Positions 1-37,836 of a stretch of DNA of 37,836 nucleotides are shown one piece after another. Made by a program: the position numbers and the translations under genes. The DNA is from a virus: positions 1 through 37,836 of IMG/VR virus record IMGVR_UViG_3300046369_000223; one strand, written 5' to 3'. Under the pieces are notes generated by a model. The model saw nothing but the letters and a program-made list of their open reading frames with translations. It searched no databases and was not told where the DNA came from. Positions within the stretch are counted from its first letter, which is position 1. Each line of letters starts with the position of its first letter.

Positions 1-62
1 TAGGTTTTGTATCCCCGAACAGCACCACCAAAACCCACTTTATTCCACATTCTCCCATCCAT
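1..62 (-). CDS. Possible 5' end of a gene running off the left edge
   Basis: An open minus-strand frame begins with ATG at 60-62 and stays open for 20 codons to the window edge (it reads MDGRMWNKVGFGGAVRGYKT). A second in-frame ATG lies four codons in. The glycine-rich start would suit a structural protein, but the piece is too short to identify. No good ribosome binding site is visible; only a weak TTTGAG precedes the first ATG. This stretch is G-rich on the minus strand, unlike the T-rich plus strand elsewhere, which mildly supports minus-strand coding. Start and reality are both uncertain. Confidence 0.3.
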   Translation of the reverse strand, partial: MDGRMWNKVGFGGAVRGYKT

Positions 63-191
63 CTCAAATACGAATATAATTACACACTACTGCACACTAC
101 TACACACATTATATTCATCCTCCCATTCCGCTCTCAGACATTATATTCGAAACCCCCTATACAAAGGCATCTCAGCGTGTTATACTAAGGT

Positions 192-422
192 ATGAACAAA
201 GAAACTCGAAGATATCACAAAGAAACCTTTACTACAGTCTTTACTGGACTGCTCATTAACTATCCTCTGAATCTAATCGGATTGTTTATCTGTATTGATG
301 TTATAGGGATGACTTCTGCGTTTACTATCGGTACTACCATTACTGCGTTCATGACAATAGTAGCGTATATGCGAGTCTTTACGATTAGACGTTACTTCGG
401 GAAACGTCAACAAACCTCTTAG
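192..422 (+). CDS. Small two-helix membrane protein (DUF7220-like)
   Basis: This 76-residue protein is the only convincing plus-strand gene in the window. It has a basic start (NKETRRYHKE), two hydrophobic stretches at about residues 13-36 and 40-60, and a basic end (RVFTIRRYFGKR). The layout (F..N....P.N, then an aliphatic helix, then a short R..RR.F tail) resembles the small phage membrane family DUF7220, whose function is not established; that match is from memory. TAAGGT directly precedes the ATG and a TATACT -10-like box lies at 181-186, so any 5' leader would be only a few bases. The last 38 bases overlap the 3' end of the convergent 2OG oxygenase gene at 385-1059. Confidence 0.7.
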   Translation: MNKETRRYHKETFTTVFTGLLINYPLNLIGLFICIDVIGMTSAFTIGTTITAFMTIVAYMRVFTIRRYFGKRQQTS

Positions 423-1059
423 TGTTACTGAATCCTTTCTCTATCGTATCCCATCCTTTGGTGTAATCTCTGAAATAGATATCCATGGCCAGCGAGTAGC
501 GTGGTGTACGGTATACGTTCGTCTTGACTTCGTGTCTGTGGTATGCACCTACTATGTGTAAGTCTCCCTTAATGTTTAACGTTTGTTTTGTATCTTCGTA
601 ATGTGTGTATGAGGGTTCTACTCCGTCTAGGAATATATTGGTTGCGACCATTGGGACGAGTTGCGTTTTGGCTCGTTCCTGTGGTGTGGTATCTTTGTGA
701 AAGTCGGATAGGGGTTCTGTGTCTTCTTCGTGATGTTGGTGTGGAGTGATGTGTTCACCCTGTCGTAATATGTTACCCCAACATTGAAGTGTGAGATTGT
801 TGATATCTTTGAATAGGTCAAGACCGAGCAGTCGTTGTGGTATATTCAACGGACGGATGTCGGGATGGGTTAACCAATTATAGACTACGTGTTGTTTTGT
901 TAGAGGTGGGTAGTTGGAATCGTTCCATTCGGGATTGGGTAGTCTGAGTACGTCTCTTTCTGAACGTTTCAATACCCTAGCAATGTGTTCGGATTCCTCT
1001 ATAGAGAGGAACCCTTGCACGACATCGTGTGATGTATTAGTGTAGTTTACAGGAACCAC
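385..1059 (-). CDS. 2OG-Fe(II) oxygenase-like protein
   Basis: A 224-residue protein with the double-stranded beta-helix signature of Fe(II)/2-oxoglutarate oxygenases. Candidate metal ligands are in the ITPHQHHEED segment (H107/H109 and an acidic residue just after), with a distal histidine in GAYHRHEV (H174 or H176) and a 2OG-binding arginine in PRYSLAMDIYF (R187). The end (LHIVGAYHRHEV, then R.SLA.D) resembles the 2OG-FeII_Oxy_5 group common in T4-like marine phages. The start is GTG and overlaps the end of the upstream glycosyltransferase-like gene by 13 bases, so the two are probably co-translated from the promoter at 1986-2015. The substrate is unknown. It is the most divergent of the six oxygenases here, and its first metal ligand is ambiguous. 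Confidence 0.72.
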   Translation of the reverse strand: MVPVNYTNTSHDVVQGFLSIEESEHIARVLKRSERDVLRLPNPEWNDSNYPPLTKQHVVYNWLTHPDIRPLNIPQRLLGLDLFKDINNLTLQCWGNILRQGEHITPHQHHEEDTEPLSDFHKDTTPQERAKTQLVPMVATNIFLDGVEPSYTHYEDTKQTLNIKGDLHIVGAYHRHEVKTNVYRTPRYSLAMDIYFRDYTKGWDTIEKGFSNTKRFVDVSRSNV

Positions 1060-1916
1060 AACAAAAGATACCAGTCATCTTTTGGATTCATTTTGTTTTC
1101 TGTATTGTCGAGGTATAAGAATTTGACCTGTTTTGTTACATCCCTATACTCATGATTCCATTCGAGGAATGGTGCTTCTTCTTCACCACCATGTCCTGTC
1201 CATGCATCGGGGAAGTATGGTCTTACATTGGTTTCCCACTGAGTATTTAACTCATCGGTCTTTTCTTTATTCCCTACGTAATAGGGTGAGAATGCGCCTG
1301 GTTCTGTTGGTAACAATACTCCTTTGAAGTTTGTTGATAGGAACTCTGCGAATGATGTGGATTGTGCTGCTACTGGGTCTTCTTCAAATTTACGACAAAG
1401 ATGCGAACAGTCACTACCATTGAATGATACGTACCAGTCCTCATATCCTAATTCTTCTGTATTCCACCACTTGGTCACAAGTTGTAAAAACGGAAGCATC
1501 TCGTTCTTGATTTTCATACCAAGTTCCAAGTCCATATCGGGGATGAAGTCTAGTGCTTCTCTATGGTCACCAGCAGGTGGGAATCCAGCAATTACCCTAG
1601 TCTGACATAAGTCAAGTGGATGTAACATTGCATCCCATAGAACGATTTTATCATGTGGGTCGAATCCGTTCGTGGTATCCATGAATTGTAACATATTGAA
1701 TCGAACATCCGTGATGGACTCATTCTCTACGTAATCGATTACTTTGATATCTTCATGTAAACCCGTAGCATCGTCCGTAAGACAATGAAGGTTGATGATT
1801 TGGTTTGGTGCAGTCATCGTAAAGATTCTCTTACGTGACATTTCGAGGTGCAATCTATTGATGTCCTCAGTTGTGCAAGAATCACCAATTTTCGAGGTGA
1901 TAATTTGAATTGCCAT
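1047..1916 (-). CDS. Putative glycosyltransferase
   Basis: This 289-residue protein contains INLHCLTDDATGLHEDIKVI near residues 42-61. It resembles the 'CLTDDxxGLxxDI.VIPL' block near the start of a GT-A-like glycosyltransferase group found in bacteria and phages. A later VLWDAMLHPLD segment sits where that group has its acidic nucleotide-sugar/metal site. Near the C terminus, WNHEYRDVTKQVKFLYLD is typical of a closing beta strand. The start is preceded by CAGGAGAAATACATA, a good ribosome site, about 60 bases downstream of a strong sigma70-type promoter. It overlaps the 2OG oxygenase downstream, suggesting hydroxylation followed by sugar transfer. The family call is from memory of the motif. 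Confidence 0.5.
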   Translation of the reverse strand: MAIQIITSKIGDSCTTEDINRLHLEMSRKRIFTMTAPNQIINLHCLTDDATGLHEDIKVIDYVENESITDVRFNMLQFMDTTNGFDPHDKIVLWDAMLHPLDLCQTRVIAGFPPAGDHREALDFIPDMDLELGMKIKNEMLPFLQLVTKWWNTEELGYEDWYVSFNGSDCSHLCRKFEEDPVAAQSTSFAEFLSTNFKGVLLPTEPGAFSPYYVGNKEKTDELNTQWETNVRPYFPDAWTGHGGEEEAPFLEWNHEYRDVTKQVKFLYLDNTENKMNPKDDWYLLLWFL

Positions 1917-1966
1917 TATGTATTTCTCCTGTAAAAAATAATATATTTCGTTCTTTTATATAGGTA

Positions 1967-2006
1967 GTCCCATATTCCTTATATTATTATACAATGGATA
2001 TGGGAC
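1967..2006. repeat. Inverted repeat around a promoter -10 box
   Basis: Perfect 9-base arms GTCCCATAT (1967-1975) and ATATGGGAC (1998-2006) are separated by 22 bases. The spacer holds the TATAAT of the minus-strand promoter at 1986-2015, so a protein bound to both arms would cover the core promoter and start site. An operator is more likely than a terminator because no T-run follows the downstream arm. Confidence 0.5.
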
Positions 2007-2015
2007 AACCGTCAA
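1986..2015 (-). promoter_or_regulatory. Sigma70-type promoter for the GT/oxygenase pair
   Basis: On the minus strand TTGACG (2010-2015) and TATAAT (1986-1991) are separated by 18 bases. It reads into the glycosyltransferase-like gene at 1916 through a leader of about 60 bases that ends in an AGGAG ribosome site. It lies immediately downstream of the small gene at 2020-2133. Confidence 0.75.
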
Positions 2016-2019
2016 GTGG

Positions 2020-2133
2020 TTATTTGAATGAATTGTTGATAACTCTACTGAGTCTACCGCATTTCATAAAATCATTAAATTTGTCTGCTTGTGTCCTAAG
2101 ATACGAGGCAGACCATGATGCGTAATAATGCAT
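2020..2133 (-). CDS. 37-residue microprotein, unknown function
   Basis: A short reading frame with a near-ideal ribosome site: AACAGGAGACGAAA directly precedes ATG at 2131-2133. It encodes 37 residues starting MHYYASWSASYLRTQ and ending RVINNSFK, with aromatic residues at the front and a net positive charge. It is not recognised. It lies about 100 bases downstream of the promoter at 2239-2266 and its palindromic operator-like site, and its stop is next to the following promoter, so it looks like a separately controlled single-gene unit. It could be an early host-directed peptide; that is inference from size and position only. Confidence 0.5.
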   Translation of the reverse strand: MHYYASWSASYLRTQADKFNDFMKCGRLSRVINNSFK

Positions 2134-2217
2134 TTTCGTCTCCTGTTATGTTTGAAACTATCCGACATCTGCACTTCCCATATAGGTACTTAGTCTTGTG
2201 TCATAAGTGTTTCAGTT

Positions 2218-2237
2218 ATGTTACAATATTGTAACAT
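2218..2237. promoter_or_regulatory. 20-bp perfect palindrome at a transcription start (operator candidate)
   Basis: ATGTTACAATATTGTAACAT is a perfect 20-base palindrome. It begins one base downstream of the -10 box of the promoter at 2239-2266, so it spans the expected transcription start. With no loop it is a poor RNA hairpin and a good binding site for a dimeric repressor. Confidence 0.6.
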
Positions 2238-2238
2238 T

Positions 2239-2266
2239 ATTATATAGGCGATTAGAGTTTGACCAA
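2239..2266 (-). promoter_or_regulatory. Sigma70-type promoter with downstream palindrome
   Basis: On the minus strand TTGGTC (2261-2266) and TATAAT (2239-2244) are 16 bases apart. The 15-base stretch at 2239-2253 (AATCGCCTATATAAT on the minus strand) recurs exactly at 17289-17303 in front of another gene. It would drive the 37-residue gene at 2020-2133. Confidence 0.6.
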
Positions 2267-2348
2267 TATCGCAATCAATAATATATTGGTTAGGAATATC
2301 TCTGCAGCTAATATGGTGTGATACCACACCCATCTCGATTGGTAGATT

Positions 2349-2549
2349 TTATTTACTGTAAAAGTTTCCTTCATTTCCTTTAACATGTTGCCTCACTAAG
2401 CATATACGTCCAAACTCATCCAACTGAACAGTGAGTGTTTCACCTACCACCAGTTTTGTTTGTTCCGTGGTTAACATTTCATCCTTATGTTTGTCGGTGA
2501 AACATATACCATTCTCATTCACTTCAAACATATAATCTACGTACAACAT
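2349..2549 (-). CDS. Small conserved-type phage protein, unknown function
   Basis: A 66-residue acidic protein without recognised motifs. It looks like a small all-beta fold: VVGETLTVQLDEFGRICLVRQHV has alternating hydrophobic residues. GGAAGAGTACA precedes the ATG. The gene starts 22 bases after the CCA end of tRNA-Ala, so it is probably released as an mRNA with a short leader when the tRNA is processed. No membrane segment or signal peptide is seen. Confidence 0.6.
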   Translation of the reverse strand: MLYVDYMFEVNENGICFTDKHKDEMLTTEQTKLVVGETLTVQLDEFGRICLVRQHVKGNEGNFYSK

Positions 2550-2571
2550 TGTACTCTTCCTATTCTAAACG

Positions 2572-2647
2572 TGGTGGAGCTAGAGGGAATCGAACCCACG
2601 ACCTACTGGTTGCAAACCAGTCGCTCTCCCTACTGAGCTATAGCCCC
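2572..2647 (-). tRNA. tRNA-Ala (anticodon UGC)
   Basis: A full cloverleaf: acceptor GGGGCTA pairs with TAGCTCC, including the G3:U70 pair that marks alanine tRNAs. The anticodon stem ACTGG/CCAGT encloses loop TTTGCAA (anticodon TGC). The T loop is TTCGATT, and CCA is encoded at 2572-2574. The T stem has one U:U mismatch. The first 10 bases double as the last two codons and stop (GGG CTA TAG plus one base) of the upstream PhyH-type oxygenase gene. Confidence 0.95.
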
Positions 2648-3276
2648 TTGTCGAAAATCCCATTATAGAATGCATCCATCTTCATGGGTTTTTCGGTGTA
2701 CACACATGCATATAGACCTCTTGGTTCATCTGTCATGTTTGGTGTACTCTCGTGATATGTATCACCTTTGATGGCGACAATGTCTCCAGCGTTAAACTGA
2801 TAATTCAGTTTAGTGTCTTTGACTTGAAGTCCACCGTTTCTAAAGTTCATGTCATCTAATATCCATGAACAGTTTACAGTATGTATTGCGTTATTAGCAT
2901 TACTCCCATATTGATTATCGTAATGGGGTTCAAATGAGAAATCATCATCGATTCCCTTACCCATCTTATAGACCATTTGGTCATTGAACAGATGTGGTAA
3001 ATCTGTTCCTAGTAGTGTGATTGCAATCTCTCTCATAAAAGGTGCCTTGTAACATTTCTCTAGTTTCTGTTCGTACATCATAGCACATGCTATTCCGTCC
3101 CAGTGTACCTCTGGCCCATAATAACATGGTTTTCCTTTCATGTTATTGTCCAGCATCCATTGTCTGAGTGCGAGTCCTTCCTTACGTGCGAGAGACAGCA
3201 AATCAGAGGGTATAACAGAGGGTAGATGTACCCACCCCCATTTGTTATAATGTTTGAGTTGTTCCTTTGATATCAA
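2638..3276 (-). CDS. PhyH-type 2OG-Fe(II) dioxygenase
   Basis: A 212-residue protein of the phytanoyl-CoA dioxygenase type. Metal ligands are H118 and D120 (EPHYDNQYG) and H175 (GDTYHESTP), with R186 (EPRGLYACVY) for 2-oxoglutarate. The GDIVAIKGDTYHEST stretch is the usual PhyH beta strand before the distal histidine. The start is TTG at 3274-3276, overlapping the TGA stop of the preceding gene (TTGA), so translation is probably coupled; the next ATG would delete the N-terminal helix. Its stop codon lies inside the acceptor stem of tRNA-Ala. The substrate is unknown: PhyH enzymes hydroxylate small molecules, but relatives act on macromolecules. Confidence 0.85.
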   Translation of the reverse strand: MISKEQLKHYNKWGWVHLPSVIPSDLLSLARKEGLALRQWMLDNNMKGKPCYYGPEVHWDGIACAMMYEQKLEKCYKAPFMREIAITLLGTDLPHLFNDQMVYKMGKGIDDDFSFEPHYDNQYGSNANNAIHTVNCSWILDDMNFRNGGLQVKDTKLNYQFNAGDIVAIKGDTYHESTPNMTDEPRGLYACVYTEKPMKMDAFYNGIFDKGL

Positions 3277-3518
3277 AGTGCAACAGGTTTGGGGACGAAT
3301 TCAATCTTCTTACCGCCCCTTCCCATTCTACGGACTAACTCATTCTTTATCTTTTGTTTGAGTCTTCCTGTTGTGTTGGAATTGTTGTATTTCTCAATCA
3401 AGTCTGAAGTACTCTGATTTTTCATGTACTCGTGTTTGATGGTAGATTTACCTGTATTCCTATCTTTGATGGTTTGTGATTTGCCGAATTTAACTGGTGG
3501 CATTCCTTTTCTCCTCAT
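3273..3518 (-). CDS. Small basic protein, unknown function
   Basis: An 81-residue, strongly basic protein (MRRKGMPPVKFGK..., KLKQKIKNELVRRMGRGGKK). The middle, STSDLIEKYNNSNTTGRLKQKIKNELVRRM, looks like a short helical pair, and the tail IEFVPKPVAL is extended. I have the impression of similar proteins in marine T4-like phages but cannot name a family. Charge and size would suit nucleic-acid binding. It overlaps the zinc-ribbon gene upstream by 29 bases in another frame and the oxygenase gene downstream by 4 bases. Confidence 0.65.
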   Translation of the reverse strand: MRRKGMPPVKFGKSQTIKDRNTGKSTIKHEYMKNQSTSDLIEKYNNSNTTGRLKQKIKNELVRRMGRGGKKIEFVPKPVAL

Positions 3519-3636
3519 GATATTTTAGACTGCATTCTGCACCGCAAAACACATGTCTAGTGTCCATAGTGTGATACTTTATATCCTCATGATTGATGGA
3601 TACTCCGCACACACTACATGGATACGTGTTAGTCAT
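3490..3636 (-). CDS. 48-residue zinc-binding microprotein
   Basis: Between two oxygenase genes a 48-codon frame starts with ATG at 3634-3636 and ends with TAA at 3490-3492. It has C7-x2-C10 (YPCSVCGVSI) and C31-x3-C35 (VFCGAECSLKYHEEK), a four-cysteine zinc site of zinc-ribbon or MYM/TRASH style. The ATG overlaps the end of the upstream oxygenase gene by 8 bases, which fits the coupling pattern here. The two cysteine pairs with the usual glycine and lysine residues make chance unlikely. The function is unknown. It may bind nucleic acid or a partner protein. Confidence 0.75.
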   Translation of the reverse strand: MTNTYPCSVCGVSINHEDIKYHTMDTRHVFCGAECSLKYHEEKRNATS

Positions 3637-4375
3637 TTATAATGACGCTATTAAACTTCTTTCTACCCTCTTGTTCTGTAGATTCTTCCTCTAATCGAGC
3701 AATACGGTCTGCATTTGTCTCAGGCAGTCTATCGGAATCTTCATCCATACTGACATATCCTGTTGGCATTTCTGTTCCACCGTGTTCTGCTTCTTGTTCG
3801 GGATTGGTGAACCATACACATAATGAGAATCTCTCACCCATGATTACAGGGTTAACACCATGGAATCTATTCACACAATTATTGAACACAATCATACTAC
3901 CAGTATATGGTTTGATTTGGTGGTCATCAATTACGAAATCACCACCTCTAAAATTGTCATTCAATGGTACTACGAGTGTTGCTGTATCAGCACTATCTGC
4001 ATCGTCTTGATGCATCGGCATAGCAGTATTAGCAGGGTAACCAATAATACTCATATATGTGATTTCATCTAAATCATGTGTAAGTGGTAGTAATGGTCTA
4101 ATCACTTCCTCAATCATTTCGAAGTGTGGATTGCTCTCACCGATAGAATAGATATCCCTGTTCATATGGTCAACATACTTCAGTCTATCGTTCTCTTCCT
4201 CATTAACACATTCGACTACGTTAGGGTTCTTTTCATTTGGATGTGTGATTTCTGTGTACTCTGCAAGTTCCCACATCTTGATGAACTCCTCACATATATC
4301 GGGGTCGATAACTCCATGTCCTATGTATAGGAATGAAGAGTTTAAATTTTGTGCTTCTACAAATTCTTCTGACAT
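3629..4375 (-). CDS. 2OG-Fe(II) oxygenase (prolyl-4-hydroxylase-like)
   Basis: A 248-residue protein with the complete catalytic set: H122-Q-D124 in MPMHQDDADS, H172 in NRFHGVNPV, and R182 in GERFSLCVWF, spaced as in prolyl-4-hydroxylase-type oxygenases. The core strands TLVVPLND, GGDFVIDD and GSMIVFNN match the family. The C-terminal ~60 residues are acidic and probably disordered. AAAGGTAAAGAAA precedes the ATG. It ends 8 bases into the zinc-ribbon microprotein gene. Phage members of this group have unproven substrates. Hydroxylation of proline or lysine in virion proteins is plausible; a nucleobase is also possible. Confidence 0.88.
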   Translation of the reverse strand: MSEEFVEAQNLNSSFLYIGHGVIDPDICEEFIKMWELAEYTEITHPNEKNPNVVECVNEEENDRLKYVDHMNRDIYSIGESNPHFEMIEEVIRPLLPLTHDLDEITYMSIIGYPANTAMPMHQDDADSADTATLVVPLNDNFRGGDFVIDDHQIKPYTGSMIVFNNCVNRFHGVNPVIMGERFSLCVWFTNPEQEAEHGGTEMPTGYVSMDEDSDRLPETNADRIARLEEESTEQEGRKKFNSVIIND

Positions 4376-4391
4376 TTTCTTTACCTTTAAA

Positions 4392-5090
4392 TTATCTGTT
4401 ACTATTACGTGGTAGGAGAAATTGTACTTGACTCATTCTCCATTTATCTCCACTGTATTTAGTGTAGTCATCAATCCATGCTCCATGCAATCTATTGCCA
4501 GGGAACATGACACATCTATTGAACTTAGCAGGAATCATGTGTGCTACCTCAAATTGGTCTTCTACTGGGAATAGGAGACTGTGTCTCTCATCGTTAGTAA
4601 TCCACTCACCATTGTATATTGCAGTCCCACCACTTTCTTCTTTGTCCATATACCATAACACATTGATGGTAGATGATTCATCTGATTGAGTCAATGGCGA
4701 ATCAACGTGTGGATAGTGTTGCATCTTATTATCAAAACACTCAATGGTTTGAAATATATTCCATTCGAATGCTTGTGCAGTTTCGTATCCTTTTCTCCAC
4801 CATACATTACCACATATTTGACTGAGTCTTTCTATGTTCATCTCCCACATTCTTGTTGGATGTGAGATTGCTAGTGTGTTTCTACAATCATTGTACACTT
4901 TACCATTAAGTGTTTCTATCTCTTCACTGTATTTCCATAGAGGATAGTCCGCATTTGTCAACCAATCATAGATTGTATCGGGGTCTTCGTAAAAATCATC
5001 AATCGTGATGACTTGGTTTTGTTTATCGTATTGAACGTTCCATTGTGGTGATGGACGAAACATCTTGTCTATTGAGAACGGTTGTCCCAT
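4392..5090 (-). CDS. DUF6445-like 2OG-Fe(II) oxygenase
   Basis: A 232-residue protein resembling the DUF6445 family, a 2OG oxygenase-like fold. H128-V-D130 (HYPHVDSP), H202 (NRLHGAWID) and R218 (KWRMSQVQF) match the metal and co-substrate residues. INVLWYMDKEESGGTAIY is the characteristic central block. The N-terminal half (VITIDDFYEDPDTIYDWL) is the usual lead-in domain. Ribosome site AGGAAGACCC precedes the ATG. It starts within the end of the next oxygenase gene (22-base overlap), so at least three oxygenase genes are translated as one string. The substrate is unknown. Confidence 0.82.
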   Translation of the reverse strand: MGQPFSIDKMFRPSPQWNVQYDKQNQVITIDDFYEDPDTIYDWLTNADYPLWKYSEEIETLNGKVYNDCRNTLAISHPTRMWEMNIERLSQICGNVWWRKGYETAQAFEWNIFQTIECFDNKMQHYPHVDSPLTQSDESSTINVLWYMDKEESGGTAIYNGEWITNDERHSLLFPVEDQFEVAHMIPAKFNRCVMFPGNRLHGAWIDDYTKYSGDKWRMSQVQFLLPRNSNR

Positions 5091-5848
5091 GGGTCTTCCT
5101 CCTTATGTACTGTGCCATAGTGAAATTGGTCACCAATTTCCTTGTCTTCCAAATTCTCTCTAGCGTGGTCTAAATTAAATGAGATAGAAATTCTCTCATA
5201 GTTATCGGGTAATTCATTAAAATCTGTGATGGGTGGTACTGAGTGGAACATTGCTGAGGGCCACATCAAAAACTCACCACATTGTGGGTGAAACATAATT
5301 TCAGATTCATGCATCCCACTCCCAAGAATACCTGTGTTTTGTGGCATGTAATTTTTTGGTGGTTGTGGATGAGCAACTGTTTGTAACCCAAAATCCATCA
5401 TTGCATTTGGTGATACAAATTTGATTGGTTGTGAGTCACTATCCGTCTTAACATAGTAAGTACCACTCACATATGAATTGACATGGTTATGCATTTCATG
5501 GTGATGTGCTTTATTGTAGACGTTGACCCAACAGAAGAAATGTACATCATGTCTTGTCAAATGTGCCACTCTACATCCGTATGTGGCATTTATATAATCA
5601 ATGTAGGTGTCTTTAAGTTTGTTTGTCATGTCTATAAACCACGACTCTTTTTGCATCTCTTCACGGATATCACCATCAAAGTATGTGGTGTAATCCATTG
5701 CAGTATTCCCCTTGTGTCTTCTCTTGACCTTAGCGACTGCTCTTCTACACGATTCTGCTATCTCATGATGATTTGCTTCCAATTCTCCATGCAACATGTA
5801 AACTGGAAAGACTGGGAAGATTGATGCCTTTTGGGGTTGATGGGTCAC
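5069..5848 (-). CDS. 2OG-Fe(II) oxygenase (2OG-FeII_Oxy_5-like)
   Basis: A 259-residue protein with HHHEMHNHVNSYVSGTYYV (residues 116-134, ligands H120 and H122), distal H202 in SAMFHSVPP, and R219 in ERISISFNL. This HxH...H variant with the S.VSGTYYV strand is the hallmark of putative 2OG-FeII_Oxy_5 proteins found in many T4-like marine phages. The third ligand position is His rather than Asp/Glu, as is usual for that group. The GTG start overlaps the TGA stop of the spanin-like gene upstream (GTGA), an argument for this start. The substrate is unknown. Confidence 0.85.
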   Translation of the reverse strand: MTHQPQKASIFPVFPVYMLHGELEANHHEIAESCRRAVAKVKRRHKGNTAMDYTTYFDGDIREEMQKESWFIDMTNKLKDTYIDYINATYGCRVAHLTRHDVHFFCWVNVYNKAHHHEMHNHVNSYVSGTYYVKTDSDSQPIKFVSPNAMMDFGLQTVAHPQPPKNYMPQNTGILGSGMHESEIMFHPQCGEFLMWPSAMFHSVPPITDFNELPDNYERISISFNLDHARENLEDKEIGDQFHYGTVHKEEDPWDNRSQ

Positions 5849-6372
5849 TTAGATTGCACCTCTGCTACTACTCCCTGTGAACCATCTTTCATGGTTACAT
5901 TACGATACACTACAATCACTTCACCGAGTTGTTTGATGTATCTCTTAATCTCTTGATTGTTCTGTATCATGACTTTGTAATCACCTACTGTAGATGCAAC
6001 AAAAACCACATCACCACTGTTCTGTGCTTTCATCTCATCCAAGAACCTATCTAAGTATGTGTATCCTACTGGCCAATCGGGATTCTCTCTTTCGAGTAAA
6101 TCACATGTCTTTGGTCTTTTAAGTTGTTCTACACCTTCGTCATTGAATCTCTTAGGTTCAAATGATAATGTTCTTTTACATGGATTTGTTATACGTGCTT
6201 CTGACACTACGTACCATTTAGGAACTCCAAGTTCAAGTGGTCTTGGTAGTGTTGGTTGTATAATATCTATCTCTACAGGTTTAGATACTATTTGCACTTC
6301 CCTCTGTGGAAGTAATGAACAACTAGTCGTTAGAACTAGTAGACTCAAGATTACTAATTGCTTTTGAATCAT
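5845..6372 (-). CDS. Outer-membrane lipoprotein, probable o-spanin
   Basis: A 175-residue protein with a lipoprotein signal: short basic start, hydrophobic core LVILSLLVLTTS, then the lipobox cysteine (TTSC, Cys at about 19). The mature part is periplasmic-looking, starts with a proline-rich stretch, and has two further cysteines (NPCKRT and KTCDLL). Its first 50 bases overlap, in another frame, the end of a gene for an N-terminally anchored coiled-coil protein. An overlapping inner-membrane/lipoprotein pair is the classic spanin arrangement that disrupts the outer membrane at the end of lysis in Gram-negative hosts. It is longer than most o-spanins, so another lipoprotein role remains possible. 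Confidence 0.6.
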   Translation of the reverse strand: MIQKQLVILSLLVLTTSCSLLPQREVQIVSKPVEIDIIQPTLPRPLELGVPKWYVVSEARITNPCKRTLSFEPKRFNDEGVEQLKRPKTCDLLERENPDWPVGYTYLDRFLDEMKAQNSGDVVFVASTVGDYKVMIQNNQEIKRYIKQLGEVIVVYRNVTMKDGSQGVVAEVQSK

Positions 6373-6706
6373 CTTCTATCCCCCTAATTACTTCTTCGGT
6401 ACCTTTGTTGAATCTTAGTTCCATCAACCCTGGCTTTGCAACGGATAGTTTTTCGAAGTTATGTTTACTTAAGATTGAAAGGTATTGTGCCTTATCCGCC
6501 TCAATCTGTGCGTTTTGTCTAGTGAGATTCGATAGTGCTTGTGATTGTCTTTCGAAGTTCTCCTTAATTGATGCAATCGCATCTTGTTGTTCCTTTACCG
6601 CAACCTCAAGAGCAGCGTTATTCTTTACCAAGACTTCATTCTGTTGATATAGATAATAACCACCGAGACTGAGTACGATAATGATACCAATGAAAAATTG
6701 ATTCAT
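6323..6706 (-). CDS. Probable i-spanin (membrane-anchored coiled coil)
   Basis: A 127-residue protein with one N-terminal membrane helix (FFIGIIIVLSLGGYYLYQQ) followed by about 60 residues of heptad-like coiled coil rich in Q, E, A and L (residues 23-80), then a short C-terminal domain. This is the inner-membrane spanin layout. A strong AGGAG site precedes ATG at 6704-6706. The end overlaps the lipoprotein gene. Together they would span the periplasm and fuse the two membranes after the lysozyme encoded at 35.4 kb degrades the cell wall. No sequence family was confirmed. Confidence 0.65.
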   Translation of the reverse strand: MNQFFIGIIIVLSLGGYYLYQQNEVLVKNNAALEVAVKEQQDAIASIKENFERQSQALSNLTRQNAQIEADKAQYLSILSKHNFEKLSVAKPGLMELRFNKGTEEVIRGIEDDSKAISNLESTSSND

Positions 6707-6707
6707 A

Positions 6708-6935
6708 TCATTTCTCCTCTATCTTATAGTCGAGTCCGCCCGCTGACCGTATCTCTACTGTCTTTTTAGTATCGAAGTCTCTAAACTTAAGATGTTTTTC
6801 TTTCTGCACGAAGATTTTACGTGCAACGTATTGTGATTTGTACATCTGACCAGTCTGTTCTGACTGTCGATATACGGTGATTTCATAGAGGGGCGAAAGA
6901 ATCATCTTCACCCATAGTTTAAATTTTTCCCACAT
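6708..6935 (-). CDS. Small conserved T4-like phage protein, unknown function
   Basis: From the ATG at 6933-6935 (GGAAAGGTCAATT upstream) this is a 75-residue basic protein starting MWEKFKLWVKMILSPLYEI. A longer frame would need a TTG start at 6971 inside a hairpin. The order 'W.KFK.W.K...SPLYE', then 'Y.A.KI....KH.KF', then 'VEI......DYKI' resembles a short family I associate with T4-like marine phages, function unknown. The start could be a membrane-associated amphipathic helix; the rest looks beta. It is adjacent (one base) to the probable i-spanin gene. Confidence 0.7.
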   Translation of the reverse strand: MWEKFKLWVKMILSPLYEITVYRQSEQTGQMYKSQYVARKIFVQKEKHLKFRDFDTKKTVEIRSAGGLDYKIEEK

Positions 6936-6958
6936 AATTGACCTTTCCATAATATAAG

Positions 6959-7009
6959 ATATAAGAAACAACCCTTTGGAATCTCCGCTGGGTTGTTCTT
7001 ATATTTAGT
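6959..7009 (-). terminator. Stem-loop between the nucleotidase and lysis-side genes
   Basis: ATATAAGAAACAACCC (6959-6974) and GGGTTGTTCTTATAT (6990-7004) pair along 15 bases with a single bulged base and a 15-base loop. On the minus strand the hairpin ends in GGGTTGTTTCTTATATT, a modest U-rich tail, consistent with termination after the HAD nucleotidase gene. An ACTAAATA late-promoter-like octamer (7002-7009) overlaps its upstream arm, so the same spot may stop early transcripts and start late ones. Confidence 0.55.
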
Positions 7010-7019
7010 GACTTAGAAA

Positions 7020-7523
7020 CTAGTCGGTTTTTCTAAGTTCTTTTAGTTGGTTGATGGTGTCTTCCGCACTAGTGTGTAGAATACCGATACCACCGTGTGC
7101 TTCCCATGCATCAAGGTTCTGTTTTCTGTCATCAATAAGGACACTTCCTTTGATTGCAAACATACCTTTCTGACTACCAGTCATAGTGCAAGTGACTACC
7201 ACTGTAGGACTCACATGTTCCTTAATCCATTCGTTCTTATCGAACACTACCAACTCTCTGTTGACGACACCAGCTGCAGTTAGGATTTCCCATGGCAATC
7301 CAGTGTGTCTTACATATCCTACCAAATCATACATATCTGGCATAGGTGGTAACATTCTGAACAATCTCTTGTTCGTTAACTCTTCCTTCCTTTCGTCATA
7401 ATCGTTATGACCTTGGTCGGTGTTAGGGAATTCTCTCCCTGTCAATGTTTCAACTCCAGTGTTGAAATCCGCTAGTACTCCATCCATGTCGATGAAGATT
7501 CTCTTTACTTTTCTATTTTCCAT
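7020..7523 (-). CDS. HAD-family 5'(3')-deoxyribonucleotidase-like phosphatase
   Basis: A 167-residue haloacid dehalogenase phosphatase. Motif I is FIDMDGVLADF (residues 10-20, nucleophile D12 and acid/base D14). LTAAG near residue 82 is motif II, and SVLIDDRKQNLDAW with the preceding lysine supplies motifs III/IV. This matches 5'-nucleotidase-type (NT5C-like) phage HAD proteins that dephosphorylate nucleotides, fitting a region rich in nucleotide metabolism. The start is fixed by its promoter: TATACT lies exactly six bases before ATG, so the transcript should begin at the start codon. A stem-loop follows the gene. Confidence 0.82.
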   Translation of the reverse strand: MENRKVKRIFIDMDGVLADFNTGVETLTGREFPNTDQGHNDYDERKEELTNKRLFRMLPPMPDMYDLVGYVRHTGLPWEILTAAGVVNRELVVFDKNEWIKEHVSPTVVVTCTMTGSQKGMFAIKGSVLIDDRKQNLDAWEAHGGIGILHTSAEDTINQLKELRKTD

Positions 7524-7529
7524 ACGTAT

Positions 7530-7559
7530 AGTATACTCGATTTATATGGCCATTGTCAA
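7530..7559 (-). promoter_or_regulatory. Consensus sigma70 promoter giving a leaderless mRNA
   Basis: On the minus strand TTGACA (7554-7559), an 18-base spacer, TATACT (7530-7535), then ATACGT and the ATG of the HAD nucleotidase gene. With the usual six bases between -10 and +1, transcription would start on the A of ATG. The -35 region is part of a 14-base repeat also present at 8134-8147. Confidence 0.8.
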
Positions 7560-7561
7560 GT

Positions 7562-7999
7562 CTATTTTAACCAAAACAGGTCATATATCATATCTTCTTT
7601 CTTGTATGCTTCACGTTCCCAAGGTTGACGGGAATAGGGTGTAAACTTGTATTTCTTACCTTTGTAGTTCACCAAAGATGGTGTTAAATCACCACGTAAG
7701 AACTGTTTAGCATGGACTAGTTCATGTGCAAGTGTCATCATCATCTGTGACATTGATTGCGGTTTTCCAGTCATTGGGTTGGTTTTACTGATTTCTATAT
7801 CAATGAAGTTTTTATCACCAAGACAATATCCTAGTGCATCGGGTATAGATTTAGTAAATGATATTTGGATTTCAACTTCACGTCTGAGACGTGGCATAAA
7901 GTAATGTATTGTGGAACGGACAAATTTAGAGATTCGTTTCTTCTCTGCAATTTGACCTTTAAAGGTCACGTCTATATTGTCAAACCATATCTTCGTCAT
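7562..7999 (-). CDS. HELVH zinc metalloprotease (SprT-like)
   Basis: A protein of about 145 residues with the zinc-protease motif HELVH in MTLAHELVHAKQFLRGD; a later glutamate in WEREAYKKE is a candidate third ligand. SprT-like and phage metallopeptidases of this size are common in T4-like marine phages, with unproven targets. The first ATG-like start (8023) would overlap the upstream gene by 44 bases. I prefer the in-frame ATG at 7997-7999 (GAAAGAATTG upstream), giving a 20-base overlap, but this is uncertain. The C terminus (YDLFWLK) ends just before the HAD gene's promoter. Confidence 0.75.
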   Translation of the reverse strand: MTKIWFDNIDVTFKGQIAEKKRISKFVRSTIHYFMPRLRREVEIQISFTKSIPDALGYCLGDKNFIDIEISKTNPMTGKPQSMSQMMMTLAHELVHAKQFLRGDLTPSLVNYKGKKYKFTPYSRQPWEREAYKKEDMIYDLFWLK

Positions 8000-8159
8000 C
8001 AATTCTTTCAACCTCATCTTCACTTATCTCGGAACCACAGAACACACAATGTGCTATAGTATAGTGGTTCTCATCCATATCATAAAAGCATTCGAATTCA
8101 CTCTTACAACTGTTACATGATACTAAAAAGTTGTGGCCATTGTCAAGGTTAATTGTCAT
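7980..8159 (-). CDS. Small zinc-ribbon protein
   Basis: A 59-residue protein with two CxxC knuckles: C15/C18 (VSCNSCKSEF) and C38/C41 (AHCVFCGSEI), a four-cysteine zinc ribbon, followed by a very acidic tail. The ATG at 8157-8159 has GGATGGAGACCAAATT upstream with a good GGAG site, so I prefer it to the longer frame starting at 8192. It overlaps the preceding gene by 11 bases and the metalloprotease gene by 20. Similar small ribbons in phages are thought to bind nucleic acids or transcription proteins. Its exact role is unknown. Confidence 0.75.
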   Translation of the reverse strand: MTINLDNGHNFLVSCNSCKSEFECFYDMDENHYTIAHCVFCGSEISEDEVERIDDEDMV

Positions 8160-8427
8160 AATTTGGTCTCCATCCTGTTTTATCTTTCTCACTTTTCACC
8201 ATAATTTTCTCATAAAGAGACTCAAATGACATCTTTTTGTCATTATAGACAGCATATGGTAGTTTGTGTTTCGCTTCATCTGTATGAAATTCGAGTCCAG
8301 CAGTGTACACACGTACAGTTTGATACTCCCTATCAATCATCCCAAAGAGGTGTTTCCACCTCTCACATATGACATCTTGGTCACTTGGTTTGGGTAGATA
8401 TAGGTAGTACTCGTTTGCTTGTCCCAT
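8149..8427 (-). CDS. Unknown small protein in the nrd cluster
   Basis: A 92-residue protein starting MGQANEYYLYLPKPSDQDV. The ATG at 8425-8427 overlaps the TAA stop of the glutaredoxin gene (TAATG), which decides this start over an in-frame upstream codon. No motif is recognised. The mix of aromatic and charged residues suggests a compact soluble domain. Its place in a string of overlapping genes from primase to metalloprotease suggests expression with the nucleotide-reduction genes. Confidence 0.65.
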   Translation of the reverse strand: MGQANEYYLYLPKPSDQDVICERWKHLFGMIDREYQTVRVYTAGLEFHTDEAKHKLPYAVYNDKKMSFESLYEKIMVKSEKDKTGWRPNYDN

Positions 8428-8666
8428 TAGTCTTCCCAAACGTCTCCGTGTTTTACATATTCTGCAAGTTGGTCATACCCACCTATTGCATCACCGTCCA
8501 CTCTGATTTGTGGGAATGTTCGTGCAGTTGGAAACTCTTCAAAGAGTTCTTCTCTAGTGAAATCAGTACCCAACTGTTTGTAAGTGTATTCTAGTCCTTT
8601 CTGTTCACATAAAGACTTTGCTTTATCACAGAATGGACACATTGTTTTTCCGAATATTTCAATCAT
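8427..8666 (-). CDS. Glutaredoxin
   Basis: A 79-residue glutaredoxin. The redox site is C11-P-F-C14 in FGKTMCPFCDKAKSL. The cis-proline loop is TFPQIRVDG, and the GGYDQLAEY segment is the glutathione-binding end. Length fits T4 NrdC-type glutaredoxins. It is the likely electron donor for the ribonucleotide reductase encoded just upstream. Its start overlaps the nrdB stop by four bases. Confidence 0.93.
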   Translation of the reverse strand: MIEIFGKTMCPFCDKAKSLCEQKGLEYTYKQLGTDFTREELFEEFPTARTFPQIRVDGDAIGGYDQLAEYVKHGDVWED

Positions 8667-9760
8667 AGTTTAAAGTCCTCAAAAGTTGAGTCGTCTACAT
8701 CTTGTGTAATACCACCGATGACATACGACTCTATTTCTGTCTCTTGTGGTGCATTCTGCAATCCTCTACTGTTGAACCAATGTGATGTCCATGGTAGTGG
8801 ATTGTTCGTTGAACTGATATCATATATAGGGTTCAGTCCAATTGCACGTAATCTCTTATTAGCAGTAAATTCAACATAGTTTCCTAACAATTGAGTACTC
8901 AAACCAATCATTGACCCATGTTGGAATAGGAAATCTGCCCAGTCTTTCTCTTGTGCGACTGCATCCTCATACATAGTGTACACTTCAGATTCACAATCCT
9001 TCATCACTTGAATCATAAGTTTATCATTCTCTTGATTCTTATATGCTTTGAGTATGTGTTGCGACACTGCAAGATGTTGTGATTCATCTCTTGCGATTAG
9101 AGATATAATCTTTGCACTTCCTTCCATGAGTTTCAACTCACCGAATGCAAATGAACATGCAAATGATACAAAGAATCTAATCCCCTCTAGAATGTTTACA
9201 CTTATAAGTGCAAGGTATAGTGCCTTATATAAATCGTAATCATCTACTTTAAGACCTAGTAGTCTACGTCTACCTAATTCAATAAACTCATCGTATTTCT
9301 TAGTTACTGACTCAGCACGTGCAACAATAGCAGGTTCATCTAAGATAGTGTCAAAGATATCACTTGGGTTACTATAAACATTCTTTATAATATGAGTGTA
9401 GGAACGTGAATGTATGGTCTCCATAAAGTCCCATGTAATGATACAAGATTCTAACTCGGGTAATGTCACAAATGGTAGGAATGCAATTGATGGAGCACGT
9501 CCTTGTACACTATCCAATAGTGTTTGGTATCTTAGATTGGATGTGAAGATGTGCTTCTGTGCATCATTCAGTGAATTGTAATCACTCCTATCTTTCTGTA
9601 GTGATACCTCTTCGGGTCTCCAAAAGAATCCTAGTTGTGTCTGTGTGAGTTTATCAAATATGGGATATTTGAACTCATCAAATCTTTGTGTGTTTAGTGG
9701 TTCACCAAAGAATAATTTCTCTTTGGTAAAGTCTATGTTGTTCTTGTTAAATACTGTCAT
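8663..9760 (-). CDS. nrdB: Class Ia ribonucleotide reductase, beta subunit
   Basis: A 365-residue radical-generating subunit. The di-iron and radical residues line up with E. coli NrdB: D83 (LLDSVQ), E114 and H117 (WDFMETIHS), and Y121 at the radical position (HSRSY), with the second E..H pair in ARDESQHLAVS. A radical tyrosine points to class Ia rather than Ic or other variants. The acidic/aromatic C-terminal tail (STFEDFKL) is what docks into NrdA. AAAAGGAAAA precedes the ATG. The gene follows a 2OG oxygenase gene by a four-base overlap, an unusual interruption between nrdA and nrdB. Confidence 0.97.
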   Translation of the reverse strand: MTVFNKNNIDFTKEKLFFGEPLNTQRFDEFKYPIFDKLTQTQLGFFWRPEEVSLQKDRSDYNSLNDAQKHIFTSNLRYQTLLDSVQGRAPSIAFLPFVTLPELESCIITWDFMETIHSRSYTHIIKNVYSNPSDIFDTILDEPAIVARAESVTKKYDEFIELGRRRLLGLKVDDYDLYKALYLALISVNILEGIRFFVSFACSFAFGELKLMEGSAKIISLIARDESQHLAVSQHILKAYKNQENDKLMIQVMKDCESEVYTMYEDAVAQEKDWADFLFQHGSMIGLSTQLLGNYVEFTANKRLRAIGLNPIYDISSTNNPLPWTSHWFNSRGLQNAPQETEIESYVIGGITQDVDDSTFEDFKL

Positions 9761-10746
9761 TTTTTCCTTTTCCTTTCCTTCTCTTCTGCTCTCACGTAAT
9801 CATACCGATTCGACCATAACACTCTTTCTTCGGGTGATGCATTGTGCCATGCTTTGTTTGCTCTTTCGAATGCTAGGTTGTCTTTATTGTCACCCTCACC
9901 ACCGTATCTGTCTTCTCTTCCATCCCATTGAAGATTGTTATGTGAAGCACAATATTGGCCAGGAGCAATCACTTCTGTAGAATTTGGTATTTCATCAATT
10001 GGGCCTGGATGTCTTATAAAATGTAAAAACATGTGGTATGAGTATTCTCCTACAAAATAATCTCTCCAATGAGGACAATTTGGCCCTTGATATAACATGA
10101 CATCGCCTGGATGTAGTACAACCTTTGTACCAGTCCTGTCTTTATGACGTGGTGCTTGTGTTAACTCAAACATCTCTTCATGACCCATCTCCTCTCCAAG
10201 ATAGTTCTTATCATTCTGAATCCATATTGACCATGGTGTCCCATCATCGGATGAATAGTCCAAACAAAGAGTAGCACTAATCTCACATGATGGTCTATCC
10301 ATGTGTGATTTTAGATATGCACCTCGTTCATACTTTCTACTGTATGCATAGGTTTCTTTTAAATCGAAATCTAATACTGGTTTTAGGTTCTCCCATAACC
10401 ATCTATGCAATGCTACTGCAGGCGGAAATGAGTAAGCAGCAACTGACTTACCCAGTGATGTTGTAGGTGACTCAAATATGATGTCGCCTTCTCTTTTGAG
10501 TACTGAGTCTTCTTGTCCTTCGATAGTCTTCCACGTGTCCATTGTCATATCAATGATATCTTGTGGTATAAAATCTCTAAGAATCAGATATCTATTCTCA
10601 ATGAATGACATGGTCTCTTCATTGGTGTGACCAAAAACGTATTTTCCGTCACCTTCATGTTCAAGTGACCTAATTCTTACTGTCTTATCTTCATCAGACA
10701 CATATTGACGATTACTTCTATATCGCACATGCTTCGCAGTCTTCAT
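9757..10746 (-). CDS. 2OG-Fe(II) oxygenase embedded between nrdA and nrdB
   Basis: About 329 residues. The frame is open upstream to 10845 but that part lies inside nrdA, so a start near 10746 or 10749 is more likely (AGGGAG just upstream); a GTG at 10728 is also possible. The H-x-D motif is in AYLKSHMDRPSCEISATL and the distal histidine in GPNCPHWRDYF, after the HPGDVMLYQG strand typical of the fold. The usual 2OG-binding arginine is not obvious (EYSYHMFLHF at that position). The lysine/arginine-rich end is EEKERKRKK. Its position within the RNR operon suggests a link to DNA precursors or to DNA itself, but this is only context. Confidence 0.75.
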   Translation of the reverse strand: MKTAKHVRYRSNRQYVSDEDKTVRIRSLEHEGDGKYVFGHTNEETMSFIENRYLILRDFIPQDIIDMTMDTWKTIEGQEDSVLKREGDIIFESPTTSLGKSVAAYSFPPAVALHRWLWENLKPVLDFDLKETYAYSRKYERGAYLKSHMDRPSCEISATLCLDYSSDDGTPWSIWIQNDKNYLGEEMGHEEMFELTQAPRHKDRTGTKVVLHPGDVMLYQGPNCPHWRDYFVGEYSYHMFLHFIRHPGPIDEIPNSTEVIAPGQYCASHNNLQWDGREDRYGGEGDNKDNLAFERANKAWHNASPEERVLWSNRYDYVRAEEKERKRKK

Positions 10747-13009
10747 CATCTCCCTCATAATTCGTTTGTTGCAATGGTTCGTCTGTGACAACGTCTTCAG
10801 TCTTACCATCCATAGTGTTTTGATAATAGGATGTCTTCCAACCATACTTGTATGTGGTTAGAAAATCCCTCGCCATTACTGATACAGGAACTTCATTGTT
10901 AGGGTAGTTCTCGGGGTTGTATGACCAGTTACCACTAATACCTTGGTCAAAGAATTTCTGCATCACTGCTACGATATTTATATATCCAGTGTTATCTGGC
11001 ATATCCCATAGTAATGTATAAGAATTCTTTAAGTGTGTATATTGTGGTACCACTTGTTTCAATGTACCCTTTTTACTCTTCTTAACACTCAGATAATCTC
11101 TAGGTGGTTCTACACCATTTGTTGCATTTGATACAACACTTGATGATTCACTTGGCATCTGTGCAGTTAGTGTAGAGTGTCTAAGACCATATTCTTTGAT
11201 GTCACCCCTCAATGTTTCCCAATCATGGTTTAACACATTTGGTGTCAATTCATCAACTTCCTTTTTGTAAGTGTCGATGGGTAGAATACCATCTGAATAC
11301 TTTGTCCCACCAAAACCTAAACAAGCACCTTTCTCTTTTGCAATAGTGTTGGATGCTTTGAGTAAATAGTATTGGAATGACTCTGTAAGTTCGTGTACTA
11401 ATTTAAGTGCATCGGGGTCGCCATACTTGACTTTGTTCTTCGCAAGGAAGTGTGCAAGTCCAATATAACCAATCCCCAATGACCTACGGGCGATAGTAGA
11501 TGCTCGAGCTGCTTCTACTGGATACTCTTGGTGGTCTATCAGTTCTTCAAGTCCTCTCACTGCGAGGTCACACAAGTTCTCCATTTCGTCCGATTTTACA
11601 ATTCCCACATTAATAGCACTCAGTATACACAATGCGATTTCACCCTTACCATCAATATGTTGGATTGGGTCTGTCGGTAGTGTAATCTCTTGACATAAGT
11701 TACTCATGTTAACTTTGTCTTTAAAACTACTATGTGTATTACAGTGGTCTATATTCATAATATAGATTCTACCAGTCTCTGCTCTTTCTTTTAACAAATC
11801 AGTAATTAGTTCCCTTGCACTCACCTTAATCTTATTGACGGATGTAGCACGTTCGTATTTCTCATAGAGTTCATCGAACTCGGGTGTTCCGAATGCTTCA
11901 TAGAGCCCAGGAGCTTCATGGGGTGAGAACAATGTGATGTCGTCATTCTTTAAAAATCTCTTATAGAATAACTCTGATAACTGAATAGAATAATCTAACT
12001 TTCTGACTCTGTTATCTTCTGTACCCTTGTTGTTCTTGAGTACAAGAATGTCTTGTATCTCTTGGTGCCAGATAGGGAAATGAACTGTTGCACTTCCTCC
12101 CCTTACTCCGTTTTGGGTGCAACATCTAACAGTTGATTCAAATTTTTTAAGGAATGGGATGACGCCCGTATGCTGGACTTCGCCTCCTCTAATCCTTGAA
12201 CCAATTCCTCTAATTCTTCCTGCGTTAATACCGATTCCGGCACGTTGAGCAACGTATTTTCCAATGGCCATATCACTTGAGAAGATACTGTCGAGAGTGT
12301 CGTCTGTGTCGACAAGCACACACGAAGCAAATTGTCGTAAAGGAGTTCTAACTCCTGCCATGATAGGGGTGGGGATGTTGATTTTGAATGTTGAGATTGC
12401 ATCGTAGTATTTTTTGACATAGTCTAACCTTTTGTCTTTATCATAGTTTTGGAACAGTGTCATGGATATTAACATATACATGAACTGTGGGGTTTCATAG
12501 ACCAAATTTGCTGACCTATCTTGTACCAAATACTTGTCTACTATTTGTTGTAGACCAGCATAGGTAAAGTCTGTATCTCTTCCATGTTTAATGAAAGAAT
12601 CAATCCTGTTGATTTCTTCGGTAGAATATGAGTTGATGATAGCATCATCATACACACCAAAGTCTATATTTCTATGTATGATTTCACCCAGTGGTGGATA
12701 TATCTCTGAATCTTTCCACTTGGTATTGAACACTTGTTTTTGAATTGCAAATAGTAGTAACCTAGCTGCAACAAATTGATAATTGGGATTCTCTAGTGTA
12801 ATTAAGTCACTTGCACTTTTCACTAGAATCTTTTGAATTTCTTTTGTGGTGATACCGTCAAAGAACTGGAGTCCACTATTCATTTCAACCAATGATTCTG
12901 ATACACCTGTAATACCTCTGCATGATTTTTCTACCATACGATGAATCTTGTCTAGGTTGATGTCCGATTTCGAACCATCTGATTTTAATACTTTTATCAT
13001 AGCATTCAT
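10718..13009 (-). CDS. nrdA: Class I ribonucleotide reductase, alpha subunit
   Basis: A 763-residue catalytic subunit reducing ribonucleoside diphosphates. Catalytic residues fall at almost the same numbers as in E. coli NrdA: C230 (ASCVLVD), N437/C439/E441 (NLCQEITLP) and C461 (LCILSAIN), with the C-terminal redox pair in DCEACAI. An N-terminal ATP-cone-like region (IKVLKSDGSKSDINLDKIHRMV) suggests allosteric activity control. It overlaps the primase stop (ATGA) and the following oxygenase start. No intein or intron is seen, although RNR genes are frequent targets for these. Confidence 0.97.
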   Translation of the reverse strand: MNAMIKVLKSDGSKSDINLDKIHRMVEKSCRGITGVSESLVEMNSGLQFFDGITTKEIQKILVKSASDLITLENPNYQFVAARLLLFAIQKQVFNTKWKDSEIYPPLGEIIHRNIDFGVYDDAIINSYSTEEINRIDSFIKHGRDTDFTYAGLQQIVDKYLVQDRSANLVYETPQFMYMLISMTLFQNYDKDKRLDYVKKYYDAISTFKINIPTPIMAGVRTPLRQFASCVLVDTDDTLDSIFSSDMAIGKYVAQRAGIGINAGRIRGIGSRIRGGEVQHTGVIPFLKKFESTVRCCTQNGVRGGSATVHFPIWHQEIQDILVLKNNKGTEDNRVRKLDYSIQLSELFYKRFLKNDDITLFSPHEAPGLYEAFGTPEFDELYEKYERATSVNKIKVSARELITDLLKERAETGRIYIMNIDHCNTHSSFKDKVNMSNLCQEITLPTDPIQHIDGKGEIALCILSAINVGIVKSDEMENLCDLAVRGLEELIDHQEYPVEAARASTIARRSLGIGYIGLAHFLAKNKVKYGDPDALKLVHELTESFQYYLLKASNTIAKEKGACLGFGGTKYSDGILPIDTYKKEVDELTPNVLNHDWETLRGDIKEYGLRHSTLTAQMPSESSSVVSNATNGVEPPRDYLSVKKSKKGTLKQVVPQYTHLKNSYTLLWDMPDNTGYINIVAVMQKFFDQGISGNWSYNPENYPNNEVPVSVMARDFLTTYKYGWKTSYYQNTMDGKTEDVVTDEPLQQTNYEGDDEDCEACAI

Positions 13010-14049
13010 ATTCTCTTGTACTCCTTTAGTTTCAGTTTTGCAGTGAGACCTTCGGTTGTACAGTTATCTATAATTGACACAATGTCTTCGCTTGTCATTC
13101 CACTCATTATCATATTGTTTATATCTTTCAATCCTTCTACTCTCTTATCATTCCAAATACACACACGGTAACCTTCATCGATTACCTCATCAATTTTCTT
13201 TAGAATTTCTTTGTTTCGTGGTTCATTGTCATAAATTATTATTGCGTTGTCTTTTATAGCATTGTCGATTTTTTTAAAGTCACTACCACCGACAGCAATA
13301 CTGTTTGGTAGGAATAAACTGTCTAGTGGCCCTTCTGTAACATAGATAGTTTTAGTCATATTCACTTTATCAATATTGAAGATGAGTGAATCGTCATCTC
13401 GGAATCTCATTGTTAGATATCTCAACGGTGAGTCATCGATTGCTCTCCCACTAACACCAACAAGTTCCCCATTCTTGATGAATGGCAATACAATTCTAGG
13501 ATTATTTCCTAGAGGTCGTGTTTTATATTTATCTGACAAGAACGATAGACTTTGTGCAGATTCAACAAACCACAACTCTTTTTGTGACTCTACTGGAATT
13601 TTTCTGTTGTCTAGGTACTTCCTTGCGACTTTACTTTCAATCGCTGGTTTCGCTATAAACTTCAAGTTCTCAATGGTCATTTTTGTTGCATCTGTATTTA
13701 GACTTTCAGTAGTCTTGGGTTTAAACTTGAATGCATTCGATGATGGCATTCTTTGATTGACATTCTTCTTACCATGTTTCTCTTGTAGAAGTTCTTTAAC
13801 ATACTCCTTGTATTGTACAGGAAAATGGTCTTTCAAAAATGTCATTGATGATGTGGATTTACCACAGTTATGACACTTATATATGAATGATTGGTCGACT
13901 AAAAAATGATATGCTCGTGCTTTGTAGCGATTCTTTTGGGAATCACCACAATAAAGACATCTGTGATTTAATGTACTGTCTCCCTTCCATTTACAAACCT
14001 CAAGATGAGGTGTAACTGTAGAGAGGTACTTTCGCTCTAACCATAACAT
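13006..14049 (-). CDS. 61: DNA primase (T4 gp61-like)
   Basis: A 347-residue DnaG-type primase, close to T4 gp61 in length. The N-terminal zinc-binding domain has CLYCGDSQKNR and KCHNCGKSTSS (two CxxC pairs, residues ~32-63). The Toprim core follows, with IYVTEGPLDSLF (acidic motif) and IIIYDNEPRNKE (D-x-E type motif). It makes RNA primers for lagging-strand synthesis with the gp41 helicase encoded at 27.9-29.3 kb. Its ATG lies exactly six bases after TATACT and inside a long inverted repeat, suggesting a leaderless and operator-controlled transcript. It heads the primase-nrdA-oxygenase-nrdB-glutaredoxin string. Confidence 0.92.
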   Translation of the reverse strand: MLWLERKYLSTVTPHLEVCKWKGDSTLNHRCLYCGDSQKNRYKARAYHFLVDQSFIYKCHNCGKSTSSMTFLKDHFPVQYKEYVKELLQEKHGKKNVNQRMPSSNAFKFKPKTTESLNTDATKMTIENLKFIAKPAIESKVARKYLDNRKIPVESQKELWFVESAQSLSFLSDKYKTRPLGNNPRIVLPFIKNGELVGVSGRAIDDSPLRYLTMRFRDDDSLIFNIDKVNMTKTIYVTEGPLDSLFLPNSIAVGGSDFKKIDNAIKDNAIIIYDNEPRNKEILKKIDEVIDEGYRVCIWNDKRVEGLKDINNMIMSGMTSEDIVSIIDNCTTEGLTAKLKLKEYKRI

Positions 14050-14079
14050 ACACTCAGTATATCACTGAATGTATGTTAT
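14043..14079. promoter_or_regulatory. 16-bp inverted repeat over the primase promoter and start codon
   Basis: ATAACATACACTCAGT (14043-14058) and ACTGAATGTATGTTAT (14064-14079) pair over 16 bases with one C:A mismatch, which becomes a G:U pair in minus-strand RNA, around a 5-base centre. The repeat runs from the edge of the -35 box through the -10 box to beyond the ATG of the primase gene. There is no T-run, so an operator or a start-codon hairpin is more likely than a terminator. Confidence 0.65.
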
Positions 14080-14084
14080 TTCAA
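14056..14084 (-). promoter_or_regulatory. Sigma70-type promoter of the primase/nrd operon
   Basis: On the minus strand TTGAAA (14079-14084), a 17-base spacer and TATACT (14056-14061), then GAGTGT and ATG of the primase gene. The predicted +1 is the A of ATG, with no room for a ribosome binding site. Confidence 0.8.
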
Positions 14085-14098
14085 GTGGATTTTGGGAA

Positions 14099-14305
14099 TT
14101 ATCCGGCGTCTATTAGTGCTTGAATTTCAGCGATTTGAGCAGCGTTTGTTGTGACTGAACCATCGTATGCGACCTTTTTTGGGTCGTCTGATTCTAAGTC
14201 TGCATAACCTTCGGGTTGAACAGGCACTCCATCTCCTGTCTCAAACCATGCTTTCCTTTCTGCTAGGTTGTCAATCGTTGGGATTGGCGATAATGGTTCT
14301 GGCAT
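14099..14305 (-). CDS. Small late protein, paralogue of the 14347-14598 product
   Basis: A 68-residue acidic protein. ERKAWFETGDGVPVQPEGY aligns with ERLEFYKGDGKPVAPEGF of the neighbouring protein, and both continue with a similar spaced region ending in an AQIAEI/RQIASL coiled segment. The pair looks like a tandem duplication. TTAGGAGATTAAC precedes the ATG, and an ACTAAATA late-promoter octamer lies at 14334-14341. Unlike the leaderless genes here it has a normal leader, fitting strong late expression. The function is unknown; the 'GDG.PV.PEG' stretch resembles a motif in phage structural or tail-associated proteins, but I cannot confirm that. Confidence 0.7.
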   Translation of the reverse strand: MPEPLSPIPTIDNLAERKAWFETGDGVPVQPEGYADLESDDPKKVAYDGSVTTNAAQIAEIQALIDAG

Positions 14306-14333
14306 GTTAATCTCCTAAATTAATGTTACTATC

Positions 14334-14341
14334 TATTTAGT
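14334..14341 (-). promoter_or_regulatory. T4-type late promoter (ACTAAATA)
   Basis: The minus-strand octamer ACTAAATA lies 28 bases upstream of the ATG at 14303-14305, leaving room for a leader with a TTAGGAG ribosome site. Confidence 0.6.
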
Positions 14342-14346
14342 AAATA

Positions 14347-14598
14347 CTAGTCTTCTTGGACTGCAAATTTACCTTCTTTCTCTGCTTCTTTTCTAGCAAT
14401 TTCCGCAAGTACTTCAAGTTCTGCCTCTAAAGATGCAATTTGTCTTTCGTTAGTTGCGAGTGAAGTTTCGTATGATTGCACCGCCTCTTCTGTTGCATCC
14501 TTTCCATTGAACCCTTCGGGTGCCACTGGTTTTCCATCACCTTTATAGAACTCTAAACGTTCCTCTTTGGTCATTTCTCCTAAATTTAAATCTGTCAT
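14347..14598 (-). CDS. Small late protein with GDGxPVxPEG motif
   Basis: An 83-residue protein. The N-terminal half contains ERLEFYKGDGKPVAPEGF, shared with the next gene; the C-terminal half is a predicted coiled coil (RQIASLEAELEVLAEIARKEAEKE). Ribosome site TTAGGAGT lies upstream of the ATG, with a GATAAATA late promoter at 14626-14633. The strong ribosome site and its own late promoter suggest an abundant late product, perhaps virion-associated. No function is known to me. Confidence 0.7.
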   Translation of the reverse strand: MTDLNLGEMTKEERLEFYKGDGKPVAPEGFNGKDATEEAVQSYETSLATNERQIASLEAELEVLAEIARKEAEKEGKFAVQED

Positions 14599-14624
14599 TT
14601 TTTACTCCTAATTAGTGTACACTG

Positions 14625-15488
14625 TTATTTATCTTTTGACAAGTCTAAAACCTTGTCTTTTGGTACCTGTAATACAATTTTATTTGTTACTTTTGGTTGT
14701 GGTTTTGCGGTTACTTTTTTTTTCTGTGCTGGTGCAGTTTTTCTTTTTGGTATAGGTTTCTTATCAACAATAAGTGCAACACTAGTGACCAAAAGTAACA
14801 CTGCAAGTGGGTCAAACACAAAAATAAGTGCAAAAATCACCCACCTAACTGCGTTGTCAAGATACTTGACACTTTCCTCTTGACCGTATATAACTTCTGC
14901 AACATACTTGATTGGCCCTATTTTTGAGTTCTGTTCAAGTTGTTTCCGTTGAATCGGGAGTTTGTCCTCCGTGTATTCTGTAATCAAGCCGATCGCTGTA
15001 TCTATATCTTCTGCAATTTGGTTTCTTTCGTCTTTCTGTTGTCTGTTGATATAGTTTCTATCTTGTGGTCTACCAGTAGATAACACTAGGTCTAAGTTTG
15101 CAACTCTATCTTGATATCTTTCTATCTTACCTTTCTCTGCATCTATTCTAGTGTCCAGTATGGATAGTTCTAAACTGTTCCCATCACCCACTAGTGACAC
15201 TTCAATGTTCGCCTTAGATAGATAACCAAATATACCAAGTGATGTTATGAGCATGAGTACCACAACTGAAGTTAGTAAATACCATTTTAGATAGTTCATC
15301 TTCTCCCATGCGAGGTGAAGATAAGCAGCGGTCACAAGTTTACCAAATTCCAATGCAGTCATCATTACGACTGTTCCTAGATATGCACCTGCGAACATTG
15401 TCGCCATACCTATGACTGAGAAGTATGCAGCAATTCCAGCGATTACAATAGATGTAATTAGAGCTAAGTAATTTAATAGTTTCAACAT
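14625..15488 (-). CDS. Four-helix membrane protein with coiled-coil insert
   Basis: A 287-residue protein. Three hydrophobic helices lie at about residues 5-27, 33-55 and 69-90, then a charged coiled-coil region (about 105-205), then a helix at about 218-240 (WVIFALIFVFDPLAVLLLVTSVAL), and a lysine/proline-rich cytoplasm-like tail (KPIPKRKTAPAQKKK). The DPLAVLLL helix with a large polar insert resembles a membrane family I recall from T4-like marine phages. The role is unproven; cell-envelope takeover or virion association are options. AGGTATAACT precedes the ATG. It lies two bases from the PAP2 gene. Confidence 0.75.
   Translation of the reverse strand: MLKLLNYLALITSIVIAGIAAYFSVIGMATMFAGAYLGTVVMMTALEFGKLVTAAYLHLAWEKMNYLKWYLLTSVVVLMLITSLGIFGYLSKANIEVSLVGDGNSLELSILDTRIDAEKGKIERYQDRVANLDLVLSTGRPQDRNYINRQQKDERNQIAEDIDTAIGLITEYTEDKLPIQRKQLEQNSKIGPIKYVAEVIYGQEESVKYLDNAVRWVIFALIFVFDPLAVLLLVTSVALIVDKKPIPKRKTAPAQKKKVTAKPQPKVTNKIVLQVPKDKVLDLSKDK
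14626..14633 (-). promoter_or_regulatory. T4-type late promoter (GATAAATA)
   Basis: The minus-strand octamer GATAAATA overlaps the stop codon of the membrane-protein gene and lies 27 bases upstream of the ATG at 14596-14598. Confidence 0.65.
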
Positions 15489-15490
15489 AG

Positions 15491-16258
15491 TTATACCTGT
15501 GAGTTTCTTTTGATTAAGTCAAAGAGTTGGGCAGGTTCGTATTTCTTTTTCTTCTTTACCACTGGTACATCTGTTGCAACTGCAGTACCTGTAGCATTCA
15601 AGGGCGCATCTTCTAATATATCATATTTAAAATACTTCATACATGCATCCGCTAGTTGGTATCCTGCTATCTTATCACTAGGATAGTGGATACCAGCATG
15701 GACTCTACCCAGTGCAGAGATTTCTGCCATTGCCAACAATTCAGATTTATGTTGGGGATAGATTGATGAGTAGTAGTTTGCAACTACTCTCGCCTGTAAA
15801 GCATGGTTTGAAGGATATGATGGGGATTGTGCAGTATCTGTATTGAAATAGTCCATTTCCATACCTAGTTTCTCTGCAAGTACATAAGGTCTCGGTCTCA
15901 TGTATTTATTCTTGAATTGTCTACCAATGTGTCTTGCACTATCTGTGATTTTTTCTATATCATCATCTGTATATGCTAAATCATTGTTCGACATGTATTC
16001 TTTGATGTAGTATGAAGTGTCTTCATCTGTGTTTAGATAACGTTTCTTCTGTTCATCTGTAAGTTTCTGAATCATACCAACCATCTGTTTGAGTTCTTTG
16101 ATGGTTTGTGGACTAGAATTGGCAGTATTCGGATTTAAAGATAACTCCTCCAAAACTTTAGTGTCGAACAATTCACCCAATTCTTCTATCTTGGGTTTCT
16201 TAGTCTTCCCTGTATGTTTTAGACTGTCTACGTTTACTACTGCCTCAATAAACGTCAT
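15491..16258 (-). CDS. PAP2-family phosphatase
   Basis: A 255-residue protein with all three PAP2 signatures: K..(6)RP in KNKYMRPRPYV, PSNHA in SPSYPSNHALQA (PSGH-type, catalytic His), and R..(5)H...D in GRVHAGIHYPSD. These make a histidine-phosphate intermediate as in class A acid phosphatases and lipid phosphatases. No signal peptide or membrane helix is evident, so it is probably cytoplasmic or released. The substrate is unknown (a nucleotide, sugar phosphate or lipid phosphate). It overlaps the upstream gene by 14 bases. Confidence 0.85.
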   Translation of the reverse strand: MTFIEAVVNVDSLKHTGKTKKPKIEELGELFDTKVLEELSLNPNTANSSPQTIKELKQMVGMIQKLTDEQKKRYLNTDEDTSYYIKEYMSNNDLAYTDDDIEKITDSARHIGRQFKNKYMRPRPYVLAEKLGMEMDYFNTDTAQSPSYPSNHALQARVVANYYSSIYPQHKSELLAMAEISALGRVHAGIHYPSDKIAGYQLADACMKYFKYDILEDAPLNATGTAVATDVPVVKKKKKYEPAQLFDLIKRNSQV

Positions 16259-16805
16259 CTTCTGTTACCAATATTCGTTCTACTCCACATTGTGCGATAT
16301 AGATGTTAACACCAAACACTATTGAGTGTTCTGCGATAACTGTTATAGGGGTCTTTTGTGGATAGGTTACACCGTTTTGTTCTTCTAGGTTTCTTCTAAG
16401 GTGGTAGTGTCTACCAACGTCAAGTGTCATAACTTGATTCGCTTCATGAAGGTCGTCTACATCAAATTCACCTGTATCTTTGATGTGTCTGTAAACCTTC
16501 TCACACAATTCTTCTGCTTGTTCTGCAGTGATACCTGTCTCTTCTTTCAGTAATGCGATTGCAACAGCGTATGATGCAAATCTAGATTTACCAAAAGGTA
16601 CCTTTTCTATGATTCGTTTTAAGTTGAAGACAAGTTTGTGTAGCATGGAATAAGCACTCTTCTCTTCGGATGTTTTCGGTTCTTTTTCAGTTCGTTTACC
16701 CTTGTTGGTAATCAAACCAAGTTTATATGCATCCGTGTCCACCCATTTCTGAGTTAACATTTTAATGATTCTAAAAACTATAAGTGTGTTTATTAAGTTC
16801 GCCAT
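16245..16805 (-). CDS. Conserved T4-like marine phage protein
   Basis: A 186-residue mostly helical protein starting MANLINTLIVFRIIKMLTQKWVDTDAYKLGLI, with a basic central region (KLVFNLKRIIEKVPFGKSRFASYAVAIALLKEE). I recall similar proteins in cyanophage-type T4-like genomes without a firm function. The ATG lies exactly five bases after a CATAAATA late promoter (16811-16818), so the late mRNA should start at the start codon; no ribosome site is visible. tRNA-Thr lies 25 bases upstream. Confidence 0.75.
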   Translation of the reverse strand: MANLINTLIVFRIIKMLTQKWVDTDAYKLGLITNKGKRTEKEPKTSEEKSAYSMLHKLVFNLKRIIEKVPFGKSRFASYAVAIALLKEETGITAEQAEELCEKVYRHIKDTGEFDVDDLHEANQVMTLDVGRHYHLRRNLEEQNGVTYPQKTPITVIAEHSIVFGVNIYIAQCGVERILVTEDDVY

Positions 16806-16810
16806 ACTTC

Positions 16811-16818
16811 TATTTATG
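16811..16818 (-). promoter_or_regulatory. Late promoter CATAAATA, leaderless spacing
   Basis: The minus-strand octamer CATAAATA is followed by GAAGT and ATG. T4 late transcripts start about six bases after the octamer, which here is the A of ATG. It sits in the 25-base gap between tRNA-Thr and its downstream gene. Confidence 0.7.
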
Positions 16819-16830
16819 TATTCAAAATAG

Positions 16831-16906
16831 TGGAGCTCCCAAACCGATTCGAACGGTTGACCTACTGATTACAAATCAGTTGCTCTACCAACTGAGCTAT
16901 GGGAGC
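16831..16906 (-). tRNA. tRNA-Thr (anticodon UGU)
   Basis: Cloverleaf with acceptor GCTCCCA/TGGGAGC, D stem GCTC/GAGC, anticodon stem ACTGA/TCAGT with loop TTTGTAA (anticodon TGT), T stem AACCG/CGGTT with loop TTCGAAT, and encoded CCA at 16831-16833. The discriminator base is T. It starts two bases after the stop codon of the upstream gene. Confidence 0.95.
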
Positions 16907-16908
16907 GT

Positions 16909-17280
16909 TTATAAATCTCGTAACCTCTGTACAAGTGCATCGTCAAGAGGCATCTCGGGTGACCACGACTCATCAATGTACCCCAAGTAGAGTAACATTG
17001 TCTTAACAGATATCCAATATTTCTCATCCTTCAATTTAAACTCCAACATTTTCATTGATGCATCAAATCCAAATACATTGAATATGGTAATGATATGGTT
17101 TAACATAAGACGTTCTCTCATCTCACCATTTTCATGGTATCTGTGTAAGAGACGTTTAAGGTAACGGAATCTACGCAAATCTTCCTCAAAGTCTTCTATG
17201 GTCTCACATTGTGGGTCGTCATAGTGTTTTTGAGCGAATGCAGTAAAATTTTTGTTTGTAAGGGTATCAAAGAGTTTCAT
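16909..17280 (-). CDS. Conserved T4-like phage protein (DUF7207-like)
   Basis: A 123-residue protein starting MKLFDTLTNKNFTAFAQKHYDDPQC. The first codons, the EDFEEDLRRFRYLKRLLHRY segment and the LNHIITIFNVFG segment match a family I know from T4-like marine phages (DUF7207-like), function unknown. I start at the ATG at 17278-17280 rather than a TTG three codons earlier because TATAAT lies eight bases upstream of it. The gene follows a clear terminator and is followed two bases later by tRNA-Thr, so it heads a unit ending in the tRNA and the 16805 gene. Confidence 0.78.
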   Translation of the reverse strand: MKLFDTLTNKNFTAFAQKHYDDPQCETIEDFEEDLRRFRYLKRLLHRYHENGEMRERLMLNHIITIFNVFGFDASMKMLEFKLKDEKYWISVKTMLLYLGYIDESWSPEMPLDDALVQRLRDL

Positions 17281-17288
17281 AATATACA

Positions 17289-17303
17289 ATTATATAGGCG
17301 ATT
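17289..17303 (-). promoter_or_regulatory. Promoter element shared with 2239-2253
   Basis: The minus-strand sequence AATCGCCTATATAAT is identical to the one at 2239-2253. It contains TATAAT eight bases before the ATG at 17280. The region 17 bases upstream is only a T-run, so any -35 is weak and an activator or a phage-specific factor may recognise the shared part. Confidence 0.5.
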
Positions 17304-17311
17304 TCAGCCAT

Positions 17312-17339
17312 AAAAAAAGGGACGTAAAGTCCCTTTTAA
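17312..17339 (-). terminator. Rho-independent terminator
   Basis: On the minus strand AAAAGGGAC, loop TTTAC, GTCCCTTTT and then more T residues: a 9-bp stem followed by a run of seven Ts. It ends transcription after the 17353-17772 gene and insulates the following promoter. The T-run may double as the upstream part of that promoter. Confidence 0.85.
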
Positions 17340-17352
17340 TGTCTAGTTTTTT

Positions 17353-17772
17353 TTATACTAATGAACCGTAAACTTTGAATGAACCAGTTTCTAGTTTTTC
17401 GTATCTAACCTTTAGGGTATATGCTTTAGATGATTCTTCGAACTCATCGTTTGGTGTGTCTACAGTCTTACCAAATGACTCATATCTTGTGAACTCTAAA
17501 TCCATCTCTCCAGCGTCATCAAACTCTTCGTTCTGTACAACACCCATTTCACCAACACTTCTTAGTTTAGTCATTCCTAACTGCATAAGTTTAGATTCCA
17601 TCTGTTGCAAAGCAGCAAGTGGATTCATGAACTCAACTGTTGCAGTGTGTCCTAAGATAGCGTTAACTTTTTGTTTAACAACCGAATCATCAACGTCAAA
17701 TGGTACCTTCTCTGAAGATAGACCAGCGCCGTCCATATATGATTCATCTAAAAAGTCTTTAAATTTCTTCAT
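17353..17772 (-). CDS. Late protein with capsid-targeting-like N terminus
   Basis: A 139-residue protein beginning MKKFKDFLDESYMDG. This closely resembles the T4 capsid-targeting sequence (MKTYQEFIAE), including an L-x-E site for the gp21 protease after residue 10. The rest is a soluble alpha/beta-looking domain with an all-beta C-terminal end (KAYTLKVRYEKLETGSFKVYGSLV). The function is unknown. AATAGGGAAAAATT precedes the ATG. It follows the Ig-domain structural protein and ends at a strong terminator, so it is the last gene of the late capsid-associated block. Confidence 0.72.
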   Translation of the reverse strand: MKKFKDFLDESYMDGAGLSSEKVPFDVDDSVVKQKVNAILGHTATVEFMNPLAALQQMESKLMQLGMTKLRSVGEMGVVQNEEFDDAGEMDLEFTRYESFGKTVDTPNDEFEESSKAYTLKVRYEKLETGSFKVYGSLV

Positions 17773-17788
17773 AATTTTTCCCTATTGT

Positions 17789-18343
17789 TTATGCAACTAC
17801 AGTAATTGTACCAGCAGCAGTTCCAACTCCAGCAATGTTAGTAATTACTGATGCAACGTTAGTACCTTTATCTTTAATTGTACCACTGTTTAATGCGATT
17901 GCGTTAGCACCAATTGAAAGTACATCACCAGCATTTGTAGCAGCGTTAGCAGCAGCAATTACTAATGTGAATACTAGTTCGTTAGTACCTGAACCACTTG
18001 CGTATGATAATACGTGTGGGCCTCTTCCGACTCCATTGTTAGCAACAGATAGTTGAGGTGTTCCAGTTACTGTTACATCTTCGTTAAAAGTTGCAGTAAC
18101 AGATAATGTTCCACCTTCTGACTTATCAAAAGCAGTGATATTCCAATCGATATCAGTTAAGTTAGCAGCACCCAAGGCAGTAGTTAGATTTTTCATCGCA
18201 ACTAATGTTTCAGTCAAAGTTCTTGAACCAACTTTACGAACTAATTCCCAACCGTGTGGTTTTGCTACAGTTTTTTGTTTATCAGCATCAGATAACCAAT
18301 TTGGTTTTGATTCTGAACCTGAAGTATGTCCCCATAATGCCAT
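17789..18343 (-). CDS. Ig-like (SwmB-type) structural protein
   Basis: A 184-residue protein. Residues 1-55 (MALWGHTSGSESKPNWL...KPHGWELVRKVG) resemble a short N-terminal domain I recall from T4-like marine phage structural proteins. From about residue 75 there is one beta-sandwich repeat: LSVTATFNEDVTVTGTPQL, then LSYASGSGTNELVFTLVI, then DVLSIGANAIALNSGTIKD, the pattern of SwmB/'bacterial Ig-like' repeats seen in surface proteins. It is probably a virion surface or decoration protein. A GAGGAAAT ribosome site precedes the ATG. Confidence 0.72.
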   Translation of the reverse strand: MALWGHTSGSESKPNWLSDADKQKTVAKPHGWELVRKVGSRTLTETLVAMKNLTTALGAANLTDIDWNITAFDKSEGGTLSVTATFNEDVTVTGTPQLSVANNGVGRGPHVLSYASGSGTNELVFTLVIAAANAATNAGDVLSIGANAIALNSGTIKDKGTNVASVITNIAGVGTAAGTITVVA

Positions 18344-18356
18344 TTTTATTTCCTCT

Positions 18357-18902
18357 TTATTTGTTTGCGACTTTCAATATAGCATCAAAAGTCTTTTTAA
18401 ACGTTTTAGCGTCTTTCTGTAAAAGTCTAGAGTATTTATCACGAATAGGGGCCTTAACCTTCATTAAAGTATCATAAACCTTTACCGCATCATCTCTCTT
18501 TACTTTCGTCTTTTTATTATCGTTGGTGGAGACTTCTCCATCCTTAATATGGTCTCTAAATTGACCAAGTTGGACAACGATATTTTTATCTGCCCATGCC
18601 TGAGAACCCATTGCAGTATCTTGGAAGGCAGAAATTGCCCTATCAAGTACTTCATCTTCAGTTGCTTCAGAATACTTTCCGCCGGCCATTGTAGAAATTT
18701 TCTCTAACTTTTGTTTGAGTTCTTTCTCCGACTTAGACTGTTTAACGGCACGTGCAATTTTCTTATTACCAGCATCAGACATCATACCAAAGTCACCCGC
18801 CTTTTCTAAAACAGCGTTAGTTTCTTTTGCCTCTTTCTTTGCATATCCCAGTTTCTTTAATTTTTCTTTAAAGAGTTTATATCTGGCGTCTACTCTATCC
18901 AT
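18357..18902 (-). CDS. Lysine-rich helical late protein, unknown
   Basis: A 181-residue protein, very rich in lysine, predicted mostly helical (LFKEKLKKLGYAKKEAKETN, ELKQKLEKISTMAGGKYSE). KYSEATEDEVLDRAIS may hold a processing site. The basic composition would suit a DNA-contacting internal head protein, like the internal proteins of T4. Not recognised as a named family. It overlaps the upstream gene start by one base and lies 13 bases upstream of the Ig-like structural gene. Confidence 0.65.
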   Translation of the reverse strand: MDRVDARYKLFKEKLKKLGYAKKEAKETNAVLEKAGDFGMMSDAGNKKIARAVKQSKSEKELKQKLEKISTMAGGKYSEATEDEVLDRAISAFQDTAMGSQAWADKNIVVQLGQFRDHIKDGEVSTNDNKKTKVKRDDAVKVYDTLMKVKAPIRDKYSRLLQKDAKTFKKTFDAILKVANK

Positions 18903-19123
18903 TATCCAAACCTTTTGGCGAATGTTTTAAGGTCGATAGTTTCAAAGTCTCCAAACTCATTCTGAACTCTGAATCCTAACTTATTACTACCATATATTAC
19001 TGGTTTAGCATTATAAGTACCGTTCTTGTATTTTAATCCACTAATCTCTGAACCGTATATGCCCAACTTTTTCATTTTTGGTGCCGCTTCTACGATACTT
19101 CTATAGGTTTCCATTAAGTTCAT
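18902..19123 (-). CDS. Small late protein, possible packaged protein
   Basis: A 73-residue basic protein starting MNLMETYRSIVEAAPKMKKLG. IVE followed by AA is a gp21-type cleavage consensus (I/L-x-E then a small residue), so the first 12 residues may be a removable capsid-targeting peptide. The remainder is a compact beta domain (SGLKYKNGTYNAKPVIYGSN, FGDFETIDLKTF). The function is unknown. It sits one base from the 445-residue gene upstream. Confidence 0.62.
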   Translation of the reverse strand: MNLMETYRSIVEAAPKMKKLGIYGSEISGLKYKNGTYNAKPVIYGSNKLGFRVQNEFGDFETIDLKTFAKRFG

Positions 19124-19124
19124 G

Positions 19125-20462
19125 TTACTTTAACCCCTTGTTTAACATCTTATCGATTTGAGGTGTTGATGTGTCTTTTTCTGTTGGGTCACCATATGAT
19201 GATTTACCAATGACTACTCTTAGAAAGTCATTGACTGCCTTCTTACCACCTTTGAGTCTGACATGTTTACCCATCAATGAACTTTTTAAACCAAATCTTT
19301 TTGCCTGTTTTGCAATTTCCATTGCATGTTTGTTTTGGTCAGCAGGTTTTGGTATTTTGTTTCTTATATCCACAGTGAGGTCTGCAACTGCTTCATCTAG
19401 TGATTCTTCCCACATGTTTCTGTATGAATCCATAACAGATTCATTTTTCTTTTTCTTTGCGATTGCGATTGCTGCCTGTTGTGCAGATGCCATTTCTGTT
19501 GTAAGAACTTTTGGTTTAAATTTCTTTAACACTTCTTTGTGATACTTGGTCATGTCATACTTACCAGCATCAATTGCAAGTTCACCTTGACTCAATCCGT
19601 CATCATTGATTTCTAGTTTGATTAACTGTTGACTTTTAAAGTAGTCTAATGCTTTTTGAGCATCTCTTTTGTTTTTGAATTTGTATTCTGCATACTCTAC
19701 TTTTTCTTGTATGTTATCACCCTGTTTGAGATATTTTTTTGCTTTAACTCTATCGTGATAAGTGAACTTGTAGGTTTTACCATTCTTATCGTCTTTAACT
19801 TGATAATCCTTTGCAGACATCTTAGTGACTTTACCCATGTACTTAGCACCGTCAGCACGATAATAATCAATCTCTGTTCCTACTTTGATTGAGTTCTTTG
19901 TTTCAGTACCCATACCATGTTTTGCAAGAACTCTATAGTTCTCTGATACAGTTTCTTCTTTGATTTTACCTTTGACTATGTCTTCAAGGTCACGAGATAA
20001 CCAATCAAAAAACTCATCGGGGTCATCACTATGAATTTCATTGTTGTTCAATGCCCATTGAGTTAGGTCATCTTCCGCTTTCTTACCAGCAGAAGACATG
20101 AATGATAAATCACCAGTTTTGTATGCTTTTGTAAGTTCTCTTTTATGTTTTCTGAAGAGGTCTTTCATCTTTGCTTCTGATACAACTTCTTCGTTTGCGT
20201 ATCTTAATGCACTCTGAACTTCTTTTGATTTAAGTATTTTATCACCAAAGAAGTTTTTAATTTCTTTAGCAGCGATATCCATAGCACCACTCATGTCGAG
20301 TGCAACTTCTACTGCTCTTTTGACTTTGGAGTCTGATACTTTATTCTTTTTGAAATAAGAAGCGACTTCTTGACCAGTAAGTTTCTGTTTACCGTATGGC
20401 CCAAGTGGATTTACTTTACCATCTTTGTCTAGAACTTTTTTTGCTTCGTGAAATATGTTCAT
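19125..20462 (-). CDS. Large late protein, unknown, probably capsid-associated
   Basis: A 445-residue, lysine-rich protein starting MNIFHEAKKVLDKDGK. Visible parts are: a conserved-looking N-terminal domain (LGPYGKQKLTGQEVASYFKKN) and an acidic 'HSDDPDEFFDWLSRDLEDIV' patch at about residues 140-160; an SH3-like beta region (IDYYRADGAKYMGKVTKM) near 210; and a KYDMTKYHKEVLKKF segment near 305. Near the C terminus SLDEAVADL and the strongly basic LMGKHVRLKGGKK occur. L-D-E/A is a candidate protease site. Ribosome site GGAGTATAAGT. It resembles modular cyanophage-type late proteins, function unknown. Confidence 0.65.
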   Translation of the reverse strand: MNIFHEAKKVLDKDGKVNPLGPYGKQKLTGQEVASYFKKNKVSDSKVKRAVEVALDMSGAMDIAAKEIKNFFGDKILKSKEVQSALRYANEEVVSEAKMKDLFRKHKRELTKAYKTGDLSFMSSAGKKAEDDLTQWALNNNEIHSDDPDEFFDWLSRDLEDIVKGKIKEETVSENYRVLAKHGMGTETKNSIKVGTEIDYYRADGAKYMGKVTKMSAKDYQVKDDKNGKTYKFTYHDRVKAKKYLKQGDNIQEKVEYAEYKFKNKRDAQKALDYFKSQQLIKLEINDDGLSQGELAIDAGKYDMTKYHKEVLKKFKPKVLTTEMASAQQAAIAIAKKKKNESVMDSYRNMWEESLDEAVADLTVDIRNKIPKPADQNKHAMEIAKQAKRFGLKSSLMGKHVRLKGGKKAVNDFLRVVIGKSSYGDPTEKDTSTPQIDKMLNKGLK

Positions 20463-20464
20463 AC

Positions 20465-21412
20465 TTATACTCCAAATATTGCGTATGCGAGATTGTCATC
20501 ATGTTTAATGATGATTGATGCAACGTCTTCTCTAAACATTGTGTCACCGTTATAAGCAGCAATAATTTCTTTATTGAACTTTGGTGTCATATGTGGAATG
20601 CCATCATCGTTAACAAGAGTAACGTTATCCATTGCTTTCATCAACATCTTACCATACTTTTGAGAATCTTTAAACTCTGATTCTCTTTTCATCAATTTTT
20701 TGAGGTCTTGTTTGATTTTATTGAGTGATGCAGACTTGTACTTGTACTCTACAAAGTCTTCCATTCCTTGACTGTTGTCTTCTTTAACTTTTTTTTTCTT
20801 GTCGTAAGAGCAGTCACCCAATTTTAAGAACTTTTTTACAGGTTTTGCTTTTCCTTCTTCGACTTCTTCTTCCTTTATCAATCCGTTCTTGTGTTTCTTT
20901 GCAAGTTTGGTAACAAGTTTCAACATACTTTTATAGTCGTTTGCAGTATCACCCTCGATATAATCACCATCTTCATCTTCTACTGATACTTCATATGGCA
21001 TTTTACCATCATTATCTTGTGAACCAACAAAGATATTGTATTTGCCTAGACCACCAAAATCTATTGCACCTGTATTATAATCAGAATCACTCATTCTGAA
21101 ATCGACATTTTTACCAACTGCTCGAGAAACTACTTTCTGAACATCTTTCATTTCTTTATCTTTCAGAATGATTTTAGCCTTTTCAGATAAATTTGCTTCT
21201 TTGACTTCTTCTTCCTTCTCACCCTTGTAGTTTTTATCTACATAGTCAAAGAACTTCTTTTTCTCTTCGTCTGATTTGAAATCAGCAGGTGTATTTACAC
21301 CAAACTTTTTAAGTGCTGCTTTGAAGAACACTTCATATTCGCCTTCCATGGCGAGTACTGCTTCCATTGTGTTGATTAGGTCTTCTGATAAACCCATAGA
21401 TGTGAATTTCAT
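20465..21412 (-). CDS. Late protein with 'KKFGV' domain, probably capsid-associated
   Basis: A 315-residue protein. The first 75 residues (LINTMEAVLAMEGEYEVFF, then AALKKFGVNTPADFKSDEEKK) match a short module I recall near the start of several marine T4-like phage proteins. GLSE/D near residue 10 and NLSE/K near 77 fit a gp21-type site. The middle is acidic, and there is a second helical module (KYKSASLNKIKQDLKKLMKRE) near 232. It ends NLAYAIFGV. GGAGAATT upstream gives a reasonable start. The function is unknown; neighbours suggest a head-internal or core role. Confidence 0.65.
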   Translation of the reverse strand: MKFTSMGLSEDLINTMEAVLAMEGEYEVFFKAALKKFGVNTPADFKSDEEKKKFFDYVDKNYKGEKEEEVKEANLSEKAKIILKDKEMKDVQKVVSRAVGKNVDFRMSDSDYNTGAIDFGGLGKYNIFVGSQDNDGKMPYEVSVEDEDGDYIEGDTANDYKSMLKLVTKLAKKHKNGLIKEEEVEEGKAKPVKKFLKLGDCSYDKKKKVKEDNSQGMEDFVEYKYKSASLNKIKQDLKKLMKRESEFKDSQKYGKMLMKAMDNVTLVNDDGIPHMTPKFNKEIIAAYNGDTMFREDVASIIIKHDDNLAYAIFGV

Positions 21413-21990
21413 TATTGTTTTAATTCTCCATTTTCGAAGTAGTCGAACATTTTCTCTTTACCTTCTTCATCCAAACGTAAAGATTTTGCCAATCTACCTA
21501 ACATATTTCTTTCTACGAGTTTTTCTACAGTTTTTTCTACTGAAAGATTCTCTTCTTGTACTGTTTCTTTGATACCTGCATCTTTAAACATTTTCATTAG
21601 TTTACTATTGGTAGGTAGTGTAATCTTTTTCTCTTTACCTAATTGAGAAACTAACTTTTCAAATCCTTTTGGATTTTGTTTCTGCATTTGTTGTACAACT
21701 TTAACACCAGTCATACTTAGCATCTTTGCAACACCGTATTGTGAATCCTTATCTCCTTTAAGATTGAACAATTGGTCAATCATTGCACCAGCGGATGCTT
21801 CTAGGAGAATTTCTTCTTCAATTGTTTCGGTGGTCTCATCCTCTTGGAAAAACTTTTTAAGTTCTTCCTCAATCTCGTTATTGATTACTGTATCATTATC
21901 AAGAACTTCTTCCACTACTACAGCAGGTTCTCGACCAAAGTTACGGACTTCGTCTAGTTTGTCTTTCCAGTTGTCTTTGTTATAACTCAT
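21412..21990 (-). CDS. Late protein, unknown, near-leaderless
   Basis: A 192-residue protein with an acidic N-terminal region (VVVEEVLDNDTVINNEIEEELKKFF) and then ILLEASAGAMIDQLFN, an L-x-E/A site followed by a helical domain (GVAKMLSMTGVKVVQQMQKQN). The end is helical (AKSLRLDEEGKEKMFDYF). The first 65 residues may be a cleavable or disordered segment. The ATG lies eight bases after a TATAAATA late promoter (21999-22006), with no ribosome site. Not recognised. Confidence 0.65.
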   Translation of the reverse strand: MSYNKDNWKDKLDEVRNFGREPAVVVEEVLDNDTVINNEIEEELKKFFQEDETTETIEEEILLEASAGAMIDQLFNLKGDKDSQYGVAKMLSMTGVKVVQQMQKQNPKGFEKLVSQLGKEKKITLPTNSKLMKMFKDAGIKETVQEENLSVEKTVEKLVERNMLGRLAKSLRLDEEGKEKMFDYFENGELKQ

Positions 21991-21998
21991 AGTACTAT

Positions 21999-22006
21999 TA
22001 TTTATA
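21999..22006 (-). promoter_or_regulatory. T4-type late promoter TATAAATA
   Basis: A perfect TATAAATA on the minus strand, eight bases before the ATG at 21988-21990. It overlaps the end of the upstream cupin-like gene. The predicted transcript has a leader of two bases or so. Confidence 0.75.
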
Positions 22007-22292
22007 TATTCTCTATCCTTACCACCAAGTCGCCATGACCCTTAATTAATCGGTGGTATGTCTCTTTGAGAATAAAGTATTCGCCTCCAGTAGCAAGTGT
22101 TTCAGGTAGTTTATCATCTAATTGTAACTTCCAATCCATACCTGAAAGGATTCGAAGTGTTCTATTTGTTTTATCTCTATGCCAAATGAGGTCATTTTCA
22201 TCGACTGTTTCTGAGAATGTCCTTATTATATATGGTAACCCAGTACCATGTTGTTCGTAAAGTGTTTCTGTATATGGGTTGTCACTGGTCAT
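22002..22292 (-). CDS. Cupin-like small protein
   Basis: A 96-residue all-beta protein. WHRDKTNRTLRILSGMDWKLQLDD, then GGEYFILKETYHRLIKGHGDLVVRI, has the strand order and the 'G..Y.I....YHRL.KG..DLVIRI' ending of a small cupin-like family I recall from T4-like marine phages. H38 and D40 in WHRD and H80 in TYHRL could bind metal. The function is unknown. It starts nine bases after the stop of the upstream gene. Confidence 0.65.
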   Translation of the reverse strand: MTSDNPYTETLYEQHGTGLPYIIRTFSETVDENDLIWHRDKTNRTLRILSGMDWKLQLDDKLPETLATGGEYFILKETYHRLIKGHGDLVVRIENI

Positions 22293-22301
22293 AATGTATT
22301 C

Positions 22302-22838
22302 CTACCAGTAAAAACTACCTCCATCGGATAGTCCTAACTGTTTTGCATAATATGGTAATCTACATGCCCAATAAGCAGCAGAAGTTTTATCTTTTTGTTG
22401 TGAACACTTGTGTCTAGCAGCGAATGATTTACGTGCTTTTTCGTTACCAAGTTTCACCTTTAAACCTGTAGTGTCACCCCATGTTACTTTCTTAATTTTG
22501 TCTCCGTCTTTAACATAGACATAGTATTTTTTTGGGCCACCTGCTTTTGGTTTATTTAATTCGGGTTGTTTCTTTTCTTCCGCCTCTACTATCATCGGAC
22601 AATCGAGGGGTACTAGATTACCCTCATATACTTCAAAATCTCCAATATCTGTCTCTAGTATATGTTTATCGACTTCTGTGAGTCTATATCGTCCTTCACT
22701 GACTAACTTTCGTGCTTCTTTGATGGTCTCAAAGAACATTAAGGAACCCAACCTGAATGGGTTGTCGAGGATGTTGGTATTAGTCTCTTGTAGTGTATCG
22801 AGTGTCTCGATAAGAGCTTGGTCTTTAAAGGTCTTCAT
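22302..22838 (-). CDS. Late protein with capsid-targeting-like N terminus and C-rich C domain
   Basis: A 178-residue protein. The start MKTFKDQALIETLDTLQE resembles the T4 capsid-targeting sequence, with L-I-E as a possible gp21 site. The C-terminal 75 residues (KKYYVYVKDGDKIKKVTWGD ... ARKSFAARHKCSQQKDKTSAAYWACRLP) form a module I recognise from several marine T4-like phage late proteins; its two cysteines in RHKCS and YWACR are characteristic. Function unknown. The YWACRLPYYAKQLGL end is probably a folded helical hairpin. Confidence 0.72.
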   Translation of the reverse strand: MKTFKDQALIETLDTLQETNTNILDNPFRLGSLMFFETIKEARKLVSEGRYRLTEVDKHILETDIGDFEVYEGNLVPLDCPMIVEAEEKKQPELNKPKAGGPKKYYVYVKDGDKIKKVTWGDTTGLKVKLGNEKARKSFAARHKCSQQKDKTSAAYWACRLPYYAKQLGLSDGGSFYW

Positions 22839-23155
22839 TATGATTCGGTTTCTTCACCTATAGGGACACAGTTTGGTACTTGTTTGCCATTTTTCATCTT
22901 GTAACCTTTCTGAACATAACCATCCCAACATGCTTCTTCTAGTTTCTCTTCCTTCTGATAAGGATATCCCTTTAATGGATTTTGGAACACTTGACTGAAG
23001 TGTTTCTTTGTCTTTTCTGTTTGTTCTTCATTGACGAGTGCAATCTGTGACAAGTATTCTTCTACAGTTTGCCCAGGCGTGTCTTCTTGGTATGCTTTAC
23101 GGATTTCGTCTGTTCCTATTTCGTGAACACCATTATCATGTTTATTTCCTGTCAT
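22838..23155 (-). CDS. Late protein with ACWxGY...VPNCVP module
   Basis: A 105-residue protein. The C-terminal third, EEACWDGYVQKGYKMKNGKQ followed by VPNCVP, is a short module with two conserved cysteines that I recall at the ends of many marine T4-like phage proteins. KLEE/A just before it is a possible protease site that would release the module. A GGAGAGTAGAC site precedes the ATG. Next to a related module-bearing gene, it probably functions in or on the head. Function unknown. Confidence 0.7.
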   Translation of the reverse strand: MTGNKHDNGVHEIGTDEIRKAYQEDTPGQTVEEYLSQIALVNEEQTEKTKKHFSQVFQNPLKGYPYQKEEKLEEACWDGYVQKGYKMKNGKQVPNCVPIGEETES

Positions 23156-23219
23156 GTCTACTCTCCAATTCCATGTATAAAATACATATAGTTATTAATA
23201 CTACAAACCAAAATGTCAC

Positions 23220-24341
23220 TTAACCACCTGCTTTCTTAGCAAGGTCTTTATCAGCACCACCCCAAGTTCCTTTACCTTTTGTGATAAAAGAATTAACACG
23301 AGCATGTCCCCACTGTTCTGGCGTTGTGCCTGGTCTGTGACCAGTTTTCCAAGCGGCGACTCCTCTGTTATAAACTTGTTGTAGAATACCCTTAGCGATT
23401 CCTGACTTGTCTGCTTTCTTTGCAAGGGATTTACCAGCATCTTCACCAAACATCTTTTGGAATTTCTTGGTGTGTTTTGATGGTTTTGTTTCTGCACTTG
23501 AATCGCCTGGCGCTGGGCCATCTTTCTTCTGTGCAAAATGAGCGGCACGTTTTTGTTTGGTGGATTTGGACATCTCATCACCATCAGCATCCTTTGCATA
23601 ATACTTAGATGGTTGTGTACCTTTACGGTCTTTGATATCTTTGTCCTGTTTAACTTCCTGTACATCACCAAACTTAAGAAATAATCTATTTTTCTGTTGT
23701 TTCTTATCAGTCACTTTATGATTTACAAATGCCCCTACGGTATTAATCATACCAAGACCTTTTTCGGGGTTCCTTTTGTATTCTGTCTCTAGTTTATCTT
23801 TAAGTTTTTTGAAGATGACGTTAATAATATCACCAATATCTGAGACATATTTACCTTCTTCTACAGAGTCTTCTTCTCTAAGTCTTGGTTCTTTTCTGTT
23901 ATAATTTTGAGAAACGATACTAAGATTAGACTTATCGTTGTTCATAGGATTATTGTCCTTATGGTGAACGTCCTTTCCTTTTATATCTTTTCTGTCCTTT
24001 AGACTTCTTCGTGCTTCATTTCTTTTTGCACGTCTTTTAATTTGGTCGGGTTTTGAGTGATAATTTGCATACTCTTTTTTGTAATCCCGCTCTTCGTTCG
24101 CCTTTCTATCAGCGTCTCGTTTTGCCTTGATTTGGTCATCTTTTACTTCTTTCTCATCTTGACCTTTCTGTCTCTCACTCTCTCTTTCGTGTCTATCAGT
24201 AAGTGCTTCTAATTCGGTCTCGTGTTTTGTTTTAAGACGTTCCAATTCTTCTGCTTGTTTTGCTTTTAGTTCCGCTGCTGCGACTGCATCCTCTTTTAAG
24301 GATGTAAATTGATGAAGTAATGTTTCTAATCTTTTAGTCAT
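23220..24341 (-). CDS. HNH-like protein with coiled coil and C-terminal phage module
   Basis: A 373-residue basic protein. Residues 1-85 are a highly charged coiled coil (LERLKTKHETELEALTDRHE). Residues ~122-150 (DVHHKDNNPMNNDKSNLSIV) match the HNH-nuclease core (HH, N, N..NL). The C-terminal ~70 residues (GIAKGILQQVYNRGVAAWKT, PGTTPEQWGHARVNSF, GTWGGADKDLAKKAGG) are a module I recall from T4-like marine phages (DUF5824-like). The gene has a late promoter (TATAAATA) with the ATG exactly five bases downstream. A late, coiled-coil-linked HNH protein is odd for a homing enzyme and might be a packaged nuclease. Confidence 0.7.
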   Translation of the reverse strand: MTKRLETLLHQFTSLKEDAVAAAELKAKQAEELERLKTKHETELEALTDRHERESERQKGQDEKEVKDDQIKAKRDADRKANEERDYKKEYANYHSKPDQIKRRAKRNEARRSLKDRKDIKGKDVHHKDNNPMNNDKSNLSIVSQNYNRKEPRLREEDSVEEGKYVSDIGDIINVIFKKLKDKLETEYKRNPEKGLGMINTVGAFVNHKVTDKKQQKNRLFLKFGDVQEVKQDKDIKDRKGTQPSKYYAKDADGDEMSKSTKQKRAAHFAQKKDGPAPGDSSAETKPSKHTKKFQKMFGEDAGKSLAKKADKSGIAKGILQQVYNRGVAAWKTGHRPGTTPEQWGHARVNSFITKGKGTWGGADKDLAKKAGG

Positions 24342-24346
24342 AATAC

Positions 24347-24354
24347 TATTTATA
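24347..24354 (-). promoter_or_regulatory. Perfect late promoter TATAAATA, leaderless spacing
   Basis: TATAAATA on the minus strand, then GTATT, then ATG at 24339-24341. The predicted transcription start is the A of ATG. The octamer overlaps the last codons of the upstream nucleotidyltransferase-kinase gene. Confidence 0.8.
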
Positions 24355-25768
24355 TCTTTCCAATAACTGTCTTCTTACCAGTCTTTCTACTTTTGAATGT
24401 TTTTAAATTTGACCCAAACGGACTTGATTTATCTGTTGGTGGTTTTTTCACCCTATCTTTACTTTTCATAGATGAATACCCAGTAGTATCCTTCTTCAGC
24501 AGTTCGTAAGATTTCCAATTAAGTGCAATTTTATTTTTAGGGAATGAAGTAGTCCAACTCATTAGTTTACTAAAGAGACTATTAGACTTTCTCTGTAGTG
24601 CGTTTAAATCATCATCGTTGGAAATTTCTACGTAGTCTCTACCGAATATCTTTTTAAGGTCTCTTGCATTTTTCTGCGCCTTATCCCAGTCTTGTTTTAC
24701 AATTTCTTGCGGCAACTTTCTAGGTCTCATATCATTTCGTTTTTGAGCATTGTCTAATGATGCATTAACAAATATCATTTTCGATTCATATCCAATCGAG
24801 TCTAACATCTTCTTGTATGAATTAACCTTGGATAGGTTTGCACTAGTAGTGTCAAATATCAACCCTAGTCTACCTTCTATATATGCATCCATATTCCTTC
24901 CAGTAATCCTTTTCGCCTTTGCACGAATGGGGTCTATTTTATCAAAGTCTGCACCTCTAAGGTCTAGAGATAATCCTGCTTTCTTTAATCCATTCTCAAA
25001 TGCTTTATCAGTGTTGACTAACTTTAAACCAAGTGCTTTTAATGAAAGTGCATCAACTACTGTTGACTTACCACTGCCTGGCCCACCTGAAAAGAAAACT
25101 GCTTTGAATACGCCTGGGTCATATACACCCTCTGTAATTAAGTCTTCCATCATGTAGTGTGGTAGTGTACCTTCTGCAATACCCATTCCTTTACGAATGT
25201 CTTTGTACAATTTGTCTGCAAGTCGTTTGCCTTTTGTGGGGACACCTTCCTTAAATGATTCAAAGTCTCCCTTCTCTGCAAATGCTCTCATTTTACTTGC
25301 ACTCATTCCACTTACGTCATCTGAATCGGGGTCTCTTTCTCCAGCAGATACAATCTGTATTTCATCAAACTTGTAGAAACCGTGTCTTCCCTTTACACTA
25401 TTATACTTATTGATAATAGTCTCAAACTCTCTAACTCTATCTGACCCCACTATCATCCGAATTTTTCGGTAGTTCTTATCATATAGGTATGTTAGGATTT
25501 GGAAAATCTGTTTGACATCAGCGTCAATTACATTCACGTCTTTACCGAAGAATGCTTTTAGATACTTAACTTTATCTTTGTGTGACAGCGGATTCTTTAC
25601 TTTGTCATTTGAGTGTGATGAGAATAAAAGTACATCACCAAATGATTTTTGACTTGCGAGTTTCTTTACTAGTTTCTCGTGACCAGTTGTTGGTGGATTG
25701 AATCTACCGAAGGTGAATACTGCACCTTTATCTTTTGCTTCTGTTAGAAATTTTCCGAATTTTTTCAC
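24350..25768 (-). CDS. Nucleotidyltransferase-kinase fusion with capsid-targeting-like N terminus
   Basis: A 472-residue two-domain protein. Residues 1-10 (MKKFGKFLTE) resemble the T4 capsid-targeting peptide. Residues 15-180 are a nucleotidyltransferase of the NMN adenylyltransferase type: FTFGRFNPPTTGHEKL (TxGH site) and SGMSASKMRAFAEKGDF (SxSKxR-like). Residues 222-400 are a P-loop kinase: FFSGGPGSGKSTVVDA, D in VNTDKAFE, and a lid with RNDMRPRKLP, like zeta-toxin or polynucleotide-kinase enzymes. IAE/G (199) and LITE/G (213) lie in the linker and fit the gp21 consensus, so the domains might be separated. NAD synthesis or nucleic-acid end processing are possible roles. Confidence 0.82.
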   Translation of the reverse strand: MKKFGKFLTEAKDKGAVFTFGRFNPPTTGHEKLVKKLASQKSFGDVLLFSSHSNDKVKNPLSHKDKVKYLKAFFGKDVNVIDADVKQIFQILTYLYDKNYRKIRMIVGSDRVREFETIINKYNSVKGRHGFYKFDEIQIVSAGERDPDSDDVSGMSASKMRAFAEKGDFESFKEGVPTKGKRLADKLYKDIRKGMGIAEGTLPHYMMEDLITEGVYDPGVFKAVFFSGGPGSGKSTVVDALSLKALGLKLVNTDKAFENGLKKAGLSLDLRGADFDKIDPIRAKAKRITGRNMDAYIEGRLGLIFDTTSANLSKVNSYKKMLDSIGYESKMIFVNASLDNAQKRNDMRPRKLPQEIVKQDWDKAQKNARDLKKIFGRDYVEISNDDDLNALQRKSNSLFSKLMSWTTSFPKNKIALNWKSYELLKKDTTGYSSMKSKDRVKKPPTDKSSPFGSNLKTFKSRKTGKKTVIGKI

Positions 25769-25950
25769 GACATCTTCTCTCTTTCTTTATCTACTAAGTC
25801 ATTCATGATTTCCATATTTTGGTCACCAGTTTTACTACCGTCATACTCATATGCTTTTTCGGGGTCACCTACAACCCAATCATCGTCTTTGAATTCTATA
25901 TCAGTTTGAGCTGGATACTTAGGTAATGCAAACTCTCTGAATGATTTCAT
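25765..25950 (-). CDS. Small acidic protein, unknown
   Basis: A 61-residue acidic protein starting MKSFREFALPKYPAQTD. The ATG at 25948-25950 overlaps the TAA stop of the upstream gene (TAATG), so I prefer it to a GTG four codons earlier. The first residues resemble the capsid-targeting pattern but no L/I-x-E site is present. It overlaps the nucleotidyltransferase-kinase start by four bases and may act with it. Function unknown. Confidence 0.65.
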   Translation of the reverse strand: MKSFREFALPKYPAQTDIEFKDDDWVVGDPEKAYEYDGSKTGDQNMEIMNDLVDKEREKMS

Positions 25951-27149
25951 TACTTGTCCCACGCTTTCATTGCAGTGAAGTTATTGTATGCAAACTCCAT
26001 TCTGTCAACAAGTTTTACTGCACTTCCAGTTCTATCAATTGCAACATAACCCTCGGGGTTGACCGCCTCGAACCCCTTATCGGTTCTTTTGAATGTTCCT
26101 ATACTCTTTACTCTATTTAGTGCAACAATTATGATTTGTTTTGCAATGACCAAGTGTTCCATGAATTTAGTCAAGTTTGTTATGAATTTATTTAGTGACC
26201 GTAACTCAGCGTAGAGTTGTTCACCAATTTCTCGTTTGATTTGTTTTGTCTTTTCCATCTTCACTTTACCAACTACCATATCTCTCCAGTAGTTTTCGAA
26301 GTGTTTCATATATCCGTTGTATGTTGGTTTGTATGAACCCGCCCTAATTTGTGCGTTACAATATGTTTTGTATGATGCACCTACACCTTTTTTTGCAATA
26401 GTATCTTGTATCTGTTTAAACTTCTGCAAATCTTTCCTAGTGATACCGTGGAATGCTTTACCCACTGCAGTCAACTCCCTAGTTAATGCAAGTGTTTCTT
26501 TTGCAGTCATACTACTGTTACCACTCACATCCTTATATGTTGCATCATCCATCCACACATCACTACTACTTCCACTTGGTAGTTTTGCACCAAAGGAGGC
26601 AGATAATCCGTCAATTGTAGAACCAGTGTAAGTAGTGTGAAACACTATACCCATTTTAGAACTGGCAATCTCTTTACCAAGTTTTGATTCTACATCTACT
26701 GCATACATGATTGTGTTTGGTTGGAATGTGATGAATGTTTTACCATCCATATTTGTCATCTTCTTATCGTTAGTGTACATCAAGTCACCCTGTAAGATAT
26801 CAGTAAAGGATAGTTTAGATAAGCACTGAAATGATGTCAAGAACTTTTCCTTCAGATTAGAAGATAGTTCTTTAGCGTCTTTAATTTCTTGTTCTGAAGT
26901 ATAAAAGAGAGGTTCTTTATTGAATAGTGATTTCTTTGCGACAAAGAATCTGCCGTCTTCGGGATGTTTCCCAACAAAGATTGCTGGAGCACCATCCCAT
27001 TTCACAGTCATGTTCACTCTAGAATTTTGGTTACCTTTCATCATGTCTCTAAGACCTTGAAGAAAATTAATCGCACCACGACCACCATCAATACCTTGAT
27101 TGATGATTTCGTCTTCTAAGTGTTCTAAATGTAAGTTTTTCGCTGCCAT
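25950..27149 (-). CDS. DUF6267-like protein, possible nucleic-acid ligase fold
   Basis: A 399-residue protein I match from memory to a conserved family of T4-like marine phages (DUF6267-like). MTVKWDGAPAIFVG at about residues 47-60 carries K50-W-D-G53, the shape of the nucleotidyltransferase K-x-D/N-G motif of RNA/DNA ligases. ILQGDLMYTND near 118 and TFITFQPNTIMYAV near 138 could be later ligase motifs (E/D-G, strand, K-x-K equivalents are less clear). FFVAKKSLFNKEP follows. Function is unproven. It has a late promoter and a leader hairpin (27150-27191) that encloses its ribosome site. Confidence 0.72.
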   Translation of the reverse strand: MAAKNLHLEHLEDEIINQGIDGGRGAINFLQGLRDMMKGNQNSRVNMTVKWDGAPAIFVGKHPEDGRFFVAKKSLFNKEPLFYTSEQEIKDAKELSSNLKEKFLTSFQCLSKLSFTDILQGDLMYTNDKKMTNMDGKTFITFQPNTIMYAVDVESKLGKEIASSKMGIVFHTTYTGSTIDGLSASFGAKLPSGSSSDVWMDDATYKDVSGNSSMTAKETLALTRELTAVGKAFHGITRKDLQKFKQIQDTIAKKGVGASYKTYCNAQIRAGSYKPTYNGYMKHFENYWRDMVVGKVKMEKTKQIKREIGEQLYAELRSLNKFITNLTKFMEHLVIAKQIIIVALNRVKSIGTFKRTDKGFEAVNPEGYVAIDRTGSAVKLVDRMEFAYNNFTAMKAWDK

Positions 27150-27191
27150 AATAGTAGATTATACACCTTTAATGTGTGTTCGTCTACTATT
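27150..27191 (-). promoter_or_regulatory. Leader hairpin next to the start codon
   Basis: AATAGTAGA (27150-27158) and TCTACTATT (27183-27191) are perfect 9-base arms. An inner ACAC/GTGT pair brings the AAAGGTG ribosome site into a loop. In the minus-strand transcript the structure ends at the base before ATG. Part of one arm is the CCTAAATA late promoter (27188-27195), so a transcript starting there would lack most of that arm, while read-through RNA would fold it. Confidence 0.5.
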
Positions 27192-27195
27192 TAGG
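27188..27195 (-). promoter_or_regulatory. Late promoter CCTAAATA
   Basis: CCTAAATA on the minus strand, 38 bases upstream of the ATG at 27147-27149. It gives a leader of about 30 bases with AAAGGTG as the ribosome site. Confidence 0.6.
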
Positions 27196-27201
27196 TGTTT
27201 T

Positions 27202-27627
27202 TTATGCTGGGTCGTTTTGCATTGTGGTTAGCAAAGTGTTGGCATCAGTCAAATCACTTTGTAAACTTGTGACTGTTGATGACCAATCTGCTTGTTCGTA
27301 ACCGATATCATAGACCATATCATGTTGCCAATAATCCCACATGAGTGTTGAGTTGTCGGCACTGGTATCGGTACTTAGGATTGTCCATGACCCTGCACCA
27401 TCCACACCTTCAGGCACAGTTCCGTAAGTTGGATTTGCTGTAACAGCATTTGGATTCGCAGTTCTCCAAGCAGCCCAAAATTGGGTTCTTGTCATTGCAC
27501 TATCGGTCTTTGGACATACACGTCCACCAGTAAAATGATGACTTGTGTCATTAATCCATTTAATTTTTTCGTCTAAATCTAATACTACTTTCTCTTGAGT
27601 AGCGATTTGTTCTGTTGTATACGGCAT
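27202..27627 (-). CDS. Late protein, unknown, probably virion-associated
   Basis: A 141-residue acidic protein. An N-terminal helix (IATQEKVVLDLDEKIKWIND), a tryptophan-rich middle (FWAAWRTANPNAV, GSWTILSTD, LMWDYWQHDMVYD) and a C-terminal coiled segment (TSLQSDLTDANTLLTTMQND) are visible. No family is recognised. It has a perfect TATAAATA late promoter and a TTTAGGAGAAACC ribosome site, the best-equipped late gene in the window, so it is likely an abundant structural or assembly protein such as a tail or fibre part. Confidence 0.7.
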   Translation of the reverse strand: MPYTTEQIATQEKVVLDLDEKIKWINDTSHHFTGGRVCPKTDSAMTRTQFWAAWRTANPNAVTANPTYGTVPEGVDGAGSWTILSTDTSADNSTLMWDYWQHDMVYDIGYEQADWSSTVTSLQSDLTDANTLLTTMQNDPA

Positions 27628-27649
27628 GGTTTCTCCTAAACTATAGTGT

Positions 27650-27657
27650 TATTTATA
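27650..27657 (-). promoter_or_regulatory. Perfect late promoter TATAAATA
   Basis: TATAAATA on the minus strand, 22 bases upstream of the ATG at 27625-27627 with an AGGAG ribosome site between them: a conventional late leader, in contrast to the leaderless ones nearby. Confidence 0.8.
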
Positions 27658-27662
27658 GCATT

Positions 27663-27836
27663 TTAAATCTTAGCAAGGGGTTTTGATTTTAGTTTTTCAT
27701 CTAAATCATTTTTCTTTTTAGTCAACTTCTTTATCTCAGATGGGGGTAACTCACCCGATTTTCTGAGTTGTTTTTTAATCTCAATCCGCTTTTGTAACGT
27801 TGTGATTACTTCATTGGGGTCTAAGGACTTATTCAT
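27663..27836 (-). CDS. 57-residue basic protein, unknown
   Basis: A 57-codon frame in the gap between the helicase gene and the late structural gene. ATG is at 27834-27836 and TAA at 27663-27665. It starts MNKSLDPNEVITTLQKRIEI and continues as a lysine-rich, largely helical protein with a PPSE turn between two helices, the shape of a small helical hairpin. CATAAATA lies ten bases upstream (27847-27854); no ribosome site is visible. The frame fills nearly all of the intergenic gap. Not recognised; possibly nucleic-acid binding from its charge. Confidence 0.6.
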   Translation of the reverse strand: MNKSLDPNEVITTLQKRIEIKKQLRKSGELPPSEIKKLTKKKNDLDEKLKSKPLAKI

Positions 27837-27846
27837 AATATATATC

Positions 27847-27854
27847 TATTTATG
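27847..27854 (-). promoter_or_regulatory. Late promoter CATAAATA
   Basis: CATAAATA on the minus strand, ten bases before the ATG at 27834-27836, directly after the end of the helicase gene. It marks the switch from replication genes to the late block. Confidence 0.65.
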
Positions 27855-27857
27855 CAT

Positions 27858-29261
27858 TTAAAACTTAAAGTCGTTAAATTTTTCACTCCTTCCTCTGTCT
27901 GCAACAGGAATACTATCGTCTATTAATTGAGTACCATCGTGCAAGTCTTCTTGTGCTTCTTGTTCACAATCATAGAGTTTCATACGACTTCTATCGATAC
28001 CAATCACAAACCTTTTGAATACGGTTGGGTCATTGTATCTATTCTTCAATTGTTTTACAACCAACTGGTCTAGTTCTTCTAGTTCATCGGATGTAATCAA
28101 TGCAAACATAAAGTCTGCAGTAGCAGGAAGACCAAAGGATTCAGATGTATCAGTCAACTCAATGTCACTGTTACCGTATCCACTACGTGTTGTTTGGGTT
28201 GCACTCATAATCGGCACATCAAACTCCACTGCAAGTCCTCTAAGTTCTTCTGCAATACTCTTTACTAGTGTATAAGAGTTTGCACCAGCGCCAGGTTTTA
28301 CCCTTGCACTGGCACAGATGTTAAGGTAATCGATAAAAATCATATCGGGTTTGAAATCTTTCTTCAGTTCTAGTTCCTGTAATAGGTGTCTGAAGTGTCC
28401 TACGTGTGCTGATGCAGTAGGATATTCTTTGATGATTAATTTCCCTTGAGTTTTACTTCTTACTTTGTCCACCTTCTTATCAAACATTTTCTTAGATAAA
28501 TCGGGCAAATCTTTCATGGGTATGTTCATGACATTTGCATCGATTCTTTCTGCAATCCTTTCTTCCGACATCTCAAGTGTAATGTATAATACATTCTTGT
28601 TCATCATAAGACCAGCAGCGGCCATATGACACATGAACAATGACTTACCGACACCAGTACCAGCAAGACAAATGTTAAGTGTCTTGTTGGGAAGACCACC
28701 TTTGGTAATCTTGTTGAAGTATTCTAAGTCGAACGGAATCTTCTCTTCTTCCGTATGGTAGAATTCAAAACGAGCATCTGAATCTTCAATTTGGTCGTGA
28801 CCAATATTTGTGTCAAAAGACACGGAAAGTGCATCCTTAAGTAACTCGGGTATTTCTCCTCGTGACCGTTGATTCTTTTCATCCAATACATCAATAGAGT
28901 TCATGACTGCAATATAGATTGCTCTATCCTTGCACCATTTCTCCGTTTCATCTACTAACCACTCACTGGCGGATGTGTCTGAAGATGTAAAATCTTTTAC
29001 GATTGATTTAGACTGTTTCAACACACCATCTGATAGAGATGTGTTGTTGTCTAGATTGATGAGAAGTGCTTCAACCGTTGGAGATTTGTTGTATTTTTCA
29101 AAGTAGGAAACTACTTCTTTATATACAACTTGTTCATCGGGTTCCGAGAAGTACTCGTCCTTTACAAAAGGAAGCACCTTCCGTGAATATTCATCACTGA
29201 GTATCAGATTCTTCAGAATCGTTGTTTCTAATCTCGTTTTGTCCATATTTAAAGAGTCCAT
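27858..29261 (-). CDS. 41: Replicative DNA helicase (T4 gp41-like)
   Basis: A 467-residue DnaB-family hexameric helicase, near T4 gp41 in length (475). An N-terminal helical domain comes first. The RecA-like core has Walker [14 protein letters not shown] (199-211), the catalytic glutamate region [15 protein letters not shown], Walker [15 protein letters not shown], and the SATQTTRSG sensor-like motif. It unwinds DNA at the fork and recruits the gp61 primase. AGGTAGCAA precedes the ATG at 29261. The gene overlaps uvsX by 68 bases. An alternative ATG five codons in is possible. Confidence 0.94.
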
Positions 29262-30249
29262 TTGCTACCTGTTCTAATCGTTCCATCACATCGGGTGTGA
29301 AGTATTTTTCGGGGTTATTGTTTATTGTCTTACCGAACTCAGTCTTACCATTTGGTAACTTAACTCTAGTAGATGATTTCTCAAAAACACCACTTGCAAG
29401 TGCCATGTCTAAAAGACCATAGTACCTGTCCAGTCCCTTGTCATATGATAATCTCACATCCACCACTTTGTTTTCTACAGTCAATCTTGACTTAGCGTTC
29501 TTACAGTGAATGATATTACCAATGATTTCGGTACCTTCTTTTTCTTTACGTTTTGAAAGATAGATGATTGATGAAGCGGCATATTTAAGACCACTACCAC
29601 CACCCATTTCTTTCTGTGGGAACATAGAACCAATCACATCATATGTGTGATTAGTAACAATCATAGGAACTCCTACACGTCCAAGTTTAAGTGTCAAGAC
29701 TCTAAATGCACCCTTAGTAATTTGGGCACGAGTCATGTCTTTAGTCTCTTTACCATCTGCAGTGTCTTCGATTTCTTTGGTTGTTGATAACATACCAAGT
29801 GAATCTAAACAAAACATCATTGGTGGACGTTTGTCGGCGGGGGTCTCTGCATACTTATCAAGTATACTGATTGCTTGGTTTCTGAATTCTTGCACTGTGA
29901 CAACAGGTACGATAACAACTCTGTTAGAGTCGATACCTCTGTCCTCAATCATATCTCTTGATATTGCGGATTCAGATTCGAAGTAGATTACAGCGGCATC
30001 TTTGTTATCTTCCAAAAACTGTTTGACCATTCCTAATGCAAAGAATGTTTTACCAGTTGCGGATTCACCAGCGATTGCCGTAATCTTGTTTGAAGGAAGT
30101 CCACCGTATAGTGAACCACTTAATAGTGCATTGAAGATATAACTCCCTGTGTCAACAAAGGAATCTACATCTCCAGCTGCAACACCGTCTGCAACGATAT
30201 TTGCATATTCGTTACCCGATGCTTTTACTAAATCTTTTAAAAAACTCAT
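29194..30249 (-). CDS. uvsX: Recombinase UvsX (RecA family)
   Basis: A 351-residue strand-exchange protein. Walker A is [14 protein letters not shown] (residues 60-73), the catalytic glutamate lies in [10 protein letters not shown], and Walker B in [12 protein letters not shown]. The [24 protein letters not shown] segment is the DNA-binding loop region. The acidic tail ([10 protein letters not shown]) resembles T4 UvsX, which binds Gp32/UvsY through that end. It promotes recombination-dependent replication and repair. It has its own near-consensus promoter and a GAGAGGTG ribosome site. Confidence 0.95.
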
Positions 30250-30278
30250 AATTTATACACCTCTCATAATGTATAACC

Positions 30279-30307
30279 ATTATAGAACGGAAGTGAGTTT
30301 AGGTCAA
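30279..30307 (-). promoter_or_regulatory. Sigma70-type promoter of uvsX
   Basis: TTGACC (30302-30307), a 17-base spacer and TATAAT (30279-30284) on the minus strand, followed by a 29-base leader containing GAGAGGTG before the uvsX ATG. The leader also holds a four-codon frame (ATG AGA GGT GTA TAA) that overlaps the ribosome site, a possible minor leader peptide. Confidence 0.82.
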
Positions 30308-30495
30308 GTGGTTTTTTTTGAGTTTTTGGAATTCTTTTTTTCGAGTTCGCATTGCATGGCTTTTCTTTCATCGAACTTGATGTGTTCTTCCATCATGACT
30401 TTGATTGCTTTGATTTGTGCCTCAATCATATACAGAGCGCCGACTATTCCACTAATTGCGACTATGTATATTATGTCCATAAGTGATATTGTCAT
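30304..30495 (-). CDS. Small single-helix membrane protein
   Basis: A 63-residue protein with one N-terminal hydrophobic helix (ISLMDIIYIVAISGIVGALYMIEA) and a charged, lysine-rich cytoplasmic-looking tail (FDERKAMQCELEKKNSKNSKK). The start overlaps the nuclease stop by four bases. No family is recognised. Small membrane proteins beside phage nucleases sometimes take part in exclusion or envelope change, but nothing here shows that. Its end overlaps the uvsX promoter's -35. Confidence 0.62.
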   Translation of the reverse strand: MTISLMDIIYIVAISGIVGALYMIEAQIKAIKVMMEEHIKFDERKAMQCELEKKNSKNSKKTT

Positions 30496-30905
30496 AATTC
30501 AACAGTGCCGTTCTCCAATAAAACCTTTCGATTATTGAGATGCATCTCTTCTATTAGGTCTTTATTATCCCCTGTATATGGAACTGCATGGTGGTCGTTA
30601 ATCATTCTTTGATTTACAGATACTGTTTCGCCATCAACAAATAATTCCCCAAGGATTCTTCCAAACTTACCTTTGTCGTGTGACACTAAGGTAATTTGTT
30701 TTGCATCTAATATACTCTTCAGATGTGCCTTTGCAGCTTTTCCGAATTTTTTTTCTACCAAATCTCTTGTGCGGCTCTCGGGTGTGTCGATGCCCATCAT
30801 ACGGACTCTTTGTTTTTTGAGAACCGTACTGAACCCTAAATCGATGTCCACGTCTACCGTATCTCCGTCCACCACTTTAGAAATTTTTACATTATATTGA
30901 TACAT
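30492..30905 (-). CDS. Staphylococcal nuclease-like (TNase/SNase) protein
   Basis: A 137-residue nuclease with the SNase fold. KVVDGDTVDVDIDLG is the first strand pair with metal-binding aspartates. RVRMMGIDTPES carries the equivalents of catalytic R35 and E43, and KFGRILGELFVDG the equivalent of R87. I start at the ATG at 30903-30905 because CATAAATA ends exactly five bases before it; the ATG two codons upstream overlaps the promoter. No signal peptide is evident, so it probably acts inside the cell, for example on host DNA or RNA. Confidence 0.9.
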   Translation of the reverse strand: MYQYNVKISKVVDGDTVDVDIDLGFSTVLKKQRVRMMGIDTPESRTRDLVEKKFGKAAKAHLKSILDAKQITLVSHDKGKFGRILGELFVDGETVSVNQRMINDHHAVPYTGDNKDLIEEMHLNNRKVLLENGTVEL

Positions 30906-30910
30906 GTTCA

Positions 30911-30918
30911 TATTTATG
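30911..30918 (-). promoter_or_regulatory. Late promoter CATAAATA, leaderless spacing
   Basis: CATAAATA on the minus strand, then TGAAC, then ATG at 30903-30905. It overlaps the end of the upstream glycosyltransferase gene. The same five-base spacing occurs at 16811 and 24347. Confidence 0.65.
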
Positions 30919-31657
30919 GTTTTATAAATTCTAAAGATTGGCGGTCAAGACACTGTGGATAATATTTCTTTATAAATCTAAATTGTTCCATGGTTGGTTG
31001 TTTGTTATACTCTGAGATTAATCTTTCATTTATTGGGACACCCTGTACTGTACTGAACTCTGTGTCTGCTATGATGGGGAATGGATAATACTCTAGTAAG
31101 TGTGGGTAGTGTTCTTTAGTCATCCACAAATCATTTGGTTCTAGTGGTCTCTCCCCACTCTTTACATCTCTTATAAATTCTTTAGCAGACTTGGGTGTTA
31201 ATGCATATGCATGGTGTCCGAGCATATGTGGAGTTTTCAGTTCACTCAGCCCGTTCTGTGGTATACTAGTATGGTCGACTTCTGACATCTTAATATATGA
31301 TGGTCTACCGAAAGTAATACACTCCCATTCTTCTTGAGATAATGAAGGAAGTGCATCCACAAATAAAGCATCATGTTCTAAAACAAGAATAGGTTCGTTG
31401 AGACAAACACAATGTTTCCATAATCTATAGTGGGATGCAAAACAAGCACCAACAGCATCGGGATTTGGATACTCATTGAATGTGTTATTGTTTCCATTAC
31501 TCAATACTATTTTCCAATCGGATGGTTCCGTTGCAGTAAACTTTTGTACATCTACCATTCCATGTTTCAATGCACTGTATATAGTTCTATTAGAAGATTC
31601 GATAGAACGTATATTGTTCTTGAGTGTGATTACAAATGTCTTTAAAAAGTTTTTCAT
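30914..31657 (-). CDS. GT25-like glycosyltransferase (second of a pair)
   Basis: A 247-residue protein that looks paralogous to its upstream neighbour. ACFASHYRLWKHCVCLNEPI then LVLEHDALFVDALP matches the GT25 'S..SH..LW', then 'LE(D/H)D' acidic block for nucleotide sugar and metal. LGHHAYALTPKSAKEFI is the conserved downstream strand-helix. GT25 includes LPS transferases and the collagen hydroxylysine galactosyltransferases. The start overlaps the previous gene by four bases. Target unknown: lipopolysaccharide, a virion protein or DNA. Confidence 0.8.
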   Translation of the reverse strand: MKNFLKTFVITLKNNIRSIESSNRTIYSALKHGMVDVQKFTATEPSDWKIVLSNGNNNTFNEYPNPDAVGACFASHYRLWKHCVCLNEPILVLEHDALFVDALPSLSQEEWECITFGRPSYIKMSEVDHTSIPQNGLSELKTPHMLGHHAYALTPKSAKEFIRDVKSGERPLEPNDLWMTKEHYPHLLEYYPFPIIADTEFSTVQGVPINERLISEYNKQPTMEQFRFIKKYYPQCLDRQSLEFIKP

Positions 31658-32331
31658 AACACCTTATAATCTACTGGCACGAAATTTTTAACATTAATAC
31701 TTCTACCACTCTGTACAGTTGTAAATGTCTCCTCTACATCAAATGGGAATGGATAATACTCTTTCAACAATCCTTCTCCCATCATAGAAGGTGTCATCAT
31801 CATATCTGCTGGATGCAACCACCTAAATTCGGGGTTTCTCATTCTATCTAGTATTTGTTTTGCACCTGTAGGACTCATCATGATTGCATGGTTACCAAGG
31901 AATGGTCTGTTTGTATCTGTCATGACGTTCAGTCCATCTTCCCACTCTATACTGTCTCCCAATTCTTTGTTCCAAGATGGTTTACCAAGACTGATAACCC
32001 CATCCACTTCTATATCAGGCAAGGGTGTAATCATTCTTGCATCGTGTTCTAGTATTAGAAAATCATCATCGACTTCAACACACGAATTCCACAATCTCAT
32101 TTGAGATGCAAGACATGATAACACTCTTTCGGGTCTTGGTTCCATTTGTAAAATATTTGTGCTTATCTTTCTTCCAAGTATTCTTTCAATAATTTCATGT
32201 GGGTCATCGTCTGGCGTTGTAGCAGGAAAGAGTTGTGCAGTGACACCATGCAATGCACATGTGTTTGCACACGTAATAGCAGACTCCACACTCTCGTACA
32301 AGTCCATTATTGTTATGATATGGGTTCTCAT
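31654..32331 (-). CDS. GT25-like glycosyltransferase (first of a pair)
   Basis: A 225-residue protein: IITIMDLYESVESAITCANT (N-terminal nucleotide-fold strand), SCLASQMRLWNSCVEVDDDF, then LILEHDARMITPLP (acidic EHD site), then LGNHAIMMSPTGAKQIL. The order and spacing equal those of the next gene, so the two arose by tandem duplication. It overlaps the polymerase stop by four bases and is therefore transcribed with gene 43. The EHD instead of EDD variant is shared by both copies. Confidence 0.8.
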   Translation of the reverse strand: MRTHIITIMDLYESVESAITCANTCALHGVTAQLFPATTPDDDPHEIIERILGRKISTNILQMEPRPERVLSCLASQMRLWNSCVEVDDDFLILEHDARMITPLPDIEVDGVISLGKPSWNKELGDSIEWEDGLNVMTDTNRPFLGNHAIMMSPTGAKQILDRMRNPEFRWLHPADMMMTPSMMGEGLLKEYYPFPFDVEETFTTVQSGRSINVKNFVPVDYKVL

Positions 32332-34835
32332 GAAAAGAAACTATCCAAAGATGCAACAGGTTCTGTATGCCATCCGATACGTTCTGCAATATTTCTTAGA
32401 GGTTCTAAGAATGATTTGTTGAACTGCATGTCATAGTCTATGAATCTGTGTAAGTCAAACTCTTTTGGAAGTGTACCAACATAAGATATCACATTCTCAT
32501 TGAACACATTTGGTAGTGTAAGATATGAGAAAAGAATCTTGTCACCTTCCTTGATTGTCTCGTAGCGTCTATCTAAATTCTTGTTCTTTAGGTGGTGATT
32601 GAATAGTAAAGCACCACGGACATGTATTGGTGTTCCCTTAGTGTAGATGGTGTTCATGTTACTATATTGACCAAGGTTGTTACAACCTCTAGGGAATGAT
32701 ACTTTCTCGGGTGGTAACTCTCTGAATTCTTTACGTGCAGTTTCTACGTAATCCCATAATTGTTCCTCATCACCTTGCATGACAATCTTAATCGCCTCTT
32801 CAAGACGTGTTCTTACCCATTGTGGTGTACTGGACTTTGCAGTCTCAATACCCATGAGTTTAAGTTTAGGTTTGGCAAACCTCACACCTTCCATGTCATG
32901 TACGTTAAGTATGTAGCGTTTCTTAGCAGTCCATATACCTCTGTCTGCAATCGCCTCACGTCCCATCTCCATCTTCTGTTGGAATGCATTCGTGTATTTT
33001 GCAAAGTCAATGAATCCTTTTTCTAGGATATTCTCTAGTTGAACTTCCGCTTTACATAAAAAATCAACAACCTCTTCTTTAGATGCATCGGGTAGTACTT
33101 GTTGTACCAATGCATCCATTGTGATATAGACTGAGTCTGTATCCATTGCGATAACATAATCTTTTTTAGTCTTTAAGACTTCGTTTAGATAATCATTGAT
33201 GGTTTTCTCTGCCCACTTGATGACCAACTGACCCGACATAGTAATCGCCTCTGCGAGGTCGATAGAAAAGAATGCAAAATATTGATTAGCAAGAGCACCA
33301 TAAGCAGAGTTGAGTGCAATCTTTCTGACCTGTTGATTGTTGTATGCATGTTTGATTTTTGTTTCTAATTCTTTACGTTGTGCATTATCAGAAACAGTTT
33401 CAAGTTCTTTCTGATACCCAATCATCTTCTTCTTCCATGCCTTACGTTCATCATAGAACTTTTCCATAAGTTCGGGAAGGAATCCTTGTTTGTCTCTCTT
33501 AAACATTACTCCGTTTGGCGTAACAGTGTGTCCCAATCTATACACTTCATTTAGGTTACACTCTTTGTTTAACATTTTATCTACGTTGACATCCTGTCTC
33601 ATACCATTCACCATCTTTTCGGGTGAGATGTTAAACTGCATAATCAAGTGAGGATATAGTGAATTTAAATCAAAAGACATGACCCAATTGTGACCACCAA
33701 CCTGTGGTTCTTTTACATATGCACCAGCGATCGGCTTGATTTTGTCACCATTTCTTCTCAATTGTTGTGGTGGTGTTTGTATCTTCTGTTCTTTTAAGAA
33801 GTTGTATATGATTGTTTCCCAATACTTAACCATACCAAATACATCTGCATAATTACACTTAGCATTGTATGCCATCGTCTCTGTAAGTTCGATGAATCCA
33901 AGTTTGTCATCCAGTTCTTCAACGAGAAGAACGTCCATCACATTATACTCCAAGAACTTTGGATAGTCCTGTTTGTATAGTGTATGTAATGACCCATGTT
34001 CTGAATAGTCTAGTTTCTTCTTACCTAGTTCTACCTCAGCAATGTGGTCTAGTTTGTATGATGCTTGATTGACGAATGTGTGTTTACGATATAGTTCGAG
34101 ATAGTCAAGAACATTAACACCATAGAGTGTAAAAATCATTTGTTTTTGATAACCCATGGTGGTGAACTCTCTCACATCACTCATACCCCATGGAGATAAC
34201 TTCTTGTGTTCTCCTTCGCCGAAGAGTCTATCAACTCTGTTGCAAATGTATGTAATATCGAATGAGTTTACATTCCAACCTGTGATGATATCAAAGTTTT
34301 CCGTTCTCCAATACTTCATGAACTCAGTCATGAGATGTGCTTCATCTCTACAAGGATAATACACATAATCTTTACCGTGATTCCAGTCACCTATTCCGAA
34401 TACATGTGCTGGTTTACCAATCGGTTTGATTGTAATTGCGTTTATCTTTTCTTGGGCATATCTTGGGTCGGGGAATCCATCTTCACACTCACACTCAATA
34501 TCAAGTACCGCTGCTTTGATGTTCTTTGAATCGAACTCTATGTCTCCATGGAATTTCTCTGCGATATATGTATAGATATATCTGTCATATCCATGGATTT
34601 CAAATCCAGCAGTCCCATCATATTTCTCACGGAACTTTCTTGCACCACCCATTGAGTTGAGTTCTACAACTTCAAGTGGTCTGTCATCTAGTGAACGAAA
34701 CGGTGTCTCGCCTTTCTTAGATGGAATGTAGTGTTTGGGTCTGTAGTCAATCTTGTGCTTGACTTGTTTGTTACCTTGATATCCTCGAACGAGAATCTTG
34801 TCACGTGTACGACATACGTTTGTATAATAATCCAT
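32328..34835 (-). CDS. 43: DNA polymerase, family B (T4 gp43-like)
   Basis: An 835-residue replicative polymerase with proofreading. Exonuclease motifs: D112-I-E114 (LDIECECE, the same positions as in T4 gp43), NVNSFDITYI, and YNVMDVLLVEE. Polymerase motifs: A DLNSLYPHLIM, B KIALNSAYGALAN and C YVIAMDTDSVYI. The last residues (ASLDSFFS) resemble the clamp-binding tail of T4-type polymerases. A promoter with TATAAT exactly six bases before ATG suggests a leaderless mRNA. T4 controls gene 43 through an RNA operator bound by gp43 in the 5' leader; here there is no leader to hold one. Confidence 0.97.
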   Translation of the reverse strand: MDYYTNVCRTRDKILVRGYQGNKQVKHKIDYRPKHYIPSKKGETPFRSLDDRPLEVVELNSMGGARKFREKYDGTAGFEIHGYDRYIYTYIAEKFHGDIEFDSKNIKAAVLDIECECEDGFPDPRYAQEKINAITIKPIGKPAHVFGIGDWNHGKDYVYYPCRDEAHLMTEFMKYWRTENFDIITGWNVNSFDITYICNRVDRLFGEGEHKKLSPWGMSDVREFTTMGYQKQMIFTLYGVNVLDYLELYRKHTFVNQASYKLDHIAEVELGKKKLDYSEHGSLHTLYKQDYPKFLEYNVMDVLLVEELDDKLGFIELTETMAYNAKCNYADVFGMVKYWETIIYNFLKEQKIQTPPQQLRRNGDKIKPIAGAYVKEPQVGGHNWVMSFDLNSLYPHLIMQFNISPEKMVNGMRQDVNVDKMLNKECNLNEVYRLGHTVTPNGVMFKRDKQGFLPELMEKFYDERKAWKKKMIGYQKELETVSDNAQRKELETKIKHAYNNQQVRKIALNSAYGALANQYFAFFSIDLAEAITMSGQLVIKWAEKTINDYLNEVLKTKKDYVIAMDTDSVYITMDALVQQVLPDASKEEVVDFLCKAEVQLENILEKGFIDFAKYTNAFQQKMEMGREAIADRGIWTAKKRYILNVHDMEGVRFAKPKLKLMGIETAKSSTPQWVRTRLEEAIKIVMQGDEEQLWDYVETARKEFRELPPEKVSFPRGCNNLGQYSNMNTIYTKGTPIHVRGALLFNHHLKNKNLDRRYETIKEGDKILFSYLTLPNVFNENVISYVGTLPKEFDLHRFIDYDMQFNKSFLEPLRNIAERIGWHTEPVASLDSFFS

Positions 34836-34841
34836 ATGGTT

Positions 34842-34870
34842 ATTATAACAGAAAGGTGTCTATTCTACAA
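34842..34870 (-). promoter_or_regulatory. Sigma70-type promoter of gene 43, leaderless spacing
   Basis: TTGTAG (34865-34870), 17 bases, TATAAT (34842-34847), then AACCAT and ATG on the minus strand. The -35 overlaps the stop codon of the upstream gene. The expected +1 is the A of the polymerase ATG. Confidence 0.75.
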
Positions 34871-35081
34871 GAGTCTTTTTAGATGGGTGTAGAAGTTCTT
34901 TTACCGATTTGAGTTTGTCCTGTGCATCAGCAAGTTTTTCAACTTCCATTTCCAATGCTTGAACGATGTCGGGGTGTTCGCCAATCCCTGTTGGGTTTGA
35001 TTGATATACCATAGCGTTTGCAGTGTGAACTGCAACATCACCCTCTAGTTTCTTTTCTAATGCTCTTAATAAATCTGCCAT
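34860..35081 (-). CDS. Small helical protein, unknown
   Basis: A 73-residue protein: an N-terminal helix (LLRALEKKLEGDVAVHTANAMV), a short turn (YQSNPTGIGEHPDI), and a second long helix (VQALEMEVEKLADAQDKLKSVKELL), a helical hairpin. The start overlaps the preceding stop by one base (TAATG). No family is recognised. Its end carries the -35 of the gene 43 promoter, so translation into this region may affect that promoter. Confidence 0.65.
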   Translation of the reverse strand: MADLLRALEKKLEGDVAVHTANAMVYQSNPTGIGEHPDIVQALEMEVEKLADAQDKLKSVKELLHPSKKTLVE

Positions 35082-35362
35082 TATTTTTCCTTAATATTAC
35101 CTGTACTTTTCTTGTAGTTAATTTCTAAATTTGGTCTCACTTTGAATGTAGTAACTACAGCATGTAATGGTACCTTAAACGTATAGTCCATAGCATATGG
35201 ATTCCAAGGTGCGAGTTCTACCTCTGCTCTACCTTCAGCATACGTAATGAGACACTCTTGTGCCTCTTCTATAACTATTTCCTTTTTCCATCGGTTCTTA
35301 GTGACATATCCAATGACAACCTCACCACCGATTAATTTTACTGCAAGGATTTCTCTAGTCAC
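35081..35362 (-). CDS. Sm/LSm-like small protein
   Basis: A 93-residue beta-rich protein. LAVKLIGGEVVIGYVTKN matches the Sm1-type pattern (VKL.(S/G)GE..IG.V), and WNPYAMDYTFKVPLHAVVTTFKVRPNLEINYKK resembles the second half of a family I recall from T4-like marine phages with an LSm-like fold. LSm/Hfq proteins bind RNA as rings, so an RNA-related role is possible but not shown. It overlaps the lysozyme stop by eight bases. Confidence 0.55.
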   Translation of the reverse strand: MTREILAVKLIGGEVVIGYVTKNRWKKEIVIEEAQECLITYAEGRAEVELAPWNPYAMDYTFKVPLHAVVTTFKVRPNLEINYKKSTGNIKEK

Positions 35363-35813
35363 AGTTTCGAACCATTTGTTGGAGTTCTACTGACCTTCTT
35401 CCAACTTGTCCGAACCATCTAGAGTCTTCCATTTCGACTGCAACTTTTTCCCAGTCACAAGCAACAACACCTTTCCACATGTTATTGAACTTACCGAATC
35501 TTGTTCCACCTAAGTTGAATGTCATGTTAACTAGAACGTGTTGAATGTCTTCGGGTAGGTCATAGAAATCTTCTCCACCCTTTGATTCAAATACATGAAT
35601 AGTTTCTTCGACATGTTTGTCAAAGTCTGCTTCGTAATATGCATCAACTGTTTCTTGACTTACTGGAGTTCCAGCAGGTTGTCCATGTTCTGCATCACCT
35701 TCTTTGATTAGATGTCCAACACCTAGTGTTAAATATCCTAGTGAATCAGCGTACACTTCAAGGACTTCTCCTTCGTGTCTCTTAATCTGCTCCTTCAATA
35801 CTTCTTTGTTCAT
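35355..35813 (-). CDS. T4-type lysozyme (GH24 endolysin)
   Basis: A 152-residue muramidase. The catalytic triad E14 (KRHEGEVLEV), D23 (YADSLGYLT) and T29 has the same spacing as E11-D20-T26 in T4 lysozyme (164 residues). The C-terminal helices end in RWFGQVGRRSVELQQMV. I chose ATG at 35811-35813 (AAAGGAAG upstream); the longer frame to 35864 lies in the preceding gene and adds nothing known. There is no signal peptide, so it needs a holin. It could be the cell-lysis enzyme or a tail lysozyme; without a fused gp5 domain the former is more likely. Confidence 0.92.
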   Translation of the reverse strand: MNKEVLKEQIKRHEGEVLEVYADSLGYLTLGVGHLIKEGDAEHGQPAGTPVSQETVDAYYEADFDKHVEETIHVFESKGGEDFYDLPEDIQHVLVNMTFNLGGTRFGKFNNMWKGVVACDWEKVAVEMEDSRWFGQVGRRSVELQQMVRNCD

Positions 35814-36099
35814 TATTTTCTTCCTTTGCGATTTGATGAGAGATGAGTTCCACAAGGATATCACCTATCAATTTATTTAATTCTTCGCTGGTATTTAGTT
35901 CATCTAAAGTTTTACCTTCGGGGACTACATGAAATGTTCTTTCGAAATTTATGTTAGGTTTACCATCTTCGAATTCAACCTTACCATACGAATATATGGC
36001 GCCTTCATATTCTCCATGTAGAATTTTGATACCTGCTAATTCTGCCTTTTCATTGTCTACTACACAGTAAACATCATTGTCAAATAATGGTTGACTCAT
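35782..36099 (-). CDS. Conserved-type small acidic protein, unknown
   Basis: A 105-residue acidic protein starting MSQPLFDNDVYCVVDNEKAE. The ATG at 36097-36099 overlaps the glycosyltransferase stop (ATGA) and has GGAG at good distance, which decides it over an upstream codon. The first half is beta-rich (GIKILHGEYEGAIYSYGKVEF), the second helical (SEELNKLIGDILVELISHQIAKEE). Not recognised with certainty. It overlaps the lysozyme gene by 32 bases. Confidence 0.65.
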   Translation of the reverse strand: MSQPLFDNDVYCVVDNEKAELAGIKILHGEYEGAIYSYGKVEFEDGKPNINFERTFHVVPEGKTLDELNTSEELNKLIGDILVELISHQIAKEENNEQRSIEGAD

Positions 36100-37424
36100 T
36101 CCTCTCTCCAATTGTATGTGGATTCACTACTGGTAGTGTCATATATGTTTGGGTGTGTCATCAAGGCACGTCTGTAAGGTGTCCATTTAATTCCTCTTCC
36201 CCATCCCATGGTATCAAACAATTCCTTCTTAGTTACTGATTTATGTTCCTTTACATACTCCACAAGTTCATCTACTTTAGGTGAGCATACTGCTTTTGAT
36301 AGAAGTGATTTAATTTCATCACACATCTTATCCATCTCTGTACTGTATAGTAGATGCGTTCTCAACCAATCTTGTGCTTGAGTTGCTTTATCATTTCTTA
36401 AATCGATATCGTCTAGATACTCATTGATTAGTTTGAGTGATTCATCATCTGTAGTAAAGAAGTCAGCGTCATCTTGCAATTCGTGATAGTAGTCACCCTC
36501 ATAGAATATGTATGGACATCCATTCATCATTCCATCTGTAGCAGCAACACTCCAACCACCATACTTTTGTTTAGGTGCAAATCCCATGTAACACTCATTT
36601 AGTTTTTTGTAATATCCTTTCTTATCAAACTTTTCATTTGATAGATATGGTTTACTGAAACTACCATCAAACAATGGTGCCCAAACATTAAAGTCTTGTC
36701 TCTGTTCCCACAATGCATCCATCAAAGCAATAAACTCATCAAAGTGTTTGTACTTTTCACATCTATGATTGAATACTATAGTTCTTGTTGGGGTGTTATT
36801 CACACTGACAATATCATCTAAGTGTACACCCAAGTGTTGAACTTTTAGAATGTTGTCTAGTTTAGATACAGTATTCTCATTGAACGTATCTCTTGCTTGA
36901 TTCAATACCATATCTTTCTGACATTGTGTATTGATATAACATCTATCGTACTCTAACAGACCTGTAGCATTCTGATTGAATGTACCTTTGTGCCAGGCAA
37001 CTATATGGTCAAAGTCAAACCAATGCGAGTAACCAATAACCTTTGGTGTGTGGTGTGTCATGTTGTAAATTGTATTTACTAACTGGTGAGTATGTTCTGG
37101 CAAGTGTGACATGATGATATCAAAATCTTTATCATGACCCACTAGTCTCCTCACTGATTCTACATCAAAGTGTGCTCTCATTACTGGTGGATATGTAGGA
37201 ACTGGTAGTAAATACTGTTCCGTATTATCGAATGTCAATCCATCTATATGGGTTGGTGATATGATATGCCAGTAGAACGGTTCGTTCTGTGTTTCACGAA
37301 TCATATTCTTTAACACTTGTACATAAGAATCTTGTTCTAAGTTCTTCTGCCATGTGATATTAGGATAGACTAATATCCTAATTGTCTTTTGATATGTCTT
37401 TTCTGTATAAAAATTATCTAGCAT
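36096..37424 (-). CDS. GT-B glycosyltransferase with C-terminal winged-helix-like domain
   Basis: A 442-residue protein. The first ~370 residues look like a two-lobe GT-B glycosyltransferase: IRILVYPNITW start, HWFDFDHIVAWHKG, RTIVFNHRCEKYKHFDEF, then the donor-site region MGFAPKQKYGGWSVAATDGMMNGCPYIFYEGDYY. The last ~65 residues (KVDELVEYVKEHKSVTKKEL, then MGWGRGIKWTPYRRALMTHP) look like a winged helix, with the T.KELFD.MGWG turn as the helix-turn-helix. A DNA-binding end would suit a DNA glucosyltransferase, like those that modify T4 DNA; this is inference. It starts seven bases after the CCA of tRNA-Gly. Confidence 0.75.
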   Translation of the reverse strand: MLDNFYTEKTYQKTIRILVYPNITWQKNLEQDSYVQVLKNMIRETQNEPFYWHIISPTHIDGLTFDNTEQYLLPVPTYPPVMRAHFDVESVRRLVGHDKDFDIIMSHLPEHTHQLVNTIYNMTHHTPKVIGYSHWFDFDHIVAWHKGTFNQNATGLLEYDRCYINTQCQKDMVLNQARDTFNENTVSKLDNILKVQHLGVHLDDIVSVNNTPTRTIVFNHRCEKYKHFDEFIALMDALWEQRQDFNVWAPLFDGSFSKPYLSNEKFDKKGYYKKLNECYMGFAPKQKYGGWSVAATDGMMNGCPYIFYEGDYYHELQDDADFFTTDDESLKLINEYLDDIDLRNDKATQAQDWLRTHLLYSTEMDKMCDEIKSLLSKAVCSPKVDELVEYVKEHKSVTKKELFDTMGWGRGIKWTPYRRALMTHPNIYDTTSSESTYNWREE

Positions 37425-37431
37425 AATATAT

Positions 37432-37506
37432 TGGAGCGGGACAACAGAATCGAACTGTTATCTAAGAGTTGGTAACCCCTCGTAATGACCGTTATACTAG
37501 TCCCGC
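37432..37506 (-). tRNA. tRNA-Gly with anticodon ACC
   Basis: Acceptor GCGGGAC pairs perfectly with GTCCCGC, then discriminator T and encoded CCA (37432-37434). The T arm is AACAG-TTCGATT-CTGTT. The anticodon stem AGGGG/CTCTT (two G:U pairs) encloses loop TTACCAA, so the anticodon reads ACC. Glycine identity elements (G1:C72, C2:G71, G3:C70, C35, C36, U73) are all present. A at position 34 is unusual for bacterial glycine tRNAs. The first 15 bases overlap the end of the upstream cytidylyltransferase gene. A D-stem of only three pairs is a slight weakness. Confidence 0.85.
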
Positions 37507-37836
37507 TTTGTTCCTTAAATTGGTTGTGGAAAATGAATGTTGTCTATCTGTATAATATATTTCATGCATTCCTTTTCCAGTGAAATCTCCACCTATGTAG
37601 TCTTCTCCTACGAACCTCATATGAATCTCTGTAGACTGTATCAAGTCTAACAGACTCTGTTCAGTGTCATATGGTAGAATTTCATCTACGTATTTGACTG
37701 CTCTTAGTTGTATGTACCTTTCATATACTGATTGGCATGGTTGATTCTTTTCTTGTCTGTCGATTGAAGGGTCTGTTTGTAATCCCACAATTAGGTAGTC
37801 ACAGTTCTCAGATGCTTCTTTTAACATTACAATATG
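37492..37836 (-). CDS. Cytidylyltransferase (partial, runs off the right edge)
   Basis: The visible 115 codons are the C-terminal part of a nucleotidyltransferase of the glycerol-3-phosphate cytidylyltransferase type. The frame is open to the window end and begins H-I-V-M-L-K-E-A, the tail of the family's HxGH block. LIVGLQTDPSIDRQEKN and RYIQLRAVKYVDEILPYD are the expected following segments, and RFVGEDYIGGDFTGKG corresponds to the conserved late region. It probably makes a CDP- or ADP-activated small molecule for envelope or glycan synthesis. The stop lies inside tRNA-Gly. Confidence 0.82.
   Translation of the reverse strand, partial: HIVMLKEASENCDYLIVGLQTDPSIDRQEKNQPCQSVYERYIQLRAVKYVDEILPYDTEQSLLDLIQSTEIHMRFVGEDYIGGDFTGKGMHEIYYTDRQHSFSTTNLRNKAGLV

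Follow-up and report, generated by a model that had tools for sequence, protein, structure and literature searches.

Leaderless initiation in lytic phages is usually regarded as a rarity, and T4 is the textbook case of Shine–Dalgarno (SD)-led, RNA-regulated translation. Single leaderless phage messages are known, such as lambda cI transcribed from PRM and those of some Thermus phages, in which the mRNA starts at the AUG. The phage clade described here differs from these cases in that many essential replication and structural genes and two promoter classes would be involved. A bacterial parallel is provided by leaderless (TA-led) genes, in which the −10 box lies about 10 bp upstream of an AUG start codon and no SD is present (Zheng et al. 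2011, PMC3160421). The clade shares with these genes the placement of the −10 box, the lack of an SD, the AUG start and the coexistence with SD-led genes. In contrast to the bacterial genes, the arrangement belongs to lytic T4-like phages, includes a second class that uses a gp55-type late promoter at an offset of 5, and is conserved gene by gene across the clade.

Two features of T4 itself are relevant for comparison. The first is the late promoter octamer (TATAAATA; gp55, gp33, gp45), which is common to T4 and the clade. Homologues of gp55 and gp33 were found in two relatives (G001 and G005), the DNA under study being only a fragment. The distance from this octamer to the start codon is 14–32 nt in T4 and 15–39 nt in cyanophage Syn9, with no peak at 5 nt in either; among five cultured phages scanned, gaps below 10 occurred only in HTVC008M and Melnitz. 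The second feature is the hairpin that hides the translation start of T4 e, soc, 49 and I-TevI, with a promoter located inside it (PMC3014915, PMC2988022). In these genes, as predicted below for a phage primase, RNA begun upstream hides the start, while a promoter in the 5′ side of the hairpin yields a hairpin-free RNA. The T4 cases are late genes with late promoters and an SD in the short RNA, whereas the primase and polymerase described below have sigma70-type −35 and −10 boxes, no SD, and an AUG that is itself the predicted 5′ end.

The window, that is, the whole stretch of DNA analysed, comprises 37,836 nt and is the complete IMG/VR record IMGVR_UViG_3300046369_000223, a 37.8-kb piece of a marine T4-like phage genome. 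It was compared with about 400 related loci, including a near-identical relative of 120.7 kb. A phage bS21 gene was found in relatives and not in the window. Host assignment from tRNA-Thr was rejected, as a 41-nt probe gave no match and a 29-nt probe matched many unrelated phyla.

Six promoter motifs in the window stand at a fixed distance from an ATG, all on the minus strand and all exactly at the spacing first described: −10 boxes end six bases before the ATG of three genes (HAD nucleotidase, primase and DNA polymerase), and late octamers end five bases before the ATG of three others. The −35 boxes, first noted at 17–18 bases, have spacers of 18 (HAD), 17 (primase) and 17 (polymerase). For the late genes the motifs were correct, but the start positions quoted at first (16803, 24339 and 30903) mark the far end of the codon, whose A stands at 16805, 24341 and 30905. 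The features are as follows.

7530..7559, minus strand: sigma70-type promoter of the HAD (NT5C-like) nucleotidase; −35 TTGACA 7554-7559, −10 TATACT 7530-7535, predicted +1 at 7523
7020..7523, minus strand: HAD 5′(3′)-deoxyribonucleotidase (Pfam NT5C, phrog_2643), predicted leaderless, with no AUG-hiding hairpin
14056..14084, minus strand: sigma70-type promoter of the primase; −35 TTGAAA 14079-14084, −10 TATACT 14056-14061, predicted +1 at 14049
13006..14049, minus strand: T4 gp61-like DNA primase (phrog_47), predicted leaderless
34842..34870, minus strand: sigma70-type promoter of the DNA polymerase; −35 TTGTAG 34865-34870 (TTGACA in many relatives), −10 TATAAT 34842-34847, predicted +1 at 34835
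32328..34835, minus strand: T4 gp43-like DNA polymerase (Pfam DNA_pol_B), predicted leaderless
16811..16818, minus strand: late octamer CATAAATA, 5 nt before ATG 16805 (motif scan and shuffles; relatives)
16245..16805, minus strand: late gene, phrog_18642-like (phrog match), predicted leaderless
24347..24354, minus strand: late octamer TATAAATA, 5 nt before ATG 24341 (motif scan and shuffles)
23220..24341, minus strand: DUF5824/HNH-like protein (domain match), predicted leaderless
30911..30918, minus strand: late octamer CATAAATA, 5 nt before ATG 30905 (motif scan and shuffles)
30492..30905, minus strand: SNase-like nuclease (Pfam SNase), predicted leaderless in the window

ATG 30905 is the better start of the SNase-like gene, because the in-frame ATG further upstream (30911) shares sequence with the octamer. 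The window contains three copies of the late motif YATAAATA-N5-ATG where 0.11 would be expected, and none of 100 shuffles reaches that count. For TATAMT-N6-ATG alone the enrichment is mild (5 sites, with 1.5 expected; 3 of 100 shuffles reach 5), so it is the −35 boxes and the relatives that carry the case for the sigma70 class.

The window contains further promoters near a start codon. Those first described as lying within a few bases are real but loosely placed: the gap is 5 at 192, 8 at 17280 and 21990, and 10 at 27836. Four elements of this kind are listed here.

181..186, plus strand: −10 TATACT, 5 nt before ATG 192 of a DUF7220-like protein (motif and domain match)
21999..22006, minus strand: late octamer TATAAATA, 8 nt before ATG 21990, with a leader of about 3 nt predicted (relatives)
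27158..27163, minus strand: −10 TATAAT, 8 nt before the ATG (27149) of the DUF6267 gene (relatives)
25950..27149, minus strand: DUF6267 protein (domain match), predicted to be near-leaderless from a sigma70-type promoter

Across the roughly 400 related loci, the distance between sigma70-type promoters and the ATG peaks at exactly 6 nt (128 sites, about 19 families), and that of the T4-type late octamer at exactly 5 nt (131 sites, about 22 families). Both peaks have low neighbours, with 9 and 0 sites, respectively, one base closer to the ATG. Each peak corresponds to the offset that its polymerase class requires for +1 to fall on the A of the ATG. The DNA polymerase family has a gap of 6 in all 45 scored promoters while the bases within the gap vary, and the HAD family in 32 of 35 scored relatives. 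Gaps are 5–8 in 85/102 primases and 6–8 in 27 of the 30 scored DUF6267 relatives. Among the late families, TAAATA-N5-ATG is found in 50 of 64 g16805 members (TAAATA at any gap in 57/64), and the g21990 family has a gap of 8 in 18 of 27 relatives and 5–7 in the remainder, with an SD in none. The leadered uvsX of the same phages, by comparison, shows 11 distinct promoter gaps. The arrangement is lost, or leaders are used, in some HAD and SNase relatives, and many SNase relatives without an octamer use other leaders.

Judged by position, the predicted leaderless scheme reaches more genes than first supposed. The spacing also occurs at genes for the portal, DNA end protector, baseplate wedge and a UvsY-like protein and, in one relative, at the gene for the late sigma factor gp55. 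By this measure, the leaderless starts of the 120.7-kb relative would number 13 among the 28 that are late-linked and 6 among the 15 that are sigma70-linked. In the clade, starts at 5–8 nt from the octamer make up about 35–45% of those that are late-linked.

The same starts mostly lack an SD. None was found at 49 DNA polymerase starts, and the frequency is 5% at primase starts and 1/13 at the late near-starts of relative G001, whereas all members of the leadered families uvsX, g14305, g14598 and g18343 carry one. In the window, the AGGAG-type sites attributed to the leadered genes are present as AGGAG or GAGG at 14305, 14598, 27627 and uvsX (30249). Alignment of upstream regions in related phages found spacing kept and SDs rare, the reverse of the pattern named at the outset as one that would refute the idea, namely ribosome sites kept and promoter distances variable. 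Fixed gaps without an SD beside spread gaps with one, in the same phages, support the original proposal that leaderless and SD-led translation would operate together.

We identified a further element, new to this analysis, at the primase and at the polymerase of many relatives, where the promoter −10 box lies inside an inverted repeat predicted to hide the AUG. In the window, the primase repeat (14043..14079, minus strand) encloses the −10 box, and read-through RNA is predicted to fold into a hairpin of 17 bp closed by a 3-nt loop (z = −6.93), with the AUG (14047-14049) in its 3′ arm. Across relatives the primase repeat shows compensatory pairs and almost no mispairs, and a re-pairing test gives z 8.9. 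Mean fold z is −2.33 for 32 non-redundant primases and −2.07 for 13 polymerases, while 18 other gene families range from −0.66 to +0.93. The polymerase repeat also covaries; its hairpin is strong in relatives, but the polymerase of the window itself shows a weak one (z −0.8). Pairing of the AUG exceeds that in shuffled upstream regions modestly (2.41 against 1.83 of 3 nt). At DUF6267, a hairpin (27151..27190, minus strand; z −2.37) is predicted in longer RNAs and stops 1 nt upstream of the AUG, and its 5′ end shares bases with a late-type CCTAAATA at 27188-27195. No AUG-hiding hairpin was found at HAD (fold z +0.2) or the late genes, and the signal in distant primases is not significant (mean z −0.40). 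We therefore rejected the hairpin as a general trait of leaderless starts, limiting it to primase and polymerase and, in part, DUF6267, and likewise as a general primase trait.

Taken together, these data make it probable that the clade uses leaderless mRNAs for a substantial part of its early, replication and late gene complement, with two translation modes and with hairpin gating at primase and, in many relatives, at polymerase. Host sigma70 RNA polymerase would start early and replication genes on the A of the ATG from a −10 box held 6 nt upstream, and a gp55-type late polymerase would do the same at late genes from an octamer held 5 nt upstream. The resulting SD-less mRNAs would be read via recognition of the 5′-terminal AUG, while uvsX and others on ordinary SD-led leaders would provide the second mode. 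The sequences show the motifs, the kept spacing, the missing SDs, the preference for ATG, the pyrimidine at −1 and the covariation of the hairpin, and we infer these 5′ ends, their leaderless translation and the silencing of read-through RNA. At the primase, the polymerase of many relatives and partly DUF6267, a transcript arriving from upstream genes would fold the repeat so that the AUG is buried or lies directly beside it. An mRNA begun at the AUG cannot form the hairpin, because it lacks the 5′ arm, so translation would be gated by where transcription began. In the strictest form of this switch, the AUG is hidden in all upstream-begun messages, so that only an RNA with the A of the AUG as its first base could be translated, and primase (and polymerase in many relatives) would depend solely on its own promoter as part of a leaderless programme shared across the clade; this form has in our view an even chance of being correct.

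One rival concerns the hairpin part only: the primase repeat may act as DNA, as a cruciform or by easing −10 melting, and not as an RNA lock. In the majority of primase and polymerase relatives the repeat does enclose the −10 box, and we consider this reading possible, if rather doubtful. In several primases, however, the 3′ arm has moved into codons 1–4 (registers −10 and −11; CCATAG pairs with CTATGG), so that the repeat centre lies downstream of the −10 box while the AUG is still paired. The T4 precedents also favour an RNA lock.

For the leaderless starts themselves, the promoters could be real but with +1 a few bases off the A, giving very short leaders and SD-independent internal initiation in place of 5′-AUG recognition. 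Start-site choice can move by 1–3 nt, and the primase gaps of 6, 7 and 8 and the mostly 8-nt gaps of g21990 point to leaders of 1–3 nt or to start-site flexibility; in HTVC008M the primase and polymerase gaps are 11 and 12. Against this, each of the two polymerases gives a sharp peak, at exactly 6 and exactly 5, respectively, with few or no sites one base closer to the ATG. Furthermore, starts at the leaderless offsets are almost exclusively ATG (ATG 114, GTG 1, TTG 4 at one offset and ATG 120, GTG 3, TTG 2 at the other; 234 ATG against 10 GTG/TTG when pooled), and base −1 is a pyrimidine in 112/128 sites at the sigma70 offset and 130/131 at the late offset, compared with 58% in leadered families. 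We regard this rival as improbable, and leaderless starts remain the preferred reading.

It is more improbable still that the spacing is held not by leaderless initiation but by an operator or some other structure covering the −10 box, such as an autoregulatory RNA site resembling the T4 gp43 operator. The primase and polymerase repeats are strong and keep pairing but not sequence, and sequence inspection shows a hairpin-like repeat directly upstream of T4 gene 43. HAD and the late genes, however, hold fixed gaps without a hairpin, and an RNA begun at the AUG would not carry the site. A shared operator was rejected because the arms differ between promoters within one phage and HAD has no repeat. 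Chance in AT-rich phage DNA, where ATG often follows strings like TATAAT or TATAAATA, is in line with the mild enrichment of TATAMT-N6-ATG in the window but is virtually excluded by the shuffles of the late motif, by one-base peaks over about 40 families and by the absence of peaks from T4 and Syn9 in control scans.

If leaderless starts are indeed used in this way, a widespread marine T4-like clade would have made leaderless mRNA, from two promoter classes, a main mode for essential genes. Start codon and promoter would then evolve in lockstep, and SD-dependent gene finders may mis-call starts; the hairpin would add a means of tying translation to the place where transcription began. Among cultured phages, Sinorhizobium phage phiM7 was rejected as a model, as the arrangement is missing from its polymerase and primase. 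The Pelagibacter phage HTVC008M and the OM43 phage Melnitz are cultured relatives in which the scheme would be testable. They have fewer leaderless-spaced starts than the clade, with the longer primase and polymerase gaps of HTVC008M (11–12 nt) among the differences, but in both of them late octamers stand 5 or 8 nt ahead of an ATG, and the −10 gap of the Melnitz primase is 7.

All six promoter-to-ATG motifs named in the original prediction are present exactly in the window:

7523 (minus strand), HAD nucleotidase start, -10 box ending 6 nt before ATG
14049 (minus strand), primase start, -10 box ending 6 nt before ATG
34835 (minus strand), DNA polymerase start, -10 box ending 6 nt before ATG
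16805 (minus strand), late gene start, late octamer ending 5 nt before ATG
24341 (minus strand), late octamer ending 5 nt before ATG
30905 (minus strand), late octamer ending 5 nt before ATG

Relative to the transcription start (+1), the sigma70 -10 box lies at -12 to -7 and the T4 late octamer at -13 to -6, and these gaps would thus place +1 on the A of the ATG. PMC2988020 places the late TATA box approximately one turn upstream of the start. Listing the upstream regions of every window gene confirmed the AGGAG-type sites claimed at 14305, 14598 and 27627 and revealed others, including one at the gene starting at 1916; none was found at the six candidate leaderless starts. YATAAATA-N5-ATG occurs 3 times in the window versus 0.11 expected, so the late spacing is significant from the window by itself. 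TATAMT-N6-ATG occurs 5 times versus 1.5 expected, and support for the sigma70 spacing has to draw on the -35 boxes and on related phages as well. Another TATACT-N6-ATG, accompanied by a -35-like TTGACG, is found at 3893-3907 (minus strand) within the gene at 3629-4375; its in-frame ATG would yield an 89-aa C-terminal product, and the motif recurs in G001 (L422:686), a near-identical contig.

The window, an entire IMG/VR virus record of 37,836 bases, has a GC content of 38% and is probably a piece of a larger phage genome; IMG/VR holds near-identical contigs, one of 120.7 kb (G001, locus L008). The DNA polymerase of the window shares 47-49% identity with cyanophage gp43, and the nrd region matches Pelagibacter phage HTVC008M at ~69% DNA identity. 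Relatives were gathered as ~400 loci from scans of IMG/VR.

Conserved upstream spacing in related phages, which had been proposed as a check, was indeed found. The -10 hexamer of DNA polymerase ends 6 nt before ATG in 45/45 scored promoters (nearly all from proteins at least 72% identical), while the gap bases vary freely (AACCAT, TACAGT, AACTAC, TATATT and others); most of these relatives carry a perfect TTGACA -35. The gap is 6 in 32/35 HAD relatives and 5-8 in 85/102 primases, including proteins of only 35-40% identity, and the late gene family at 16805 has TAAATA-N5-ATG in 50/64. In contrast, leadered genes of the same phages show the opposite pattern, and uvsX has 11 different gaps spanning 16 to 31, with a Shine-Dalgarno (SD) sequence in 42/42. 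In one HAD relative (L133), the codon after the 6-nt gap is ATA and a short ATG ORF (MENEQ-stop) lies just before the present start, as if a leaderless start had decayed to one with a leader. A tRNA-Thr gene (16811-16906, minus strand) lies immediately upstream of the late gene at 16805, and tRNA-like 3′ ends occur at the same place in many relatives.

Pooled over distinct sites across all loci, from promoter to ORF start, sigma70-type gaps of 5, 6, 7 and 8 occur at 9, 128, 37 and 16 sites, and late gaps of 4, 5 and 6 at 0, 131 and 13. Both peaks persist by protein family, in 19 (sigma70) and 22 (late) rough clusters. At the peak offsets, ATG outnumbers GTG or TTG by 114 to 5 (sigma70) and 120 to 5 (late), and base -1 is a pyrimidine in 112/128 and 130/131 sites, respectively, versus 58% in leadered families. 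Such ATG preference and a pyrimidine at -1 are the marks expected for transcription starting on the purine of a 5′-terminal AUG. Leaderless or near-leaderless spacing is found at 13/28 late-linked and 6/15 sigma70-linked starts in G001, and at 12/33 and 14/27 in the large relative G005 (145.9 kb). The genes involved include portal, DNA end protector, baseplate wedge protein, UvsY-like protein, HAD and primase, as well as a gp55 homologue in G005 (L428:18082) that also has an SD-like 4-mer upstream.

Late octamers of T4 and Syn9 lie 14-32 and 15-39 nt before ATG, respectively, none shorter, whereas the pooled late peak of this clade is at 5. Among longer gaps, HTVC008M has late gaps of 5, 5, 8 and 8, and Melnitz 5 and 5. 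For HTVC008M primase and DNA polymerase (L093, L095), 11 and 12 nt separate the -10 box, an extended -10 of the form TGATATAAT, from the ATG; here a cultured phage shows an intermediate state with short leaders. A limited literature search turned up no published account of leaderless mRNAs in T4-like phages, which does not prove their absence.

An inverted repeat encloses the -10 box of primase. In the window, the primase read-through RNA is predicted to form a perfect 17-bp hairpin with a 3-nt loop and the AUG in its 3′ arm (-21 kcal/mol, z -6.9, 0 shuffles equally stable). The arms covary among relatives: in register -24, pair -17:-7 is A-T in 6, C-G in 2 and T-A in 1, pair -22:-2 is C-G in 6 plus three other pair types, and no mispairs were found at either. 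Swapping 3′ arms among relatives reduces pairing, with z values, inflated by relatedness, of 8.9 for primase and 5.7 for polymerase. Mean fold z over non-redundant sequences is -2.33 for primase (n=32) and -2.07 for polymerase (n=13), compared with -0.66 to +0.93 in 18 other families and -0.40 in distant primases; polymerase in the window itself has a weak hairpin (z -0.8). In some primases, the 5′ arm pairs with codons 1-4 instead, and because the AUG stays paired though the repeat centre has moved downstream, an RNA-level role is favoured over a DNA operator.

In the proposed mechanism, the promoter positions, leaderless translation and read-through silencing are inferred. RNA from a gene's own promoter would begin at the AUG, without the 5′ arm, and be translated without an SD, and read-through RNA would bear the hairpin and be silent. 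T4 e, soc, 49 and I-TevI are documented examples of this logic, and there late promoters release an SD-led start (PMC3014915, PMC2988022); the present case differs in its sigma70-type promoter, lack of an SD and predicted 5′-terminal AUG.

The bS21 ribosomal protein is encoded in 7/11 large relatives (L410-L416), including G001, and in HTVC008M and Melnitz, a possible tie to altered initiation; no bS21 gene was found in the window. The hairpin at the DUF6267 gene (z -2.4) leaves a single base between its end and the AUG. The region upstream of this gene (27149-27195, minus strand) carries a sigma70-type -10 with a gap of 8, together with a late-type CCTAAATA that ends 38 nt upstream of ATG and overlaps the hairpin 5′ arm; RNA from either promoter would lack the outer portion of that arm.
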